Part shown: positions 1 through 64,000 of the stretch, piece by piece | How positions within the stretch are numbered: position 1 is the first letter of the stretch | How the letters are laid out: every line of letters starts with the position of its first letter | Assembly (NCBI RefSeq): GCF_900537115.1 | Contig: NZ_UNRG01000010.1 | Location: 1-64,000 of the forward strand | Source: Arthrobacter sp. Alg241-R88 | GTDB taxonomy: Bacteria; Actinomycetota; Actinomycetes; Actinomycetales; Micrococcaceae | Reading direction: 5' to 3' | Length of the DNA stretch: 64,000 nucleotides | The notes under the pieces: generated by a model | What the model was told of the DNA's origin: nothing | The model's input: the letters and a program-made list of their open reading frames with translations, nothing else | Databases searched by the model: none | Position numbers and translations under genes: made by a program

Positions 1-1
1 G

Positions 2-400
2 TTTCCGACCGCCGGGCACCTGTGTTCCTGGGCCAAGTTCTGCCCGGGGATCAGCTCCTCCGCCGGGAAAACCAAGGGCAACGGTTCCAGCGGACACGGC
101 AACCGCTACCTCGCCCGTGCACTGGGCGAGGCTGCCGTTATCGCCGGCAGGACCAACACCTTCCTGGGCGAACGCTACCGACGGATCGCCAGACGCCGCG
201 GGAAAAAGCGTGCAATTGTCGCCGTCGGACGATCCATCCTGGTCGCCACCTGGCACATCCTCCAAGACCCCGACACCAGGTTCCAGGATCTGGGCCACGA
301 CTACGTCCATGCCCGCACCAACCCGGACGCCAGGAAGCACAACCACATCCGCCAACTCGAAGCCCTCGGCTACACCGTGACCCTCACCCCGGTAGCCTGA
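2..400 (+). CDS. IS110-family transposase, C-terminal part (cut by window edge)
   Basis: The reading frame is open from the first bases and ends in TGA at 400, giving about 132 residues. The order 'GHGNRYLARALGEAA', a basic stretch 'RYRRIARRRGKKRA' and 'ILVATWHIL' is the C-terminal part of IS110/IS116/IS902 transposases, which normally run about 400 residues and use a DEDD catalytic core that would lie upstream of this window. It ends about 90 bases before a long perfect palindrome. Whether the missing N-terminal part is intact cannot be seen. Confidence 0.8.
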   Translation, partial: FPTAGHLCSWAKFCPGISSSAGKTKGNGSSGHGNRYLARALGEAAVIAGRTNTFLGERYRRIARRRGKKRAIVAVGRSILVATWHILQDPDTRFQDLGHDYVHARTNPDARKHNHIRQLEALGYTVTLTPVA

Positions 401-488
401 CAACCACACATACTCGCATAAGCCCAAACGTGGCCCGAACGATCAACCACGCCCAACCAACAAAGCCACGTCACCCCATTTTCGGACT

Positions 489-532
489 AGCGCTAAGTGT
501 CGTTTTGGGCCCTCAAAACGACACTTAGCGCT
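489..532. repeat. Perfect 19-base inverted repeat with 6-base loop
   Basis: Arms 489-507 and 514-532 are exact reverse complements, beginning AGCGCTAAGTGTCG. The palindrome sits between the end of the IS110 transposase and the 3' end of the converging signal peptidase gene. It could be a bidirectional terminator for the two, although neither side has a clean T-run, or a palindromic target associated with the IS110-type element. Confidence 0.75.
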
Positions 533-606
533 ACCTAGTTGGGATTCGGGGGGCTGGCCCCGGTGCCACCTCCGTCATCAGTCCAGGGCGGCAACAACAC
601 AAGAAC

Positions 607-1185
607 CTATTTCTGGCCCGTCAGCAGGGTGCCCTGGATCGCCGTCAAGGGCACAGGCCCGAAGTCCCTGGAGTCGATGGACACACCGCGGTTATCGCCG
701 AGCACAAACACGCTTCCGGCGGGCACCTTCTGGGGACCGAAGTATGTTGCGTCGATGCGGCTGTGGTCGATAAACGGCTCTGGTACGGCCACGTCGTCGA
801 CGTACAGTTCCGCGTCGCGGATGGCAACAGTCTGCCCCTCCCCCGCAATGACGCGCTTGATAACAGTGTGGCCGTCAGCGGGACTGGTGAAAGCGACCAC
901 TACACCATTGCGAATCCAGCCCGCGGCGGCAGCCGGCTTGTACAAAAGCACGACGGCGCCCGAGGGAATGGTGGGCTCCATACTGTCCGACGACACGGTG
1001 AAGGGTTCCACGAGCCACGTGCGGACCGCCAGAATGACCAGGAGAGGAATCAGCGCCACCGCAAGGAGCCGCTGCCGGCGTCCTCTTATGAACCGCACCT
1101 TCGGCCACGGCAGCCGGCGGCGGCTCGGGAGCCGCCGCCGGCCATGGCGCTTTACTTGTGCCGTGCTCAATCGTCGTCGTCCCAT
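607..1185 (-). CDS. lepB: Signal peptidase I
   Basis: Membrane protease that removes signal peptides from Sec- and Tat-exported proteins. The 192 residues have a very basic N-terminus, one membrane segment (about 40-57), the catalytic serine in 'SSDSMEPT' (Ser68), the general-base lysine in 'VIKRVIAG' (Lys110) and the box 'GDNRGVSIDSRDFG' (163-176). All the bacterial Ser-Lys signatures are therefore present. The start codon lies 19 bases inside the end of the multicopper oxidase gene, so translation is probably coupled, and a role in maturing that exported oxidase is likely (inference). The small size and the many N-terminal arginines are typical of extra actinobacterial copies rather than the main LepB. 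Confidence 0.9.
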   Translation of the reverse strand: MGRRRLSTAQVKRHGRRRLPSRRRLPWPKVRFIRGRRQRLLAVALIPLLVILAVRTWLVEPFTVSSDSMEPTIPSGAVVLLYKPAAAAGWIRNGVVVAFTSPADGHTVIKRVIAGEGQTVAIRDAELYVDDVAVPEPFIDHSRIDATYFGPQKVPAGSVFVLGDNRGVSIDSRDFGPVPLTAIQGTLLTGQK

Positions 1186-2774
1186 TCAGCCTTGGCCGCT
1201 GTCATGGGATCGTTGTCGTCCACGTCGGTCTCTTGGAGGCCCACCCGGAATTGGACCATCATGTCGTGGTCTTCGTGCGGCAGGTTGTGGCAGTGCATCA
1301 TGTAAACACCCTTGTGGGGAGTGAACTTCATCAGGAGCCTGACAGTCTCGTCTTCACCGATGTAGACCACGTCCTTCGGGCCCCGCTCGTAAGCGAAGGG
1401 CGCCCTTCCGTTGCGGCTGATGATCTGGAAATCCACCAGGTGGATGTGCAGCGGGTGGAACCAGCCGCCCGACCGGTTCTCGAATTCCCAGATTTCCACC
1501 GAGTTCAGCGCGGGATCGGCAACCACTTTCTTGTAACCGCTGGCAATGACGTCCTGCCAGCTGTCCTCGTTGATGGTCCAGAGGTTGGTGGTGTCGTTCC
1601 GTTTGACCCGGAACCTTCGCGTTTTCACGGATTGGGCCGTGGTCAGCGACATCGATTCGCTGCCGGTCAGGGTGGTCGGGATCCGGTTCCAGGTGGGGTC
1701 GGAGGTGTCCACTGGCTCGTCCGTAACATCAAACGCCATGATCTTGTTGGTGAAGTCATAGTCCACGTTGTTCTTGTTGGACAGGTTCCGGAGTTCGATC
1801 CGCTGCCCCGTCCTGTACTTCCGGAAATCGATCAGGACTTCATACCGCTCCGCCCCGGCGTGGCGGTAGTTGGCCACGCTTTGGGCCGTCGGCATTAGGC
1901 CACCGTCAGTGCCAACCACCACCAAGGGATCCCCGGTGCTGAGCGCCGGCCGCAGGGAGCGGGAGATGGACGCGTTCAGGATCCGGAACCGGTACACGCG
2001 CTTCTGCACCTTCATGACGGGCCAGGGCTTTCCGTTGACCAGGATCACGTCGCCCCACAGGCCGGAGTGGCTGTTGTCGTCGTAGCCCAGGGACCCGTTC
2101 TCGGCAAACATTGCGTCGCTGACGGTCAGTGCAACGTCGTAGCGGCCCTGCGGAAGAAGCTGCCGCTCGATGGGATCGTGCATGTGGTACTGCGCCGCGA
2201 GGCCGGAATAGGCGTTCAGGGCGGTGAAGTGGACGCCGTGGTCGTGGTACCACAATGTGCGGGCCGGCTGGAAGTTGGGAAAGCGGTAGTCCTTATAGAA
2301 ACCCGGGTGCGTGATGTCGCTCGCGTAGCCGTCATACTGCGGCAGGGACGCGGACCCGTGCAGGTGGGTGGACGTGGACAGGGCATGACCGTCCAAAGCG
2401 TGCTGCGCCGGGAGCTGGTTGCGAACCCTTAGTACGGCTTTTGTACCCTGGTCGAGGCTGATGGTCGGCCCGGGGAACAAGCCGTTGTAACCGAGAATGG
2501 GCGTTGTCAGGCGAGGCAGGATATTGGCGCTAGCGGCTTTTTCCGTCACCCGGTAGTAGTTGACGGGCAGCCCGTCCGCCGGATCAATTCCCGTGGAATA
2601 CGGCTCGAGGATAGGAGCCTGGACAAAAGGTGCCTGGAACGGCCGCGGCATCTCCCGGTCGCTCAGGCGGCTGGCCGACTTGGCCTCCACCGATCCCGTG
2701 GGCAACAGGGCGCCACCTGCTCCGAGGACTCCAAGTCCCCCGATCAACAGAACCTGACGTCGTGAAATTGTCAT
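1167..2774 (-). CDS. Tat-exported multicopper oxidase (CotA/bilirubin oxidase type)
   Basis: Laccase-like oxidase that couples one-electron oxidation of substrates to reduction of O2 to water. The 535 residues begin with a twin-arginine signal (SRRQVLLIGG). All four copper-binding segments are visible: 'HLHG' (137-140), 'WYHDHG' (175-180), 'HPLHIH' (440-445) and 'HCHNLPHEDHDMM' (494-506), which supplies the type 1 Cys-His-Met ligands. The C-terminus is strongly acidic. It is the middle gene of a minus-strand set with a small secreted protein upstream and a signal peptidase overlapping its end. Substrate (phenol, metal ion or bilirubin) cannot be decided from sequence. Confidence 0.93.
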   Translation of the reverse strand: MTISRRQVLLIGGLGVLGAGGALLPTGSVEAKSASRLSDREMPRPFQAPFVQAPILEPYSTGIDPADGLPVNYYRVTEKAASANILPRLTTPILGYNGLFPGPTISLDQGTKAVLRVRNQLPAQHALDGHALSTSTHLHGSASLPQYDGYASDITHPGFYKDYRFPNFQPARTLWYHDHGVHFTALNAYSGLAAQYHMHDPIERQLLPQGRYDVALTVSDAMFAENGSLGYDDNSHSGLWGDVILVNGKPWPVMKVQKRVYRFRILNASISRSLRPALSTGDPLVVVGTDGGLMPTAQSVANYRHAGAERYEVLIDFRKYRTGQRIELRNLSNKNNVDYDFTNKIMAFDVTDEPVDTSDPTWNRIPTTLTGSESMSLTTAQSVKTRRFRVKRNDTTNLWTINEDSWQDVIASGYKKVVADPALNSVEIWEFENRSGGWFHPLHIHLVDFQIISRNGRAPFAYERGPKDVVYIGEDETVRLLMKFTPHKGVYMMHCHNLPHEDHDMMVQFRVGLQETDVDDNDPMTAAKAEWDDDD

Positions 2775-2898
2775 GGTCGGTCTCCTTTGCTGGATGGCTC
2801 GACTGTTCCGTACTCAGCTTGTGGATTTCCTGAACCGGTTTGCCCAATGCTTGGAGAAACCCTGAAAAGGGATCTGTTGCCGGGAATCTGACGCACTT

Positions 2899-3411
2899 CT
2901 ATCTGCCGCCTCGGTGGTGTCCTGCACCAAGGGACAGGCCTTGCCCTCCTGGCAGCTCCAGGGTCAGGTCTATCGCGCGGTCCGGCAGCTCAAACACGAG
3001 GGTGGCGTTGATGCTTTCCCCTTGGCGCGCCGTCGCAGGGGCTGGAGAAAACCAGACCGGCTTCCAGGTCCCAGCGCCCAAGGACGAGACGGCATACCTG
3101 GACGGGTCGAAGGACAGGCCGTCCCGCTCCATCGCCGTCAGCTCCACCAGTATGCGGACCCGGTGGAGCTCTTCCCCTGGTGGGTTGGCGAGCGCCGCGG
3201 AAGGTGCCGGGGGCATCCATCCGTCCACTTCGAGGGGGATAACCCCATGAATGCGTGCAAGTCCTCCATGGAGGCTCGCTGACGCGCCCAGCATGGCAGG
3301 AGGCGTCCGCGGGGCGGCCGTGAGGATACCAAAAACAAGGGTCCCTACCAGGGCGAGCAAAACCGCCGGAACAAGAAATTTCGTGCCCTTGAGCAGTGCA
3401 GTCGATGCCAT
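2899..3411 (-). CDS. Secreted or membrane-anchored protein of unknown function
   Basis: A 170-residue protein with an N-terminal hydrophobic segment (about 11-32) that could be a signal peptide or anchor, followed by a small beta-rich domain ('RVRILVELTAMERDG', 'SRYAVSSLGAGTWKPVW', 'INATLVFELPD'). The pattern resembles the immunoglobulin-like DUF4352 fold, but this is only an impression. It precedes the multicopper oxidase on the same strand with a 124-base gap, so it may belong to the same transcription unit and act in the cell envelope with the oxidase. Confidence 0.7.
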   Translation of the reverse strand: MASTALLKGTKFLVPAVLLALVGTLVFGILTAAPRTPPAMLGASASLHGGLARIHGVIPLEVDGWMPPAPSAALANPPGEELHRVRILVELTAMERDGLSFDPSRYAVSSLGAGTWKPVWFSPAPATARQGESINATLVFELPDRAIDLTLELPGGQGLSLGAGHHRGGR

Positions 3412-3804
3412 AGCTGCAGTCTTCCGCCGGCTCCTAGGGAATCCCTAGGGGCTCACGGATAGCCCCAGCCGCCGATGCACCGCGGCCAATGTCCCGGCCC
3501 GGATAGTGCTCCCCGGGACGTGGGAGGCATCAGACCCCTGCAGAATTTGCGGGAACCTTGAGGAACTCTTGACCCTATCTGCCGGGGTCCTTGAGCCAAG
3601 GACGGCAAAGTATTCGATGTAAGGCTTGAAGCGCAACAAAATTGCAGCTGGGACTGGGACCAGTAATGCCAAGGCCTTTATGGGGGAAACAGAGTCTCAG
3701 GGCTTGGCGGTGTCGAGAAGCCGGCACCGCCAAGCAGAGCCCCTCCCCCTGATCGGCACGTTGTTTGTACCGGCTGAGCGCCTAAAGTACCTACTTCTGA
3801 AAAA
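3412..3804. other. Intergenic region, no convincing gene
   Basis: Short open frames here lack coding character. The only clear structure is the hairpin at 3702-3735. The region separates the minus-strand oxidase set from the plus-strand regulatory genes and so should hold the promoters of both. Confidence 0.5.
3702..3735. terminator. Hairpin, possible terminator
   Basis: Arms 3702-3712 and 3725-3735 pair over 11 bases (GCTTGGCGGTG with its complement) around a 12-base loop. No T-run follows, so a rho-independent role is uncertain. Confidence 0.35.
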
Positions 3805-3823
3805 GTGAGTAGCCACTACTCGT
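3805..3823 (+). promoter_or_regulatory. Palindromic motif GTA-N5-TACTCGT, copy A
   Basis: The core GTA-GCCAC-TACTCGT (3809-3823), preceded by TGA, forms an imperfect palindrome of the form ACGAGTA-N5-TACTCGT. It lies 87 bases before an ATG at 3910. Copies in the same orientation and at similar distance precede the genes at 8836, 10984, 14104 and (minus strand) 19735. It is probably an operator or a promoter element; its binding factor is unknown. Confidence 0.5.
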
Positions 3824-3909
3824 GTGCTTCCTCCCCCTGCCCCGTAACGTCCTGAAAAAGTGTCTGCGATGACACTCGCTTCAGTGGTTCGGCTGTCAGG
3901 GGCAGGCTT

Positions 3910-4155
3910 ATGGGGACTAAACCCGGAGTGCGGAAAGCGCACCATCAGACCGGGGCCAATGACGGAGGCGGCGGTACAGCGTGGTTCCGCAAAGAGTCAT
4001 TGGCCCCCATAACGTCCGGGCCTCCCGCTGATTTTCCAGCCGAGAATGAACAGATATTCCTGGGCTTCATAGCCCTTGCTGCTGGCGCAGCCCTGCCCGA
4101 TTCCGGGCCAGTCCTTGACTGCGAGGTAATTTCCCTGCCGGAAGGACAGCGATGA
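3910..4155 (+). CDS. Possible small protein upstream of the Hpt-like gene
   Basis: An 81-codon open frame whose TGA overlaps the ATG of the next gene (ATGA, 4152-4155). A GGGGCAGG stretch precedes its ATG, and a recurring palindromic motif lies 87 bases upstream. These support a real gene. Against it, codon third positions are less GC-rich than in neighbours and the protein, with a short hydrophobic stretch ('IFLGFIALAAGAAL'), matches no family I know. It may instead be the leader of the downstream gene. Confidence 0.35.
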   Translation: MGTKPGVRKAHHQTGANDGGGGTAWFRKESLAPITSGPPADFPAENEQIFLGFIALAAGAALPDSGPVLDCEVISLPEGQR

Positions 4156-4565
4156 CGCAGTACGGGGGCCATACCCTGCCACTCCTGGACAGTTCGGTTT
4201 TGGACAGGTTGCGTGCCGAGCTGGACGACGACGAAGGCGTCTGGAGTGTTTTTGTCCAGGATTTCGTGGCCCACCTGCCCGCCAGGACGGAAAATCTCCG
4301 CCTGGCCCTCACCACCGCCGATCTTGTCGGCGCAAGGAACGCAGTCCTCAGCCTCAAGACCTCCAGCCAGATGGTGGGTGCAGAAAACCTCGCGGGCCTT
4401 GCGCTTGATGTGGAGCATTCACTGCGTTCGGCCGCCCGCGATGACGACCCCGAGGTTGCCCTGCCCCGGCTCGCGGCAGCCTACCTCCTGCGCATCAGGC
4501 AATCCGCAGATCAGACTGCCTATCTCCTGGAGAGGCTTCTTCACCAACGACGAGCCGGCGCATGA
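4152..4565 (+). CDS. Hpt-like domain protein lacking the phospho-histidine (copy 1)
   Basis: A 137-residue, largely helical protein built like a histidine phosphotransfer domain ('LDRLRAELDDDEGVWSVF', then 'AVLSLKTSSQMVGAENL'). In true Hpt domains the latter segment reads AHxLKGSxxxxGA; here Leu66 occupies the histidine position and Thr70 replaces glycine, so phosphotransfer is not expected. A paralogue at 11872-12363 carries the same change. GGAAGGAC precedes the ATG. The setting, near GAF-ANTAR regulators, suggests a non-enzymatic partner in signalling, perhaps binding a receiver or kinase domain (inference). Confidence 0.75.
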   Translation: MTQYGGHTLPLLDSSVLDRLRAELDDDEGVWSVFVQDFVAHLPARTENLRLALTTADLVGARNAVLSLKTSSQMVGAENLAGLALDVEHSLRSAARDDDPEVALPRLAAAYLLRIRQSADQTAYLLERLLHQRRAGA

Positions 4566-4766
4566 GTCATCGGTTCAGCTCACTCCCAACGCTCGGTGGG
4601 TTTCGCCCAGCTCTCTTCCGGGGAACTGTCCACGCGCGTAATCTTGAGGAATCAGCGGCCTGCTTACTGGGAGCGGCTGGTGAGGGCTCGAGCAGGAGGG
4701 CCGGTTGTTCCACCGTCATGTGAACCACAGGTCGACGGTTCGGATGCCATCCTCATTGGAACTGCA

Positions 4767-5954
4767 GTGAAATCTTCAACAGATCAGCCCGGCATTCCAC
4801 CCGTCGGCGGGCCTCAACGAACTTTCGGCGTTGAGGAGGAATTCCTGCTCGTAGATCCGGATACGGGGCAACCGGTGCCGGTAGCGGAACAGGCCCTGCG
4901 GCACGCCATTAAGAATCCAAGGACCGGCCAGGGGCCAGTCCTTGCTCTGGAGGTTAAACAGGAGCAGCTTGAGGTTGTTGGCCCCGTTTGTTCCACCTAC
5001 CAGCAGATGGCGCAGGCCATCAGGCAGGGCCGGGCCATGGCCGATACAGCCGCCCGGGCAGTTGGCGCCCGGGCCGCGGCCTTGGCCACCAGTCCCTTGG
5101 CGGCCACCCCAACACTGGTACCTGAGCGGCGCTACCTGAACATGGCGGCCCGGTTCCACCTGACCTTCAGGGAACAACTGACCTGCGGCCTGCATGTTCA
5201 CGTCCACGTCACCTCAGGGGAGGAAGGCGTTGCTGTCCTGGACCGAATCCGCGTCTGGTTGCCCGTGCTGCTGGCGCTGAGTGCGAACTCCCCGTTCTGG
5301 CAGGGGACCAACAGCGGTTACGCGAGCTTCCGCTACCAGGCGTGGAGCCGGTGGCCGACGGCGGGACCTTGCGAACAGTTCGGATCCTTACAGGAATACC
5401 GCCGTCACGTGCAGGAATTGCTTGCGACCGGTGTGCTGCTGGACGAGGGCATGGTGTACTTTGACGCACGGCTGTCCCGCAACCACCCAACCGTTGAGGT
5501 GCGCATCGCCGACGTCTGCATGGAGGCCGAGCACACAGCGGTCCTCGCGGCTGTCGCGCGGGCACTGGTGGAGCGGGCGGCCCAGGAATGGCGGGCCGGA
5601 ATGCCAGCGCCACGCCTGCCGGCCGCGCACCTGCGCCTTGCTGGCTGGATGGCCAGTGAAGCCGGCGTCGAAGGCAGACTCCTTCACCCCCTGCGGCATT
5701 CTCCGTGCCCTGCGACGGAGGCCGTCCAGGACCTCCTGGCGCATATCCGGCCTGTCCTCGCCAGCTTCGGGGACGAGGAGCAGGTCACTTTGGGACTCGC
5801 CCACATCCTGGCCTCCGGTAACGGCGCCCACAAACAACGCGAAGCGATGGTTAAAAGCCAGAGCCTGACCGCTGTGGTGATGGACGCCGTCGAACGCACG
5901 CATGCAGCAGCCGCAAGCCCGCACCGCCGTTGGCGGCACCTCTACGCGACCTAA
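4767..5954 (+). CDS. Carboxylate-amine ligase, YbdK / glutamate-cysteine ligase 2 family
   Basis: ATP-dependent enzyme of the GCS2 family, which joins a carboxylate to an amine (glutamate-cysteine ligase is the reference reaction). 'RTFGVEEEFLLVDPDTG' near the N-terminus is the family's signature glutamate-rich strand, and 'CGLHVHV' and 'EVRIADVCMEAEHTA' are further conserved blocks. An in-frame GTG at 4596 would add 57 residues unlike the family; the GTG at 4767 gives 395 residues, close to the usual length, and is preferred. The native substrate is uncertain because YbdK-type proteins have only weak gamma-glutamylcysteine activity. It follows the Hpt-like gene on the same strand. Confidence 0.88.
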   Translation: MKSSTDQPGIPPVGGPQRTFGVEEEFLLVDPDTGQPVPVAEQALRHAIKNPRTGQGPVLALEVKQEQLEVVGPVCSTYQQMAQAIRQGRAMADTAARAVGARAAALATSPLAATPTLVPERRYLNMAARFHLTFREQLTCGLHVHVHVTSGEEGVAVLDRIRVWLPVLLALSANSPFWQGTNSGYASFRYQAWSRWPTAGPCEQFGSLQEYRRHVQELLATGVLLDEGMVYFDARLSRNHPTVEVRIADVCMEAEHTAVLAAVARALVERAAQEWRAGMPAPRLPAAHLRLAGWMASEAGVEGRLLHPLRHSPCPATEAVQDLLAHIRPVLASFGDEEQVTLGLAHILASGNGAHKQREAMVKSQSLTAVVMDAVERTHAAAASPHRRWRHLYAT

Positions 5955-6027
5955 CCGGATGAGTGGAACGCGAAGGCAATGTGTGCTGGGATGAAGTCAA
6001 GAAGCAGTTGGTCCGCCAAGGGCCAGA

Positions 6028-6771
6028 ATGCTGGAAATGGAGCCGGTCATGGACACTGAATTGCCGCTGGCCGACGAGCTGGCCGCGGTCTTTGCGCGGT
6101 TTTCCAACGTACTCCTGACCGAGGAGACCGTTTCCAGCGCCCTGAAGCTCATCACCGAGGCCGCAGTCCTGGCAGTGAATGACGCGGCCGGAGCAGGCGT
6201 GTCCCTGCTGGATACCAGCGGCAACCGCAGCAGCGCAGCTTCAACCAGCCCGATTGTGGCAGAGGCCGATGCGCTTCAGTACGAGCTTGGGCAGGGTCCC
6301 TGCATTAGCGCGTGGGCGTCGGGCGCCCCGGTGGACATCGCAGACGTGCGTACGGACTTGCGCTGGCCTGAATGGGGCACAGCAGCAGGCGATCTGGGCT
6401 TGCGCTCCTGCGTAAGTGTTCCCTTGCTTTCCGGGGACGTCGCCTTCGGTGCAATCAAGATTTACTGGGACAAACCCAAGGCGGCCTCGCACCGGCTGAT
6501 CCGGCTGCTGGAGTTGTTCGCAGCCCAGGCCTCGATTTTCCTGGTTAATGTGCAGGCGCGGGAGCGGGCCCAGATGTTGAGCGATGAGCTCAAGTCGAGC
6601 CTGACGCAACGCGATGCCATCAGCACCGCCAAGGGGATCGTTATGGCGAGCCTGGGCATGGGCAGCCATACCGCGATGCTGCACCTGATGACCAAGGCAC
6701 TGAACGAGGACCGGACCATGCTGGAAGTGGCAGAGGAAATCCTCGAGTCCACGCCGGGACTTGATTCATGA
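6028..6771 (+). CDS. GAF-ANTAR regulator (copy 1)
   Basis: A 247-residue cytoplasmic protein with an N-terminal GAF sensor domain (about 20-175; 'YELGQGPCISAW', 'VRTDLRWPEWG', 'SVPLLSGDVAFGAIKIY') and a C-terminal ANTAR domain (about 190-240; 'LTQRDAISTAKGIVMA', 'LEVAEEIL'). ANTAR domains bind paired RNA hairpins and prevent transcription termination. AAGGG precedes the chosen ATG; an ATG at 6049 with GGAG upstream is an alternative. It is followed 13 bases later by the small AYLHG-domain protein, so the two are probably co-transcribed and may work together. Confidence 0.92.
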   Translation: MLEMEPVMDTELPLADELAAVFARFSNVLLTEETVSSALKLITEAAVLAVNDAAGAGVSLLDTSGNRSSAASTSPIVAEADALQYELGQGPCISAWASGAPVDIADVRTDLRWPEWGTAAGDLGLRSCVSVPLLSGDVAFGAIKIYWDKPKAASHRLIRLLELFAAQASIFLVNVQARERAQMLSDELKSSLTQRDAISTAKGIVMASLGMGSHTAMLHLMTKALNEDRTMLEVAEEILESTPGLDS

Positions 6772-6784
6772 CCGGGGGTGAACG

Positions 6785-7087
6785 ATGGCCCTCCCTGGGG
6801 ACGAGGACGAACAGCGCCAAGGATTCCGGTTAGCTTTCGAGGCTGCACCATTTACCCTTGACCAGATCTGGATGAAGTACTTCGCGATCGGCGGAGGAGC
6901 CGGCATGACCGAAGTCCATGCCTACGTCCACGGGGCCCTGAGTCTTCCTCCCATTGAGCGCGATATGCTGGCGCACGCGCTGAACGAATCACTCAACGGC
7001 CATGGCGTCAATGGGCGCCGCGCCGGCTACAGCCAGGCCATCTGCCTCACGTCAGACGACCTCAAGCCAGACGAGGGCGAGAGCTGA
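6785..7087 (+). CDS. Small AYLHG-domain protein (copy 1)
   Basis: A 100-residue protein of no named family known to me. Its core 'IWMKYFAIGGGAGMTEVHAY', then 'VHGALSLPP' and 'LAHALNES', aligns with the protein at 8208-8423 and with the N-terminal part of the GAF protein at 9128-9946. The shared pattern is W-x2-Y-x-A-x-GG-x-A, E-x2-AY(V/L)HG, L-x-P and LAxA. It sits directly behind a GAF-ANTAR gene with GGGGGTG before its ATG. The recurring link with GAF proteins suggests a partner or sensor role (inference). Confidence 0.75.
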   Translation: MALPGDEDEQRQGFRLAFEAAPFTLDQIWMKYFAIGGGAGMTEVHAYVHGALSLPPIERDMLAHALNESLNGHGVNGRRAGYSQAICLTSDDLKPDEGES

Positions 7088-7163
7088 CGCCAGGGAAACG
7101 GCGTACGCTGGGGACACCAACTTCTGCAGGGCCTGACCCATCGCGGGTCGAAGGGTGGAACTG

Positions 7164-7331
7164 ATGAAAGCGTTAGTCGTGGCTATTGTCGCCGTCGCCA
7201 TAGTCCTCCTCATTGTGGGCTTGGCCGTCGAAACGCTGGGCTTCCTCCTGGGGGTAGCCCCGGTGCTGGTGGTCGTGGCTGTCGTCCTGCTGCTACTAAG
7301 CCGGTTCAGGGGACGCCGCATCCCCCGCTGA
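7164..7331 (+). CDS. Tiny membrane protein
   Basis: A 55-residue protein almost wholly hydrophobic (two runs, about 4-24 and 27-46) with a basic C-terminus (RFRGRRIPR). AAGGGTGG precedes the ATG. It shares its strand with the preceding AYLHG protein, 76 bases away, and converges on the next GAF-ANTAR gene. The function is unknown; the topology fits a one- or two-pass inner-membrane peptide. Confidence 0.65.
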   Translation: MKALVVAIVAVAIVLLIVGLAVETLGFLLGVAPVLVVVAVVLLLLSRFRGRRIPR

Positions 7332-7366
7332 CCGGCACTGCTGGACCAGAAGTTTCCGCGCGGGGT

Positions 7367-8140
7367 TCAGTTCGTGGTCGTTTGGGCGGGGTGGGGCTTT
7401 GAAGTTGCCCGGTCGAAGTGGGTTTGGGGTTTTTCGCCGGAAGCCTTGACCACTATTTCCTCGGCGAGATCGCGTAGTTTTTGGTTCCGGGTGCTGGAGG
7501 CCTTGGTCAGGATCTTCATGGCTTCGCTTTGGGTGCACCGGTTCTGGGCCATAACGATCCCGCAGGCCAGGTCGATGGCCGTCCGGCTTTTCATGGCCGT
7601 TTCCATGTCTTGGGCAACCCCTTGAATAGTTGCAACCTTTACGGCGAGCCGTACCGCATGGCCGGCGATTTCAGCGAACCCCGCAGCGTCCCGAACCGCG
7701 GCCTCGCTGAAGACGCCGGCTTGGGAGGCGAAAAAATTCAAGGCAGCAGATGCCTCCTGGTTCAGTTCCATTGGGACCCCCAGCGTGGTGAAGCATCCGT
7801 GCTCCATTAACTGCTTTTGATACTCCGGCCATCGGGAGTCACTTCGCGTATCTCCCAGCAGGACTGAAGTCTGAGTCCGGAGTGCAGTCATGCAGGGACC
7901 AGGGCCGGCATACTGCTCAATCCTGTCCAACTCGACGGCCCTGTCGCTGCTGCCGCCCACCGTCGCAGAAGCCCGGTGGCGTTTCAGGGTGACCCCGCAC
8001 TCAACGTCCGTGCCGGCGCTGCGGCTGATCGTTGCAGCGGCAACCCCGGCAAGACTGGTAAGGAAATCGGACACCGAATCCGTACCGATAATGAGGTCCT
8101 GGAGCTGGACGAGCAACTCTTGTTCAGGGGAAATGGCCAT
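7367..8140 (-). CDS. GAF-ANTAR regulator (copy 2)
   Basis: A 257-residue protein with a GAF domain (about 15-170; 'GVTLKRHRASATVGGSSDRA', 'YAGPGPCMTALRTQTSV', 'SRWPEYQKQLMEHGCFTTLG') and an ANTAR domain (about 178-232; 'METAMKSRTAIDLACGIVMA', 'LRDLAEEIV'). It is predicted to sense a ligand or redox cue and act as an RNA-binding antiterminator. The tail after the ANTAR domain is polar. A small AYLHG-domain gene lies 67 bases upstream on the same strand, repeating the pairing seen at 6028-7087 in the opposite gene order. Confidence 0.92.
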   Translation of the reverse strand: MAISPEQELLVQLQDLIIGTDSVSDFLTSLAGVAAATISRSAGTDVECGVTLKRHRASATVGGSSDRAVELDRIEQYAGPGPCMTALRTQTSVLLGDTRSDSRWPEYQKQLMEHGCFTTLGVPMELNQEASAALNFFASQAGVFSEAAVRDAAGFAEIAGHAVRLAVKVATIQGVAQDMETAMKSRTAIDLACGIVMAQNRCTQSEAMKILTKASSTRNQKLRDLAEEIVVKASGEKPQTHFDRATSKPHPAQTTTN

Positions 8141-8207
8141 ATCTCAACCTAGATCAATGCCAACATGGCGACAATAACCTGCACGGCGCAAACCTGGCGG
8201 CACCACC

Positions 8208-8423
8208 CTAAGGAAGGGAAACACGCGCTCTCCCGTAATCCTCCATGGCCCAGGCCAGGATCTTCAGGTCAAAGGGGTCCAGGACGAGGAGCCCATGAAG
8301 GTAGGCGTCAAACTCCTCCAGCCGCGCCTCACCCCCATTTGCCCTGTACCAGACCCATAAGAGGCAAAGTGACGAATGATCATTGCGAACCAGCAACTGC
8401 GCCTGCGGCCGTGGATCTTGCAT
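8208..8423 (-). CDS. Small AYLHG-domain protein (copy 2)
   Basis: A 71-residue protein read from the ATG at 8423, which has GCGAGGG seven bases upstream; an in-frame extension to 8525 lacks conserved features. 'LLWVWYRANGGEARLEEFDA', followed by 'YLHGLLVLDP' and 'LAWAMEDYG', matches the protein at 6785-7087 along its whole core. It lies just upstream of a GAF-ANTAR gene on the same strand. The function is unknown. Confidence 0.75.
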   Translation of the reverse strand: MQDPRPQAQLLVRNDHSSLCLLWVWYRANGGEARLEEFDAYLHGLLVLDPFDLKILAWAMEDYGRARVSLP

Positions 8424-8745
8424 TGGGGAACCCTCGCTACTGCCGCCGGCACCAACGCAAGGCAAGGCAGTAATTAAACGCCCCCTAACTGGAGGCGGGC
8501 GGAACCCGAGTACAACTCCGGACACCCTGTGGGGATGAACTTCTGACGTCCATCAAGGCCGCTGGCTGCATAACGGCCTGACAGAATACGGTGAACTCTC
8601 GAGCACCTGAGTTTCGCGAATCCGAGCCGTGGGCTCGACCGATTTTTCGCTCTCCTCCTGCCCAGCATGGGCGCCTTTGCGCCAAATAGCCAGCCCGGCT
8701 GTCTATCGGAGGACGAATCCGCAGAAAGCACGGGTTTGAGTACAG

Positions 8746-8760
8746 GTACTGACTACCCGT
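8746..8760 (+). promoter_or_regulatory. Palindromic motif GTA-N5-TACCCGT, copy B
   Basis: Core GTA-CTGAC-TACCCGT, with ACAG before it completing an imperfect palindrome. It lies 75 bases before the ATG at 8836, in the 412-base gap between divergent small genes. Apart from this motif the gap 8424-8835 shows no convincing gene. Confidence 0.5.
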
Positions 8761-8835
8761 TCCGCCCGAAACCACGTGGTCAGCAGGCGCGGAAACGAGT
8801 AACCAGTGCTGGCAGACTCGCGCCTAAACTTAGCC

Positions 8836-9078
8836 ATGGACGCAATCCCGGCGGTAATCCTCATCCTGGGTGTGGCTGTCGCCTGGCTGGGCCTGGCGGT
8901 ATTCCTGCTCCTCAGGTTGCGGCGCCGCAGGAGTGGATCGTCACTGGTCGCGTCGGCTCCACCTCCCGCCGATCCTGACACCAACCAGCGGCACAGGCCC
9001 TGGCGCCGCCTCCGCCCGGTAACTGGCCAAGCCCCGGCGCGGCGACGCAGGTTGAGTGTCAGGAAAGTCCGCGGGTAA
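8836..9078 (+). CDS. Small single-pass membrane protein
   Basis: An 80-residue protein with one N-terminal membrane segment ('IPAVILILGVAVAWLGLAVF', about 4-27) followed by an arginine-rich cytoplasmic tail. The start at 8836 puts the membrane segment immediately after the initiator and is preferred to one ten codons upstream. A GTA-N5-TAC motif lies 75 bases upstream. Its family and function are unknown. Confidence 0.65.
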   Translation: MDAIPAVILILGVAVAWLGLAVFLLLRLRRRRSGSSLVASAPPPADPDTNQRHRPWRRLRPVTGQAPARRRRLSVRKVRG

Positions 9079-9127
9079 AGCCAACACCTGCCACTAAGAC
9101 GGGGGACAGTAAGACGGCGGCCAGGCG

Positions 9128-9946
9128 CTAAGTCCGCGCGTCGATATGGCTCTGGGCGATTGCGGCGAGTGTCCGGAGTACCTGCTGGTCCGATGGCGGG
9201 AAGGCGCGGGGCTGCTGGTCGATGATACACAGGGTTCCGATATTCCAGCCGCGGGGCCCGTGCAAAGGATAGCCCGCATAGAAGCGGATGTGGGGCTCCC
9301 CCACCACGAGCGGATTGGACGCGAAACGGTCATCGGTGAGTGTGTCGTTGATGATCAGCATCGAGTTCTGTTCCACCGTTGCCGCGCAGAGTGCGATCTG
9401 CCTCGGAGTTTCCTCGCGAAGTGGCCCGAAGACAGATTTGAAGTACTGGGCGTCTTCGGCGATAAGTGACAAAGATGCAGCGCCCACATCAAAGTACTTC
9501 CTGGTGGCAGTCACAATGCGGTCAAACGCTTCTTCCGCGCCGCTGTGAAGCAGGTTCGTCTCGTGCAGGGATTTCAGGCGTTCACCCTCTGCTTGTTCTG
9601 GCGTGAGCAGAAACTTGCCCGCAGCTCCCAGCGCTGACAGTGACTGCTCACGGGGTGTCCCCTGGTCAGCCGCGTACTGCCTGGATCTTTCCATCAGGCC
9701 TGGTGAGGGAGCCAACTGCCGCCCCGGCGAGTGTCCGTTGCCGGCGCCAAGGCGGCGTTGCGGTTTGGGCCACGCCATGGACCCGTGAAGGTAGGCGTCC
9801 AGCTCGAACTCCGACCACCGGGATTTGCCCGAATTGGCGGGCAAGAGTTTCCGGGGATCCAAACCGATCGTCGCAGCGAGCTCCAGCCGCCGCTCCACCT
9901 CGTCATCCACGCCGTACATCTCCAACCGAGTCGCCAAACCAAGCAT
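9128..9946 (-). CDS. GAF-domain protein with N-terminal AYLHG segment
   Basis: A 272-residue protein. The N-terminal part contains 'RWSEFELDAYLHGSMAWPKP' (about 43-62), the core of the small proteins at 6785-7087 and 8208-8423. The C-terminal part is a GAF domain (about 118-265; 'ETNLLHSGAEEAFDRIV', 'LIINDTLTDDRFASNPLVVG', 'GYPLHGPRGWNIGTLCIID') of the type found before diguanylate cyclase and kinase domains, but no output domain follows. It therefore looks like a stand-alone sensor. The fusion is direct evidence that the AYLHG segment and GAF sensors act in one pathway. Confidence 0.85.
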   Translation of the reverse strand: MLGLATRLEMYGVDDEVERRLELAATIGLDPRKLLPANSGKSRWSEFELDAYLHGSMAWPKPQRRLGAGNGHSPGRQLAPSPGLMERSRQYAADQGTPREQSLSALGAAGKFLLTPEQAEGERLKSLHETNLLHSGAEEAFDRIVTATRKYFDVGAASLSLIAEDAQYFKSVFGPLREETPRQIALCAATVEQNSMLIINDTLTDDRFASNPLVVGEPHIRFYAGYPLHGPRGWNIGTLCIIDQQPRAFPPSDQQVLRTLAAIAQSHIDART

Positions 9947-10099
9947 TCCGCAGCTGCAAACCCCATTTGTAAGGTTACTTAGTACTTTACCCTTGTGGCT
10001 ACCCCTCCGGCCTAATCGGCAAGGGCGCCCCCGCTTCCGAAAAACTGACAGTTGAGCGAAGACCTCTTAGGCAGGGACTCCGGGATTAGGATTTCTTCC

Positions 10100-10855
10100 A
10101 TGAGGATTGCCGTTGCAGGGGGAACCGGTACCGTCGGGCGCCACGTGGTGGAGATAGCGAAAGAGCGCGGGCACGACGTCGTCAGCCTGAGCCGCTCGGA
10201 GGGCGTGGACCTGGTGAACGGCCGCGGCCTGGACCAGGCGCTCCAGGGCACGGAGACAGTCATCGACGTTTCCGGCATCCAGACCACGTCCACCAAGAAG
10301 GCAGTTGACTTCTTCACCAACGCCACCCAGAACCTGCTGGCGGCGGAGAAGAAGGCGGGCGTGCGGCATCACGTGGCACTCTCCATCGTTGGAATCGACA
10401 AGGCCACCTCGGGTCTCTACGCCGGGAAGCTGGTGCAGGAGGACGAAGTCAGGCATGGCGGCATTCCCTGGTCCCTCCTCCGGTCCACGCAGTTCCACGA
10501 GTTTGTCCCGATGGTGGTAAAGGCCGCCTCGGCCGGCCCGCTGGTGCTGGTACCGAAGATGTTCACCCAGCCGGTCGGCGCCCGGGAAGTGGCGGCTGCC
10601 CTGGTCGCCGCAGCAGAAGCAGGGCCGAAGGGACGCCTGCCCGATCTCGGTGGCCCCCGCGGCGAACAGCTGGTGGACCTGGTCCGCGCTTACCTGAAGA
10701 AGACGGGCAAGCGGAAACGGATTGTTCAGGTGCATGTTCCGGGCCCGATGGGTCAAGCGATGCGCAAAGGCAAGCTGATTCCCAAGGCGGGTGCCGCCGT
10801 CGGACGCCAGACGTTTCTTGAGTGGCTGGAAACGCAGACGCAACAAAACAGGTAG
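10100..10855 (+). CDS. NAD(P)-binding Rossmann protein, atypical SDR / NmrA-like
   Basis: A 251-residue cytoplasmic protein opening with 'MRIAVAGGTGTVGRHVV', the GGxGxxG dinucleotide-binding loop of atypical short-chain reductases. 'RHHVALSIVGID', 'YAGKLVQEDEVRHGGIPWSL' and 'LRSTQFHEF' are the conserved blocks of this group, which often lacks a canonical Tyr-Lys catalytic pair. An in-frame ATG at 10052 would add 16 residues ahead of the Rossmann strand, so 10100 is preferred. It may be an oxidoreductase or a redox-sensing regulator; no substrate can be assigned. Confidence 0.88.
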   Translation: MRIAVAGGTGTVGRHVVEIAKERGHDVVSLSRSEGVDLVNGRGLDQALQGTETVIDVSGIQTTSTKKAVDFFTNATQNLLAAEKKAGVRHHVALSIVGIDKATSGLYAGKLVQEDEVRHGGIPWSLLRSTQFHEFVPMVVKAASAGPLVLVPKMFTQPVGAREVAAALVAAAEAGPKGRLPDLGGPRGEQLVDLVRAYLKKTGKRKRIVQVHVPGPMGQAMRKGKLIPKAGAAVGRQTFLEWLETQTQQNR

Positions 10856-10883
10856 TCCCCGGCCGGCGCCGGCGAAAATTAGA

Positions 10884-10898
10884 GTACCCGCTACTGGT
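10884..10898 (+). promoter_or_regulatory. Palindromic motif GTA-N5-TACTGGT, copy C
   Basis: Core GTA-CCCGC-TACTGGT, 85 bases before the GTG start of the GAF-ANTAR gene at 10984, in the same orientation as the other copies. Confidence 0.5.
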
Positions 10899-10983
10899 GC
10901 CCTCCCTTCGGGCCCGCCCGTAGATTCAAGGTGCAGACCGCGAACAATGCTGCGCGGGCGCGGAGCGAACGGGGGGGGTCACG

Positions 10984-11796
10984 GTGACGATTCATGTGGC
11001 AGGCACCAGCGGCAGGGTGTTGAAGGCCGACGGCGGGAAGCAGGCGATGGCGGGCTCCCCCGCCGTGGAGCCCTGGCCGGAGCCGTCCGGGTTCCTACTT
11101 GACCTGGTGACGGACACCCACACGGATGTGGACTCCCTGCGGAGGCTGGCCGAAACTGCTGCTGTTGCGCTCACCGGGTCGGTGGGGGCCCAAATTGATT
11201 GCGCCGCCACACTCGCCTCTGCACAGCGCGCTCCCATTCGCGCGGCCAACAACGGCCGGGCGGCTTCCCTCGCCGCAGCGGAACAGGATTTCGACGACGG
11301 CCCGCTGGCCCAGGTGGTCGATTCAGGGATTCCCGTGGTGGTGGAGGCCGACGGCGGCACTTTCCCGCGGTGGCAGGCTTACCGGTGCCGGTTCCTCGAC
11401 GCCGGCTATGGCGAAGTCCTCGCCGTTCCGGTCCGGCTCGAGGCCGGCATATCCTGCGTCCTGGCCTTCTTCGCCCCGCCAGGCGTTTGGTTCACACCGG
11501 AGGTGGTGGGGCATGCCACCTGGTTCGCCGGCGTGGCGGGGAAGAGCCTGAAGCTGGCCCTTGACGTGCGGAGCGTGCGGGCAGCCGGGGACAACCTGAA
11601 GGCCGTCCTGGAAAGCCGCACCTCCATCGACGTGGCGTGCGGCGTGATCATGGGCAGGAACCGCTGTTCCTACCCGGACGCCTTCAGCATGCTTGCCTCT
11701 GCGTCCACCCGTCGAAGCATGCAGGTACGGGACGTGGCCGAGGGCATCCTCAAGAACATGCCGCGCGGCGCACCCGCCACCCGGTTCGTGGACTGA
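10984..11796 (+). CDS. GAF-ANTAR regulator (copy 3)
   Basis: A 270-residue protein starting at GTG behind a run of G residues. It has a GAF-like domain (about 35-200; 'LLDLVTDTHTDVDSLRRLAE', 'YGEVLAVPVRLEAGISCVLA') and an ANTAR domain (about 208-260; 'LKAVLESRTSIDVACGVIMG', 'RDVAEGILKNM'). It is a predicted RNA-binding antiterminator. It converges on the second Hpt-like gene, 75 bases away, and is preceded by copy C of the palindromic motif. Confidence 0.9.
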   Translation: MTIHVAGTSGRVLKADGGKQAMAGSPAVEPWPEPSGFLLDLVTDTHTDVDSLRRLAETAAVALTGSVGAQIDCAATLASAQRAPIRAANNGRAASLAAAEQDFDDGPLAQVVDSGIPVVVEADGGTFPRWQAYRCRFLDAGYGEVLAVPVRLEAGISCVLAFFAPPGVWFTPEVVGHATWFAGVAGKSLKLALDVRSVRAAGDNLKAVLESRTSIDVACGVIMGRNRCSYPDAFSMLASASTRRSMQVRDVAEGILKNMPRGAPATRFVD

Positions 11797-11871
11797 TCCG
11801 GAAACTTGGCAGCAAGCCCTATCAGAATGGCCCGCTCCCGCGGGGGCAGCCGGGGGACGGTGAGCGGAAGC

Positions 11872-12363
11872 TCAGGGCTGGCCGACGGTGTCCCGCGGCT
11901 GCCTGGCTGTATCGAGGTGTGTCTGGAGAGCGTGGGAAGTCTGGCTGGCCCGTTGCTTGATCCGGTACAGATAGTCCACCGCGAGCCGGGGCAGGGCGAC
12001 AGCTGGATCAGCGATCCGCACACCTTCCCGCTGGGCTGCCTCAAGGTCGAAGGCGAGGGCAGCGAGGCGTTCGGCACCCACCATTTGGCTAGCGGTCTTG
12101 AGGCTGAGCACCGCATCCCTGGCCTCAACGGCATCCCCGGTAGTCAACGCCACCCGCAGCTTTTCGATCCTTGAAGGCAGGGCGGTGATGAAGTTTTGGA
12201 CAAATACCCGCCAGACCTCGTACTCATGAAGGTCCTCGCGCAACTTCTCCAGCACAACATGGTCTATGAGGGGATGGGTGGATCCTCCAGCGCTTATTAA
12301 GGGGGACGTCCCGCCGGCCTGGAGGCAATTCACCTTGTGCAGTGGAGTGGTGGTGGTGGTCAT
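11872..12363 (-). CDS. Hpt-like domain protein lacking the phospho-histidine (copy 2)
   Basis: A 163-residue paralogue of the protein at 4152-4565. The blocks 'VFVQNFITALPSRIEKLR', 'VALTTGDAVEARDAVLSLKT' and 'ASQMVGAERLAALAFDLE' align along the helical core. Leu86 stands where the phospho-accepting histidine should be, as in the paralogue, so the loss is shared and old rather than a recent defect. The N-terminal 30 residues are unrelated and begin with a run of threonines. No good ribosome site precedes the ATG, so a later start is possible. Confidence 0.75.
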   Translation of the reverse strand: MTTTTTPLHKVNCLQAGGTSPLISAGGSTHPLIDHVVLEKLREDLHEYEVWRVFVQNFITALPSRIEKLRVALTTGDAVEARDAVLSLKTASQMVGAERLAALAFDLEAAQREGVRIADPAVALPRLAVDYLYRIKQRASQTSHALQTHLDTARQPRDTVGQP

Positions 12364-12563
12364 GACTGGACTGTACGGAGCGGATGTTGGGGGAACCCTG
12401 CGGCCGCACCTTGTGGTTTCCTAGCTCGTCCAAGGTCTCTCGTTTGGCCCTGGAGCCGGGGACCCTGATATTCTGGCTGCTCGCTTGTTGTCCCGTGCAG
12501 GCCATCAAGTCTGGCTGCTGTAGCCCAACGGCGGACCACTGCACCCTGCTGGGAAGAGCCGCA

Positions 12564-12815
12564 ATGGCGCAATCACAGTTTGATCAGTTCCTCACGGAAG
12601 CCACCTACCGGGACCCCGAGTCCGGCTCGATCCTCAGCCGGGATGCCTTTTATGGCCTGTACACCAGCTGGTGCAACGTGTCCCAGGAAACGCCGCAGGC
12701 AGAGCACGTGTTCTGGGAGGCGATGGCGCACCTCGTCGGCCCCGGTGATGAACTGCGCATGAAAGGCCCGGCGGCTGCGGATTACATCCTGGCCAGCTAC
12801 CAGGCCGTGGTCTAA
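12564..12815 (+). CDS. Small protein with a wHTH-like W-C motif
   Basis: An 83-residue soluble protein. 'FYGLYTSWCNVSQETPQAEH' followed by 'FWEAMAHLV' resembles the Y-x2-W-C helix-turn-helix pattern of the domain following D5/poxvirus-type primases, but it stands alone here. The ATG at 12564 follows GGGAAGAG with modest spacing. Function unknown; a nucleic-acid-binding role is only suggested by the resemblance. Confidence 0.6.
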   Translation: MAQSQFDQFLTEATYRDPESGSILSRDAFYGLYTSWCNVSQETPQAEHVFWEAMAHLVGPGDELRMKGPAAADYILASYQAVV

Positions 12816-12880
12816 GCGGGCCACATCGCAGTACTGACCCTTGCTCCCACCCGAAAAAGATAGACCGAAGGAAACAGAGC

Positions 12881-13030
12881 ATGACCATCACCAGCAACAC
12901 CACAGCGTCCAATGACGGACTTTCCCGCCCGATGAGCATCGAGGACCTCGACCTCACGCCCGCCGGCCTGGCAGACGCCCCTGCAAACGAACTAGACCGC
13001 GAAAGCATCGTGCACACCGGCAACAGCTGA
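12881..13030 (+). CDS. Short acidic peptide
   Basis: A 49-residue open frame rich in Ser, Thr and Asp ('SIEDLDLTPAGLADAPANEL'), with GAAGGAAACAG before the ATG and a strong rho-independent terminator 30 bases after the stop. Good translation and termination signals argue that it is real. It has no membrane segment and no family I recognise. Confidence 0.5.
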   Translation: MTITSNTTASNDGLSRPMSIEDLDLTPAGLADAPANELDRESIVHTGNS

Positions 13031-13059
13031 CATCTGCAGGACCTTGGCAAGGACAAGGG

Positions 13060-13083
13060 AAAGCCCCTCCTAGGAGGGGCTTT
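13060..13083 (+). terminator. Rho-independent terminator
   Basis: A perfect 24-base palindrome, AAAGCCCCTCCT and its complement, ending in TTT. It lies directly downstream of the short gene ending at 13030. Confidence 0.75.
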
Positions 13084-13326
13084 CAACGTAGTGGTCACTT
13101 GTCTTCTGGTATCGGTCAGCGGTGATGCACTCCCCCTTCCCGGACGCCCCCTAGCGTCCATCCGGACTATGACAAGTACTGACTTTAGTAAGCGGGGCCC
13201 GGGTAGTAAAGGGTTTTGACGCGGAAAAATCCTGATGGAACCGCAAGTGCCACAGTTCCGATGTGGACAGCCACACATCCCGGGCCATCCACTTCCGGTA
13301 AACCGCCAAACCCGTATTATTCATTC

Positions 13327-13509
13327 ATGTGGACAAAACAGCACCAGGCCTTTTGCAGTAAGTGCGGCAGGGAGACCAAGCACGTAACGCACTACCAAAA
13401 GGACGACGTCGGCGGCTCCTTGGTTGCCGACGTCCAGTGTGCTGAGCACAGGGAATCGTCCGTCTACAGCAACCAGAGGATGTCAGCAGCGCCTGAGCCG
13501 GCGGCCTGA
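13327..13509 (+). CDS. Small zinc-ribbon-like protein, possibly leaderless
   Basis: A 60-residue protein with 'FCSKCGRETKHVTHY' and a second pair in 'VQCAEHRES', a plausible CxxC...CxxH metal site. No ribosome-binding site precedes the ATG at 13327, but TATTAT lies eight bases before it, as expected of a -10 box driving a leaderless transcript. An in-frame TTG at 13216 would add 37 non-conserved residues and is not preferred. Function unknown. Confidence 0.55.
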   Translation: MWTKQHQAFCSKCGRETKHVTHYQKDDVGGSLVADVQCAEHRESSVYSNQRMSAAPEPAA

Positions 13510-13831
13510 CGCCAATGGGCGGCCCAGCACCGTTCCGCTTTAGAATGCAGGCCGCAGTAGCCGGCTCTGGCATCGGCGTGGCCTGGGACAGTTCGCATGC
13601 GGCGCCGAAACCGTCGGTATGACGCCGGCCCGGGCAGGCAATGCCCGGGCTGCATAAGGCTTATTCCCTGACGGCCTGATAACACCGGCGGATTCACGCA
13701 CTGGGCCAGGGGGTCTCGCGGAGGCCTGCGCGCAGGCCCATATCGGCTAAGGGGCGGCGCATTCGTGCTGGCCGGCACGAGACCCGGGCGCCCACATGAA
13801 GGGGACCAGGCGGGCCTCGCCCGTCAGAGGC

Positions 13832-13969
13832 CTAGCGCGTCAGGGCGAGGGCGGCCACCGCCAGGACAATCAACAGGACAACAGTGCCAAGGATGGCGAG
13901 CTGCTTGCCGCCCCCTTGTGCTGGCCCTGGCCCTCTTCTGCGCCCGTGCTTGCGGATTACGTCTGTCAT
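13832..13969 (-). CDS. Tiny membrane protein
   Basis: A 45-residue protein: a basic, glycine-rich N-terminus ('KHGRRRGPGPAQGGGK') and one membrane segment ('LAILGTVVLLIVLAVAALAL'). It is divergent from the DUF2975 gene at 14104, with copy D of the palindromic motif in the shared 134-base region. Unknown function. Confidence 0.6.
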   Translation of the reverse strand: MTDVIRKHGRRRGPGPAQGGGKQLAILGTVVLLIVLAVAALALTR

Positions 13970-14006
13970 GCGCCGACTCTACGCAATCCCCCATGCCGGC
14001 GCCCGC

Positions 14007-14021
14007 GTATCGCCTACTCGT
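14007..14021 (+). promoter_or_regulatory. Palindromic motif GTA-N5-TACTCGT, copy D
   Basis: Core GTA-TCGCC-TACTCGT, 82 bases before the ATG at 14104 and 37 bases before the divergent start at 13969. Confidence 0.5.
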
Positions 14022-14103
14022 TTTACTAACCCCGGACCACGTGGCGGCGTCAACACGGCGTCAATATATTGACTTTCGATAGAAACCAATTGATTCTTGA
14101 GCT

Positions 14104-14601
14104 ATGAGTATTGTGAGTCGATTGGTCCTCCCGCTTCGGGTCCTGCTGGTGATGGTGTTCCTTGGGCTGTTGGTGGCCCAGGTCATGTCGTTCCCCGGTG
14201 AATTCCTCTTCACGACAGAGGAGGGGCCGGGAATGGATCCCTGGCGGTGGCCGCTGCTGTTGTTCGCCGAATTGGAGGCGCTGTGCCTGCAGGTTGTCAT
14301 CGTGTGCATCTGGCGGTTGCTGACCTTAGTTCAGCGGGACCGGATCTTCACCCCGGCCTCCCTGCGGTGGGTGGACGTGATCATGTGGACGTTCGTCGCG
14401 GCATGGCTGCTGCTGGCGGCATTGGCCGGCTCCCTTATCGCGTACATCTACTTCACGCCCGAACTGCGCGACCCCGGGACGCCTGCCATGTTGATCGGCA
14501 TCACGCTGATCTTTGCGGTGCTGGTTCTGCTGATTGTGGTGATGCGGGACCTGCTGCGGCAGGCGACAGCACTGCGGACCGACATGGAAGGGGTGATCTG
14601 A
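14104..14601 (+). CDS. DUF2975-type membrane protein
   Basis: A 165-residue protein with four predicted membrane segments (about 7-27, 49-70, 96-119, 130-152). The pairing with a small Xre-type regulator whose ATG overlaps its stop (TGATG) is the standard context of DUF2975 proteins. Members are poorly characterised; the arrangement suggests a membrane partner that modulates the regulator (inference). A GTA-N5-TAC motif lies 82 bases upstream. Confidence 0.8.
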   Translation: MSIVSRLVLPLRVLLVMVFLGLLVAQVMSFPGEFLFTTEEGPGMDPWRWPLLLFAELEALCLQVVIVCIWRLLTLVQRDRIFTPASLRWVDVIMWTFVAAWLLLAALAGSLIAYIYFTPELRDPGTPAMLIGITLIFAVLVLLIVVMRDLLRQATALRTDMEGVI

Positions 14602-14837
14602 TGGCCATCGTGGTGCGCATCGACGTCGAACTGGCCAAGCGCAAGATGAGCGTGGGCGAGTTCGCCGAGCGCGTCGGGATCACCCCGGCCAACGTGGCGG
14701 TGCTGAAGAACGGCCGGGCCAAGGCGATCCGCTTCAGCACCCTGGACGCCATGTGCCGGGTCCTGGATTGCCAGGCGGGCGACCTGCTCGAGTGGGTAGC
14801 CGACGATGGTGCCGGCGACGGGAAAGAGAAGCGGTGA
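14601..14837 (+). CDS. Small Xre-family (YozG-like) transcriptional regulator
   Basis: A 78-residue helix-turn-helix protein: 'ELAKRKMSVGEFAERVGITP', then 'ANVAVLKNGRAKAIRF' and 'LDAMCRVLDCQAGDLLEW', which is the compact Xre fold found in YozG-like regulators. It overlaps the DUF2975 gene at its start and the next small membrane protein at its end, so the three form one translationally coupled operon and probably regulate themselves. Confidence 0.88.
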   Translation: MAIVVRIDVELAKRKMSVGEFAERVGITPANVAVLKNGRAKAIRFSTLDAMCRVLDCQAGDLLEWVADDGAGDGKEKR

Positions 14838-15052
14838 GGCGGCTGGCCTCACTCCTCGCCGTGGTGCTGGGCGTCACCGTCTTCGTGCTCGGCGGCGCTG
14901 ATGACTCTCCGGGGCTGCAGGGTATCGGGGCGGTGATCGTAGCAGGCGCGGCCGTCCTCCTCGTCCGGGCCGTGCGCCGGGATCGCCACCGCTCTAAGCC
15001 GCAACAGGGGGCCATAGGCGCGGCTGTCCTCAATAACCTGTCAAAGCCGTAG
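14834..15052 (+). CDS. Small membrane protein in the DUF2975 operon
   Basis: A 72-residue protein starting at a GTG that overlaps the stop of the Xre gene (GTGA). It has two hydrophobic stretches ('LASLLAVVLGVTVFVL' and 'IGAVIVAGAAVLLV') around a short acidic loop, then a basic tail. A strong hairpin follows the stop. Unknown function. Confidence 0.65.
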   Translation: MRRLASLLAVVLGVTVFVLGGADDSPGLQGIGAVIVAGAAVLLVRAVRRDRHRSKPQQGAIGAAVLNNLSKP

Positions 15053-15055
15053 CCA

Positions 15056-15089
15056 GCTGGAAGCCTGCGGGTATCCGCAGACTTCCAGC
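15056..15089 (+). terminator. Terminator hairpin of the DUF2975 operon
   Basis: Outer arms GCTGGAAG and CTTCCAGC enclose an inner CTGCGG/CCGCAG stem with a four-base loop. A pyrimidine-rich stretch (TTTGCCTTTCC) follows. Confidence 0.65.
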
Positions 15090-15189
15090 ATTTGCCTTTC
15101 CTCCCTTGTCCACGTTCGTAGGATTTAGCCATGCGCCGGTTCTGGAACGTACAGGTGGTTGGTGGCTCCCCTTCGGTGAAGGAGTGGTA

Positions 15190-15447
15190 ATGGTTCTCAG
15201 GGAAACTGAAATCCGGGCGCTCAGGGCTGTGGTGGACCGGCTGGCCCGGCGCTTCCCTGATCAGCCCCGCTCCGTCATCGAGGACGTGGTTGCCTACGAA
15301 CACAGCCTTTTTGCTGAATGCCGGGTCCGGGACTACATCGCCATCCTGGTTGAACGAGCCGCAAAGCTCAGGCTTGCTGCGCCGCCAGTCCTGAGCCCGC
15401 AGGTGGATGCAGCCAGCGCTCCCGGCGGGTCTCCTGTCAACGCTTGA
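15190..15447 (+). CDS. Three-helix-bundle dimerisation-type small protein
   Basis: An 85-residue protein with the pattern 'VVDRLARRFPDQPRSVIEDV', then 'FAECRVRDYIAILVERAAK', found in many short actinobacterial proteins described as three-helix-bundle dimerisation domains. GAAGGAG precedes the ATG. The partner and role are not known. Confidence 0.7.
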   Translation: MVLRETEIRALRAVVDRLARRFPDQPRSVIEDVVAYEHSLFAECRVRDYIAILVERAAKLRLAAPPVLSPQVDAASAPGGSPVNA

Positions 15448-15499
15448 CGAAGGGTTTACGTACGCCCGGGCACACGCGGCCGCCGCCGTACGTTACCAA

Positions 15500-16447
15500 T
15501 CAGCCCCCGCCGTCGAACCGCGCACTGCTGCTGCCCTGCGGCACCACAACGTGCACAACGTTGCGCTCGATGGTGAAATCGGTGGGCGTGGCAGTGACGA
15601 TCTCGCCGTCGAGGTTCACCGGCATGGGCGGCTCGGTAACCAGCCGGACACGCCGGCTGGTTAGGTGATAAACCCCGTCGCGTTCCACAAAGCTGCCGTC
15701 CTTCAGCAGCCGTGCGATCCTCACGTGCTCCCGCAGCGGCGCCCCGGGGATGGCATAGATATCAAGGGTGTGGTCATCAATCCCCGCCGTCGGCGAGACC
15801 GTGTTACCGCCGCCGTAGTGCCGGCCGTTGCCCACTGCCACCTGCAGCATGTCCTCGAGCTCCAGCGCTTCATGGTCCCCCTCGGGGAACTCGAGGCGGG
15901 CCCGGAACGGCCTGTGCCGGGCATAGGCGCGCACGGCGGCAACGCCGTAGGCCACCGGCCCGAGATACCGCTTCAGGCGGGGGCTGAGCGTCTCGGTGAC
16001 ACCGACCGAGAGGCCAACCGAAGCAACGTTCAGGAAGGGCTGGCCGTTCGCCCGCCCCAGGTCGATGTCCACCACCTTTCCGTCCGCGAGGGCAGCACAG
16101 GCACCGGCAAGATCGTTCGGTATCTCGAGCGTGCGGGCAAGATCGTTGGCGGTTCCCAGTGGAAGGACGCCGAGCACGATTCCGGTCCCTGCGAGCCGGC
16201 CGGCGGCGTAGGACACCGTCCCGTCACCGCCGCCGACAACCACCAGGTCGTGCCCGTCGGCCACCACCCTGTCCAGGGTTCCGGCCAGCTCTGCGCCGGA
16301 CAGCACGCGGTGCACGGATGTGACGGTCAGGCCCGCCCTTCGCAGTTTGTCCACTGCCGCCTCCGGCGCCGCCGCTGCCAGGCGTGCCCCTGCGTTTATC
16401 ACCACGGCAACGGAGTACGCCTCTCGGGCAAGCTTCATGGGGAACAT
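15500..16447 (-). CDS. Diacylglycerol kinase-family lipid kinase (YegS/DagK type)
   Basis: ATP-dependent lipid kinase; family members phosphorylate diacylglycerol or related lipids at the membrane. The 315 residues carry 'LVVVGGGDGTVSYAAG', the GGDGT nucleotide loop, and 'GVLPLGTANDLART', the second signature. A C-terminal beta-sandwich with 'VNLDGEIVTATPTDF' completes the fold. The length fits the family. It is divergent from the TfoX-N gene, with a GC-rich palindrome between them. Confidence 0.92.
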   Translation of the reverse strand: MFPMKLAREAYSVAVVINAGARLAAAAPEAAVDKLRRAGLTVTSVHRVLSGAELAGTLDRVVADGHDLVVVGGGDGTVSYAAGRLAGTGIVLGVLPLGTANDLARTLEIPNDLAGACAALADGKVVDIDLGRANGQPFLNVASVGLSVGVTETLSPRLKRYLGPVAYGVAAVRAYARHRPFRARLEFPEGDHEALELEDMLQVAVGNGRHYGGGNTVSPTAGIDDHTLDIYAIPGAPLREHVRIARLLKDGSFVERDGVYHLTSRRVRLVTEPPMPVNLDGEIVTATPTDFTIERNVVHVVVPQGSSSARFDGGG

Positions 16448-16514
16448 CCTAGGCTGGGTGGGCGGGAAATCCCTGAGCCGCCAGGCTGAAGGTTCGCACC
16501 GGGCAACGTAGGGC

Positions 16515-16545
16515 GTACGACGGCGGCGCGCGGGCGCCGTCGTAC
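16515..16545. repeat. GC-rich palindrome, TACGACGGCG family, copy 1
   Basis: Arms GTACGACGGCG (16515-16525) and its complement (16535-16545) with a nine-base GC-rich loop. Related palindromes occur at 23725-23754 and 32942-32971. This copy lies between divergent genes, so it is not simply a terminator. Confidence 0.6.
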
Positions 16546-16727
16546 CCCCTACTTCCCGACGTGGCTGGGACAGGAGTGAGACCGCAAGCCTGGTGCCGCA
16601 GGATCCCGCGGCCGTAGGATCTAGAAATGCTCACGCGAGTGTCACCGCTACCGAGGGAGTTATCCGTGATCGGCTACGCGCTTACTCTGCAATACGGCGG
16701 GCAGGACAACAGAGCGGGCGGCGGGCA

Positions 16728-17072
16728 ATGACAGCGGCCGCCCCGAGCCTGCGGGACGCCCTCGCGCAGAGGCTTCGAGACCTGCTGAGCTCATTCCAGA
16801 ACGTGCGTGAAGTGCGCATGTTCGGCGGCCTGTCCTTCATGGTGGATGACCGCATGGCTGTAGCGGCCGGCCGTAACGGGGACCTGCTGGTACGCACCGA
16901 TCCCGCCCTGTACGGCGACCTGCTCAAGCGAGGCGGAGAACCGGCTTACATGGGCAAGGCTCGTCCGATGGGCCCCGGATGGCTCACCGTGCCGTACGAA
17001 CGGATCCAGGACAGTGCGGAACTTGAATACTGGCTCAAGGTGGGCGTCGATTCCCGTAACGCGTCGAACTGA
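16728..17072 (+). CDS. TfoX/Sxy N-terminal domain protein
   Basis: A 114-residue protein consisting of a TfoX N-terminal domain: 'VREVRMFGGLSFMVDDRMAV' then 'LLVRTDP' and 'ARPMGPGWLTV'. The C-terminal TfoX domain is absent, as is usual for stand-alone actinobacterial members, whose function is not established. An in-frame extension upstream is not conserved, so the ATG at 16728 is chosen. Confidence 0.85.
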   Translation: MTAAAPSLRDALAQRLRDLLSSFQNVREVRMFGGLSFMVDDRMAVAAGRNGDLLVRTDPALYGDLLKRGGEPAYMGKARPMGPGWLTVPYERIQDSAELEYWLKVGVDSRNASN

Positions 17073-17098
17073 AGGTTCAGCCACGGCAGGACTTAGTA

Positions 17099-17632
17099 CT
17101 AGCGCGCGTAGCGGGACTTCATCATCGAGACACCGTCCCCGGCCAACTCGTCGCAGTACGTTTCGCGGCCGGCCATCGCCATGGTCAGTGCCAGGGTTGT
17201 CCCTGTGACTAACGGGCCGGAGCCGACTTGGAAGGGACCGTCGGTCGCTTCCAGGCGAAGACCCTTCACCGCGGAACGGCTGTTCACCGCGAAATCACGG
17301 GCGGCGTAGAACTGCGCCACCGCGGTGACGGCATCGGCTGCCGGGGTTCGTTGCAGCCCGAGCGGTCGACGTATGTCCTGGCTGTGCACAATAACTTCAC
17401 CCAGCCAAGCCGCTGTGTGCTTGGACGGCGCCTTGGTGCTCCTGATCACGGCCCGGAACCGGCTGAGCGTTTCGCTGGGGCTCGCGCCGCGCTGTTCTTC
17501 CAGGCGCCGCTGGTTGTGGAGATCGGCGTCGAACCGGGCCGCGAGAATGCTTCCCATCCAGCGGAGCGAGCCGATGCTCGCGGCCGCGGTCAGGTGGGCG
17601 ACGACTTCCTCCACCACCCACCGCCCGCACAA
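17099..17632 (-). pseudogene. N-terminally truncated mycothiol-dependent DinB/MDMPI-like protein
   Basis: The 177-residue frame begins at 'CGRWVVEEVVAHL', which is the middle of the first conserved block of the maleylpyruvate isomerase-like family (usually preceded by 40-50 residues ending in a CxGW motif). The metal-ligand histidine in 'VVAHL' and the E-x3-H pair in 'GEVIVHSQDIRRPLG' are kept. Only three bases separate the GTG at 17632 from the stop of the upstream MBL-fold gene, so no room remains for the missing helix. It is probably a deletion-truncated gene, although the rest of the domain is intact and could still be translated. Confidence 0.6.
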
Positions 17633-17635
17633 TGC

Positions 17636-18451
17636 TTAGTGCTCCCGGCGGGTCTCCTGCAGCCGCTTGATGAACCAGCGCGACTGCTCCGGCCCGTAGG
17701 GCAGGACGGGAATCGCCTTGGTCGCATCGGAGGGGGCCTCGCGGATGGAACGCTGGGCCTGGCGTACCGCCGTCGTCATGGTGTCCGCCATGGTCTTCAC
17801 GAACTGGTCGCTGCACGGCTTGCCGTGGCCGGGGATGAGGAATTCGTAGCGGTGGCGCAGCGCTGAGATGTGCCGGAGCGCGTCCGCCCATTCCTCCGGG
17901 TAGGAGTCCTCGAAGGACGGGTGGGCGCCCTGCTCCACGAGGTCGCCGACATAGAGGGTAGTGGGCGTGCCCACCAGCAGGTCGCCGTCGGTATGGCCCC
18001 GGCCCAGGTAGAAGAGGGTGGCGGTCAACCCGCCCAGGTCCACCAGCACCGGCTGGTCCTTCACGATGGCATTGGGCACCACGAGCTCCACGTCCTGGCC
18101 CTCGCCAGCTGACATCTCCGGTTCCAGGGTCCCCACGAAGCGGCGCTGGAGGTCCCCGCGTTCATCGATCTCCCGGGCGCAGTTCTGGTGCGCCCAGAAT
18201 TCGGTGACGCCCTCTGCCGCGAACACGGCGTTTCCGAAAAAGTGGTCGTAATGGGCGTGGGTGTTGACGACGACGAGCGGCAGCTGCGTCTTCTCCCGCA
18301 CCGCATCCAGGATCTCGCGCCCCTGGCGGGGGCCGCAGCCCGTATCGATCACCATGGCTCGCTCGGATCCGACTATGAGTCCGGTGTTCAGCAGCGAGCC
18401 TTCGGTGACCAGCACATAGTTGTCCGCGCCGACTTCGAGCCATTCCGACAT
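17636..18451 (-). CDS. MBL-fold metallo-hydrolase
   Basis: A 271-residue metallo-beta-lactamase-fold enzyme with the zinc motif 'THAHYDHFFG' and later ligands in 'LGRGHTDGDLLV', 'LYVGDLVEQG' and 'LIPGHGKPC'. It is predicted to be a cytoplasmic hydrolase; the substrate is unknown. The C-terminal 60 residues are helical. It runs straight into a truncated DinB-like gene on the same strand, and a decayed relative lies at 39885-40217. Confidence 0.9.
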   Translation of the reverse strand: MSEWLEVGADNYVLVTEGSLLNTGLIVGSERAMVIDTGCGPRQGREILDAVREKTQLPLVVVNTHAHYDHFFGNAVFAAEGVTEFWAHQNCAREIDERGDLQRRFVGTLEPEMSAGEGQDVELVVPNAIVKDQPVLVDLGGLTATLFYLGRGHTDGDLLVGTPTTLYVGDLVEQGAHPSFEDSYPEEWADALRHISALRHRYEFLIPGHGKPCSDQFVKTMADTMTTAVRQAQRSIREAPSDATKAIPVLPYGPEQSRWFIKRLQETRREH

Positions 18452-18565
18452 TGTTTCTCCGTACCTCCGGCAAAGCAGTGTTCGTTCGTCCAGGCGTCGA
18501 TTGTACCCACTGGCCCTTGGAGTTCCCGGGATGACCGCTGTTGCTGGTGCAGGAGTGTCCCAGTG

Positions 18566-19735
18566 CTAGTTCCTCGCCCAAATCGCTACCCAGTCAACGT
18601 AAACATGGCCGCTGGTCTGGGGTGCCGGGCAGCCTGTCAGGCACGACTCGGTCTGCAGGATGTAGCGCATCGGCTTGTTCGGGACCATTGACGTTGCAAC
18701 GCCGATGGACTTGCCATCAAGGAAGAATTCGATGCGCCCCGGACTCCACTCGGTGGTTGCCACATGCCAGTCCGTAAAGGGAACGTTGGGACGAAACACA
18801 TCGAATTGGTGGCTGCCGTCCCGGATGCCATGCAGGGCGGCGTAGATGACTGTGGAGAGGTCCCCTTCCGGGAAATCGATCTCGCCGTCCTGCGGCCACT
18901 GCTTGCTAACGGGCCAGAGCAGCCAGGCTACCTTGTAACCCGGGAGGGCGTCGGCTTTGAAGCGCACGGAGTAGCGCCCGTAAAGCTGGCTGTTGTAGGG
19001 CGGCACGGTGGCTCCTGCGAATCTCGGGGAGGGTGCCGCACCCATGGAGACACCGTTTTCCGAGTGCAGGAACATGTCCAGGACACCGTTGTGGACACTC
19101 AGGACCTTTGACGGGTAGTAGCCAGAGTTTCTCTGGCCCTTTTCCTGCGCCTGGGCATGGGTGTCCGGCGTGCCGTCCTTGTAGGTCTCGTGCCATCTCG
19201 AACCGTAGATGCCGGGAAAACCGCCAAGGGGCACGTCCCCGTCGGTGAAGTCCTCCACAAAGACCTGCTTCCAGCCCGGCAGGTCGCCCACCGGCAGGGA
19301 TTGGTCGAAGGACAAAGACATGGGTTTCGGAGCCGGATCAGAGCCGCCGTCCTTGGTCGGCTCCGGGGAGGCAGTTTCGGCAGTGGCTCCCGGAGGCCCG
19401 GCCTCGGCACTCGGCTGCAGAGAACTTGGATCAGAAGTCGGCTCCGGAGAAGGGGCATCCGTAGTGGGCTGCGCAGAGCGGGTTACCTGGGTCACTGGCT
19501 CTCCTCCTCCGCCTCCTCCTCGGCCCTCAGCAGCTTGGGTCCGCGGGGAAGTTGCAGCCACGCTGAGCGTGCTAATGGCGACCGCCAGGGAAACGACCAT
19601 CAGGAGGGCGCCGCCGGTCCGCGCACCCTTCTTGACCGCTTCGGTGGGTGACGTTTCCTCCTCAGGGACAAGATGCCGCGTCGTGCCGTGTCCGCCCAGC
19701 CAAGGAAAGAGGGAGTTGCGAGGGCTGTTTGCCAT
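18566..19735 (-). CDS. Secreted or anchored glycoside hydrolase family 16 protein
   Basis: A 389-residue protein with a membrane segment (about 40-62), a long Pro/Ser/Thr/Glu-rich linker (about 85-145) and a GH16 beta-glucanase fold. The catalytic box 'DGEIDFPEGD' (about 283-292) has the E-x-D-x2-E arrangement of the family. GGGAGG precedes the ATG at 19735; the longer frame to 19795 lacks this site. Family members cleave beta-1,3 or beta-1,3-1,4 glucans or galactans. Placed near acyltransferase and SGNH genes, it may trim or remodel extracellular polysaccharide (inference). A GTA-N5-TAC motif lies about 100 bases upstream. Confidence 0.88.
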   Translation of the reverse strand: MANSPRNSLFPWLGGHGTTRHLVPEEETSPTEAVKKGARTGGALLMVVSLAVAISTLSVAATSPRTQAAEGRGGGGGGEPVTQVTRSAQPTTDAPSPEPTSDPSSLQPSAEAGPPGATAETASPEPTKDGGSDPAPKPMSLSFDQSLPVGDLPGWKQVFVEDFTDGDVPLGGFPGIYGSRWHETYKDGTPDTHAQAQEKGQRNSGYYPSKVLSVHNGVLDMFLHSENGVSMGAAPSPRFAGATVPPYNSQLYGRYSVRFKADALPGYKVAWLLWPVSKQWPQDGEIDFPEGDLSTVIYAALHGIRDGSHQFDVFRPNVPFTDWHVATTEWSPGRIEFFLDGKSIGVATSMVPNKPMRYILQTESCLTGCPAPQTSGHVYVDWVAIWARN

Positions 19736-19834
19736 GGTGTCCTCCCGTCGTGGTGCGTGGGGGACTTTGGGCAACAACGGAGCGCCCGGCCTCATCCCCG
19801 TCTATTCAGCCTAGGAGGGTCGCCGCAGCAGGTC

Positions 19835-19849
19835 ACGAGTACCGAGTAC
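19835..19849 (-). promoter_or_regulatory. Palindromic motif GTA-N5-TACTCGT, copy E
   Basis: On the minus strand it reads GTA-CTCGG-TACTCGT, preceded by GA, 99 bases before the GH16 start. Orientation towards the gene matches copies A-D. Confidence 0.5.
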
Positions 19850-20016
19850 TCATATTGAGATTCAACTCCCACCCGGGTACTTGTTTTTTCCGCACGCAAC
19901 CCGGCGGCGCGGCCGCCGCCGTGCAAACCGCAGTTCGCCGTTCACCCACCCACGGCTTGTCGATGCATCGGCCAACGCCAAGGATGGCAAACTCCGTGAC
20001 GCTCCTGGCACCCGCC

Positions 20017-22155
20017 TCAGGGAAGCAAGGCTGCCGCCTCAGCAAGGGACCGACGCAGCCACAGGGCGTAGTTGGTGGAGATGTGCTGAGCATCCGCATG
20101 GGTTGCAAATCCCGATACAACCGCGGGACAGAGATACTGCGCGCACAACCAGGGAACAACGTCCACGTATGCTGCGCCACCGGCCTCGGCGACGCGCTTC
20201 TCCATCTCATTGTGTTCGGTGTCCACGGCGTAACTTCGCGGAGTGTGGCAGCGACGGACGTCGTCGAAATTTGATGTGACGCAGTCCTGGGGATCCTTTT
20301 CCGAGTACGCGATGTCCCCGATCACCACCACACGATCACTTATGGCGCTCAACGACTTTATGGTCGAGGCGAGGCCCTGCTCCCAGGCGGCGTGCGTGTT
20401 TTCTTTGTCGGGGCGCCCTTCCTTCTCAAGCCACGTACCCTGACGCTGACCCGAGATGAGGACGACGCTCGGGTTTAGTGCCTCAATCTTCGCCAGCGAC
20501 TCAGCACGGAATGCCTTGCACTCGGGATAATCACCCTTGCGCCTCGCGTTGTAGACCGAAAAGTCGGCTGGCGGACACGAGAACATCGAAAAGACTTCGA
20601 AGTGCCGCCCAAGTTCAGTGGCTGTCACGCCGAGCGGATCCGCCCACATCTCAGCGTGCGAGTCGCCATAGACCACCATTGTCCCGTTGCCGTTGGCGTC
20701 ACCGTAACGGCATGGGACTTTCCCTGTTGGGGCATCCAGGCCCCTTACGCAAGCATGTCGGTTGAAAAGGAACCTCCCAACAGGCGGCTCCGGCGTCCAC
20801 CCTGCAGCGTTTACGCCGTCAACCACGGCTTTTGCCACTTCATCAGCCGTCGGCAGGTCACTGCCGCGGGCAACTGGAAAATCGTCGTAGTTGTCTGTGG
20901 GGGAAGGCTTGGGGAGGACCGACACCAGAATGCTCGTGAGGCCCAGTGAAAGCGCCACCAGTGCGGCGCCGAAAGCCACACTGATTGATGGCCGGCGGGC
21001 CTTGAGCCAACTGGAGTTCCGTGCCGGAAATTCCACATATTTGAAGGTAACGACGGACAAGGCCAGCGCCACACCGACCAAGGCGAGCCCGGCGATCATC
21101 GTCAGTTCGGTTCCGAGCGATGCCGCGGCGAGGATCAGCACGGGCCAGTGCCACAGGTACAGCGAATACGAGAGCTTGCCAAGCCACTGCAGAGGTCCCC
21201 ACTGCAGGAGCACTTCGGCTCCTCGCTTCGGTGCGATTGTCCCGCCGATTATCACAAGAACCGTTCCGACAACCGGAAGAATAGCAGCGGACCCCGGGTA
21301 CCTCGTGAACTCGTCCAGTGTGAGGGATGCTGCCGCAATCGCGATGAGTCCAGACACACTCGTAACGGCAGCAAGAAGAACCGGCAGCCGCATGATGGCC
21401 GGTGTAAGCACGGCAAGAATTGCGCCAGCCGCAAGTTCCCATGCCCTCGTCAGGGGTGAGAAGTACGCCGCACTCGCGTTCTCCGTCGTCGCGTACACCG
21501 ACCACGCGAGGGAGGCGGCAATCGTGACAGCGAGGAGAAACGCCAGTCGCATGTGCAGCGGAACTCTGCGTCCGATCGCAGCGACCGCAATCATTGCGGC
21601 TGGCCAGAACAGGTAGAACTGCTCTTCTATGGCCAGTGACCAGTAGTGCTGTAGCGGGGATTGAGGAAGGTTACTGGCCCAGTAGTCCGTCCCTTGCGAG
21701 ATTTCGCGAAAATTACTGGCGAAAAGCGCTGCCCATAGCCCGTCTTCGGCGGTTCGAGCAGCACGCGAACCGCCGATCAGCGCGAAGGATGAAATAACTG
21801 TGACGGCGAGGACAAGAGTCGCGGCAGGCAGGATTCGCCGGGCCCGTCGTGCATAGAACCCCAAGATGGAGATCCGCCCGCCCCGTTCAGCGTTTTTGAG
21901 CAGGAGGCCGGTGATGAGGAAGCCGGAGACCACGAAGAAGACGTCGACACCGACGTAGCCTCCTTGCAGTCCCGGCACGCCTGCGTGGTCCAACACGACC
22001 AGTAGAACTGCGATCGCGCGAAGACCCTCTATATCCGGACGGAACGTGCGTGGAGCGGATGAAAGGCGAGCGGCTCCCTTTGGTGCGGGCTCACTCGTCT
22101 GTAGATGGCGTCCGCGTTTACGCGCGACGACATGGTTTCCCATGGCGCAATCCAC
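20017..22155 (-). CDS. Membrane O-acyltransferase with C-terminal SGNH domain (OafA/YrhL type)
   Basis: A 712-residue protein that transfers acetyl or other acyl groups to extracytoplasmic sugars. The N-terminal acyltransferase-3 domain opens with 'FRPDIEGLRAIAVLLVVLDH' and 'GVDVFFVVSGFLITGLL' and has about ten membrane segments (to about residue 400). The C-terminal SGNH domain carries 'VVYGDSHAEMW' with the nucleophile serine and 'FATHADAQHIS' with the Asp-His pair. This two-domain layout is standard for peptidoglycan and polysaccharide O-acetyltransferases. It is followed on the map by an SGNH hydrolase, suggesting acylation and deacylation of a surface glycan. Confidence 0.92.
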   Translation of the reverse strand: MDCAMGNHVVARKRGRHLQTSEPAPKGAARLSSAPRTFRPDIEGLRAIAVLLVVLDHAGVPGLQGGYVGVDVFFVVSGFLITGLLLKNAERGGRISILGFYARRARRILPAATLVLAVTVISSFALIGGSRAARTAEDGLWAALFASNFREISQGTDYWASNLPQSPLQHYWSLAIEEQFYLFWPAAMIAVAAIGRRVPLHMRLAFLLAVTIAASLAWSVYATTENASAAYFSPLTRAWELAAGAILAVLTPAIMRLPVLLAAVTSVSGLIAIAAASLTLDEFTRYPGSAAILPVVGTVLVIIGGTIAPKRGAEVLLQWGPLQWLGKLSYSLYLWHWPVLILAAASLGTELTMIAGLALVGVALALSVVTFKYVEFPARNSSWLKARRPSISVAFGAALVALSLGLTSILVSVLPKPSPTDNYDDFPVARGSDLPTADEVAKAVVDGVNAAGWTPEPPVGRFLFNRHACVRGLDAPTGKVPCRYGDANGNGTMVVYGDSHAEMWADPLGVTATELGRHFEVFSMFSCPPADFSVYNARRKGDYPECKAFRAESLAKIEALNPSVVLISGQRQGTWLEKEGRPDKENTHAAWEQGLASTIKSLSAISDRVVVIGDIAYSEKDPQDCVTSNFDDVRRCHTPRSYAVDTEHNEMEKRVAEAGGAAYVDVVPWLCAQYLCPAVVSGFATHADAQHISTNYALWLRRSLAEAAALLP

Positions 22156-22358
22156 TGGCCAGTGTCATCATGCCGCCCCTTTGCCCGACGTCTCTTACCG
22201 GCTCGTGCGGCCGACCGTACCGCTCTTTGCGGCCAGAATCAATGCATTTCCCCGGTTTGGGCGGCTGCCGCCACTCCCGCCAACAGGCGGGCCAGCCAGT
22301 ACGACGGCGGCGCTTCGCCAGGACTCATCGGCAATTGGTTCCCGCGAAGGCATCCGGC

Positions 22359-23168
22359 TTATCGGGTCAAACTGGACCAGGACTCCAAGAACTTCTCAGC
22401 CATGTACGCATGGCCGGCTGAGTTTGGGTGGGCGCCGTCAGCGTCGAAGCCCGGGCTGTTGGCAGTTGTGAACCAGCCGGCCTCGATGGCGTCAATGAAG
22501 GGAGCACCGGCAGCTGCGGCGCCGGCGCGGACGGCGCTGTTCACGCCACGCAGTTCCTCCGCGAGGGGCTGGGGCGCCGACGGTCCAAGCACCACCACCT
22601 GGACGCCCGGCCAGAACCTGCGAGCAGCCTCGATGGTCTGCGCCGTGGCAGCAGTGACTTCTTCAGCATTGGGGACCTGGGAATCGTTCTGTCCGCCCTG
22701 CAGAACGAGGACGTTGGGCACGAACGCGGGGTTGGCGGCAATTTCCCGCAAACGGATTTCGTACTCACCCGCAAGCTCGTCCTGCCCACCGCCGCCCCAG
22801 GCGAACCCAGTGCCGGACACGCCGTCAATATTGGTCGGGTATCCCAGCTGCCCGGCAACCAGGTAGGCCCACCCCCGGTCCGGCTGGTCGGCACCAACAC
22901 CGGCAGTGTACGAGTCGCCCATGATAAGGAGGACGGGCTCAGCTGGCAGCTCAATCCCCGGTTGCGGCGCGGTTGCAGTAGCCGAGAGTGCAGGAGCCGG
23001 AGAGGTGGGAGCCACAGACGCAGGAGCCGTAGGCGTTGCCACCGAAGCGCTTGCCGTCACAGGGACGGCCTCGCCTCCGCCCTGTGGGCCCATCAGGGCG
23101 ATAGCTGCCACCCCAAATGCGGCCACGGCCAGCACGAAAAGTGCGGCGTACTTGGTCCACTCCTGCAT
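22359..23168 (-). CDS. Membrane-anchored SGNH/GDSL hydrolase
   Basis: A 269-residue protein: N-terminal membrane segment (about 7-27), an Ala/Pro/Ser/Thr linker (about 35-75), then an SGNH esterase domain. Block I 'LIMGDSYTAGVG', block III 'LQGGQNDS' and block V 'DADGAHPNSAGH' supply the Ser, Gly/Asn and Asp-His residues. The ATG at 23168 (MQEWTK) places the anchor at the start. The likely activity is de-esterification of cell-surface or extracellular glycans. Confidence 0.88.
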   Translation of the reverse strand: MQEWTKYAALFVLAVAAFGVAAIALMGPQGGGEAVPVTASASVATPTAPASVAPTSPAPALSATATAPQPGIELPAEPVLLIMGDSYTAGVGADQPDRGWAYLVAGQLGYPTNIDGVSGTGFAWGGGGQDELAGEYEIRLREIAANPAFVPNVLVLQGGQNDSQVPNAEEVTAATAQTIEAARRFWPGVQVVVLGPSAPQPLAEELRGVNSAVRAGAAAAGAPFIDAIEAGWFTTANSPGFDADGAHPNSAGHAYMAEKFLESWSSLTR

Positions 23169-23409
23169 GCGCCCGCCGTTTCCCCTCACCGGCACATCGT
23201 ACCGGCGAGAGCCGCCCGTTTGGGGCTCGACCCGGGGTAATCAACGCGCGAAGAGCCCTGCAGACAGAGATTCGAAGCGGGGCTCTTCTCCTGCCTAGGT
23301 CCCGGCAGCTACAAGGGTTAACCAACCGTGACCTTCCTGCCGTTCCTTCGCCGGACAACAGCCGTTACTGTCGACTCCACCATCCGGATCGAACGGAAAA
23401 GAGGCGACG

Positions 23410-23700
23410 ATGAGCATCGACATCGAAATTGGTAGCAGCCTCAGCAACGAGGACGCGGCGCACTTTGCGGCCAAGACGGAAGTCATCACCACAGCGATGC
23501 AACGGGTAAGGGAAGCCCACGCAGCATACAGCTGGGCGTGGACGGACGAGATCCGCTGCCGGGGATGCAACGCCAGCCTCGACATACCTCTACTCGCCAG
23601 CACGAACGCCAACGCGGACAAGGCTTTTCAAGCACACCAGGCCGCCCAGCTGGATGCCTTGCTGGCTGCCGGCGGCACCGGCCCGGCAAACCGGACGTGA
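23410..23700 (+). CDS. Small duplicated protein with one CxxC (copy 1)
   Basis: A 96-residue protein, helical N-terminal half ('AAKTEVITTAMQRVREAHAA') followed by 'AWTDEIRCRGCNASL' and a C-terminal helix. The single CxxC could be half of a metal site. It differs from the copy at 32627-32926 by one residue (Asn13 versus Lys) over the first 89 positions, after which the C-termini diverge. AAAAGAGGCG precedes the ATG in both. The family is unknown to me; the strong conservation of both copies suggests a recent duplication or selection. Confidence 0.7.
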   Translation: MSIDIEIGSSLSNEDAAHFAAKTEVITTAMQRVREAHAAYSWAWTDEIRCRGCNASLDIPLLASTNANADKAFQAHQAAQLDALLAAGGTGPANRT

Positions 23701-23724
23701 AGACTTCCTGAAGCAGCTGTAGGC

Positions 23725-23754
23725 GTACGACGGCGGCGCGCGCCGCCGTCGTAC
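23725..23754. repeat. Perfect 30-base palindrome, TACGACGGCG family, copy 2
   Basis: Arms 23725-23739 and 23740-23754 are exact complements. It lies 25 bases after the small duplicated gene and could terminate it, but no T-run follows. Copies occur at 16515 and 32942. Confidence 0.65.
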
Positions 23755-23788
23755 TCCTCACCGTCCCTAGAGGTACTGCCACCTCGAC

Positions 23789-23931
23789 TGATGGAGCGTT
23801 TGGGTAAAACCAACTTCAAGTGAGAGAGCGTTTGGGAAAAACCGACATCAAGTGAGAGAGCGTTTGGGTAAAACCGACGTCGAGTGATGGAGCGTTTGAG
23901 AAAAACCGACGTTAGGTGAGAGAGCGTTTGG
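23789..23931. repeat. 32-base tandem repeat, 4.5 units
   Basis: Units begin at 23789, 23821, 23853, 23885 and (partial) 23917. Each starts TGA(T/G)(G/A)GAGCGTTTG followed by an A-rich run and ACCGAC. Spacing is exactly 32 bases with no spacers. The array fills the space between the duplicated small gene and the 3' end of the bkd operon. Confidence 0.85.
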
Positions 23932-23932
23932 C

Positions 23933-25450
23933 TTAGAGGTCGGCTAGGAGGGTGGTTGGGTTTTCTATTGCGTCGGCTACGAAGCGGAGGAAGCCGGCTG
24001 CGGTGCCTCCGTCGCAGACGCGGTGGTCGAAAGTCAGGGTCAGTTCGGTGACCTTGCGGACGGCGAGCTCGCCGTTAACTACCCAGGGCTTGTCGATGAT
24101 CCGGCCGACGCCGAGGATGGCTACCTCCGGGTGGTTGATGATCGCTGCCGATCCGTCCACACCAAACACCCCGTAGTTGTTCAGCGTGAACGTGCCGCTG
24201 CCGAGCTCAGTTGGGGTGGCCTTGCCTTGGCGCGCGACGTCGGTCAGCCGCCGGATCTCCGCGTCCAGCTCCCGCGCACTCAGCTTTTCGGCGGAACGGA
24301 CCGAAGGAACCACAAGACCGCGGTCGGTCTGGGCGGCGATGCCGAGGTTGATCCCATCGAACGAGATAATTTCCTGAGACCCGTCGGACCCCGTTTCGAT
24401 GCGGGTATTCAGCTCCGGGTACTTTTTTAGCCCAGCTGTGACAAAACGGGCAATGAACGCAAGCAGGCCGGGCACCTCGGAGCCGCCGGCCTTGAGTTCC
24501 TGGCGAAGCTCCACGAGCGCGGTGGCGTCGACATCCACCCAGACAGTTGCCTCGGGAATTTCCGAACGGCTGCGGGCCATATTCGCGGCAACCGCTTTGC
24601 GCACTCCCCGAACAGGAGTCCGCGAAGAAATGGCCAGGCCGGTGCGGGCATCAGTTGTTGCAGCTTTTCCACCACTGGTTTCGAGAGGCTCCACCGCGGG
24701 CGTGGGCCCAGGGGCCACCGGAGCGGGCTCGACCACAGGAGTGCTGATGGCCTTCTCCACGTCGCGGCGCATGATCAGCCCGCCCTCGCCGGAACCGGGA
24801 AGCTCGCCGAGGTCCACGCCATGCTCCCGGGCCATGCGCCGGACCAGCGGCGAGATCACGGCACCGAGCTTGCCGGGGACGCGGGTGCGCAGGAGCGAGA
24901 GGTCCATGTCGGCACCCGCCGCCGGACCGCCGTCGGCCGCCCCATCCTCAAAGGGAAGCGTGCCGACAGAGCCGGCCGCAGTCCCCTTCCGCGCACGGGT
25001 CCGGCGGGCGACGCCGTGGCCGCCTGGAGTTCCGTAGCCGATCAAAACATTGCCGGATCCCGCTTTTTCCTCTTCGCGGTAAGCCTCCGCCTCGGGGTGG
25101 ATTTCCTCAGCCTCAACTGCGGACTCCCCCAGTTCCGTTTCGGTCGGCTGGGTTTCCGGCTCGGCAGGCTCCGCTGGCTGATCCACCGGAGCCGGCCCGC
25201 CCACCGAGACAGGCGTCACCGAGATCAGCGGCTTCCCCACGTCCAGGGTCTCGCCCGGCTGCCCGTGCAGCTCAGCCACAATCCCGGCATAAGGCGAAGG
25301 CACCTCAACCGTGGACTTCGCGGTCTCCACCTCGGCGATCGGCTGGTCCACGGTAATCGTGTCACCAACAGAAACATGCCAGGAAACCAGCTCGGCTTCG
25401 GTGAGGCCCTCGCCCAGGTCCGGCAACAAAAACACACGTGTTTCACTCAT
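23933..25450 (-). CDS. bkdC: Branched-chain 2-oxoacid dehydrogenase E2, lipoamide acyltransferase
   Basis: Core of the complex that converts branched-chain 2-oxoacids to acyl-CoA. The 505 residues show a lipoyl domain (about 2-77, lipoyl lysine in 'ETAKSTVEV'), an acidic linker, a peripheral subunit-binding domain ('ISPLVRRMAREHGVDLGELP') and the catalytic domain ending in 'FDHRVCDGGTAAGFL', with the active-site HxxxDG. The ATG at 25450 lies two bases after the E1-beta stop, with GGGAGAA upstream inside that gene; a GTG at 25465 would overlap. It is the last gene of the operon. Confidence 0.93.
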   Translation of the reverse strand: MSETRVFLLPDLGEGLTEAELVSWHVSVGDTITVDQPIAEVETAKSTVEVPSPYAGIVAELHGQPGETLDVGKPLISVTPVSVGGPAPVDQPAEPAEPETQPTETELGESAVEAEEIHPEAEAYREEEKAGSGNVLIGYGTPGGHGVARRTRARKGTAAGSVGTLPFEDGAADGGPAAGADMDLSLLRTRVPGKLGAVISPLVRRMAREHGVDLGELPGSGEGGLIMRRDVEKAISTPVVEPAPVAPGPTPAVEPLETSGGKAATTDARTGLAISSRTPVRGVRKAVAANMARSRSEIPEATVWVDVDATALVELRQELKAGGSEVPGLLAFIARFVTAGLKKYPELNTRIETGSDGSQEIISFDGINLGIAAQTDRGLVVPSVRSAEKLSARELDAEIRRLTDVARQGKATPTELGSGTFTLNNYGVFGVDGSAAIINHPEVAILGVGRIIDKPWVVNGELAVRKVTELTLTFDHRVCDGGTAAGFLRFVADAIENPTTLLADL

Positions 25451-25452
25451 GG

Positions 25453-26565
25453 TCAGTTCTCCCACTGAAGGTCGTCAACGGCGTCGAGGATGCGGTCCAC
25501 GCCGGGCAGGTAGTACTTCTCAAGCTTCGGCGCCGGATAGGGGATGTCGAACCCGGTAACGCGGCGGATCGGGGCGGCCAGGTAGTGGAAGCAGCGCTCC
25601 TGCACCCGGGCCACGATCTCGGAGGACACGGACGCGAAGCCGTGGGCTTCGGCGATCACTACGGCCCGGCCGGTCTTCCGCACCGACTCACAGACGGTGG
25701 CGTCGTCGAACGGGACGATGGTGCGCACGTCGATCACTTCCAGCGAGCGCCCTTCCAGCGCAGCGGCTTCGGCCGCGGCGAGCGCGGTGGGGACGGACGG
25801 ACCGTAGGCGATCAGCGTCGCGTCGGTTCCGGGACGGGCGACGGCGGCACGGCCTTCCGAGGACCGGCCGGCAGCAGCAGCAGCAGAGTGGGCAGACCGC
25901 AGCTCACCCAAATCCACCAGGTCCTTGGACCAGTAGAGCTTCTTCGGTTCCATAAACACCACGGGATCGTCCGAGTCGATGGCTTCGCGCAGCATCCGGT
26001 AGCCGTCGGCCACGGTGGCCGGGGTGAACACCTTCAGGCCGGCGGTGTGGGCGTAGTAGGACTCGGAGGAGTCGCAGTGGTGCTCCACTCCCCCGATGCC
26101 GCCGCCGTAGGGAACCCGGATCACCAGGGGCAGTTTCACGGCGCCCTTGGTGCGGTTGTGCATCTTGGCCACGTGGCTGATGATCTGCTCGAACGCCGGG
26201 TAGGCGAAGGCGTCGAACTGCATTTCGATCACCGGGCGCATCCCGTTGATGGCCATGCCCACGGCCATACCCACAATCCCGGACTCGGCCAGCGGGGTGT
26301 CGAAGCAGCGCTGCTCCCCGAAGGTCGCGGTGAGTCCGTCGGTGATGCGGAAGACCCCGCCCAGGGTCCCAACGTCCTCGCCGAACACCAGGACGGAGGA
26401 ATCGGCGTGCATAGCGTCGGCCAGCGCCGTATTCAAGGCCTTGGCAAGAGTGACCGGCTGCGGGCCGGCGGCTTCGGCGGAGGCAGCGGCCGAGGCGGCT
26501 GCCCGGGCAGTCGCAGCAGAAACGTTGCCGTTGGCCTCGGATGAAGTGGTGATGGTGGGGCTCAC
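25453..26565 (-). CDS. bkdB: Branched-chain 2-oxoacid dehydrogenase E1, beta subunit
   Basis: Beta chain of the thiamine-diphosphate-dependent decarboxylase. The 370 residues include 'VTLAKALNTALADAMHADSS', 'VFGEDVGTLGGVFRIT', 'FDTPLAESGIVGMAVGMAIN' and 'EMQFDAFAYPAFEQI', all standard for the family. An alanine-rich 40-residue N-terminal extension precedes the domain. Its start overlaps the stop of the alpha subunit by four bases (ATGA), so the two chains are translationally coupled. Confidence 0.94.
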   Translation of the reverse strand: MSPTITTSSEANGNVSAATARAAASAAASAEAAGPQPVTLAKALNTALADAMHADSSVLVFGEDVGTLGGVFRITDGLTATFGEQRCFDTPLAESGIVGMAVGMAINGMRPVIEMQFDAFAYPAFEQIISHVAKMHNRTKGAVKLPLVIRVPYGGGIGGVEHHCDSSESYYAHTAGLKVFTPATVADGYRMLREAIDSDDPVVFMEPKKLYWSKDLVDLGELRSAHSAAAAAGRSSEGRAAVARPGTDATLIAYGPSVPTALAAAEAAALEGRSLEVIDVRTIVPFDDATVCESVRKTGRAVVIAEAHGFASVSSEIVARVQERCFHYLAAPIRRVTGFDIPYPAPKLEKYYLPGVDRILDAVDDLQWEN

Positions 26566-27785
26566 TTGCCGGCCTCCTCGGTAGATGATGCTGCGTCGCG
26601 GGCGAGTTCGTCGGCGAGCAGGGCGGACTGTTCCTTCAGCTGGGGTGTGGTCTTGGCGAAGACGTGGCGGAAGAGCTCCTGCGGGTCCACCGGTACGTCT
26701 TCGCTGAGGCCGTCACGCAGCTGGGTGGCAACTGCCTCCGCCTTCTCACGGATCCGCGCCTCGCCGTCGTCGTCCAAGAGGCCGCGGTCCGTCAGGTAGG
26801 TGCGCATCCGGTTCACCGGGTCCTTGGCCCGCCACTCGGCAACCTCGCTGTTCTCGCGGTAGCGGGTGTCGTCGTCGGCATTGGTGTGGGCCTGCATGCG
26901 GTAGGTGTTGGCCTCCACCAGCAGGGGGCCGGAGCCTTCCCTGGCCAGTTTCACGGCCCGGTCCAGGACGGCGAGGAGCGCCACCACGTCGTTGCCGTCC
27001 ACGCGTTCGCCGGCCATGCCGTAGCCCACGGCCTTGTGCGCGAGCGACGGCGCCACGGACTGGTGTGCCAGCGGCACCGAGATGGCGTACTTGTTGTTCT
27101 GGACGAAGAAGATGACGGGCAGGTGGAAGACGGCGGCGAAGTTCAGGGCTTCGTGGAAGTCGCCTTCGCTGGTGGCGCCGTCGCCGCACATGGCCAGCAC
27201 CACGGTGTCCTCGCCGCGGAGCTTGGCCGCGTGGGCCACGCCGACGGCGTGCAGCAGCTGCGTGGTCAGCGGCGTGCACTGGATGCCCACTTTGTGCTTG
27301 AGGGGATCGAACCCGCCGTGCCAGTCACCGCGGAAGATGGTCATCACCTGCACGGGATCCACGCCACGGGTCATCACGGCGACGGCGTCGCGGTAGGTGG
27401 GGAACATCCAGTCGCCATCGGAGAGGCACAGCGCGGCCGCCACCTGGCAGGCCTCCTGGCCGTGGCTGGACGGGTACACGGCCATGCGGCCCTGCCGGAC
27501 GAGTGCCGAGTTCTGGTCGTTGACGCGGCGGCCGACGACGAGCTGCTCGTACGCTGCCAGCAGCTCCTCATCGCCGGGCAAAGGGTACTCGTGGCCGGGT
27601 TCGGTGCCCTGCTCACCTTCGGGCTTGAGCCGGCCGTCGGGATCCACCATCTCGATCTGGTGCCGGGCGGGAAGCATGTAGTCCTCGGCAGTGATGCCGA
27701 ACTTCTTGGCAGCTTCGGTGAGCGCGTCCCCGGTGGGCGCCTTGCTGGTTTGGTCCGGGGCGGTGTGGTTCGCGGAGATCGTCAT
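26562..27785 (-). CDS. bkdA: Branched-chain 2-oxoacid dehydrogenase E1, alpha subunit
   Basis: Alpha chain that binds thiamine diphosphate. The cofactor motif runs from 'VLAMCGDGATSEGDFHEALN' to 'FFVQNNKYAIS', and 'RYRENSEVAEWRAKDPVNRM' near the C-terminus is the usual phosphorylation-loop region. The 407 residues match family length. It is the first gene of bkdABC. An Lrp/AsnC regulator that commonly sits divergent to this operon is instead about 7 kb away at 35001. Pyruvate as substrate cannot be fully excluded, but gene order and the linked Lrp regulator favour branched-chain oxoacids. Confidence 0.93.
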   Translation of the reverse strand: MTISANHTAPDQTSKAPTGDALTEAAKKFGITAEDYMLPARHQIEMVDPDGRLKPEGEQGTEPGHEYPLPGDEELLAAYEQLVVGRRVNDQNSALVRQGRMAVYPSSHGQEACQVAAALCLSDGDWMFPTYRDAVAVMTRGVDPVQVMTIFRGDWHGGFDPLKHKVGIQCTPLTTQLLHAVGVAHAAKLRGEDTVVLAMCGDGATSEGDFHEALNFAAVFHLPVIFFVQNNKYAISVPLAHQSVAPSLAHKAVGYGMAGERVDGNDVVALLAVLDRAVKLAREGSGPLLVEANTYRMQAHTNADDDTRYRENSEVAEWRAKDPVNRMRTYLTDRGLLDDDGEARIREKAEAVATQLRDGLSEDVPVDPQELFRHVFAKTTPQLKEQSALLADELARDAASSTEEAGK

Positions 27786-27867
27786 CGTTCCGTCCTTCTG
27801 TTGCCACTATTACTCCCCAGTATCAGCCAGCAGAAGGTTTCGTATCCAGCACCCGGAACAATCGTGG

Positions 27868-27945
27868 AGAAGCTGCGCGATTCTGCTTCTCTTGGAAGAC
27901 GAATTGTAAGTGTGAGCTGGCTAACGGGCAGGAGGTGTGGACGAA
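27868..27945. repeat. Copy of the lrp upstream region (left flank of the 7-kb segment)
   Basis: This sequence resembles 34927-35008 in the same orientation: AATCG, then GCGC(G/A)ATTC, then a 21-base identical core (27897-27917 against 34963-34983) and, beyond it, a GTGGAC that matches the lrp start codon region. The frame from that GTG does not encode an Lrp protein. The rest of 27786-28052 contains no gene. Confidence 0.6.
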
Positions 27946-28052
27946 ATTGTAAAGCGAAGGCCCCCAGCAGTAGTTGGAACCTGCGGTCCACCTGGGGTCG
28001 GCGTCGGATGCATGTGCACATGCGCCCGATCCTGCGCCCTCCATCGCGCCAA

Positions 28053-28574
28053 CTAGCTTGCCGGCGGAAGGTTCCTGCATGATGAACCAAGTCCCGCAAC
28101 GAGGCCAGCGTTGGTGGCAACCGAGGCACCGTTGGACGTCCACCCGTAACGCTTCATCACAATAGTCAGCTGGAGTTCCGAACCCAGGCCAAGCAGCCCG
28201 CCCAACAAGTTGACGGGTACGTCCGTGACATACCCCGTGGCGGCCGATCCCGTGGTCGTTGAGGTGAAAGAGAATCCCGTCAGCGGCGCCAAAACGGAAC
28301 CCAATCCCCCGGTGGAGGCCTGCAGCTCAGCGTCAGCAAAAGAGTAGCCCTGAGGCGCACGCCAGTGAATGCGCACGTGGGCGCCCAGCCCAAGGAGGTT
28401 CGGAATGTAGCTGCAATGCCCGTTGAGGGTTGGAGCTGGAATGGTGGCGGCGGCAAAGCTGCCCGAAGCGGCTTCACTGTGCTGCCACGCCGCATCGGTC
28501 GCAGGAGGAGCCAACGCCGGCAGCAACACTGCGAACAAGGACGCGGCCACTACAGCCTTTCCGACCATTCTCAT
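28053..28574 (-). CDS. Secreted protein of the SipW-type operon
   Basis: A 173-residue protein with a signal peptide ('AVVAASLFAVLLPALAPPATDA') and a beta-rich mature part with two cysteines (in 'GHCSYIPN' and 'GSSCRNL'). It resembles the short exported proteins found at the end of actinobacterial SipW-type operons but belongs to no family I can name. Its ATG overlaps the stop of the LAxTG protein upstream (ATGA), so it is the last gene of a coupled five-gene operon. Confidence 0.72.
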   Translation of the reverse strand: MRMVGKAVVAASLFAVLLPALAPPATDAAWQHSEAASGSFAAATIPAPTLNGHCSYIPNLLGLGAHVRIHWRAPQGYSFADAELQASTGGLGSVLAPLTGFSFTSTTTGSAATGYVTDVPVNLLGGLLGLGSELQLTIVMKRYGWTSNGASVATNAGLVAGLGSSCRNLPPAS

Positions 28575-29257
28575 GCTGCCGTAGCCCGCAGACGGGCCAG
28601 TCCATACCCTACGGCCACAGCGAGGAGACCGAGCAATGCGGCACCGCCCAGCCTCGCCCCGGTGTCAGCCAACATGCCGGCCGGCGGCCCTGTCAACTGT
28701 CCCGGAGGGCCCCCGGTCCCGGCGTCCCCAAACCCGTTCCCGGCGTCGTCCCCCGAACCGTGAACGCCTACTAGGATCTGCGTCCTGCTCCCCTGCACTT
28801 CCAGGGGAACCTCGTCCGCCAGGGACGCGGTCAGCAGCACATGGGCGCCGCCAGATACGGATGTCCCTGTTTCCATCAGATCCGTCCGGACGCCCTCCGC
28901 ACTGCTCAACGCTGTGCGTTGCACCAGCACCGTTTGCCCGGCCGGGCACTGGCCATGGACCCATGGCCGGGAACAAGCCCGAAGCTCCACGCTGAGGAAC
29001 TTCCCCAGCAGATCGGCTGCGGCAGGTTCCGCCTGGAGCGTCACCTCCAGCGAGGTGGCAGGCTCACCCCGTACGTGTACGTCCACGGGCCAGTGTGTAC
29101 TCTCTCCAGGCGTGAGGCGGTACACGGAACTGCCCGCGTCGAGTTCCAACCAGCCGGAAGCTTCTGATGCCGCGGACGCGGGAGCGGGAGCGTAAAGGCC
29201 AACCAACACGCAGGCAAAAACAAGCCCCAGCACCGGGCCCCCGCTACGCCGCAACAT
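28571..29257 (-). CDS. LAxTG-anchored surface protein of the SipW-type operon
   Basis: A 228-residue protein with a signal peptide (about 1-30), a beta-rich ectodomain, a Gly/Pro linker and a C-terminal 'LADTGA' followed by a hydrophobic segment ('LGGAALLGLLAVAVGYGLA') and arginines. LAxTG is the motif recognised by actinobacterial class E sortases, so wall anchoring is expected. The start (ATG 29257, or TTG 29266) lies inside the end of the signal peptidase gene. No sortase gene lies in this window. Confidence 0.78.
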   Translation of the reverse strand: MLRRSGGPVLGLVFACVLVGLYAPAPASAASEASGWLELDAGSSVYRLTPGESTHWPVDVHVRGEPATSLEVTLQAEPAAADLLGKFLSVELRACSRPWVHGQCPAGQTVLVQRTALSSAEGVRTDLMETGTSVSGGAHVLLTASLADEVPLEVQGSRTQILVGVHGSGDDAGNGFGDAGTGGPPGQLTGPPAGMLADTGARLGGAALLGLLAVAVGYGLARLRATAA

Positions 29258-29756
29258 GCTCGCCAACCGTCCGCCGCGGCCACAGAACCCACGTCACCAG
29301 GGCCGAGACAGCAATCGTTGTCCCGCCGAGTAGCAGCGGGTTGGCGGCCGCGGCCACAGGGTGGGCGAGCCCAGGTACGGACCAGAGGACCAGCCGCACC
29401 CGCTCCACGACATAAGGTGCGGGGTCGGCTTCCTGGTTTGCGTCACCTTTCATGGTGATGATCCGCGCTGCGCCGTCCCCTAGGTCCACCGTTTGGACCC
29501 GGTGGGTGATGGGCAGCTTACCGGGCCGGTCGACGGTCACAACATCGCCGGCGTTGATCTCGCCGGCCGGGATCTCGCGGACAACAGCCAGGGATCCGGC
29601 GGGGATGCCGGGGGCCATGGATCCGGTCTTGAACAGGATCAGGGATATGTTGAACAGCACGGCGCAGAGCACCGCGATGATGCACACGGCACCTCCAACA
29701 GCAGCGATATTCAGCAGGGCTTCCCGCAGGTGGCCGGCCCATAAACGCCCCGTCAT
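29244..29756 (-). CDS. SipW-type signal peptidase I (Ser-His class)
   Basis: A 170-residue membrane protease of the ER/archaeal-like class. The catalytic serine is in 'KTGSMAPGIPAGS' (Ser46), and a histidine, 'ITHRV' (His85), replaces the lysine of the ordinary bacterial enzyme. Membrane segments lie at about 18-42 and 130-158. In Bacillus, SipW matures the biofilm protein TasA; here two proteins with matching signal peptides are encoded immediately upstream, making them its probable substrates. Starts and stops overlap on both sides. Confidence 0.88.
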   Translation of the reverse strand: MTGRLWAGHLREALLNIAAVGGAVCIIAVLCAVLFNISLILFKTGSMAPGIPAGSLAVVREIPAGEINAGDVVTVDRPGKLPITHRVQTVDLGDGAARIITMKGDANQEADPAPYVVERVRLVLWSVPGLAHPVAAAANPLLLGGTTIAVSALVTWVLWPRRTVGEHVAA

Positions 29757-30415
29757 GTGCTTGAGGTGGCATTGAACTGCCAGGTTGCCGTTGCGGTCTG
29801 GCCCTGCAGCGCGTTGCTGGCCCCCGCGGGGAGGGTCACTTCAAAACAGAAGTGCGTGGGCTCCCCCGGCCTGGTTGCCGAGGCGGCCTGCAGGGAATTT
29901 ACGACGCCGGCCGGCTGGCCCTCCGTGAGGGGCTTGGCACCGTCGCTACCCACCACGAATGCAGGCGTCCCGCTGAAGGATGACGCCCCGCAGGTGACGG
30001 AACGGACCACGCGGTAACGCAAAGCCGCTCCCAGGTTGGCGTCTCCGGTTCCGCTGCTGGTGACCGAGGCAGCCGTCAGCACCAGCTCGCCAGCCACGGA
30101 GGCCGCCTTGGTCCTGATGGCGACCGGAGCATAAACCACGGTGCCCGGGCTCATCGAGGCTGCCTCGAACACCAGGTTGGCCCCCGGCTGCTGGTCGTTG
30201 GTGCTCCACGCGCCCAAAGCATCGTACGGCTTGGTGACGTTGGATTCCGTCTGGAAGGTACTTGCCCCGAACGAACCCGTGGCAAAGTTACTGTCCGTCC
30301 ACGAAGCCAGCGTCACTGATGCGCCAAGCCCCAGGACCAGCGCTCCCGCCAGCAGGGCCCGGACGCGCAGGACCGCAGCCGCCCGGGGCCCCGTCTTGGC
30401 TTGTCGGTCGCCCAT
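29753..30415 (-). CDS. SipW-dependent exported protein 2 (TasA/camelysin-like)
   Basis: A 220-residue protein whose N-terminus has the hallmark of SipW cargo: 'VRALLAGALVLGLGASVTLA', then 'SWTDSNFATGSFGAS'. The W-x-D-x-(E/N)-FA-x-G-x-F run directly after the hydrophobic core is shared with the next protein. The mature part is beta-rich with two cysteines. TasA-like proteins form extracellular fibres or are retained at the surface. It is coupled to the signal peptidase gene by a four-base overlap. Confidence 0.82.
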   Translation of the reverse strand: MGDRQAKTGPRAAAVLRVRALLAGALVLGLGASVTLASWTDSNFATGSFGASTFQTESNVTKPYDALGAWSTNDQQPGANLVFEAASMSPGTVVYAPVAIRTKAASVAGELVLTAASVTSSGTGDANLGAALRYRVVRSVTCGASSFSGTPAFVVGSDGAKPLTEGQPAGVVNSLQAASATRPGEPTHFCFEVTLPAGASNALQGQTATATWQFNATSST

Positions 30416-30418
30416 GGA

Positions 30419-31036
30419 TTACTGCGATTGCGCGGAGAATTCCCAAGTGGTGGTGCCCGTCTGGGACCTGACAAGGGCATCATTGGCCGTGATCTGGAAG
30501 CAGAGGTAGACGGGTGTGCCCTCGGCAGACCCTTCTCCCTGGCTGAGCGCGAAGGTGACACCCGGCGGCGTCGTACCCAATGCCTGGGGAGCCGGCACCA
30601 GTGTGGAGCTGACCGCTTGGCCGCATCCGAAGCTGGTGGTCCGGGTCAGCGAGTAGGTCAGTCCGGCCAGGCTTTCCGTTGAAGTTTCCGTCGAAACGGT
30701 CACGGTTGCATCATAAGTGGATGCTGCGTCCAGCCTGACGGCGAAGGGAGCCGAAACCACATCCCCGGGCGAAAGGTTGGCGGTGGTGGCGGTGAATCCG
30801 ATTGATGCCGGCGCGTCCACAGGGTTTTCCGTGAAGGTAGTCCCATCCGTGCTGCCCTTCAGGTTGAAGGCGCCGGCGGTGAATGTTCCCTTGGCGAATT
30901 CGGAGTCATTCCACGCTGCCAGGGTGATGGCCGCGCCGATGCCCAGGACCAGGCCTCCGGCCAGGACAGCGCGGACTTTCGGTGCTTTTCTTGAGCGCTG
31001 TTCCGCCGCCGGTGGCGTGTCGCTTACTGCAGCCAT
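30419..31036 (-). CDS. SipW-dependent exported protein 1 (TasA/camelysin-like)
   Basis: A 205-residue paralogue of the downstream protein, with 'VRAVLAGGLVLGIGAAITLA', then 'AWNDSEFAKGTFTAGAF'. The ATG at 31036 has GGGGGA five bases upstream; the longer frame to 31072 is less likely. First gene of a five-gene minus-strand operon ending at 28053. The two cargo proteins share overall length, a two-cysteine pattern and a conserved C-terminal 'TTTWEFSAQS'/'TATWQFNATS' strand, so they probably form or assemble on a common surface structure. Confidence 0.84.
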   Translation of the reverse strand: MAAVSDTPPAAEQRSRKAPKVRAVLAGGLVLGIGAAITLAAWNDSEFAKGTFTAGAFNLKGSTDGTTFTENPVDAPASIGFTATTANLSPGDVVSAPFAVRLDAASTYDATVTVSTETSTESLAGLTYSLTRTTSFGCGQAVSSTLVPAPQALGTTPPGVTFALSQGEGSAEGTPVYLCFQITANDALVRSQTGTTTWEFSAQSQ

Positions 31037-31280
31037 GGTTCCCCCAAAGTAGATGTGTTTGCCGGCAGACATGACCGGCAGCGCAGATGCGAGGGAACCA
31101 ATGACGCTTCCCCCAAAGGCATCATTACTTACTAATTCATCATCTGACCTGCGCGAATGTCAATTTTCAGGGCTTGAAGGGCTCGCGGCCATGGGCACAA
31201 CTACCCTGCTTCGAAGTTCGCTGATCATCCAGGGCAAGTGATTTACTGACCTGACCGTCACATACTCCTGGGGGACAAGT

Positions 31281-31898
31281 ATGAAGACCTTAGCTGCCAC
31301 GTTTTTGCTCGCATCGCTGGTGCTTACGGGCTGCGCCGTGACTGGCCCTGGCAGTGCTCCGGCAGCGTCAACAGCTCCCCCAACATCATCCGGTGCAGAG
31401 ACCTACTCAAGCCTGGATCCGGCGGGAATAGAAGAGATTAAGGCCTCGAAGATGGCACGCTTCGATATGTCCTCAGGGAGACTTACCAAAAAGGACGTTG
31501 GCCTGGAGGATGGCACCAGCCAGGCGCCGGATGTCCTGGTTCCCGATGGTGTGATGGAACTGACTATCGAAGCGCCAACGGGTCTGATCCGCGCCAAGAC
31601 AAACCGGCTCCGGCTCAACGGCATGAATAAGGGGCCCGACTTCCGTGAGATCACGTTCTTCCTCACAGCCGAATCATTGGAGGACTTTACAGCCCTGATT
31701 CGCGACGGCGTGGACCGCTACGGCATTCCCGGCGAATCGGCAGAGGACTGGATCGAATCCAAGTCCAGCCACCCGGAGGACAAGAGCGACTTTGCCCTGG
31801 CGCCGGGAACTTCAACAGGCCTCCAGGTGCAGTACGACCTCCGCTACGACGGTTCAAAGGACGTCCAGGTCATCATTGTGCACGTTCACCCCGTCTGA
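31281..31898 (+). CDS. Lipoprotein of unknown function
   Basis: A 205-residue protein with a lipoprotein signal ending in 'LVLTGC' (lipidated Cys18), a Ser/Thr/Ala/Pro linker and a soluble domain ('GVMELTIEAPTGLIRAKTN', 'ITFFLTAESLEDFTALIRDG'). It is divergent from the SipW-type operon. Similar lipoproteins of Micrococcaceae are unannotated. It is followed 41 bases later by a small membrane protein that may be co-transcribed. Confidence 0.75.
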   Translation: MKTLAATFLLASLVLTGCAVTGPGSAPAASTAPPTSSGAETYSSLDPAGIEEIKASKMARFDMSSGRLTKKDVGLEDGTSQAPDVLVPDGVMELTIEAPTGLIRAKTNRLRLNGMNKGPDFREITFFLTAESLEDFTALIRDGVDRYGIPGESAEDWIESKSSHPEDKSDFALAPGTSTGLQVQYDLRYDGSKDVQVIIVHVHPV

Positions 31899-31939
31899 TC
31901 CCGCGCGCAAGACGCGGCCACGCCCAGGAAGAGAGCACC

Positions 31940-32365
31940 GTGGAACCCCATCACCAGTACCCGAATAATCCTGCCCACCAACCGGCAACTCAGGTCCAAG
32001 CACCGCCGTTGCCTGCTTGGGCCAGGGTATTCAGGACCGTTCTGCTGGCCCTCGCCGGTCTCCTGGTGGTCATGCTGCTGCTTCTTTTTGTTGCGGGTAC
32101 GTCCGCATCGGCCGATATGTACACCCAAGGCGGGAGAGACATTCTCCAGGCGACCATCTGGCTGGGTTTGGGTACTGTCGTAATGACCATCCCGTACCTC
32201 ATCGCCAGCATCCTTTACTCCACCCTCTGGGCGGTTAAGCTGCGCGGCAGAGGCTACCGCGGGTACCCGGCCACTTCCTGGGTGCTGGTTGCCGCGCCCG
32301 TTATTGTTGCGCTACCTATCCTGGCCGTAATCGGGCTGGTCGCAGCCAACCCCAGCGTGTTGTGA
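31940..32365 (+). CDS. Small polytopic membrane protein
   Basis: A 141-residue protein with a His/Pro/Gln-rich N-terminus and three membrane segments (about 31-53, 68-92, 110-135). AGGAAGAGAG precedes an in-frame GTG at 31940. Unknown function; it may be co-transcribed with the lipoprotein upstream. Confidence 0.68.
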   Translation: MEPHHQYPNNPAHQPATQVQAPPLPAWARVFRTVLLALAGLLVVMLLLLFVAGTSASADMYTQGGRDILQATIWLGLGTVVMTIPYLIASILYSTLWAVKLRGRGYRGYPATSWVLVAAPVIVALPILAVIGLVAANPSVL

Positions 32366-32626
32366 AAGCTCGAAGGCTCAACATCGCAACGTAGCGCCAG
32401 TTTGCCCGACCCGCTTCAGAAGATCCCGGGCGCGGACGGAAACGACCATGCCGATACCCCTGCCTTTGTACAGCACGCCCTTGCCAACAAACAAGCTCAC
32501 CCGAAGCAGGTCTCTTCTCTTGCCTACCGAAGGGTTAGCTAACCGTGACCTTCCGGTCGTTCCTTCGCCGGACAACAGCCGCTACTGTCGACTCCACCAT
32601 CCGGATCGAACGGAAAAGAGGCGACG

Positions 32627-32926
32627 ATGAGCATCGACATCGAAATTGGTAGCAGCCTCAGCAAAGAGGACGCGGCGCACTTTGCGGCCAAGACTGAAGT
32701 CATCACCACAGCGATGCAACGGGTAAGGGAAGCCCACGCAGCATACAGCTGGGCGTGGACGGACGAGATCCGCTGCCGGGGATGCAACGCCAGCCTCGAC
32801 ATACCTCTACTCGCCAGCACGAACGCCAACGCGGACAAGGCTTTTCAAGCACATCAGGCCGCCCAGCTGGATGCCTTGCTGGCTGCCGGCGGCATCAGCC
32901 CGGCACCTCTCGTGAAGGCTCCCTGA
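32627..32926 (+). CDS. Small duplicated protein with one CxxC (copy 2)
   Basis: A 99-residue near-identical copy of the protein at 23410-23700 (Lys13 instead of Asn13 over the first 89 residues), with the same promoter-proximal sequence and GAGGCG ribosome site. The last ten residues differ because of substitutions and small length changes beyond position 89. Unknown function; see the other copy. Confidence 0.7.
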   Translation: MSIDIEIGSSLSKEDAAHFAAKTEVITTAMQRVREAHAAYSWAWTDEIRCRGCNASLDIPLLASTNANADKAFQAHQAAQLDALLAAGGISPAPLVKAP

Positions 32927-32941
32927 AACAGTTGTAGGCGT

Positions 32942-32971
32942 ACGACGGCGGCACGTGCCGCCGTCGTGTGG
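32942..32971. repeat. GC-rich palindrome, TACGACGGCG family, copy 3
   Basis: Arms 32942-32956 and 32957-32971 are complementary except for the outermost two bases. It lies between convergent genes and could act as a bidirectional terminator. Confidence 0.6.
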
Positions 32972-33023
32972 CTCACCTCAGGAACGGGCTGGTTTATACG
33001 CGGCAACTGTTCCGCCGCGTCTG

Positions 33024-33440
33024 CTACGAAGAGGGAGACGGCGGCGGCGGGTCGGCCGGCACCTCGGAGCGCCAGGGATTGCGCCACTCCGCAGCATCCC
33101 AAGCATCCATGATGTAAATCCGCTCGTGCGCAACGCGGTCGCCCCTGAATTCCAGCAGGCTGACAGTGAACATCCACGGGGCGCCGTCGTAGCTGATCAG
33201 GTTCTCCACAACCACCAGGTCGGCACGGTGGGTGATGCGCCGGGTGTGGAACTTGAGGTTCGCCGGGTACCGCCGTCGCCATTCGCGGAAGTTCTCCACG
33301 CCTTCGAAGCGTTCGCCGGACTGGGGGAACTCGAGTACGGCGTCGTCGTGATAGATCTCGTGGGCGATGTCCTCGTCCTTGCCTGAGTACTCCCAATGAC
33401 GCCGCAGGGCCTGCATCAGGTCCGCCTCTTCGAGCATCAT
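33024..33440 (-). CDS. SnoaL-like / NTF2-fold protein
   Basis: A 138-residue cone-shaped-fold protein: 'MQALRRHWEYSGKDEDIAHE' then 'YHDDAVLEFPQSGERFEG' and 'VENFREWRRRYP', characteristic of SnoaL-like polyketide-cyclase-related proteins. Most such stand-alone members have no known substrate. The C-terminus is Pro/Ser-rich. GGAGGCG precedes tandem ATGs at 33440. It is divergent from the ArsR-ANTAR gene. Confidence 0.85.
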   Translation of the reverse strand: MMLEEADLMQALRRHWEYSGKDEDIAHEIYHDDAVLEFPQSGERFEGVENFREWRRRYPANLKFHTRRITHRADLVVVENLISYDGAPWMFTVSLLEFRGDRVAHERIYIMDAWDAAEWRNPWRSEVPADPPPPSPSS

Positions 33441-33639
33441 CGCCTCCTCAGTCCGGAGGACCAAGCGTAACGCCGGGCTCCCAGTCCTGAATAGGGAAAC
33501 TACATCGGTGGCCGCACGGCCGGCACAGGTGCTCGAAAGAGTTTTTTGATTGAAACCACTCGTTTATCTGGGCCATTTCCGGGCCGGGAGCCGGACAACG
33601 GAGGATAATGGCGTGCAGGCCCTACAGGGAGCAAAGCGC

Positions 33640-34251
33640 ATGAGCAGGTATGACATCGGCATTCAGAGCCACCGGGCTATGCCGAGCGGGGTTAATGGCA
33701 GGGGTGCCGCTCCGCCGATGTCTGCTGCCGCGGAGTTGTTCAAGGCCGTGGCCCATCCGGTCCGGGCGCAGATCCTGGAGTTGCTCTCATATGGCGAGTC
33801 CACTATCCCTGAGCTTTGCGAGGCCACTGGGGTGAAGGCGACGCACCTGTCCCGCCACCTGGGCCAGATGCGCGGGCAGCACCTGATTCAGTGCCTCCGG
33901 TCCGACGGCCGCCTGATCTACCGGCTGGCGTACCCGGAAGCCGCCGAACTGATCGCCGCTGCCCGGTCCGTACTCCAGGCCCGGCCGGGCTCCGCCGTCA
34001 CCTCTCTACGCCCCCTGCCGGAAGAACTGCCGTCCACGGCCCTCTGGGACGATCAGTTCCTGGCCCTGGAGGAGTCACTTGTATCGCGTTCGGTGATCGC
34101 CGAGGCCTGCGAGGCGATAGCCGCGCGAAGCGGCTGCACACCGGAGGAAGCGGCCGGACGGCTCATCATGACGGCTTGCAACCGCAACTGCACACTTTTG
34201 GAAGCCGCCCGGGACGAAGTTGGCAACGGGCAGCAACCGAACCGCCCCTGA
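33640..34251 (+). CDS. ArsR-type helix-turn-helix protein fused to an ANTAR-like domain
   Basis: A 203-residue protein with a winged helix-turn-helix (about 30-95; 'FKAVAHPVRAQILELLSYGE', 'LCEATGVKATHLSRHLGQMR') of the ArsR family, without the usual metal-ligand cysteines near the recognition helix. The C-terminal 55 residues read 'EESLVSRSVIAEACEAIAAR', 'SGCTPEEAAGRL' and 'CTLLEAARDEV', the spacing of an ANTAR RNA-binding domain (SRxxIxxA, gcs-x-EA, tLxexA). A DNA-binding and a potential RNA-binding domain in one chain is unusual. The start with AGGGAGC upstream is preferred over an in-frame ATG at 33550. Confidence 0.78.
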   Translation: MSRYDIGIQSHRAMPSGVNGRGAAPPMSAAAELFKAVAHPVRAQILELLSYGESTIPELCEATGVKATHLSRHLGQMRGQHLIQCLRSDGRLIYRLAYPEAAELIAAARSVLQARPGSAVTSLRPLPEELPSTALWDDQFLALEESLVSRSVIAEACEAIAARSGCTPEEAAGRLIMTACNRNCTLLEAARDEVGNGQQPNRP

Positions 34252-34656
34252 CTTTTGGAGGGGCAGGTTTGCGGGTTGGCGTATGAACTCCATCTCGGCA
34301 GGCCGGGTGCCCGTAATGCTTCTTCTGTTTAGAAAAACTCCTTGACCTTCTCGCTGCGTGGGACCACACTCGGATTGGTCGATAGACAAAAACGTCTATC
34401 GGTCAATCAGCGGCAATTCATTTTCCGTTATTGCAGGCAGCAGGCTCCGCACCAGGTGGCAGGGAAATCCTCTATGGGGGCTCCTGGTGCGGCGATGGAC
34501 GCGGAGGGGACAGCGTGGTCCCCTCCGCCTCTGAATCACTTTCCCGATCAGCCTTTCCTGCGGCTGGCGGGAACCGAGGCAACCACGCGCCATCCGTCCC
34601 GCCGACGTGGGGCGGCATTCCAAACACAGGGAAATGACTAAGGGTGGGTATCCGTA
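34252..34656. other. Intergenic region, no convincing gene
   Basis: About 400 bases without a gene or clear structure. Open frames present are short, lack ribosome sites and match nothing known. Confidence 0.5.
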
Positions 34657-34899
34657 ATGGGCATTGACAAGGTGTGGGACCGGCTCGAGCCAGAAACACG
34701 GCAGTGGCTGATCGACAATCCCGGGTGCAAGATCCTTCCCCGGGCCGTGGTGGCGGCCATCACCAAGGCCACCGGAGTGGAGTTCGATCAGGACCGGCAC
34801 GGTGAGACTCTCCTCTCCCCTGCCGACTGCGACTTCATCCGTACCGCGGCGAACCTGGACGATGCCCGGCGCAGCGAGGCCTCGTCCCAGCGTTCCTGA
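34657..34899 (+). CDS. Small conserved-looking protein of unknown function
   Basis: An 80-residue protein ('WDRLEPETRQWLIDNPGCKI', 'LSPADCDFIRTAAN') with the even composition of a real small soluble protein. AAGGGTGG lies 12 bases before the ATG. It stands at the right end of the 7-kb segment between bkd and lrp. No family recognised. Confidence 0.55.
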   Translation: MGIDKVWDRLEPETRQWLIDNPGCKILPRAVVAAITKATGVEFDQDRHGETLLSPADCDFIRTAANLDDARRSEASSQRS

Positions 34900-34926
34900 C
34901 ACCAGTTCGTATTCGGCTTGTTCGGT

Positions 34927-35008
34927 AATCGCAAAGGCTTGCGCAATTCCCCTTACACTGGGAGACGAATTGTAAGTGTGAGCCGGATTACTGATAGGCC
35001 GTGGACAG
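34927..35008. repeat. lrp upstream region (right flank of the 7-kb segment)
   Basis: Resembles 27868-27945 in the same orientation, with a 21-base identical core at 34963-34983. It contains the presumed promoter of the Lrp/AsnC gene, whose GTG is 18 bases after the core. Confidence 0.6.
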
Positions 35009-35474
35009 CGTGGCAACCAAGGACGCCGGGACGGAACCCGTCCCGTTGGACGACATCGACCGCAGGATTATCTCGGAGCTGACCCGGGACGGCCGCATGT
35101 CCGTCACCCAGGTGGCGGAGAACGTCCACATCTCTCGGGCGCACGCGTACACCCGCATCGGCCGGCTCACCAGCGAAGGGGTGCTGTCCAGATTCACGGC
35201 GCTGGTGGACCCGATCAAGGCAGGGCTCCGGTCCTCCGCCTACGTGACGCTGAAGCTGAAGCAGGATGCCTGGCGCGAACTGCGCGACCAGCTCGCGGTG
35301 ATCCCCGAGGTGCACCACGTCGCCTTGGTGGGCGGCGACTTCGACGTGATCCTGCTGGTCCGCGCCGTGGACAACATCGACCTCCGGCGGGTCATCTTCG
35401 ACCAGTTGCAGTCGATGCCTGGTGTGTTGGATACGCAGACGTTTTTGGTGTTCGAGGATTTGGATACGCGGTAG
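35001..35474 (+). CDS. Lrp/AsnC-family transcriptional regulator
   Basis: A 157-residue feast/famine regulator: an N-terminal helix-turn-helix ('DDIDRRIISELTRDGRMSVT', 'QVAENVHISRAHAYTRIGRL') and a C-terminal RAM effector domain ('EVHHVALVGGDFDVILLVRA'). Start codon GTG. Such genes commonly sit divergent to bkdABC and control it in response to branched-chain amino acids, but here the operon is about 7 kb away with accessory genes between. It may still act on bkd, as a sequence similar to its own upstream region also lies near bkdA. Confidence 0.92.
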   Translation: MDSVATKDAGTEPVPLDDIDRRIISELTRDGRMSVTQVAENVHISRAHAYTRIGRLTSEGVLSRFTALVDPIKAGLRSSAYVTLKLKQDAWRELRDQLAVIPEVHHVALVGGDFDVILLVRAVDNIDLRRVIFDQLQSMPGVLDTQTFLVFEDLDTR

Positions 35475-35855
35475 GTTAGGGAGCTTATCGTCGCAGGCCA
35501 ATAGCCCATGACGAAGCGCTTGCGCTTGACCACTCCTAATGTGCGTCAAGGGAAGATGTCCACGGTGAGTGAGGCGACGGTCAGCGAACGGGAGCGCCGC
35601 CTTCCGCGACCTTCATCTAGTCAGATTGGACTGCAGGAAGACTGTCGGTCCAGCTACTCGCTTTCGCCGAACACTGCAATCATTCTGGGATAGCTACTGC
35701 GGGATGGGCGCGGAACGAACGCTCACGTGGACGGCGGGTCACTCCGCCTACAGCCGGATATGGGTATTGCCCCTCAATGACCAGGTATGCGTGACGGGAT
35801 AAGACGCGTAACCTCTACTGTGGCTCATGCGAGTCTTTCAAAATAGCTTCTTAAT
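35475..35855. other. Intergenic region, no convincing gene
   Basis: About 380 bases with no supported gene. From here to about 54 kb the base composition becomes visibly more AT-rich than upstream, consistent with acquired DNA. Confidence 0.45.
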
Positions 35856-37466
35856 GTGACCAGGGAAACTGAAACCAACGCTCAATCGGCTCAAAGCGAC
35901 GATGAGGTAAAACGCCGGGGAATACTCCGCATAGGCACGCTGATAAGTGCACTAACCGGTCTTTCCGCAGTCTCAGCTGTAGGTGCCAGCAGCGCGCAGG
36001 CAGCGCCCGGCGCTCAGACTTCCCCCGATGCTTATGTCCCGGTTGCAGAGAAGGGATCGCCATCCGGTGTCGCAACCTTGGATGGGAAGGCAAAAATTCT
36101 TCCCATCCAGATTCCGGACCTTTCCGGCATGTATGCAAGCAAGTCCGAGGTGAAGCAACCATCTCTCGGCAAGCTACACGCTGCATTGGCACAGAGTAAG
36201 TCTGGCCCCGTGTGCCTCGCTTTTGCAGGGTCCTCCTCAGTAGCCGGAAGCAACGCCACATCCGCCGACAAGGGGTTCGTCAACCTTCTTAATGCCGATA
36301 TTCAGGCTGCCTACCCTTCCGGCACGGGGACCGAACACTTTGTGGTCACGACCGGCGCTGCGCTTTCCACCGCCCCCGGCGTCCAGAGTATCAACGCTGG
36401 CGTCGGCGGGCGCGTAGCCTCCAACATCCTAAACACGACTGAGCGTAGCCATATCGCTGCCGCGAATCCGTCAGCGCTATTCGTAATGATCGGATCAAAC
36501 GACTGGTTCAAGGGAGTTCCGCCCGCCGAATACAGAGCCTCTATTGAAACGTTCATAGCTGACATGAAGATCCGGATCAACACACCCTGTGTATATATCC
36601 TCTGCCATGCTTTCCGCCGCGCTGATGTGGCTTCCCCGGCGTACCCGTACTCTCACTACAAAGAAGTCCTTCAGGCCATCTCGGCAGCGGACCCGCAAAA
36701 CGTCGCATTTATCGACGTAGAGGCCGTTGGCGAGGTCAATGGGCTGTCAGCCGAAGACCCGCTGAACCTGCTGGATATGGACATGGTCCATCCCACCGAC
36801 GCCGGTCATGCAGTCATCAAAGACACCGTCCTCGAAGCACTGCATCTTCGTCCGCCGGTAGCGGTAATAAGCAGTGGCACGACTCGTACAGCAGTCACGG
36901 CACCGCCAGCAGGGCATCCTATTGCTTTGGACTACTTCGCCAGGGCGGACGGTGATATTGGTTCAGCGCTCTCCGGGCAGGCCTGGAGCACGCCAAGTGG
37001 CACCTGGGTTGTGGGGTCAGGAAAGGCCAGGGCCTCCACGAGTGGCACCGTTTTGCTCGACATAGGGGAATCAGACGACCTCTACATTTCGACAGCGATG
37101 TTGCTGAGTACCACTGAACCGGCCGCAGCCGGGGTAATCGCACGAGCCGTGGGCGACACATCGCGAGTAGGTGCTTTCCTCGACCCAACAGGCCTAGTAA
37201 ACCTCTGGATCAAATATGGCACCTTCAATGCGGCGGTGGCCGGAGCAACACCAGGCAGCTACCGCGCCTCAGCAATGAATATCATTGGGCTAAAGATCAA
37301 AGGGAACACGATCACGACTTACCTGAACGGCGTCCAAGCATCGTCCTATACGCTTAACTCTAGGGAATCTGGCGGGTTGAACATCGCTGGCAACACCAAC
37401 GTGGGGCTCCGCTCAGGGCTAAGCACCCTCCACAAGTTCGACAGCTTCGCAGTCCAGAGCATCTAG
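35856..37466 (+). CDS. Tat-exported SGNH esterase with C-terminal concanavalin-like domain
   Basis: A 536-residue exported protein starting at GTG. 'KRRGILRIGTLISAL' is a twin-arginine-like signal. A short 'SGVATLDGKAKILPIQIPD' follows, reminiscent of phage tail and collar proteins. The SGNH domain (about 112-330) has 'AFAGSSSVAGSNATS', 'VFVMIGSNDW'-like 'FVMIGSNDW' and 'MDMVHPTDAGH', giving the Ser, Asn-Asp and Asp-His residues. The final 175 residues are beta-rich ('LDYFARADGDIGSALSGQAW') and look like a carbohydrate-binding concanavalin fold. It probably removes esters from an exopolysaccharide. Confidence 0.82.
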   Translation: MTRETETNAQSAQSDDEVKRRGILRIGTLISALTGLSAVSAVGASSAQAAPGAQTSPDAYVPVAEKGSPSGVATLDGKAKILPIQIPDLSGMYASKSEVKQPSLGKLHAALAQSKSGPVCLAFAGSSSVAGSNATSADKGFVNLLNADIQAAYPSGTGTEHFVVTTGAALSTAPGVQSINAGVGGRVASNILNTTERSHIAAANPSALFVMIGSNDWFKGVPPAEYRASIETFIADMKIRINTPCVYILCHAFRRADVASPAYPYSHYKEVLQAISAADPQNVAFIDVEAVGEVNGLSAEDPLNLLDMDMVHPTDAGHAVIKDTVLEALHLRPPVAVISSGTTRTAVTAPPAGHPIALDYFARADGDIGSALSGQAWSTPSGTWVVGSGKARASTSGTVLLDIGESDDLYISTAMLLSTTEPAAAGVIARAVGDTSRVGAFLDPTGLVNLWIKYGTFNAAVAGATPGSYRASAMNIIGLKIKGNTITTYLNGVQASSYTLNSRESGGLNIAGNTNVGLRSGLSTLHKFDSFAVQSI

Positions 37467-37854
37467 TTATAGGATCTGGTTTTCTTGGTCCTCGACGTCA
37501 AGCCGTTCACACTCGGTAGAACAGTACTTGTATCCACCAGCTACCCGGAAAGTTGCTGGCCTTACGCCGCAGTAATCACATGCGGTCCTTCGAGCAGCAA
37601 TGGCCCCCGCAATAAAACGTCGAAGCGAACTAATTTTCCCCATCTACAAGGAATATCTGCCATGCATCAAGAATCTTGAAACTTTGGCTCAAGAATCTGC
37701 CAAACTCTAGCAAAGCCATGCCACTGGATGCTGCAGAGCAGGCGGCATTTGTATTGTCCTTCGTCGTCCTCAGTTTTGAATGCACGCTGCGAGCCTACGT
37801 CGCATCCTATTCTCAGCAGGTCTTTGCCACCACCTTGGCTCCGAATCTGCAGCT
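37467..37854. other. Intergenic region, no convincing gene
   Basis: Nothing beyond short unsupported open frames and the hairpin at 37855-37890. Confidence 0.45.
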
Positions 37855-37890
37855 AGCCCTTACCCTGGATAAGTCGGGAGGGTAAGGGCT
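37855..37890. terminator. Bidirectional terminator hairpin
   Basis: Twelve-base perfect arms (AGCCCTTACCCT and complement) around a 12-base loop, followed on the plus strand by ATTTCTTT. It lies 18 bases beyond the stop of the minus-strand ParA/MinD-like gene. Confidence 0.65.
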
Positions 37891-37908
37891 ATTTCTTTGC
37901 TCGTGCGT

Positions 37909-39231
37909 TTATCGGTACCCGTCGACAATTGCTGCAGCAATCTCCTTATAAGCCCGCCGGGTCTCCGGTTTGAGGACATCCAACGTTACCAAGTCACCGT
38001 CAGCAACGCCCCGGTCATGTGGCACCGCTATGAGTTCACGACAAATTCCTGCAAGGTGCTCCTCAATCGCGTCTTTGTCGACTCGAGACGAAACCTCATC
38101 CTTATCTGTGATAACCACGATGGCGTTCCGGGCGAGGTCCTCGTACCCGTGGCTAGCCAACCAATGAAGGGTACTGCGAGCACGTTTGGCACCGCTCACC
38201 GCGTAGCCGGCAGCAATCACCAAGTTGTCCGCCGACTGCAGGATCCCGCTCATCGCGTTGTGGGTCACTCCTGTGCCGCAGTCGGTTAGCGCTACAGAGT
38301 AGTAGGCGGAGATGAGCTTTCGAATCCGCAAGTACTCCGCCGCGGTCAGTGAATCCGAGACCTCCGGGTCCTGCTCCCCTGCGATTAGATGCAGCCTGCC
38401 GGCATGGTGCATATAGCGGGCCAAGGCAGTGAGTGAGTCAATTGAGTCGAGGTTCCGAAGAAGGTCCGTAATGGTGCGAGGGCTGGACTGCTGGTATATA
38501 CCCTCCCCCAGAGCGCGCTCCACGAGGTCGCCGGAATCCGGATTTGCATCGATCGCGCAGGGCGCGTCCCCACGGTACTCCGCGAGCGTTAGACCCACGC
38601 CCACCGTGGTCGAGGTTTTACCAATGCCACCCTTGAGACTCAGCACTGCCGTGTTGTAGCTGCCCTGAAGCTGGCGAGAGATTCGACGCCCTAGTTCTTC
38701 CTCCTGGCGCTGCTTCGCGCCCGGGCCCAAATTTATCGCCCCACCGGTTGCTTTGAAGATTGCCCCGCGGAAGCCGCCCAGGGGGCGGGGTTTCTGTTCC
38801 TTCACGAATAGGCCGGGCGAGCTAATGAAGTCTGGCATCGGAGTATCGGCGATGACATCTGCTCTTGTGGGCCGGGCCCGACGGAAAGCATCAGTTTCGA
38901 AGGGAAAGGGCGACGGCGCCGGCGGGACGGAGGTGCCGATGTCCGGCCTAGTGGCTTCCACGGGGGCAGGGGCGCGAGCCGGGGCCGGCACATGTACACC
39001 GGGCTTAGCAGCGTCAGCGGCCGCCGCTGCCTCTGCCCATGTGGTCCTGCGCGTAAGCGGCAGGGCAGCGTCGGGCTGGCTAGATGGATTGGGTGTTACG
39101 GCTGGCATGATTCCTGTCTGGGCGTCCGTCAGTTCGCCGTTACCGCGACGGAGGTCACGGCGACGGCGCAACTGCGGCTGCCCTGCATCCTCTACATGGG
39201 CGCGTGCGTTCTGATCCGCCGGATCGGGCAT
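37909..39231 (-). CDS. ParA/MinD-like ATPase with long N-terminal linker
   Basis: A 440-residue P-loop ATPase. The first 150 residues are Pro/Ala-rich and disordered; the ATPase domain starts near residue 190 with the deviant Walker A 'LSLKGGIGKTSTTVG' (about 198-212) and continues with 'CAIDANPDSGDLVERALG' and 'YYSVALTDCGTGVTHNAM'. The layout resembles EspI/MinD-like proteins of actinobacterial surface and secretion systems rather than plasmid ParA. GGGGGA precedes the ATG at 39231. It follows three tiny membrane-protein genes on the same strand, so it may position or energise a membrane assembly (inference). Confidence 0.85.
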   Translation of the reverse strand: MPDPADQNARAHVEDAGQPQLRRRRDLRRGNGELTDAQTGIMPAVTPNPSSQPDAALPLTRRTTWAEAAAAADAAKPGVHVPAPARAPAPVEATRPDIGTSVPPAPSPFPFETDAFRRARPTRADVIADTPMPDFISSPGLFVKEQKPRPLGGFRGAIFKATGGAINLGPGAKQRQEEELGRRISRQLQGSYNTAVLSLKGGIGKTSTTVGVGLTLAEYRGDAPCAIDANPDSGDLVERALGEGIYQQSSPRTITDLLRNLDSIDSLTALARYMHHAGRLHLIAGEQDPEVSDSLTAAEYLRIRKLISAYYSVALTDCGTGVTHNAMSGILQSADNLVIAAGYAVSGAKRARSTLHWLASHGYEDLARNAIVVITDKDEVSSRVDKDAIEEHLAGICRELIAVPHDRGVADGDLVTLDVLKPETRRAYKEIAAAIVDGYR

Positions 39232-39313
39232 AAATGTCCCCCAAGACGTTCGGCAAACTTGGTGCAGCACTGGTTCAAACAGTAAGTCTAGGGGCTTTGG
39301 CAGATGCATTCGA

Positions 39314-39433
39314 TCATGTGCGGATGATGGCGGCCGCAACCACCGCAGCGGTAAGGATTAGAAGAACAAGCAAAATTATGTAGGCCTGCCACTTCGGTCG
39401 ACCTTTATGCGGGTTGATGTCAACGTAGGGCAT
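39314..39433 (-). CDS. Tiny membrane protein (ParA-like operon)
   Basis: A 39-residue protein: 'MPYVDINPHKGRPKWQAY' then one membrane segment ('IILLVLLILTAAVVAAAII'). Its ATG lies two bases after the stop of the preceding gene, and the ParA-like gene follows 82 bases later. Too short for family assignment; the tight spacing supports its reality. Confidence 0.6.
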   Translation of the reverse strand: MPYVDINPHKGRPKWQAYIILLVLLILTAAVVAAAIIRT

Positions 39434-39435
39434 GA

Positions 39436-39606
39436 CTAACGGTGGTTACCTCGGGGGGCATCGGCGGGAGCGGTGACACGGATGGCACGTCGCTTGAGCC
39501 GTAGCACCTGGTAGATGAAAAAGAAGGGAACCAGCACAGTACCCAGCAGCGCGCAAAGCGCAAAGGCATACTCGGATATAGCCACAACAGCCTCCATCGG
39601 TCGCAT
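39436..39606 (-). CDS. Tiny membrane protein (ParA-like operon)
   Basis: A 56-residue protein with one membrane segment ('VVAISEYAFALCALLGTVLV', continuing 'PFFFIYQVL') and a basic cytoplasmic tail ('RLKRRAIRV'). It is followed within two bases by the next tiny membrane gene. Unknown function. Confidence 0.6.
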   Translation of the reverse strand: MRPMEAVVAISEYAFALCALLGTVLVPFFFIYQVLRLKRRAIRVTAPADAPRGNHR

Positions 39607-39640
39607 TGATCCCCATCGACCTCGACCTAACCACGTGACT

Positions 39641-39669
39641 TAGCGTTTGACAAGTCGCGTCAAACGCTA
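39641..39669. promoter_or_regulatory. Inverted repeat TAGCGTTTGA-N9-TCAAACGCTA
   Basis: Ten-base perfect arms with a nine-base loop in the 79-base gap between two tiny membrane genes of the ParA-like operon. It has no T-run; it could be an operator, an internal processing hairpin or a parS-like site for the ATPase. Confidence 0.45.
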
Positions 39670-39685
39670 GGTCCGCTCGACAGCC

Positions 39686-39829
39686 TTAGCGGCTTAAAGC
39701 AAACAGCACGACCGTAGCAGTTACTGTCGCCAACAGAATCAGCAGGGAATACGAAAGTGGCCGCAAGCGGGCCTGTCGAAGCTCACTGCGTGACTTACGC
39801 GCATAGGCGCTGTCCCCGTATTTACCCAT
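39686..39829 (-). CDS. Tiny membrane protein (ParA-like operon, first gene)
   Basis: A 47-residue protein with a basic N-terminal half ('KYGDSAYARKSRSELRQARL') and one C-terminal membrane segment ('YSLLILLATVTATVVLFAL'). It heads the minus-strand set that ends in the ParA/MinD-like ATPase. Unknown function. Confidence 0.58.
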   Translation of the reverse strand: MGKYGDSAYARKSRSELRQARLRPLSYSLLILLATVTATVVLFALSR

Positions 39830-39884
39830 GGGCCGATCATACGGAACACAACCTCAATGTTTGATCAAGTCAAGCCTTGTATGA

Positions 39885-40217
39885 CGGTGAGGTCGCTTGC
39901 GGATCGCTTAGGTAAATTAGTGCTGTACCTGGCTGCACCGCGAATAACCCTGTTAGCGTCACTGGGTGCATCTCGAATGGATCGGCGTGCTTGGCGAGTG
40001 GCGTGACCATAGTGTTAGCCATGGTCTTGACAAATTGTGCCGCTCTTCCTTCAAGGACCCGTAACCGGAAGAGCGGATAGAGCCCTCCGGCATATCTCAT
40101 CCCTGCCCTCGCTACGAAGTTCTCATACCCACTACGGCAAACCAGACAGCTCCCGGCGGTGTTGAGGATCTCGCGCCCACGTCGAAGGCCGCGGCGGTGC
40201 CAACCACCATGGCTCAT
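39885..40217 (-). pseudogene. Remnant of an MBL-fold hydrolase gene
   Basis: Two blocks match the MBL gene at 17636-18451 in order. Near 40150-40216 the bases around GAGCCATGGTGG and GGGCGCGAGATCCT correspond to its 'AMVIDTG...GREIL' segment, but in a shifted frame. Further on 'QFVKTMANTMVTPLAKHADP' parallels its 'QFVKTMADTMTTAVRQAQRS'. The zinc motif and most of the central domain are missing. This is a decayed fragment, not a functional gene. Confidence 0.6.
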
Positions 40218-40519
40218 TAGAAACCTAGAAGAAGTGAAGATTTCGTGACCAACCCATAATCGATGCTCCGCCTTCCAACCCTACGGACGTCGGTTGCCCC
40301 TACCTCGGCTCAAAGCAAATGCATCCGGTATAGGCACCATGTCTACCGGTACTCGGGATTCTTCTCGATACCGAGATCCGTATTAAGTCGAATCTCGTAC
40401 TAAGGTCACAGCCGGGTTACGCAACGGCATTTGCTAGAAGTCCGCGTGAACGGGAGGCCTTAAACGACTCATTTTTCCACGTGATGAGACGGGACTGTAC
40501 CCACCGACGATACGCGGAA
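40218..40519. other. Intergenic region, no convincing gene
   Basis: About 300 bases with several short inverted repeats (for example CTCGATACCGAG near 40366) but no gene. Confidence 0.4.
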
Positions 40520-41560
40520 CTAGTACGAACGTGACGTTGATGGCTCTATGCGGGAGCGTGGCCGTTGGAAAAGTGGATTTCCGGGCAATCTCCGGAGCAC
40601 GCTGTGTAAAAGGAGGGATCCGGCAGTCACGGCCGCAGTCATACCTACCGCCAACATTCCGTCCATTACTGGGTTTTGAGCCCAACTTACGGCCTTTCCA
40701 GGGTGAAGGTATGCCGCCGCCAACATAATCAATGGCGCGTGAAGCACGTATATCCCAAGAGTTCGCCGTCCTATGAAACTCGCGGCAATCCCTATCCACG
40801 TGATATTAGCTATTCCAGCAACCGAAACGATTACGGCTGGAATTGCAGCCAAACTCGGCAGCAACGCAAGCACCCACATGTCTCCGCTGCCTGGGATTGC
40901 CCGCAACGCGAGGAGAGCGATGAAAGTGCAGACAAAAGCAAGACAAGTAGCCGTGCTGGCTTTGGGGAGGGCCTTTAAGTAATCGCTGAAGTAAGCTCCC
41001 AAGGCAAAGAAGATGAAGTTGGTGACAACTCTAAGACTAAGAGAGTCAGGATCCCCCAGTTGTGAGAGTCCCCACAGTAACAGTGCGATCGACAAGACCG
41101 CCCCTTTGCGAAACCGCATGGTAGCGGCTAAAGCCACAGCGAAGGCGTAAACAGCGAGGGCGAAAATAAACCAGAGGGACGTTCCAGGAAGAACTAGTTG
41201 TATGCCTAGCTCAGCAAAAGAGGTGACCCGGTTCTCAACCGACGATGGGAGTGTCCACGACACGAGGAAGTAGACGATGATCCACAAGACATACAGGTAG
41301 TACGTATCAGCGACGCGGGCTGCCGCTCCTTTGGCCTTCCACCCCTGCAACAGCTTGCTTGCCAAGAACATTCCTGACAAAGCAAAGAGGACAGGCATAC
41401 GGACCTTTGCGAGCCCCTGATTGAAAAGCGTCATTAGCCCAGAAAGGCCGGTCTCCGGGCCGTAAATGGGCGCGTGGTACCACGTTATGACGTGGAACAG
41501 CACCACAGCCAAAACGCAAATGCCCCTGGTGGCATCCGGCCAAACCAATCTCGTCTGCAC
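40520..41560 (-). CDS. Acyltransferase-3 family membrane protein
   Basis: A 346-residue membrane O-acyltransferase, about ten segments, opening 'VWPDATRGICVLAVVLFHVI', with the family's catalytic-region histidine in 'LFHVITWYH' and 'MPVLFALSGMFLASKLL' in segment 2. Unlike the protein at 20017 it has no SGNH domain. Members of this branch, such as WcaF- or fucose O-acetylase-like proteins, decorate exopolysaccharides, in keeping with the locus that follows. Confidence 0.88.
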   Translation of the reverse strand: MQTRLVWPDATRGICVLAVVLFHVITWYHAPIYGPETGLSGLMTLFNQGLAKVRMPVLFALSGMFLASKLLQGWKAKGAAARVADTYYLYVLWIIVYFLVSWTLPSSVENRVTSFAELGIQLVLPGTSLWFIFALAVYAFAVALAATMRFRKGAVLSIALLLWGLSQLGDPDSLSLRVVTNFIFFALGAYFSDYLKALPKASTATCLAFVCTFIALLALRAIPGSGDMWVLALLPSLAAIPAVIVSVAGIANITWIGIAASFIGRRTLGIYVLHAPLIMLAAAYLHPGKAVSWAQNPVMDGMLAVGMTAAVTAGSLLLHSVLRRLPGNPLFQRPRSRIEPSTSRSY

Positions 41561-42200
41561 AAAGACTGCCCCCTTTTGTCAACACGAAAGCCAGCTGACA
41601 TCAGTTCTTGCTCTTCTTGCGGCACACTCATTCGGATAGGAAATCAAGTTGACCCGCAGCGGTGATTCAAAGTGACATTAGTTGTGCGGGTCATGCCCCA
41701 AGCGCAGAACGGGGAATCATATGAAGTGATTCCTAGCTCCCCCTAGGAGACAAGTGTAAACCACTACCCCGAATTCGCAATTTTAGTCACGATTATGGGA
41801 CAAACAAGACGGGGGACGGTAGCCGGCACGTCGCTCAGAGGGAGCGCCGGCAATGGCGTCTATAGCGGATCTCCGACTAAGCCAGAGCTAAAATCCGAGT
41901 TTCCCTAGGGAAGGCACAGACCGCCATCTTCGGTGCCACTACGATCCCTACTCTTTTGAAGGGCCAGTATGCACATATACCGTCAAGGTTCCGTTCGAAG
42001 GCATGTCCGGTCGGCACGGCTGTCACGTCAACTGGGGCTACTCGGCACCTTCAACACCTGCGGGGCAACTTTGCTGGGCAGAACAACTACTGATCGCCGA
42101 CCGCTGAGTCCCCGGCTGCACCGTACACTAGGTAGTCGTACGAAATTTGCGTTCTGGATATAGCCATAGGTGATCCAGTCGCCGACCCAGGGGGCCCAGC
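41561..42200. other. Upstream region of the exopolysaccharide locus
   Basis: About 640 bases of comparatively AT-rich DNA between the divergent acyltransferase and BY-kinase genes. No gene is supported. It should contain promoters for both; I cannot point to a convincing -35/-10 pair. A short CCTAGCTCCCCCTAGG inverted repeat lies near 41732. Confidence 0.4.
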
Positions 42201-43688
42201 TTGAATCTCAGCGAATACCTTCGCATGGCACGTCGCAATTGGATGATCATCGCTGTAATGATGCTTGCCGGCCTACTGATAAGTGGGGCGACAACAATAT
42301 TCACAAAGCCGACCTACACCGCTGAAACGCAGCTCTTCGTTGCCATCCAGAACTCGGGGTCGGTCCAGGAACTTCAACAGGGGAACACCTTCAGTCAGTC
42401 GCGGGTACAGTCTTACGCCAAGACGATCACCACGCCTGCTGTTCTCCAACCTGTTATCGACACCTTGGGACTGACCCAGTCCCCTGAGCAGTTGGCGAAG
42501 AATGTCAAAGCTACAACTGATCTAAATACGGTGCTAATCACCATATCGGTCGCCGACACCTCTCCAGTACAAGCCGCGGCTACAGCACAGGCCGTAGCCG
42601 ACAGCTTGATAGAGGTCGTAGACGTTCTTGAACGGCCTAGAGCTGGTGGCACCTCTCCTGTCAGTCTTTCCGTCGTGACCCCTGCGAAAGCCCCGGCCGA
42701 TCCTTCAGCACCCAACACACGCCTGAATCTCCTGATCGGCCTGGTAGCTGGTCTGACGCTTGGACTCGCGGCAGCGCTGCTCCGAAGCACACTGGACAAC
42801 AGGATCCGCGGCGAAGCAGATTTCAGAAGAATTAGCAACGCGCCCCTGCTGGGGGGCATAGCTTTCGACCAAGACGCCACCAAAAAGCCTCTTCTCACGC
42901 AAGCACCCCATCAAAGCCCCCGAGCGGAAGCATTTCGGCAGCTAAGAACCAACCTTCAGTTTGCCAACTTCGCTGGGAAAACCAAGACGCTCCTCGTGAC
43001 ATCATCGCTGCCGGGCGAGGGAAAAAGTACAACGGCGACCAATCTCGCTATTGCCCTAGCACAAGCAGGACAATCCGTTTGCCTGATTGACGCCGATCTT
43101 CGTCGGCCTATGATCAACGAGTACTTGGGTTTGGACAGGAACGCAGGGCTCACCACAGCCCTCGTCGGCACGTCCGACGTGAATGACCTGCTTCAACCTT
43201 GGGGCGAAGACAACCTCTTTGTGATCACGTCCGGGCAGATCCCGCCTAACCCAAGCGAGCTTTTAGGGTCCGAGGAAATGGATGGCCTCATCCGCAGGCT
43301 AGAAACGACATTCGACATTGTAGTTATAGACGCGCCGCCACTCCTGCCTGTGACAGATGCTGCCGTTTTGTCTCAACATGTAGGAGGGGTAGTGGTCGTC
43401 GTAGGATCACACAGGGCGAAGCAACAGGATCTTGAAAAATCCCTGGGTGCACTCGACATGGTCGGGGCGAATTTGCTCGGTGTAGTTCTGAATCGACTGC
43501 CCTCTAAGGGACCAGACGCATATTCATATAGTTACTACAATCAGGAAGAGATCCAGCCTGCGAAGCGTGGCAGCAGAAAGGCCGCTAACAAGGAGGGAAC
43601 GCCGACGGTAACTTGGCCGACCACCCTAGATAGCGAACCATACGATCGAGAGCCACAAGTATTTCCAACGTTGCGGCCGGGAAAATAG
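42201..43688 (+). CDS. Wzz/BY-kinase polysaccharide co-polymerase (copy 1)
   Basis: A 495-residue membrane tyrosine kinase controlling chain length and export of exopolysaccharide. The N-terminal Wzz part has membrane segments at about 14-33 and 176-194. The cytoplasmic BY-kinase domain shows Walker A 'SLPGEGKSTT' (269-278), Walker A' 'CLIDADLRRP' (294-303) and Walker B 'VVIDAPPLLPV', and the tail has a tyrosine cluster ('YSYSYYNQ'). Start codon TTG with AGGGGG upstream. A paralogue lies at 57808-59391, with the shared signature 'IPPNPSELLGS'. Confidence 0.92.
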   Translation: MNLSEYLRMARRNWMIIAVMMLAGLLISGATTIFTKPTYTAETQLFVAIQNSGSVQELQQGNTFSQSRVQSYAKTITTPAVLQPVIDTLGLTQSPEQLAKNVKATTDLNTVLITISVADTSPVQAAATAQAVADSLIEVVDVLERPRAGGTSPVSLSVVTPAKAPADPSAPNTRLNLLIGLVAGLTLGLAAALLRSTLDNRIRGEADFRRISNAPLLGGIAFDQDATKKPLLTQAPHQSPRAEAFRQLRTNLQFANFAGKTKTLLVTSSLPGEGKSTTATNLAIALAQAGQSVCLIDADLRRPMINEYLGLDRNAGLTTALVGTSDVNDLLQPWGEDNLFVITSGQIPPNPSELLGSEEMDGLIRRLETTFDIVVIDAPPLLPVTDAAVLSQHVGGVVVVVGSHRAKQQDLEKSLGALDMVGANLLGVVLNRLPSKGPDAYSYSYYNQEEIQPAKRGSRKAANKEGTPTVTWPTTLDSEPYDREPQVFPTLRPGK

Positions 43689-43757
43689 CTCGCCTTTTCA
43701 GTTCTCTAGTCCCCCGCGCGTCTGCGAAGACAGCCGCTACCCGATAGGACAGCTCGA

Positions 43758-44291
43758 ATGACATTCTTCTCGTATCTAACGCAGGACTTTAAGGACAATC
43801 CCCTAAGTGCGGTTCGCCCTCCTAAACCCCTAACGGTGCGCGGACTGTCCACTCTGCTTGTTCGACTGTCACAGTTGGCCGGCAGGGTCCACCCCGTCTG
43901 CGGGGCAATCGTTAAGCAGAGCAACCACTTGCTCACTGGCGCGGATATCGCTTGGCAGGCAACAATCGGAGGGAATGTGAACTTTTTTCACCCCACGGGT
44001 GTTGTTATTGGAGAAGGGGTAATTCTCGGTTCAAATTGTCAGATTCAGGATGGAGTGACCTTGGGCGCTAGCGGGGGTGCTGTAGAGGGGAACCCGATTA
44101 TTGGTGATGACGTGCATATCGGATGCGGCGCCAAAATACTTGGGCCAGTAAAAGTTGGGTCGCGATCCGTTATTGGCGCTAATGCCGTCGTTCGCATAGA
44201 TATACCTGAAGATTCCATGGCAGTCGGTGTGCCAGCTACTGCTAAACCGCGAGCGGCCAAACTCACGAGTGAGGAAGTTGCGCGATTTTAG
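43758..44291 (+). CDS. Serine O-acetyltransferase-like left-handed beta-helix protein
   Basis: A 177-residue hexapeptide-repeat acetyltransferase: 'HPTGVVIGEGVILGSNCQIQ', 'DGVTLGASGG' and 'PIIGDDVHIGCGAKILGPVK' show the repeats, and 'HPTG' is the CysE-type active-site region. It is shorter at the N-terminus than housekeeping CysE. Inside an exopolysaccharide locus it more probably acetylates a sugar or serinyl group of the repeat unit than makes cysteine precursors (inference). Confidence 0.85.
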   Translation: MTFFSYLTQDFKDNPLSAVRPPKPLTVRGLSTLLVRLSQLAGRVHPVCGAIVKQSNHLLTGADIAWQATIGGNVNFFHPTGVVIGEGVILGSNCQIQDGVTLGASGGAVEGNPIIGDDVHIGCGAKILGPVKVGSRSVIGANAVVRIDIPEDSMAVGVPATAKPRAAKLTSEEVARF

Positions 44292-44569
44292 ATGCCTCAT
44301 ACTTCGAGTACTCCAGCAAAGGCGAACGATCATCTTGTCCTCAAGCTGGCCTTAAGGCTATGAAAAGGGCCAGCACGCACCAAGGGTCTCTGTTGCTGGG
44401 GCCCGCGCTTCGAAGTCTTCATGCACCAACATAGGTCCGCACCTCGCGTGGGGAACCAATAAATCTGAAACTGCGAACTTTTATTTCTCACATTGGATGT
44501 CATCGGAGACAGTCCTCTGCGGATCAGATTAGCGGCCAAACCGCGCTTCGTAGTTGAAGGGGAATGGAG
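44292..44569. other. Intergenic region before the IS remnant
   Basis: No supported gene. The left end of the ISL3-type remnant probably lies here, but I could not find a terminal repeat matching GTGAAGAGCC at 45931-45940. Confidence 0.35.
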
Positions 44570-45894
44570 TTCGTGTCGTTGAAGCCAAGGGGGGCCCGTG
44601 GCCCTGCTGGCTTCATCGAACCTACCGGGGTCGCAGCCGCCGCTGCCACGATCCTGTTCAACCTGGCCCGACTATCACGTCATGTCCACCACCATCACTG
44701 CCGGCCGCCGGCAGGCCATCGTTGAAGCCAGCCGCTAGGTTGCCCAAGCTGCGCGGTCATCGCATCCCGGCGGAAAGAGCTCCGCCTTCAACGACCCGTG
44801 ATATTCCCGTCGCCGGCCGGGCGGACGTGCTCTGGTCCAAGTACCGCTGGTACTGCCTAGAAGCAGCCTGCGAAGGGCTGTCGTTCTTTGAATCAACGCC
44901 CCAGGTTCCGCGCCGCGTCCGCTCCACGGTCCGTCTCCGGGACTACCCCTTGGAAGCAGTCATCCGCTCCGGCAGAGCCGTGTCGGAGACGGCTTCCGGG
45001 TTCGCGGTGTCGTGGTGCATGGTCCGAGCGGCGCCGAATGAAGCATGTCTGCTCAGGCTGCCGGTTGGACAAGCTAAGGCCGCGGATGTTCGGCATCAAT
45101 GAACACCGGTTCAGGCCGGTGCGCCACTTCCGGGACGCGACGACGACGGCCTGGACACGGTTCAAGCCGTGGATGACAACCGTCGTGGACCTGGACACCG
45201 GCCAAGTACTGGGCGTGGTCGATGGCCGTGACCACAGGGGCCGTCGACGACTGGATGTTCGCCCGACCGCTGGCATGGCGGCTGGCCGTGCAGGTCGTGG
45301 CCATCGACCCGTCCGCGGCGTTCAAAAAAGGCGTTGCGGATGTGGCTTCCACGGACGGCGGTCGCGGTTGATCATACTCACCTGATCTCTCTTGCCAACC
45401 ATGCCATGACCGAGACGAGGCAGAACCTCTCCCAGCAGGTCAAGGGCCGCCGCGGCAGCGCCATCGTCAAGGCCTGGGCTCACCGCATGCTCCTGCCGCG
45501 CGGCGGCGACAACCTCAGCTGCAGGGCAGCTCGTCGGCTGAAAGAAGTGTTCGCTGCGGACGACCCGACCGGCACCTCCAAGCCGACTGGCAGGTCAAGG
45601 AACAACTCCGAGTGCTGTTGGGCACCGGCCTACTGGAGGCCGCCGCGGCCGCGAAAAACGAACTCGCGGAACTCGTGAAGAAAGCAGCACGGCCGGAAAC
45701 GAAAGCTCTACGGCACCGTCTACCGGTGTTGGGCAGAGATCGAGGTGCGCCTCATTACCGGCGCTACGTCAGGCAAGGTCGAGGCGAACAACACCGCCAT
45801 CAAGAACAGCAAACGCACGGCACGCGGCTACCGCAACCCAGCCAACTACAAATCGGATATTCTCTTGAAAAGTGCCGCCCGGACGGCGGCATGA
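44570..45894 (+). pseudogene. ISL3-family transposase pseudogene
   Basis: Pieces of one transposase are spread over different frames: 'FGINEHRFRPVRHFRD', 'TTVVDLDTGQVLGVVDGRDH', 'VAVDHTHLISLANHAM' and finally 'EVRLITGATSGKVEANNTAI' with 'GYRNPANYKSDILLKSAART', the classic ISL3 C-terminus ending in TGA at 45894. At least three frameshifts and in-frame stops disrupt it. GTGAAGAGCC at 45931 resembles the end of ISL3 elements. It lies between the acetyltransferase and the flippase gene. Confidence 0.8.
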
Positions 45895-45978
45895 CCGCTC
45901 ATCTCAAGGAGCCATTTCCACATGAGCCGTGAAGAGCCTCTTGAGGGATAACTAAGCCACGAGGAGCCCGTGGACTAT

Positions 45979-47262
45979 CTAAATTGACGGGCCGGTACCC
46001 ATCTTTTGTTCTTGCCCCGTATCAAGCTCCAGCGAAGCGTCTCCTCCTGAGGACGCCACAACCAGCACGCGTCGCTTCAATAGATAGACATAGCTCAGCA
46101 ACGAACAGATTCCCAAGGTCGCCAGCGAGACCAATAGCAGGTCTCGGGGAACGCAGAGCACAATGGCCAGACCGCCAGCAGCGCGAATTACATCCCAGAC
46201 AAGACGCTCACGTTGACCGCCCAAAAGCGTAAGGCTTCTGTCTATGGGGGCTAGGAACACTGAGGTGGCAGAATAGCCAAGCATGGCAATGGCGATTGGC
46301 ATGCTTAATGACTCTATATCGATCCAGGCCACGCCTATCAGCGAACTCATAATGCAAATCGCCCCCAACGTAGCACCCATCACCAGTCCTTTACGCCAAA
46401 CGCTTCGCACTAATCGCGCTTTGCATTCCCGGATCCCGGCAAGGAAGCCGATGTCGAGCTTTGGCCCTAGGATATGGCCACCCACGGTCTGCAATCCCGT
46501 CATGATACGAATAGCAGTCGCCCAAGCCCCTGCGTCCGACGAGGGGACCAACGGAGTGATGAGCGCGCCTACTTGGCTGCCTAGGCCACTGACAATGGAA
46601 GCCGTTACTACATAGCGTGCCGCCACAAGCTCAGACCCGAAGCCGTAGAACGACAAGGTTGGTAAAGAAATGCTTTGTATCAGTCCCCAGGAAAATCGGC
46701 CCAGGATGATTGGGACAGCACCACCTAGGTATCCGAAAGCATTGACGAGCAAAAACGCGAGAGGACTAGCGCCGAGACCACCCATCAGCAGAGTGCCAAC
46801 GAAGGTTAAGGAGCCATAGAGCAATCGGGAATACATCAACTTGGAGTAAGAAAGATCTGCGGTTCCTAAAGCCAGAGCTATAAAATAGATTGCTTGGCAG
46901 GGCAGAAGAACAAACAGTCCAAATATGAACCTGCGAAGAGTGATATCTTCGCTCAGAAAGAGTACGTAAATAAATACAGCTGAGAGACACGAAGACGCCA
47001 GCAGTACTCCGGAAAGCGAGGACGCTAAACGTGGCAACATCTGGGATTTGTCGGCCATCGGAAGCCGAGTTTGGGCACCTAATGTCACTGCATGGACGAC
47101 AATTGTCACGGGCGCCGCTACCGTCAGCAGGTAAACCAATACGTCGTCGCGACCTATCAGTATGGGAAACATGGCTGCAGCTAGGGTGAGTCCCTGAGCC
47201 ACGAATCCAGGGAAACTTCCCCTAAAAAGCGCTGAAAGCCGATCTTTCACTCTGTGAGCCAC
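45979..47262 (-). CDS. Polysaccharide flippase (Wzx/MATE-like)
   Basis: A 427-residue polytopic protein with about twelve membrane segments arranged like polysaccharide transporters of the MVF/MATE superfamily ('LTLAAAMFPILIGRDDVLVY', 'AFLLVNAFGYLGGAVPIILG'). No short signature defines these proteins, so the call rests on topology, size and the neighbouring glycosyltransferases. It would flip lipid-linked repeat units across the membrane. Its first codons overlap the end of the glycosyltransferase gene by 16 bases. Confidence 0.75.
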   Translation of the reverse strand: MAHRVKDRLSALFRGSFPGFVAQGLTLAAAMFPILIGRDDVLVYLLTVAAPVTIVVHAVTLGAQTRLPMADKSQMLPRLASSLSGVLLASSCLSAVFIYVLFLSEDITLRRFIFGLFVLLPCQAIYFIALALGTADLSYSKLMYSRLLYGSLTFVGTLLMGGLGASPLAFLLVNAFGYLGGAVPIILGRFSWGLIQSISLPTLSFYGFGSELVAARYVVTASIVSGLGSQVGALITPLVPSSDAGAWATAIRIMTGLQTVGGHILGPKLDIGFLAGIRECKARLVRSVWRKGLVMGATLGAICIMSSLIGVAWIDIESLSMPIAIAMLGYSATSVFLAPIDRSLTLLGGQRERLVWDVIRAAGGLAIVLCVPRDLLLVSLATLGICSLLSYVYLLKRRVLVVASSGGDASLELDTGQEQKMGTGPSI

Positions 47263-48368
47263 CGACTAACATCATCGCCCACCCTTTGCCATGAAAATGT
47301 GGTCCTGCTTGCTATTGACGCGTTATGTCCCAAGCGCTCCCTCATGTTGCGGTCCACAACTAGTTTTTCCAAGGCATTTGCGAAGTCATTTGGTGACAAT
47401 CCGGCTGCTACGAGACCGCATGAAGCAGCGTGGATTTGTTCAGGCAATCCACCTACAGGAGTGACGACCATAGGAAGTCCCCGCGACATGGCGTAAGCGA
47501 CTACTCCCGACTGACTAGCCTCCTTGTAGGGAAGCGCCAAAATGTCAAAGGAATCCAATATTTCGGGTATCTTCTCGTCGTCAATCCAGCCTATGGACCA
47601 GTTAAGCGCCGCTCCCAATTCGGTTCCTGCCAAATATTCTTCAGGTCCTGCGCCATGTACATGGCCTTCCACGTCGAGGCCGCGTGAGCGAAGAATTCCA
47701 ACAGCTTCCGCCAGCAGATCCAGTCCTTTATATTTACCAAGGCGCCCGATAAATCCAATCCTGAGTGCACGGGCGCCGCTTGTATTGTTCCGCGCAACCT
47801 CCTGCGGTACATGCGAGTCAAAAGCACCGTGAACAGTCTCCCTAACTGGTCGTCCCCGTAGAGATTTCCCGCTACTAACAGCACTCCGCACTGCTCCACT
47901 AAAAACAATAAATTCGTCGGCTCTCGAACGTTCTCCCCAACGAGAAAGCTTCTTTAGGAAATGCTCATCCCCCGGATGATCTACGGCGTCATGCACGCAA
48001 GACATGTATTTCACTCCCCTAGGGATAGCGATCGGCGCTATCAAGCCTTGGTAAACACTCTCCATCGAATTGATAACGACTGCTATTTTGTTCTCTTGAA
48101 TGTATCGCCGCAACCGGACAGCAGAAAAGAGCAGACGAGGCATCCCAAGGATCAAGCCGAATTTGCTCCTATACGTGGGTAAAGCCATGAACGAGGAACC
48201 GGTCGCACGGAACTGGGCCTTGTTATCAGCCCCCTCCGCTACAAGGTAGTGAGGTTCAAGATCGGGCCGGTCTAAAAGAGACGCGAACAAATGATAATGG
48301 AACTTAGGCCCACCGCCATTGCTTCCTAAATGTGTGACAAGAACTCGCGTGACTTTCGACGACGACAT
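47247..48368 (-). CDS. Glycosyltransferase family 4
   Basis: A 373-residue GT-B enzyme: N-terminal 'RVLVTHLGSNGGGPKFHYHL', mid-domain 'LRIGFIGRLGKYKGLDLLAE' and the donor-site block 'LALPYKEASQSGVVAYAMSR', then 'GLPMVVTPVGGLPEQI'. GAGGAGTG precedes the ATG at 48368. It adds a sugar from an activated donor to the growing lipid-linked unit; the sugar is unknown. It overlaps the flippase gene. Confidence 0.9.
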   Translation of the reverse strand: MSSSKVTRVLVTHLGSNGGGPKFHYHLFASLLDRPDLEPHYLVAEGADNKAQFRATGSSFMALPTYRSKFGLILGMPRLLFSAVRLRRYIQENKIAVVINSMESVYQGLIAPIAIPRGVKYMSCVHDAVDHPGDEHFLKKLSRWGERSRADEFIVFSGAVRSAVSSGKSLRGRPVRETVHGAFDSHVPQEVARNNTSGARALRIGFIGRLGKYKGLDLLAEAVGILRSRGLDVEGHVHGAGPEEYLAGTELGAALNWSIGWIDDEKIPEILDSFDILALPYKEASQSGVVAYAMSRGLPMVVTPVGGLPEQIHAASCGLVAAGLSPNDFANALEKLVVDRNMRERLGHNASIASRTTFSWQRVGDDVSRWLTE

Positions 48369-48530
48369 CTTCACTCCTCAACGGCTAAAGTTAGCTTTCC
48401 GCAAACAGGGCGACTAGGGAACTTTCCCGCACGATGACGTAAACGCCCGTACGAGCAGATAGTGCTGGTAATAATTCGGCAAGGGCACTAGCCTCACGAC
48501 GAGGGAATTCTGCAGGCTCCACCCGCTATG

Positions 48531-49685
48531 TCAGATCGTGCGATTTAGCATGGGATCAACTGGGGCTTCCTCAGCAACCTTAGGCTGGTCGGATGGTTGC
48601 AGGACGATGCTTAGCATTAGAGGTAGAAGAGGCGAAAGATGCCGTATGTAAGAACCATAGTCAGGCTCGAAAATAGACTGCACGACGGTAAAGGCAAAAA
48701 GTAGGGCAACGCAACGTTGAACCCAGGGGTCTTCGGCGCCTCCCCGAACGGAAGTTTTCCATGATTTCTGCAGCGCTGTGAAAAGACGCACCCAAAGGGC
48801 CATGAGAAAGACCACAATTAGTAGGTAGAAGAACTGACCTTTGGCCACCAGCGGGATCGGCACGACAAAGCTGGCCAGTACGGCCAAGGCGTTGATGAAA
48901 CCACCGACGAAGCCGCCCATGGAAGTGAGTGGTTGTATCGCGGATTGGGCATCTACATTATCGACGCGTGAATCATTGACCACCATACGATAGTGATCAA
49001 GGTCGAGACCCATGTAGAAAACAAAGACAGCCGACAGAAAAGCCAGGCCAGCAATGGAACCGATGATCATCGACTTCAGAGGCGAGTACTTTAGCAGTAG
49101 CAGACGAAACATAACGTAGAAGCCACCGACAATAAACCAATAACTCCTGAAGAACACGGCATAAAGTATGATGAAAATGAGTATGACGACGTCCCACGGC
49201 CATCGGCGTGTTCGCATGGTGACCAGGGCACAAATCGGTAAGATGAAGAATTCTTTTGCGTAATGGCCCAAATAAACGGCCCCCAAAAAAATGACTGCAG
49301 CTACAATACCTACCGTTACCAGCGAGAGTCGCGCTGCGGTGCGAGCACGCATAGCGAAAAGCAGTATCGCGCAGAATGCTACAAAGCCTATGATACCGGC
49401 CAGTAAAGGCAAATCCGCTAGACCGGTAACTCTGTAAATGTCGGCAACGATTTGAAAAGATTTGTCTGTCGGAATGCCAGGCTCTTCACGGGCCAATGCG
49501 GCGATTTTCTCTTCGTCGTAGGAATACTTCGGGGGTAGAAACGGATGCCCAGCCAGAATGTAGACTACGGAAAAACCGACAGCTAAAATGAGCAACAGGT
49601 GCATCTGTGCTGACCGCGTCCTAATCCCCAGATCTTCCTTCACGCACACCCCATCTATTTTCCTTTTCAGTACATCCACAGACAA
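48531..49685 (-). CDS. Polytopic membrane protein, probable polysaccharide polymerase
   Basis: A 384-residue protein with about ten membrane segments and a long extracytoplasmic loop around 'PFLPPKYSYDEEKIAALARE'. The topology and position between two glycosyltransferases fit a Wzy-type O-unit polymerase, a family with almost no conserved sequence. The stretch 'VYLGHYAKEFFILPICALVT', then 'RTRRWPWDVVILIFIILY', resembles EpsG/Wzy-like proteins. The assignment is by context. Confidence 0.65.
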   Translation of the reverse strand: MSVDVLKRKIDGVCVKEDLGIRTRSAQMHLLLILAVGFSVVYILAGHPFLPPKYSYDEEKIAALAREEPGIPTDKSFQIVADIYRVTGLADLPLLAGIIGFVAFCAILLFAMRARTAARLSLVTVGIVAAVIFLGAVYLGHYAKEFFILPICALVTMRTRRWPWDVVILIFIILYAVFFRSYWFIVGGFYVMFRLLLLKYSPLKSMIIGSIAGLAFLSAVFVFYMGLDLDHYRMVVNDSRVDNVDAQSAIQPLTSMGGFVGGFINALAVLASFVVPIPLVAKGQFFYLLIVVFLMALWVRLFTALQKSWKTSVRGGAEDPWVQRCVALLFAFTVVQSIFEPDYGSYIRHLSPLLPLMLSIVLQPSDQPKVAEEAPVDPMLNRTI

Positions 49686-49736
49686 GAGCGAGCGCAGTGC
49701 TGGCCACAGTCGTAAATTTGCCGGCGTACTCGGTTG

Positions 49737-50789
49737 TCAAAGTTCGTAAGCGACATTCAAAGCACGTTCCTGATGCATGTCAGTATTGTTCGCCAGCTGG
49801 CTACGCCAAGCTGACACATTCTTTTGCTTCCACGCTGCAAAGTCCAGTTGGCTACGGCAGATGTGGGGAAGAATCTTAAGGGCTGACTCAAGCTTGAGGT
49901 CTTCAGAGACTTCCTCGAACGCCGGTATATCACGGACAACTGTAGCAACAGACAGCGCCGTAGCTTCCAGAACCGCCAACGGGAATCCCTCCCACAAGGC
50001 GGAATGTATGTAAACGTCGGCTTGGCGAAGATGCTGCTGGACCTCACCTGACGACAGCCACCCGGTAACTAGGACTCCTTCCTCTCGCAAGGTCGCCTCT
50101 AGCTCAGGATTTCCGCCACCAATCCAAGTGGCAGAAACATCTAGCCCCCTTCTGCGCAGTTCTCCGATACACCTGGCGAAGAATTCCGGATCCTTTTGGG
50201 GTCCGAGCCTACCGGCGCCAACAACGGAAACTACCTGCTGATCAGAAGAGGGACCTGGCGTTCCCGCTATCACCCCCGTCATTATGTTGGGAATCATCAG
50301 CCGACCAGCCTTCACCGCTGGCCAACGGGACAGCTTTACTTCTCGCTCAGAACACCCGGCAAATAGCGTGGTATTGAAAGCCAGCGCCCACTCCATTAGC
50401 CAGAACAATACTCGCTTGACAAGTCCGATGTCTTGACGTTCAAACGCATAGCAATGCGGCGTGTAGACAATTCGCCGCTTGAGACTCTTAGCGGTAGACA
50501 AGCGCGTGTAGGCTCCCCCAAAACTGGAATGGGCGTGGATTGTGACTTCGTCAAAAGCAGCCAACCGCCGACGGAGGTCCAATATCCGACCTAAGTGGCT
50601 TGAGCCCATCTGTGTCACAGAGGCAAAGCCCTGAAGATCCGCAGCATCTATTGGCGCGTCATCTCTAGGCGCATACACAAGGTGGTGCTCTGCCTGAGGT
50701 GAATTCTTCTTATAATGCCTGATCGCGGCCGCAACGCCACCGCCAAAGCTTTCAGTCACATGAAGAATAGCTTTCCTATTAGGCTTCAC
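49737..50789 (-). CDS. Glycosyltransferase family 4/1
   Basis: A 350-residue GT-B enzyme beginning 'ILHVTESFGGGVAAAIRHYK', with 'VYTPHCYAFERQDIGLVKRV', 'VSVVGAGRLGPQKDPEFFAR' and the C-terminal 'VYIHSALWEGFPLAVLEATA' nucleotide-sugar site. These are standard for rhamnosyl- and related transferases of exopolysaccharide loci. The frame is complete and of normal length. Confidence 0.9.
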   Translation of the reverse strand: MKPNRKAILHVTESFGGGVAAAIRHYKKNSPQAEHHLVYAPRDDAPIDAADLQGFASVTQMGSSHLGRILDLRRRLAAFDEVTIHAHSSFGGAYTRLSTAKSLKRRIVYTPHCYAFERQDIGLVKRVLFWLMEWALAFNTTLFAGCSEREVKLSRWPAVKAGRLMIPNIMTGVIAGTPGPSSDQQVVSVVGAGRLGPQKDPEFFARCIGELRRRGLDVSATWIGGGNPELEATLREEGVLVTGWLSSGEVQQHLRQADVYIHSALWEGFPLAVLEATALSVATVVRDIPAFEEVSEDLKLESALKILPHICRSQLDFAAWKQKNVSAWRSQLANNTDMHQERALNVAYEL

Positions 50790-51083
50790 CGGTGTCCTCT
50801 AATTCCTACATGGGTTCGTGCGTGGAGTGCACGCCTAAAAGACAGGGTCGCACTTAGGCCCGCTCGTGATGCCCGCATCCCCCGAAGGGACATCTTACTG
50901 GAGTCCGATGAGGACGACGCGCGCTGCTCAGGTCGTGCCGTAGAATCGGAGAGCCTTGCACCTTGCACCCAATTCGGACTGTCCGCGACGTTAGCAAGTG
51001 GTGGGACATCCTAGTCCGGCCTAGCTAGGCCAAATAAAATCGACGGCCTAACGGCCTGTACTTTGAGCTGGGTGAAGATTCGA

Positions 51084-52529
51084 ATGGGGGGGCGAGTGAG
51101 AAGTTTAGATGGTTGGCGCATGCGCTACAGCCGGCGCCTAGCTGTATGTGATGCATTCGTAATCGCATGGGCAGTAGTAGGAGCCTATATCCTCAGGTTT
51201 GGCTGGAGTCCAGATCTCCAAAGGGGCGAGGAGGGTGTCTACGCACTTGTATCCATACCCCTGGCACTATTTTGGTGGCTCATGCTCGGGGCCTGGAACA
51301 GCCGTCAAAGCCGGATACTAGGGGCCGGAGTTGACGAGTACAAGCGCGTGGCAGCGGCATCACTTTGGGTATTCGGTCTCATCGCGATTCTTTCCTACGT
51401 CTTTCAGGCGGACATCGCCAGAGGCTATGTAGGTGTGGCGCTACCTGTGGGCTTGATTGGTTTGCTCCTGTCACGCTGGCTTCTAAGGCAGCATCTAAGC
51501 GTTGAGAGGGGGCAAGGAGAAAGTATGTCCAGGCTCTTGCTGTTGGGTGGGCCCAGCGCTGTCGAACATCTGGCGGTCTCGCTACGACGTGCAAAATTTG
51601 CCGGATACCTGCCTGTCGCGGCCTACACTCCAGGCGCCCAGGTTGGCGCCGAACCAACTTCACTTTCTGGTCTTCCTGTTCTAGGCCATCAGGCCGACGT
51701 GAGTTCTATCATTGAAGCCATAAAAGACTGCGACGCTGATGCTGTGGCTGTATCTGCAGGCGTTCAGCTGCACCCGCAAATCCTCAGACATCTAGGATGG
51801 GAGCTGGCGGCCCGAAACACGGCTTTGATAATGGCCCCCGCGCTAACGGATATTGCGGGTCCAAGAATTCACACGCAACAAGTTGCTGGGCTGCCGCTTA
51901 TTCACGTCACAACGCCGACGCTTGAAGGCGGTCAAAGAGTAGCAAAACGTTTGTTCGACATTTTAGTGTCCGGACTGCTCATATTCCTTACGCTGCCTCT
52001 CATGGCAGCCATCGCCCTCTGGGTAAAGCTAGACAGTCGCGGGCCGGCACTTTTTCGTCAAGAGCGGGTCGGCATGGAGGGGCAGCCGTTCACAATGCTC
52101 AAGTTCCGCTCCATGGTGGTGGCAGCCGAAGACCTTCTGTCCGATTTGGCCAAACACAATGAGGGCAACGGTGTTTTGTTCAAAATGAAGCAGGACCCGC
52201 GGGTGACTAAAGCAGGCAGGGTTTTGCGTAAGTTCAGTCTTGATGAACTGCCTCAGCTATTTAATATTTTTGTCGGGGAAATGAGCTTGGTGGGACCACG
52301 TCCTCCACTGCCACGGGAAGTAGCCGTATACGAACACGACGTCAGAAGAAGGCTACTCGTGAAGCCAGGCCTGACAGGACTGTGGCAAGTAAGTGGCCGG
52401 TCCAACCTTTCGTGGCAGGATTCCGTTCGACTCGACCTCTACTATGTAGAAAACTGGTCTTTAACAGGCGATCTTCTAATTCTACTTCGCACAGTGCGAG
52501 CAGTTTTCCGAAGCACTGGCGCGTACTAA
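51084..52529 (+). CDS. Polyprenyl-phosphate sugar phosphotransferase (WbaP/WcaJ type)
   Basis: Initiating enzyme of repeat-unit synthesis: transfers sugar-1-phosphate to undecaprenyl phosphate. The 481 residues have four N-terminal membrane segments, a CoA-binding-like middle domain and the C-terminal bacterial sugar transferase domain ('KRLFDILVSGLLIFLTLPLM', 'GPALFRQERVGMEGQPFTML', 'KFRSMV', 'SLDELPQLFNIFVGEMSLVG', 'PRPPLP', 'KPGLTGLWQVSGRS'). The ATG at 51084 follows GGTGAAG; a TTG at 51063 is possible. It is divergent from the glycosyltransferase at 49737. Confidence 0.92.
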   Translation: MGGRVRSLDGWRMRYSRRLAVCDAFVIAWAVVGAYILRFGWSPDLQRGEEGVYALVSIPLALFWWLMLGAWNSRQSRILGAGVDEYKRVAAASLWVFGLIAILSYVFQADIARGYVGVALPVGLIGLLLSRWLLRQHLSVERGQGESMSRLLLLGGPSAVEHLAVSLRRAKFAGYLPVAAYTPGAQVGAEPTSLSGLPVLGHQADVSSIIEAIKDCDADAVAVSAGVQLHPQILRHLGWELAARNTALIMAPALTDIAGPRIHTQQVAGLPLIHVTTPTLEGGQRVAKRLFDILVSGLLIFLTLPLMAAIALWVKLDSRGPALFRQERVGMEGQPFTMLKFRSMVVAAEDLLSDLAKHNEGNGVLFKMKQDPRVTKAGRVLRKFSLDELPQLFNIFVGEMSLVGPRPPLPREVAVYEHDVRRRLLVKPGLTGLWQVSGRSNLSWQDSVRLDLYYVENWSLTGDLLILLRTVRAVFRSTGAY

Positions 52530-52563
52530 ACCCACTTTTGCCCCCTGAAAGGCACCGCCCGGG

Positions 52564-54417
52564 ATGACAGCAGCTAATCACGCGGTTCTTGCACCCTCCG
52601 AGAAGCGCGTCAGCCGAAACATAAAGGCCCCTCGATTGAAGCGGATAGTCATCATATCCGCTGGCATTTTCTTAATAGTGGCTGGCTGCATCTTATGGCT
52701 CAGCTACAAAGCGTCGTCGATGTATTCTCACCTAAATTCTGCTACTTCATTAGTTTCACTGTTGAAGGATGAAATCCTTCAAGATGACACGATAAGAGCG
52801 AATGAGATCACCAAAGAACTGCAAACGCATACATCGGCAGCGCGTGGGGCTGGGGAGGATCCGCTTTGGAAGGCGGCTGGGATGCTGCCTTGGGCAGGTG
52901 CAAATTTTCGTGCTGCCTCTGAGGTAGCAGTATCGGCAGATGACGTCACCCAACTCGGCCTAACCCCTTTAGTCGACGCGCTCGGGTTGCTGGACTTGAA
53001 GATGCTCACGCCAAGTAGCGAAGGTGTAGACCTTTCACCCCTGAGCGCTGCAAGGCCCAAGCTACTTGCCGCGGCCCACGCGGTCCGTGAATCATCAGAT
53101 CGACTAAATGCCATAAACGAGTCGGCCTTGATTCCGCAACTGGCCGTGCCCCTCGTCGAAGCGCGCGAAGAACTTTCGTCGATGCGGAACGGGCTGGATA
53201 CTGCCGCCGATATCTCCTCCATCGCTCCCAACATGCTGGGGGCGGAAGCACCTAGGCGTTACCTTCTACTGATACAAAACAATGCGGAGAGTCGGGCATC
53301 GGGCGGTATTCCCGGTGCGGTAGCTGTCTTGTCTGTTGACCAAGGGAAACTAACGCTGGAATCTCAAACTAGCGCGAGTGCATTGGGCAAATTTAGTCCA
53401 GCAATTGCAGTCGAGGCGCAGCAGCAGCTAATTTACTCGAGGCGGCCAGGGCTTTACATGCAAGACGTGAACCTCACGCCGGATTTCCCCACGACAGCAG
53501 ACTTGGCAAAGCGGATGTGGGAGACGAGGATGGGCGGGTCACTTGACGGAGTTGTTTCCATCGATCCAGTGGCTCTTAGTTACATTTTGGATGCAACCGG
53601 AGTAGTTCACCTTTCTGATCCGCTGCTTCTTACCTTGGCAGGCGAGCGACTGCCCACAGAGTTGAACAGCGGCAACCTCGTTCGGACGCTCCTTTCAGAT
53701 GTCTACGCAGAAATTAGCGAACCTCAACTCCAGGATGCTTACTTCGCCGGTGTCGCTCACGAGGTGTTCGACGCCCTATCCAAAGGCACAAGCGATCCCA
53801 AGGGACTAATTGTTAGCCTCACTCGCAGTGTCGATGAAGGCAGATTGAGGGTCTGGTCAAACACAACAGAAGAACAGGATGTGCTCGCTAGCTACGCCTT
53901 GGGCGGCTCCATCACCGGCGTAAGCGTCTCGCCGGCGGAGTTCGGTGTGTACTTCAACGATGGAACCGGCGCAAAAATGGACTACTACGTAAAACGGACC
54001 GTGCAACTCTTGAAGGAATGCGCCAAAGACGGTTACGAAGAGACAACTGTCCGAGTCACCAGCGTCAATAGCGCACCGGCAGATGCGGCCACGTCATTGC
54101 CAACTTATGTGACAGGTGGAGGAACCTACGGAGTTCCCCCTGGGTCCGTTCAGACGAATATTGTCGCCTATGGTCCAGTGCAGGCCAACGTAGAAACGGC
54201 AAAGCTCGACGGCGAGAAGACCCAGTTCGCACCCTATGTTCACAGCAACAGACCGGTCGGTGTTGTCGCCGTACAACTAGCACCAGGCGAAAGCAGGACG
54301 GTCGAGTTCACATTCGGAAAAATTGTGCAGCACGTGGAACCTAACCTTGTTGTCACACCAACAGTCGAACCAGTCATGAATGTGAGATTGCCCACACAGA
54401 GCGCTGCGTGCAGCTAG
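52564..54417 (+). CDS. DUF4012 domain membrane protein
   Basis: A 617-residue protein with one N-terminal membrane segment (about 28-47), a helical region and an extracytoplasmic DUF4012 domain beginning 'RRYLLLIQNNAESRASGGIP' and 'GAVAVLSVDQGKL'. DUF4012 proteins are widespread in actinobacterial exopolysaccharide loci and distantly resemble LytR-CpsA-Psr-type glycopolymer transferases, but their activity is not settled. It follows the sugar phosphotransferase after 34 bases and is likely in its operon. Confidence 0.87.
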   Translation: MTAANHAVLAPSEKRVSRNIKAPRLKRIVIISAGIFLIVAGCILWLSYKASSMYSHLNSATSLVSLLKDEILQDDTIRANEITKELQTHTSAARGAGEDPLWKAAGMLPWAGANFRAASEVAVSADDVTQLGLTPLVDALGLLDLKMLTPSSEGVDLSPLSAARPKLLAAAHAVRESSDRLNAINESALIPQLAVPLVEAREELSSMRNGLDTAADISSIAPNMLGAEAPRRYLLLIQNNAESRASGGIPGAVAVLSVDQGKLTLESQTSASALGKFSPAIAVEAQQQLIYSRRPGLYMQDVNLTPDFPTTADLAKRMWETRMGGSLDGVVSIDPVALSYILDATGVVHLSDPLLLTLAGERLPTELNSGNLVRTLLSDVYAEISEPQLQDAYFAGVAHEVFDALSKGTSDPKGLIVSLTRSVDEGRLRVWSNTTEEQDVLASYALGGSITGVSVSPAEFGVYFNDGTGAKMDYYVKRTVQLLKECAKDGYEETTVRVTSVNSAPADAATSLPTYVTGGGTYGVPPGSVQTNIVAYGPVQANVETAKLDGEKTQFAPYVHSNRPVGVVAVQLAPGESRTVEFTFGKIVQHVEPNLVVTPTVEPVMNVRLPTQSAACS

Positions 54418-54598
54418 GACTCGTGAACCGTGCGTTAACACTATGTAAACCGATTGGATTGACGTTGCTTGAGACAACTTGCAGATGGTAACGTCTTTTT
54501 GGGATAAATATCCGTAGTTCTGCACTAGGTCTCGTGCGGAGGGGAATGCTCCCCAAAATCGGGTACAACAAAACTTATACGTCTCCGGGGGGACAATA

Positions 54599-55192
54599 AT
54601 GAAGAAAACATTCGCAGCACTTGCACTCGCAGGTTCAATCGCTCTTATAGGCGCCGGCGCGGCTCAGGCCGGTTATGCACCGCTCCCACCGGCCGCTACC
54701 GTCTCGGATGCCACCGTGACTCCCGGTGAAACCTTTATTTTCAGTGGGCAAGGCATGCTGCCTAACGAGACAGTCACCATCACTGTGACTCCCGTTGATG
54801 GCACGGCGCCTGCTGCCGGTAGCCAGTCAGTTGCTTCAAAGATCAGCGTCTTCGCGGAACCGCAGACTCTTGGAACCACTGCTGACGCTGAGGGTAAGTT
54901 CTCCGTCCCGGTCACCCTTAACGAGGCTGGAACGTACTCCATTCTGGCGACTGGCAACATCTCCGATAACACAGTGGGTCCCGTCACGGTTACCGTGGCA
55001 GCTTCCCTGGCCAGCACCGGTGGCAACGCCGGCGGCGCTCCCTTGGCCAGCACCGGCGGTGCAGGTTTGGCCAACACTGGCGCCGACTCCGGCCTGGTCC
55101 TCTGGACCCTGGTGGGCGCTGGCGCACTCGCAGCCGGCGCTACCTCGGTAGTGGTTGTTCGCCGCCGGGCCAAGTCTGAGGTTGCTGCATAA
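54599..55192 (+). CDS. Secreted sortase substrate with three tandem LAxTG motifs
   Basis: A 197-residue exported protein: signal peptide ending near 'AGAAQAG', a single beta-sandwich domain (about 30-135; 'DATVTPGETFIFSGQGMLPN', 'TVTITVTPVDG') and a C-terminal sorting region. Three sorting motifs, 'LASTGG', 'LASTGG' and 'LANTGA', lie within 29 residues before the final hydrophobic segment ('LWTLVGAGALAAGATSVVVV') and 'RRRAK'. One motif would be enough, so the repeats are unusual. A strong ribosome site (GGGGGGAC) and a long terminator flank it, suggesting high expression. Confidence 0.85.
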   Translation: MKKTFAALALAGSIALIGAGAAQAGYAPLPPAATVSDATVTPGETFIFSGQGMLPNETVTITVTPVDGTAPAAGSQSVASKISVFAEPQTLGTTADAEGKFSVPVTLNEAGTYSILATGNISDNTVGPVTVTVAASLASTGGNAGGAPLASTGGAGLANTGADSGLVLWTLVGAGALAAGATSVVVVRRRAKSEVAA

Positions 55193-55211
55193 CTGCAACG
55201 CAAATAACCAC

Positions 55212-55262
55212 CGAGGAAGGTGGGTGTCCTCCAGAGATGGAGAACACCCACCTTCCTCGTTT
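55212..55262 (+). terminator. Strong rho-independent terminator
   Basis: Sixteen-base perfect stem (55212-55227 with 55244-55259, CGAGGAAGGTGGGTGT) and TTT after it, 20 bases after the LAxTG protein. Confidence 0.85.
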
Positions 55263-55388
55263 AAGGTTTCGAAAGAACTCAGCCGCCAGTCGGAGGGCTT
55301 GGCTGTGGTATCAATATGAACTATGGGGAGACATTGGCGACGAGCACCATGGCAGTACGACTTGTCCCTACCCCTACCGGGCCCTCAG

Positions 55389-55469
55389 ATGCTCAGTTAC
55401 GCCCTCCTGGCGCTACTCGCGGTTGCCGCCCTTGGAATCGCAGCATTAGCCCTTCTGAGGACTTCCTGA
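55389..55469 (+). CDS. Possible 26-residue membrane peptide
   Basis: A single hydrophobic stretch ('YALLALLAVAALGIAALALL') ending seven bases before the VanZ start, with which it would share a transcript. No good ribosome site precedes the ATG, so it is doubtful. Confidence 0.3.
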   Translation: MLSYALLALLAVAALGIAALALLRTS

Positions 55470-55476
55470 GGGAGAT

Positions 55477-55923
55477 GTGAAGCTTCTTCAGAACTACCGA
55501 CTCTGGCGTCTGATCCTTATCGCCACGATGGTTCCACTGGCTCTCATCGCCTTCTGGCCCACCCCTGTAGACCAGCCAATCCAAGGCCTGCTGACCCGCA
55601 TCCTGCGATTCCTCCACCGCAACGGAATTCCGAACTGGTTCAGCTACAGATTCTTAGAAGCTTCGGCCAACATTGCGCTGTTTATCCCCATCGGATTCAT
55701 AAGCTCGCTTGCTTTTCCAAGAAAGGCCTGGTGGCGGATTGGTGCCTTTGGGCTGCTACTTTCCGGAACTATTGAGCTGGGGCAACTCCTGTTTCTTCAC
55801 GACCGCTTTGCAAGTCCAGTGGATCTTGTAACAAATGCGTCAGGATCTGTCATCGGCGCACTGCTGGCCATTGCGGCACGCAGAAAATTACAGGCCCGCT
55901 GCCTTCCGGCAGCGGACCTGTAA
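55477..55923 (+). CDS. VanZ-family membrane protein
   Basis: A 148-residue protein with four membrane segments and the VanZ pattern 'FLEASANIALFIPIGFISSL', 'GTIELGQLLFLHDRFASPVD' and 'LVTNASGSVIGALLA'. Start codon GTG with GAGGGAG upstream. VanZ was named for low-level teicoplanin resistance, but most homologues in polysaccharide loci have no known role. The stop is 17 bases from the converging galU stop. Confidence 0.85.
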   Translation: MKLLQNYRLWRLILIATMVPLALIAFWPTPVDQPIQGLLTRILRFLHRNGIPNWFSYRFLEASANIALFIPIGFISSLAFPRKAWWRIGAFGLLLSGTIELGQLLFLHDRFASPVDLVTNASGSVIGALLAIAARRKLQARCLPAADL

Positions 55924-55940
55924 GCAGTATGTAGCATCAG

Positions 55941-56831
55941 TTAGTTGACGAAGCCCTTCATCCAGGTCTTCAGGTCCTCGCCGAACTCAACGCGCTCGGA
56001 CGCGAGCGTGATGACGGCCTTGAGGTAGCTCAACTTGTCGCCAGTGTCGAAGCGGCGGCCCTTGAATACCACGCCATACACCCCGGAGCCTTCGCCCTCG
56101 CCGGAGGCCAGGGTCTGCAGGGCATCCGTCAGCTGGATCTCGCCGCCGCGGCCCGGCTCCGTCTTCTCAAGGATGCCGAACACGGACGGGTGCAGCACGT
56201 ACCGGCCGATGACAGCCAGGTTGGAGGGAGCCTCACCCGTGGCCGGCTTCTCCACCAGGCTGTTCACCCGGACGTAGTCCTCGCCGTCCACCGCGGTGAT
56301 GTCTGCGCAGCCATAGGCGCTGATCTGGGACGGATCCACCTCAATCAGGGCGATCACGGAACCTCCGGTCTTCTGCTGCACCTCCATCATGGTGGTCAGC
56401 AGGTCCTCAGCCTCGTCAATGAGGTCGTCTCCGAGCAGCACGGCGAAAGGCTCGTTGCCCACGTGCTGGCTGGCGCACAGCACCGCGTGGCCCAGGCCCT
56501 TGGCCTCGCCCTGGCGAACGTAGTGGATGGGGCCAAGCTCGGAGGCGTACTGCACAGACTCCAGCTTGTCCTTGTCGCCCTTGAGCTCCAGGGCGCGCTC
56601 CAGGCCCGGCTCGCGGTCGAAGTGATCCTCCAGGGAGCGCTTGTTCCGCCCTGTGATCATCAGCAGGTCAGTGAGGCCGGACTTCACGGCTTCCTCAACG
56701 ACGTACTGGATGGCCGGCCGGTCAACAACCGGCAGCATTTCCTTCGGCATTGCCTTGGTGGCGGGCAGGAAGCGAGTCCCCAATCCGGCAGCAGGAATGA
56801 CGGCTTTGGTGATAGCTTTCCCCGTAGTCAT
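55941..56831 (-). CDS. galU: UTP--glucose-1-phosphate uridylyltransferase
   Basis: Makes UDP-glucose from UTP and glucose-1-phosphate, supplying the exopolysaccharide pathway. The 296 residues contain the nucleotide loop 'PAAGLGTRFLPATKAMPKEM' (13-32), 'YVVEEAVKSGLTDLLMITGR', 'VRQGEAKGLGHAVLCA' and 'FAVLLGDDLIDE', all characteristic of GalU. The length is typical. It is transcribed towards VanZ and away from the nucleotidyltransferase module. Confidence 0.95.
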   Translation of the reverse strand: MTTGKAITKAVIPAAGLGTRFLPATKAMPKEMLPVVDRPAIQYVVEEAVKSGLTDLLMITGRNKRSLEDHFDREPGLERALELKGDKDKLESVQYASELGPIHYVRQGEAKGLGHAVLCASQHVGNEPFAVLLGDDLIDEAEDLLTTMMEVQQKTGGSVIALIEVDPSQISAYGCADITAVDGEDYVRVNSLVEKPATGEAPSNLAVIGRYVLHPSVFGILEKTEPGRGGEIQLTDALQTLASGEGEGSGVYGVVFKGRRFDTGDKLSYLKAVITLASERVEFGEDLKTWMKGFVN

Positions 56832-56897
56832 AGCTGAACCTTACAAATCAGCGGTAGATAAAGGCAATTTCTGGCTGGCCGCTGAGTTCTGACCAGC

Positions 56898-57803
56898 TTA
56901 ACCACCGATGTCCCTGAAGTCCCGCACGATCCGCGGGGCAGAGCGCAGGAACCGGGCCCATCTGGCACGATGCTGCGAGAGCCGTCCGCGGACTGACATG
57001 TCCGCATAGATGTTCCCACTCAGGAAGACGTCCGGCCGCGGAATGACGGCCCGCCACAACATCTTTGGCTTCTGACGCCACGGCGCCTGTCCGATGGCTA
57101 TAAGCCTTGCACTCCCCGGTTCCTTGGCCATCAGCCGGTTGCGCCATTCCATGGAGGGCTCCGGCCACTCCGGCAGAGCTTCTTCAGGGAGTAGATCCTC
57201 GAGAAAAGGCCGCATGGCCCCAAGGGAGTTAGTGGCCGTGGCGATATCCAACACTGCGGACACGCGCGATTCCCGTTTTGTGAGGTGGGCCAGGAATTCG
57301 AGCTCCTGCCGGCAGGCAGGCAGATGAGGAGACCGGAGTGCGTGCAATGCAAGGATCAGGATTCCCAGCGCCGCTGACGGGATGCGCACCTCCTGCCCTG
57401 CAAGCTCCAGGCAATCTGTATTTGCCCACATCACCTCGAAACCATCCATTGCCGTACTTTCCATCCCCGGGAAGCGGAAATGGACATCGATACAACACGG
57501 CCACTCCGGGTGGTGCAATGTCACCGCGTGCTTCGGAAACGTCCTGCTGTCCGGATCAACGGGACGTTCCCGCCAACCCCGCTCCCGCAAGCCTTGCACA
57601 ATTGCTTCCAGGCTGGAGGGTGAGACGAAAACGTCCACGTCGGTTGACGTCTTCGGCTGGCGCAGCCCTTGCATCACACTGGCAGGCCCCTTGATGAAGA
57701 AGGCACGAACACCCAGGCTTTCCGCTACCCGTGCCACCAAAGCGTGGCACAGGAGTACGCCCTCAGGGACACTGAGTTGCGCTTCATTGGCCGCGTCCGT
57801 CAT
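56898..57803 (-). CDS. NTP_transf_5-type nucleotidyltransferase family protein
   Basis: A 301-residue protein of the family often found with HprK- and PqqD-like proteins. The core 'VRAFFIKGPASVMQGLRQPK', then 'TSTDVDVFVSP' (about 33-63), holds the metal-binding D-x-D of the polymerase-beta-like fold. A helical C-terminal half follows. The ATG at 57803 (MTDAANEAQL) lies four bases after the BY-kinase stop; the longer in-frame extension overlaps that gene and is rejected. The substrate is unknown. Confidence 0.8.
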   Translation of the reverse strand: MTDAANEAQLSVPEGVLLCHALVARVAESLGVRAFFIKGPASVMQGLRQPKTSTDVDVFVSPSSLEAIVQGLRERGWRERPVDPDSRTFPKHAVTLHHPEWPCCIDVHFRFPGMESTAMDGFEVMWANTDCLELAGQEVRIPSAALGILILALHALRSPHLPACRQELEFLAHLTKRESRVSAVLDIATATNSLGAMRPFLEDLLPEEALPEWPEPSMEWRNRLMAKEPGSARLIAIGQAPWRQKPKMLWRAVIPRPDVFLSGNIYADMSVRGRLSQHRARWARFLRSAPRIVRDFRDIGG

Positions 57804-57807
57804 ATAC

Positions 57808-59391
57808 CTAGTCCTTGGCCCTGCGCCCGCTGCCAAGGGCTTCCAGCACGCCTTCAGCCCCGCTGTCCTGCGCGATGGTGATGGGCTGCGGCTCGACCCC
57901 CAATGCCGGCACGGGCCGGGGCGCAGCGGTGTACGTTCCGTAGTACGTGTAGGCATCCGTTCCCTTGGTTGGCACGTAATTGAGCACGGCCCCCAGGATC
58001 CTGCCCTTGACCTTCTCGAGGTTCCCCAGGGACTGTGCCAGCTGCTCCTGGGTAGTCCGGCCCGTCCGGATCACTACCACGGCGCCGTCTGCCGCGCGGG
58101 AGAGGACGGCGGCGTCAGTGACCGGCAGCAACGGCGGGGCGTCGATCAGCACGATTGCATCTTCGGCCAGTGTATTGAGCATCTTCTTCATGGCCCGGGA
58201 CCCCAGCAGCTCACTGGGGTTCGGCGGGATCCGGCCGGAGCCAAGGACTGAAAGGTTCGGCAGCGCACCCCAGGGCTGGAGGACGTCCGCCAGCTCCGCG
58301 GTACCGGTGAGGACATCGGTGACGCCCGCTCCCGGAACCAGGTTGAAAACATCCACCAGCGTGGGCCGGCGGAGGTCGCCGTCGACCACGACGACGTTTT
58401 CTCCGGCGGCCGCCAAGGTGACCGCCAGGTTGGCCGTGACGGTGGACTTACCTTCTGACTGCACCGAACTGGTGACCACGATGATCCGCGGCGGCTGGTC
58501 CACGTCCAGGAAGCTGATATTGGTGCGCAGCTCCCGTAGGGCCTCTCCCATCGCCCCGCCGGCATCGTGGACCTGCATTTCTGTGCCGGCGTCCAGGACG
58601 GTACTCCTCTCGTCCAGGCGGTGGTCCACAGGAAGGGTGCCGATCACGGGGAGGCCGAAGAGCCGTTCGATTTCCGCGGCCTTCCGGATGCGCCGGTCCA
58701 GGTGCCGGCGGACCACCGCATAGGCGACACCGAGGGCCAGGCCGACGAGTGCGCCCAGCGCCAGGTTGAGCTTGGTGTTGGGTGACGTGGGGCTAGTGGG
58801 GAGAACTGCCTTGCCCAAAGGAAGCACCCGGACAGCCGTTGCCGTGGCGTTTGCCGGCGGCTCCGCGCCGGGCGTTGCTGCCGTGCCGGCCTCCACGGCT
58901 GCCTCGCCGGCAGGTGCCGTTTCGATCGCCTCCACCTGGGCGGCGAGACCGTTCACCCAGGCATCGGCAACGCGCTGCGCGGTGGCAGGGTCCGTGGACT
59001 GGGCAGTCACCCGGATTTCGGCAGTGTCCAGCGGAACCTTCAGGCTGATGCTGCCCAGGAGGGCGTCTGCACTGGTGTTCAGCTCCAGTGCATGGATGAC
59101 CCGGTCCGCCACAAGCCGGGACTTCGCCACCGACTCGTAGTTCTTGACCTTGGCCTTCGCCAGGCTGTCCCCCGCGAGCGACAGGCTGACGTTGTCCGAG
59201 CCCGGCGTAACCACAATGCCGCTGGAATCCGAGGCGTAGATCTTGGGCTGCAGGACGGTCCAGCCCGCGGCCGCCAGGGTGGCCAGCAGGGTGAAGGCAA
59301 CAATCGCCTTCCAGTAGGCCCGGAGCATGCGGAGGTAGTCCGACAGGTCCATGCCAACGGGCGCTTCCGGGGGCGCGGCTGTGGTGCTCAC
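57808..59391 (-). CDS. Wzz/BY-kinase polysaccharide co-polymerase (copy 2)
   Basis: A 527-residue protein with the same plan as 42201-43688: Wzz domain with membrane segments near residues 30-48 and 210-228, then a BY-kinase domain with Walker A 'SSVQSEGKST', Walker A' 'VVVDGDLRRP' and Walker B 'VLIDAPPLLPV', and a tail with tyrosines ('YTYYGTY'). GGAAGGA supports the GTG at 59391 over the one at 59406. Higher GC than copy 1 suggests that it belongs to the core chromosome and copy 1 to acquired DNA (inference). Confidence 0.92.
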   Translation of the reverse strand: MSTTAAPPEAPVGMDLSDYLRMLRAYWKAIVAFTLLATLAAAGWTVLQPKIYASDSSGIVVTPGSDNVSLSLAGDSLAKAKVKNYESVAKSRLVADRVIHALELNTSADALLGSISLKVPLDTAEIRVTAQSTDPATAQRVADAWVNGLAAQVEAIETAPAGEAAVEAGTAATPGAEPPANATATAVRVLPLGKAVLPTSPTSPNTKLNLALGALVGLALGVAYAVVRRHLDRRIRKAAEIERLFGLPVIGTLPVDHRLDERSTVLDAGTEMQVHDAGGAMGEALRELRTNISFLDVDQPPRIIVVTSSVQSEGKSTVTANLAVTLAAAGENVVVVDGDLRRPTLVDVFNLVPGAGVTDVLTGTAELADVLQPWGALPNLSVLGSGRIPPNPSELLGSRAMKKMLNTLAEDAIVLIDAPPLLPVTDAAVLSRAADGAVVVIRTGRTTQEQLAQSLGNLEKVKGRILGAVLNYVPTKGTDAYTYYGTYTAAPRPVPALGVEPQPITIAQDSGAEGVLEALGSGRRAKD

Positions 59392-59479
59392 AGTGGTTCC
59401 TTCCACTCAAGTTCAATGTTTCCTGGCCCGGTCTTCCTGGCCGAAATACTGCTTCGTGCGGTTTCGCACCCGTTGGCGG

Positions 59480-60691
59480 CTACTCGCCGCCCTGTTCCAA
59501 AACTGATGCAGCGATGAGCTGCTGCATGGCTAGGGCGACGGCGTCCCGGTACCCTTCCGGCGTGCCGTGCACCTCCCCCACGGCTTCAGCGAGCTGGTCA
59601 GGCCGGAGCGCACTGGCGGATACTGCCCAGATGGCCGGGCCGATCCCGCTGAGCCGGACGATCTGGTTGTCCAGCATGACCAGCAGATCGTCACCTATAG
59701 CGACGGCATCCTTGGCCGGTGCCCTTCGGATGTAGCTGTCCGGAATGGGTCCGGGCCGGGTACCTCCTGCCGCGCGCGCTTCCCATTCAGGCCTGGCCCC
59801 GCTTTGGTTCTGCAGCTGCGTCCTGAACAGGGGATCCAGTGCTACCGGCAGATCGGCCGCTTCCGAGTAGGTCACCTGCCAGACTCCCCCAACGCTGTCT
59901 ATCAGGCGGCAGAGCGACTGCAGCGGCTCCCTGATGTCCCCTTGCGAGGACGAGTCCGGGATCAGGGCGAGTACCGCATCGGCTAGCGGAACCCTCTCCA
60001 GTACCGGTGTCGCCAGGTGGTCACTTTGGACCCGGTTGAGGAGCACGATGGACTGGATGAAGGGCACGGCTGGAGCTGGCTGAAGGCCAAGCTCGCCCGG
60101 CCCCACCTGGCGTTTGGGTGCACCCGGCCCCTGCTTTACGGACAACGGCTTGGGATACGGAACCACCGAGCCGTCCGGGCGGATGGCCACCGTTTCGTCC
60201 GTGACATACCCATAGGTCTTGGCCAGCACGGACGCCGCGGTGGTTTTTCCCGTTCCCGACTTCGCCACGAGCGCCACCACCGCCCCCGTGGCCGGGTGGG
60301 CCACCCCGCAGGCGTGAAGCATTGTCAGCCCGCCTGCATTGGCCAGGATGGCTTCCACTGTGAGCCGGGACGTGAGGTTCTCAGCCAGCTCCGCAAAGGA
60401 CGCTGCCCGCACGTGGAACATCCCGCCGTCGTGCTTCAGCGACCTGCCGATGACTGTAGCGGTGAACGGCAGGTTGTCCGTGGGCTCCATTGGCGGCGGC
60501 GGAAGCACTGGCTCGCGGCTGCTGGCACAGCGTGCCCAGGCCGAACTCATGCTTTCCCGCTGCTGTCGGTTGACCGCACGGCCCCAGCGGACAGTGAACT
60601 GCCTTCCCAGGATCTCCAGGCACAGCAGGTCACTGCCTCGTGCCAATTCCTCAAAGAGACGTTGCTTCCATGCCACAACTGCGTTTCCCAT
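59480..60691 (-). CDS. HprK-related kinase-like protein
   Basis: A 403-residue protein with a P-loop, 'ALVAKSGTGKTTAASVLA' (140-157), preceded by 'LTMLHACGVAHPATGAVVA', the arrangement of HPr kinase-related proteins that accompany PqqD-like chaperones. The last 90 residues ('DLLVMLDNQIVRLSGIGPAI', 'LAEAVGEVHGTPEGYRDAV') look like a PqqD-type fold, so it may be a kinase-PqqD fusion. A separate PqqD gene lies immediately upstream. It might phosphorylate a sugar, peptide or protein; the target is unknown. Confidence 0.75.
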   Translation of the reverse strand: MGNAVVAWKQRLFEELARGSDLLCLEILGRQFTVRWGRAVNRQQRESMSSAWARCASSREPVLPPPPMEPTDNLPFTATVIGRSLKHDGGMFHVRAASFAELAENLTSRLTVEAILANAGGLTMLHACGVAHPATGAVVALVAKSGTGKTTAASVLAKTYGYVTDETVAIRPDGSVVPYPKPLSVKQGPGAPKRQVGPGELGLQPAPAVPFIQSIVLLNRVQSDHLATPVLERVPLADAVLALIPDSSSQGDIREPLQSLCRLIDSVGGVWQVTYSEAADLPVALDPLFRTQLQNQSGARPEWEARAAGGTRPGPIPDSYIRRAPAKDAVAIGDDLLVMLDNQIVRLSGIGPAIWAVSASALRPDQLAEAVGEVHGTPEGYRDAVALAMQQLIAASVLEQGGE

Positions 60692-60712
60692 GGTTTCCGC
60701 GGCCCTGGACGA

Positions 60713-60994
60713 TTAGCGCGACGCGTTGGGGGCGGCCTCAATCAGGCGCTGGGCCTCGAGGCTGGCGAGGAAGCGTTCCACCTGGGATTGCATTTGCCCT
60801 GCCTGATCCTCGAAGGTGGCTTCGAGTTCAGCAAGGATAGATTCCTGTGTCCGCCGGCCGTCGATCAGGTCCCAGATAGTTGCAGCCGTGCCTTCCAGGA
60901 CCACTGGCTGGGTTGCGTCCAAATGGAGCAGGGCAACCCGGCCCTGGTGTTCGGTGCGGGCTTCGGCCACCAGGCCGCCTCGTTTCCAGACCAT
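60713..60994 (-). CDS. PqqD-family small protein
   Basis: A 93-residue protein with the PqqD pattern 'ALLHLDATQPVVLEGTAATI', then 'WDLIDGRRTQESILAELEAT' and 'VERFLASLEAQRLIE'. PqqD proteins bind leader peptides of ribosomally made, modified peptides; stand-alone relatives also occur with HprK-like kinases. It is eight bases from the exported protein upstream and 21 from the kinase downstream, in one transcription unit. Confidence 0.85.
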   Translation of the reverse strand: MVWKRGGLVAEARTEHQGRVALLHLDATQPVVLEGTAATIWDLIDGRRTQESILAELEATFEDQAGQMQSQVERFLASLEAQRLIEAAPNASR

Positions 60995-61002
60995 CGGGCG
61001 GC

Positions 61003-61593
61003 CTAGGTAAGCGCGATATTGGTCGAGATGGTCTCGACCTTGTTGTCGGGGTAGGTGATTGTGAGGGACATGAGGAAGTTCCCTATCTGACTCTTTTTCC
61101 CCCTGTAGTAGAAACGAGTCGGCACACTGGCAGTCGCGTTGCTCGCAATGCCCGGGATGCTGCAGGAGGCGGTGAAAACGCCAGTCGCACTGAGGCTCGG
61201 ACCAATCAGCGTTGCGTTGGTCAGCGATTGGACTCCGACACCAAGGTCGCCCGATGCTGCAGAAACGGGCTCAATCCGGATCAAGACCGTGATGCTTCCT
61301 GTGATCGCACTGCCGCTATTCGTGATGTGAAAACCAGTGGGGCCGCTTCCGGTGCGGTTGTGTCCGGCCGCTGTTAGCTCCGGGAAAGCAACCGAGGAAC
61401 CGGCATCGTCAAATGCTGCGGTGGCGCTGATCCCGGAAGCCGCTGCGGCCGGCGCTGCGATGGCTGTGGCGATAACGGGCAGGGACCATGCCACGCCCGC
61501 AACTACCCTGCGGCGGCTGAAACCGCTTTCTTCGCCGCAGGTGACTTTCTCGTTCAGAACCTCAGACAATGATGCTCCCGTTGTAGTCTTCAA
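61003..61593 (-). CDS. Tat-type exported protein heading the PqqD/HprK module
   Basis: A 196-residue protein whose 'SRRRVVAGVAWSLPVIATAI' is a twin-arginine signal ending in 'AAPAAAAS'. It starts with about 25 residues ('MKTTTGASLSEVLNEKVTCG') longer than needed for export. The mature part is beta-rich ('GFHITNSGSAITGSITVLIR', 'IGNFLMSLTITYP'). Start codon TTG. The closely spaced PqqD and HprK-like genes downstream suggest it could be the protein they modify (inference). Confidence 0.72.
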   Translation of the reverse strand: MKTTTGASLSEVLNEKVTCGEESGFSRRRVVAGVAWSLPVIATAIAAPAAAASGISATAAFDDAGSSVAFPELTAAGHNRTGSGPTGFHITNSGSAITGSITVLIRIEPVSAASGDLGVGVQSLTNATLIGPSLSATGVFTASCSIPGIASNATASVPTRFYYRGKKSQIGNFLMSLTITYPDNKVETISTNIALT

Positions 61594-62078
61594 CCGCAGC
61601 CAGCCCTTTAGGAACGGCAGCGGGAGTTGGCCGGGGCACGTTTGCCCGGCCCTGCCTACTCTTCCGAACGAGACTTAAGAATCCTGCAACCAACCTGCAA
61701 GGTTGGGTCAAGATCTGCTGCGAGGGGCTGTATGGCGTGGTTCACCAATTGCGCGGGTAGGGATCGGGCTCGGCCACGAAGGTAGTCCCGCCTTCATCCG
61801 TCACCATCTGGTCTGATTCACTCAGGCTTGCTGACGCGGAACAGTCATCGCATCGGCCAACAAACTGGTGCGGGCAGGCCGCAAGGTTGATGCCGTCCCC
61901 AGTGGATGATCTGGTTCGCATGGATCCCGCCGTTCCTGAATCGCCCAGGGTTCGCCGGGGAGACTCATCGTTTCAGCTGCCGCGATGAATGGTGCCGGCG
62001 AGTGCTGCGGTGCAAGCCTTCGCGAAGGCTCCCACCTCGCCGGCACTTCCCAGTAAACAACCAAGCGAAGCGGGAAAC
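61594..62078. other. Intergenic region with motif F at its right edge
   Basis: Mostly without a supported gene. It contains a possible 48-residue frame at 61822-61968 and a GCCTTCGCGAAGGC palindrome near 62012. I see no match to a known riboswitch. Confidence 0.4.
61822..61968 (-). CDS. Possible small protein downstream of motif F
   Basis: A 48-residue frame from an ATG at 61968, about 110 bases downstream of the palindromic motif on the minus strand, matching the spacing seen at other genes. Composition is unremarkable and no ribosome site is evident, so support is weak. Confidence 0.25.
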   Translation of the reverse strand: MSLPGEPWAIQERRDPCEPDHPLGTASTLRPARTSLLADAMTVPRQQA

Positions 62079-62097
62079 ACGAGTAGGCGATACCCGT
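62079..62097. promoter_or_regulatory. Palindromic motif ACGAGTA-N5-TACCCGT, copy F
   Basis: The most symmetrical copy: ACGAGTA-GGCGA-TACCCGT. On the minus strand it reads GGGTA-TCGCC-TACTCGT, with the same five-base spacer as copy D. Confidence 0.5.
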
Positions 62098-62189
62098 TAC
62101 TTCAGGCCCACCGTACCCACCTAAGCCCAGCTATGTAGTTCCACCTAAGCCCCTACAGGCTCTGTCCAGGCTCAACCCTCCAAAACCGC

Positions 62190-62229
62190 GAAGAGCCCCA
62201 CCCTCGATTGATCGAGGATGGGGCTCTTC
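62190..62229 (-). terminator. Rho-independent terminator of the LGFP-repeat gene
   Basis: A near-perfect stem of GAAGAGCCCCA and its complement with an inner CCTCGAT/ATCGAGG stem. On the minus strand a GGTTTTGG follows. It lies ten bases after the stop of the gene at 62239. Confidence 0.75.
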
Positions 62230-62238
62230 ACTGCTTGC

Positions 62239-64000
62239 TTAACCTTCGCAGGCGATACCGTCGGAGTCCGCATCCAGCGCGGAGCGGTAGCCGGGCTGCC
62301 AACTGTAAAGTGGCGCTTTCCCTGCATTACGCACCGCAGTGCAGTTCGCATAGTAGACCGGAGCGGGGGCTGGAGCCGGCACCGGTGCGGGTGCGGGGGC
62401 TGGAGCGGGTGCAGGTGCGGGGGCAGGAGCCGGTGCAGGCTTGTAGGCGTCAGACGCGTACTCGATGCTCACGCTGCCGGAGCGCCACGTGATGCGGCCG
62501 CCCTGGTAGTCCTGTGAGTAGCCGCCACCACTGGCACCATACTCATTGGTTGTCGGGTAACCCAGACGGCCACCTTCGGAGCCCTGGCCCACCCAGGCAC
62601 CCCTGATGCCACCAGTCATGACGCGCGCGCCCGAAGCCGGAGACCAGACAACTTCTCCACCTTGGAAGTACTGCTTCGCGCCGCCTCCTACGAGGCCACC
62701 GACCTCATCCGATGTTGGGTAGCCAAGCCCGCTGTTGGGTCCGCCGGCGTTGATCCACGTCTGGCCGATGCCGCCCTTGATGAAGCGGGAGCCGGTGGCA
62801 GGTGACCAGACAATCTGACCGTACTGGAACGCCTGGGTCACGCCTCCGTTAGCAGTGGCGTACTCGTTCGTGGTGGGGTAACCAAGGCCGCTGAGTGGGC
62901 CTCCTACCTTGTCCCACGTAGCGCCGATGCCACCCTTGGTGATGCGGGAGCCCGTTGCGGCGTTCCAGGAAATTTTGCCGTACTGAAAGCCTTGCATAAC
63001 ACCGCCGAGCATTGGAGCGTACTCATCTGTTGTTGGATAACCGAGACCACTGAGCGGGCCGCCTGCATTGTCCCAGGTGACACCGATGCCGCCCTTTGTG
63101 ATCCTCGAACCCGTTGCAGGATTCCAGGAGATCTTGCCGAACTGGAAGTTCTGCATCACGCCGCCAGCCATCGGGGCATACTCGTCAGAGGTCGGGTAGC
63201 CAAGGTCGCTGTTTTGGGCACCGATCGAATTCCATACGGTGTTGATACCGCCGATGACCATGTACGCGCCGTACTGCTGGAGGTAGGCGATAGTGCCACG
63301 TTCAAAGAACTGGTAGGACCCGCCGAAACGCTGGTTTGCGAACTCCTGGGAGGTGGAAGAACCCAACACCCCCGCTGCTGCTGCATGTTTGTCGGCAATA
63401 GCGCCTTGCACTAAGTACGTTCTGTCGGCAGTCGGCTCGGAGGTGCCGGCCTTCTCCGGGTAGTACAACGTGTCGTAGCCGCAACTTCCAAGGGACAGGA
63501 TCCGCTCGATCCCGTAGTACTCGTCTTGATCGACAGCCAGATTCCAGCGGTACTTAACCTTCAGCCAGGCGGTCGCGTACCTGCACCAAACTGTTGGGTC
63601 TGCCGGCAGCCAACTGGTGGGGTCATGATCGCTCTTGCTCTGGTTGATAGCCGAAGGTACCGCTTCCAGGGATTCGTCGATCACCATGTCATTCGCGAAG
63701 GCACGGCGCTGCTCCGGCGTCCAATAGGCAGCGCCCGAGTCCCACGCCTCCGACAGGGCAACAAAGTGGTCGATCTCGATTTGGGAGGCATCGTATGCCG
63801 TTCCGCCGCCGTACCAACCAGTCCACTGGCCGGCAGTTACTGTGCAGCCCGCGCCCACCGTGGCTGGGACCTGCGATTCTGCTATCAGGACTTCTTTACG
63901 TGTGTGGCAGCCATTCCCATCAGCATCAATCCAATGCTCAAACAGGTCCCGGTCGTACTGCACCGTTGACTCAGGCAGAACCTTCAGCGAGCCCAAGAGC
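62239..64000 (-). CDS. Secreted HNH-like (DUF1524) nuclease with LGFP repeats and excalibur domain (5' end cut)
   Basis: About 586 residues are visible and the frame is open to the window edge, so a signal peptide probably lies beyond. Domains in order: a DUF1524/HNH-like region ('YDRDLFEHWIDADGNGCHTR', 'IEIDHFVALSEAWDSGA', 'SKSDHDP'); six LGFP-type repeats (about 235-500; 'SGLGYPTTDEYAPMLGGVMQ', 'FQYGKISWN'); an (AP)n linker (62370-62440); and a C-terminal excalibur calcium-binding domain ('YYANCTAVRNAGKAP', 'ALDADSDGIACEG'). LGFP repeats bind the cell envelope in actinobacteria. A surface-retained nuclease for extracellular DNA is the natural reading. Confidence 0.88.
   Translation of the reverse strand, partial: LLGSLKVLPESTVQYDRDLFEHWIDADGNGCHTRKEVLIAESQVPATVGAGCTVTAGQWTGWYGGGTAYDASQIEIDHFVALSEAWDSGAAYWTPEQRRAFANDMVIDESLEAVPSAINQSKSDHDPTSWLPADPTVWCRYATAWLKVKYRWNLAVDQDEYYGIERILSLGSCGYDTLYYPEKAGTSEPTADRTYLVQGAIADKHAAAAGVLGSSTSQEFANQRFGGSYQFFERGTIAYLQQYGAYMVIGGINTVWNSIGAQNSDLGYPTSDEYAPMAGGVMQNFQFGKISWNPATGSRITKGGIGVTWDNAGGPLSGLGYPTTDEYAPMLGGVMQGFQYGKISWNAATGSRITKGGIGATWDKVGGPLSGLGYPTTNEYATANGGVTQAFQYGQIVWSPATGSRFIKGGIGQTWINAGGPNSGLGYPTSDEVGGLVGGGAKQYFQGGEVVWSPASGARVMTGGIRGAWVGQGSEGGRLGYPTTNEYGASGGGYSQDYQGGRITWRSGSVSIEYASDAYKPAPAPAPAPAPAPAPAPAPVPAPAPAPVYYANCTAVRNAGKAPLYSWQPGYRSALDADSDGIACEG

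Follow-up and report, generated by a model that had tools for sequence, protein, structure and literature searches.

A palindrome of 19 bases, set at a constant spacing from the promoter, marks, as judged by sequence comparison, a group of genes for the cell surface, signalling, and sulfur metabolism in Arthrobacter and related bacteria, and with a probability of roughly 0.75 this element would be a class II operator through which a LAL protein governs a regulon of Micrococcaceae. The starting point was a window of 64,000 nucleotides from Arthrobacter sp. Alg241-R88, in which the initial annotation had seen an operator or promoter element of a regulon linking an ANTAR island with surface genes. 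That view is supported, the element being conserved before orthologues. The regulon reaches beyond it and also includes sufS and the LAL cluster, which is why a LAL protein is suggested as the binder.

The full palindrome, ACGAGTA-N5-TACTCGTG, has the half-site TACTCG and is followed by a -10 hexamer 21-22 bases downstream; a G after CGT is a further base of the element. Of 90 sites, 72 have the hexamer 36 or 37 bases from the G of GTA, while other neighbouring offset pairs give a mean of 1.8 and a maximum of 5; it is missing there in 18 sites, including all four SARP-REC promoters. The spacer is exactly five bases in 104 of 105 matches when 2-9 bases were allowed in 18 site-rich relatives, and the left half is kept even where the search did not require it (G in 18 and A in 17 of 23). 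The palindrome overlaps a poor -35, whose fourth place is A in only 12 of 90 sites, and its centre would be placed near -43. Upstream, same-sense AAGTAG half-sites stand in helical phase in 59 of 82 sites (68 phased boxes observed versus 17.5+-3.8 upon circular shift), and also in 14 of 15 sites of LAL clusters picked by protein.

In the window, the letters described are present at all six places of the initial annotation (7 strand matches versus 0.12 expected from 100 dinucleotide shuffles, of which the largest value was 2), and four of these six copies are supported as elements. Those at 3809(+), 10884(+), 19835-19849(-), and 62079-62093(-) each combine a -10-like hexamer at one of these two offsets with a half-site in phase upstream (Table 1). 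Neither feature is found at 8746(+), at 14007(+), or in the plus reading at 62083, and 8746 and 14007 are absent from the list of the whole-genome profile search; the small membrane gene and the DUF2975-Xre operon behind these two copies, once counted as members, have thereby lost their support. The copy at 62079 points left, because its -10 hexamer and half-site are on the minus strand and the plus reading has neither; the nearest likely minus-strand gene start follows after about 490 bases instead of 75-99. The start of the 196-aa ORF found there resembles, by eye, a secretion signal. The window makes up 1.5% of the genome and yet holds 4 of its 16 profile sites with E<0.01, which makes it a hot spot (binomial P 7e-5).

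Table 1. Features of the palindromic elements and neighbouring genes in the window.
Feature	Position	Strand	Remarks
Site 1, core GTGAGTA-GCCAC-TACTCGT	3805..3823	+	letter match, profile, promoter features
Site 1, upstream half-site AAAGTACC, GTA	3787..3789	+	22 bases before core GTA
Site 1, second upstream GTA		+	42 bases before core GTA
Site 1, -10-like TAACGT	3845..3850	+	
81-aa ORF behind site 1	3910-4155	+	no Pfam match; overlaps Hpt-domain gene
Hpt-domain gene behind site 1	4152-4565	+	with 81-aa ORF spans 3910..4565
Site 2, core TAGAGTA-CCCGC-TACTGGT	10880..10898	+	letter match, profile, promoter features
Site 2, upstream half-site CAGGTAGT, GTA	10852..10854	+	32 bases before core GTA
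Site 2, -10-like TAGATT	10921..10926	+	
GAF-ANTAR gene behind site 2	10984..11796	+	ANTAR 1.3e-12; GAF_2 under its cut-off
Site 3, core ATGAGTA-CTCGG-TACTCGT	19835..19853	-	letter match, profile, promoter features
Site 3, upstream half-site CAAGTACC, GTA	19878..19880	-	31 bases before core GTA
Site 3, -10-like TAGGCT	19808..19813	-	
GH16 gene behind site 3	18566..19735	-	start taken at 19735 behind GGGAGGACACC; ORF opens at 19795
Site 4, core ACGGGTA-TCGCC-TACTCGT	62079..62097	-	points left
Site 4, upstream half-site GTA	62114..62116	-	23 bases before core GTA
Site 4, -10-like TTTACT	62052..62057	-	
196-aa ORF, nearest likely gene behind site 4	61003..61593	-	no Pfam match
Motif-like copy	8746..8760	+	unsupported as member
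Motif-like copy	14007..14021	+	unsupported as member

As a definition for the whole genome, the loose pattern GTA-N5-TACYSGT did not hold: with 27 matches versus 43 for the reversed control it is not enriched and thus unfit to define a regulon, and only the fuller element is enriched. A profile of 56 positions was used instead, built from 55 sites, 15 of which are from the own genome, so that E-values obtained there are partly circular. The weight matrix of later scans was built on 22 own-genome matches; the own-genome loci L006, L008, L009, and L011 were judged intragenic and left out of the logo, and L018 and L115 were, among further exclusions, dropped from later counts. Across 61 genomes of the genus, 180 exact sites were counted versus 35 reversed controls. 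Six of the 61 genomes have no profile site at E<=1e-3; five of these six (G010, G014, G018, G031, and G047, with G053 left out), examined at their LAL genes, do have a site of lower score within that cluster, and the zero is therefore partly a threshold effect. All 11 exact matches outside the family were examined: nine reach the score, and none of the nine has a phased box or a -10 hexamer at 36/37; weak LAL-like matches were found within 4 kb at 2 of the 11. These matches outside the family are taken as chance.

Genes recurring behind the sites are sufS, Hpt, GAF-ANTAR, glycosyltransferase, and secreted-protein genes; grouped by downstream gene, there are 14 sufS, 9 GAF-ANTAR, and 7 Hpt sites. 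Conservation before orthologues was examined at 11 named Hpt loci of Arthrobacter and Pseudarthrobacter chosen by protein only. Nine of them have a site with a -10 hexamer no more than 300 bases upstream, in a tenth the distance is 947 bases, and the eleventh has none; of 10 named Hpt sites, only 4 show a phased box. For a position before genes rather than inside them, the constant place of the -10 hexamer speaks indirectly.

The likeliest reader of the palindrome would be a LAL regulator, a MalT-like protein of STAND-TPR-LuxR build whose gene stands between pth and sufS. LAL2 is located directly upstream of the sufS site in all 14 sufS sites examined, and in other genera 9 of 20 exact sites are at LAL genes. 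Twenty-five LAL clusters were selected by protein; 14 of them contain a site with a -10 hexamer, against none in 20 shuffles or in 73 kb of control DNA, and 11 are without a site at the threshold used. LAL genes thus adjoin sites, as the regulator gene does in Actinoplanes, their own regulatory role being a predicted one. With an N-terminal P-loop ATPase (AAA_16 2.4e-7, just under its cut-off) and a C-terminal LuxR helix-turn-helix (GerE 4.4e-12) in its 865 amino acids, LAL2 has the composition of a LAL protein of about 900 amino acids. In its helix-turn-helix, 31 of 56 positions are invariant among 19 homologues versus 91 of 804 elsewhere. The structural model of LAL2 gave fold matches to a STAND-TPR protein and to MalT; in a second comparison TPR proteins came out on top, and MalT, level with other AAA ATPases at Z 11.7, was only at rank 41. 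Since the recognition helix is identical in LAL1 and LAL2, the binder is not narrowed to one protein within the cluster, and LuxR proteins in general may often have this helix. Two genomes with 9 and 8 sites (G033 and G049) have a best LAL2 match of only 40-45% identity.

The survey of other regulators covered LuxR-type, SARP-REC, and REC-LuxR proteins, presence or absence of the latter two being scored in 47 genomes. SARP-REC was rejected as binder, with no match (E<=1e-10) in G001, G003, G012, G016, G024, G026, G033, and G056, which have 2-9 profile sites. The orphan REC-LuxR (L136) was likewise rejected, with no match in G056, which has 8 profile sites; the same-genus matches listed for it mostly share about 25-40% identity. 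The own genome encodes nine LuxR-HTH genes, and no strong profile site precedes any of them, except that the sufS and C4 glycosyltransferase sites lie behind LuxR-type genes.

The following mechanism is the likeliest. A LAL-type LuxR regulator (STAND ATPase - TPR - LuxR helix-turn-helix), most likely from the tandem LAL genes, would bind to ACGAGTA-N5-TACTCGT as a dimer or larger assembly and, seated over the poor -35, would recruit RNA polymerase to the -10 hexamer. The phased AAGTAG half-sites would be seats for further protomers, as in multi-site MalT promoters, and sites within the LAL cluster would imply feedback on the LAL genes and on sufS-sufU. In Arthrobacter and Pseudarthrobacter, the regulon would have spread to Hpt, GAF-ANTAR, SARP-REC, glycosyltransferase, GH16, and other surface genes. 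It is reasonably probable that the tandem, self-controlled LAL/STAND array at pth-sufS of Micrococcaceae drives a dispersed regulon via the palindrome and phased direct half-sites, and that its wiring to GAF-ANTAR antiterminators, Hpt phosphotransfer proteins, SARP-REC, and the cell surface in these two genera lets one STAND sensor evoke joint RNA-level, phosphorelay, and envelope responses.

Activation by a dimeric regulator other than a LAL protein, with LAL genes merely among the targets, is unlikely. The linkage shows only that sites are at LAL genes, and regulators often target regulators, as SARP-REC exemplifies here; however, LAL genes are where the sites of other genera gather, a MalT-like protein fits both the geometry of the palindrome and its phased half-sites, and both tested candidates are absent from site-rich genomes or have only distant homologues there. 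A repressor operator over the -35 region is a more doubtful proposition still. It would agree with the overlap of palindrome and -35 and with the repression reported for the Streptomyces LAL SCO6993 (PMC9628970), but a repressor would not need the fixed distance to the -10 hexamer, and the -35 is poor.

Very improbable is a promoter read by an alternative sigma factor, for which TACTCGTG would be the -35: the fixed distance from a conserved -35-like block to the -10 is what such a promoter would have, whereas the conserved left half, the rigid spacer, and the same-sense half-sites in phase upstream speak against it. Chance likeness of short palindromes would account for the lack of genome-wide enrichment of the loose pattern and for the two window copies that look random; for the full element it is refuted by shuffled and reversed controls, spacer, -10 hexamer, and orthologue conservation, and deserves practically no credence.

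Among known systems, the lux box is an inverted repeat overlapping the -35, in a class II position and read by a LuxR-type HTH dimer, as is proposed for the present element. It lies near -42 and has half-sites six apart; with a spacer of 5 and another sequence the element is not a lux box, and no acyl-homoserine-lactone system is shown here. The lux box is given as a 20-bp inverted repeat in PMC9628970. For MalT of Actinoplanes sp. SE50/110, a palindrome is described whose two hexamers lie over the -35 with 5 nt between them, its 3' end being 34.4+-1.0 bases from the start (PMC7567727). The 5-nt spacer is common to both systems, and the -10 offset, which agrees in 72 of 90 sites, would place the present palindrome at about that distance. 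That LuxR/MalT-like activator has its gene inside its own regulon and a motif common to relatives, and the same is proposed here (PMC7567727). Differences are the half-site (GGATGA versus TACTCG), the single 51-gene region versus dispersed genes, and the phased upstream half-sites of the Arthrobacter element; no maltose link is known for the element. E. coli MalT, a STAND ATPase with a LuxR-type DNA-binding domain, oligomerises and binds multi-site promoters (four sites in malPp800), features the candidate would share (PMC10427625). The MalT box, however, is GGA(T/G)GA (PMC9628970, PMC7567727), and with its half-site TACTCG the palindrome is not filed as a MalT-box regulon. SCO6993 of Streptomyces coelicolor (606 aa) binds palindromes and its own promoter, like the LAL proposed here, but is reported to repress (PMC9628970).

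LAL operators outside MalT seem poorly defined, no consensus being given for SCO6993 by its authors (PMC9628970), and neither the motif nor a LAL regulon in Arthrobacter was found among the best-ranked matches of a literature search in open-licence papers. Now a sharp consensus is available together with the geometry of its promoter, the regulon can be followed through dozens of genomes, and beside it stands a candidate regulator with a name. With a likely reader named, a control system that had gone unstudied in common soil bacteria becomes testable. This opens the question of how genes for the surface, for ANTAR and Hpt signalling, and for cysteine desulfurase are switched in Arthrobacter and Pseudarthrobacter, and allows asking what the STAND sensor would detect in these bacteria.

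The six window positions named in the initial annotation do match GTA-N5-TACYSGT, with seven strand matches against 0.12 expected. Over the whole genome (4.37 Mb) this loose pattern shows no enrichment, 27 matches being found versus 43 for its reversed form, so that many loose matches could be due to chance. A logo built from 23 own-genome matches, leaving out four loci judged to be intragenic, revealed conservation beyond the pattern, namely GA preceding GTA (18 and 17 of 23), G following CGT (15/23), and T at offset 41 (16/23). This suggested that the element is longer and includes a -10 region. In 61 genomes of the genus, which judging by named Hpt relatives is probably Arthrobacter/Pseudarthrobacter, GAGTA-N5-TACTCGTG was counted 180 times, versus 35 times for the reversed control, and 49 of these genomes carry it. 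Within the family, an exact match is present in 31 of 197 genomes, belonging to 12 of the 32 genera; a class-wide draw has it in 14 of 394 genomes, three of which belong to this genus. When the spacer was allowed to vary from 2 to 9 bases, in a search of 18 genomes of the genus that are rich in sites, it was exactly 5 in 104 of 105 matches; the reversed control of this search gave 27 matches, all spacers together.

Among 90 non-redundant sites, T[AT]NNNT is located at offset 36 or 37 from the G of GTA, which is 21 or 22 bases past TACTCGT, in 72 cases; other neighbouring offset pairs reach a mean of 1.8 and a maximum of 5. Among the 18 sites without this -10 are the three window copies in doubt and each of the four SARP-REC promoters, where a SARP (Trans_reg_C-BTAD)-receiver fusion lies downstream of the motif (loci L001, L025, L060, and L084). 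An A tract is found 6-8 bases ahead of GTA (79, 70, and 61 A among the 90 sites). If the -10 hexamer is taken as -12 to -7, the palindrome would be centred at about -43 and its final bases would fill the first -35 positions. The rest of the -35 region is poor, with A at the fourth position in 12 of 90 sites.

Further copies of GTA, oriented like the left half, lie 22-24, 31-33, and 42-44 bases upstream of the core. Such phased boxes number 68, spread over 59 of 82 upstream-diverged sites, with a circular-shift expectation of 17.5±3.8 and a maximum of 31 in 2000 shifts; with one site per downstream-gene group, 40 boxes are found in 48 sites versus 10.0±2.8. Because the offsets were derived from the very set on which the boxes were counted, separate checks matter. 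A phased box is present in 14 of 15 sites of LAL clusters (LAL, MalT-like STAND-TPR-LuxR regulator) chosen by protein, in 12 of 15 further LAL-linked sites, in 5 of 10 other sites within the family, in 4 of 10 named Hpt sites, and in none of nine exact matches from outside the family.

Coordinates of elements, neighbouring genes, and site-rich stretches
Feature	Position	-10	Phased box	Remark
Element	3809(+)	yes	yes	Hpt gene 4152
Motif copy	8746	no	no	
Element	10884(+)	yes	yes	GAF-ANTAR gene 10984
Motif copy	14007	no	no	
Element	19849(-)	yes	yes	
Element	62079(-)	yes	yes	nearest assigned gene 61003-61593
Plus reading	62083	no	no	
Gene group	4152-12363			of these genes, only Hpt 4152 and GAF-ANTAR 10984 have a supported site
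Hpt genes	4152, 11872			
GAF-ANTAR genes	6028, 7367, 10984			
GAF gene	9128			
Putative secreted-protein gene	61003-61593			
Crowded stretch	C1:322-406 kb			five profile sites within 84 kb
Crowded stretch	C4:189-230 kb			

Thus only four of the six window copies stand as the element. The gene start at 75-99 bases does not hold for the copy at 62079, from which the nearest likely minus-strand gene start is about 490 bases off. Profile R1 finds 16 own-genome sites at E<0.01, four of which are the supported window copies (window enrichment, binomial P 7e-5). Profile sites are also crowded in two further stretches of the genome (L001-L005, L013, and L014), which contain glycosyltransferase and surface-protein genes.

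An evident gene follows 14 of the 16 profile sites, none being assigned to the other two. Pfam-backed downstream genes are two Hpt genes, GAF-ANTAR, one family 2 glycosyltransferase, GH16, SARP-REC, and an aminotransferase class V gene here called sufS. Judged by eye from translations, further downstream genes would encode a second glycosyltransferase, flippase-like and LysM-like proteins, a small membrane protein (without match in the Pfam search), and three secreted proteins, one adjoining a sortase-like gene and another being the product of the window's 61003-61593. When downstream genes at the fetched sites of relatives and in the own genome were grouped by BLAST, the largest groups were sufS (14), small membrane protein (9), GAF-ANTAR (9), and Hpt (7), followed by glycosyltransferase (5), SARP-REC (4), and smaller ones. 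Conservation before orthologues was borne out for Hpt: in 11 named loci selected solely by their protein, a site (score >= 20) with -10 lies at most 300 bases upstream in nine, one has its site 947 bases away, and one has none.

As to the binding protein, two candidates were rejected on their presence/absence across 47 genomes, namely SARP-REC and an orphan protein of the REC-LuxR type. The own locus reads pth-LAL1-LAL2-site-sufS-sufU, and all 14 fetched loci with a sufS site have LAL2 directly upstream of it. Other genera yielded 20 fetched exact sites, nine of which are at LAL genes, the edge of a tblastn match being no more than about 600 bases off; some of these sites have an LAL gene on either side. 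The same holds for profile sites of G012 and G058, whereas one in G024 is directly ahead of an LAL gene. In the reverse test on 25 protein-chosen LAL clusters from 23 genomes, leaving out clusters fetched for a known site, a site with score >= 18 plus -10 was found in 14 (15 and 11 at thresholds 16 and 20), while neither 20 shuffles of these 302 kb nor 73 kb of genuine control DNA gave any. By genus, in a hand tally with one mixed genus (g22), the exact motif occurs in 9 of 16 with an LAL match in the tested genome, compared with 3 of 16 lacking such a match (Fisher test, one-sided, P 0.033). The median number of profile sites is 7 in 14 genomes with an LAL2 orthologue (>= 56% identity) versus 1 in 16 others, at a P of 2e-4 that takes no account of descent; G033 and G049 run counter to this trend, with many sites at LAL2 identities of only 40-45%. 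At least four tandem LAL-type genes, an expanded STAND-regulator array, adjoin pth (and sufS, where the fetched stretch includes it) in genomes of the genus at L253, L255, L256, L259, and L271-L275, compared with two in the own genome. The exact palindrome GAGTAGCGACTACTCGTG, shared by two genomes from a single genus in a different family (L241 4037, L242 4037), lacks both -10 and LAL and may belong to something else.

LAL2 comprises 865 amino acids with a LuxR HTH, its AAA/P-loop region being just under the Pfam cut-off. Among 19 homologues (down to 34% identity), 31 of 56 HTH positions are invariant versus 91 of 804 in the remainder, and the recognition-helix stretch stays 80-100% identical to that of LAL2 even where the middle drops to 30%. 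Since the recognition helices of LAL1 and LAL2 are nearly identical, either may bind. The AlphaFold model of LAL2 (mean pLDDT 87.1, pTM 0.75) has the STAND-TPR protein 6mfv as its top Foldseek match (E 3e-10) and MalT (8bob) at rank 4 (E 6e-6); in a second structural comparison, MalT ranks 41 with a Z of 11.7 (202 residues), level with other AAA ATPases.

The Actinoplanes MalT operator TCATCC-5nt-GGATGA lies ahead of 17 starts, with its 3' end 34.4±1.0 bases from the start (PMC7567727). It shares its five-base spacer with the present element, whose predicted -10 would give a like distance from the start, but differs in the half-sites, for which reason the element is not filed as a MalT-box regulon. 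The phased boxes fit E. coli MalT, which oligomerises and acts at promoters holding several sites (PMC10427625). SCO6993 is an example of an LAL able to bind its own promoter as well as palindromes (PMC9628970), whereas the sites recognised by MilO, a LuxR protein, are direct repeats (PMC11784345). A description of the present motif was not found among the open-licence papers listed, in most searches the best 8-20 of up to 2,469.

Summarizing, the regulon's element is most likely read by an LAL activator. This assignment has strong, if indirect, backing, and both the activation and the signal are inferred. That the operator-promoter element of this Micrococcaceae regulon is real and conserved is near certain; it is new in sequence and gene content, and of an already known mechanistic kind.
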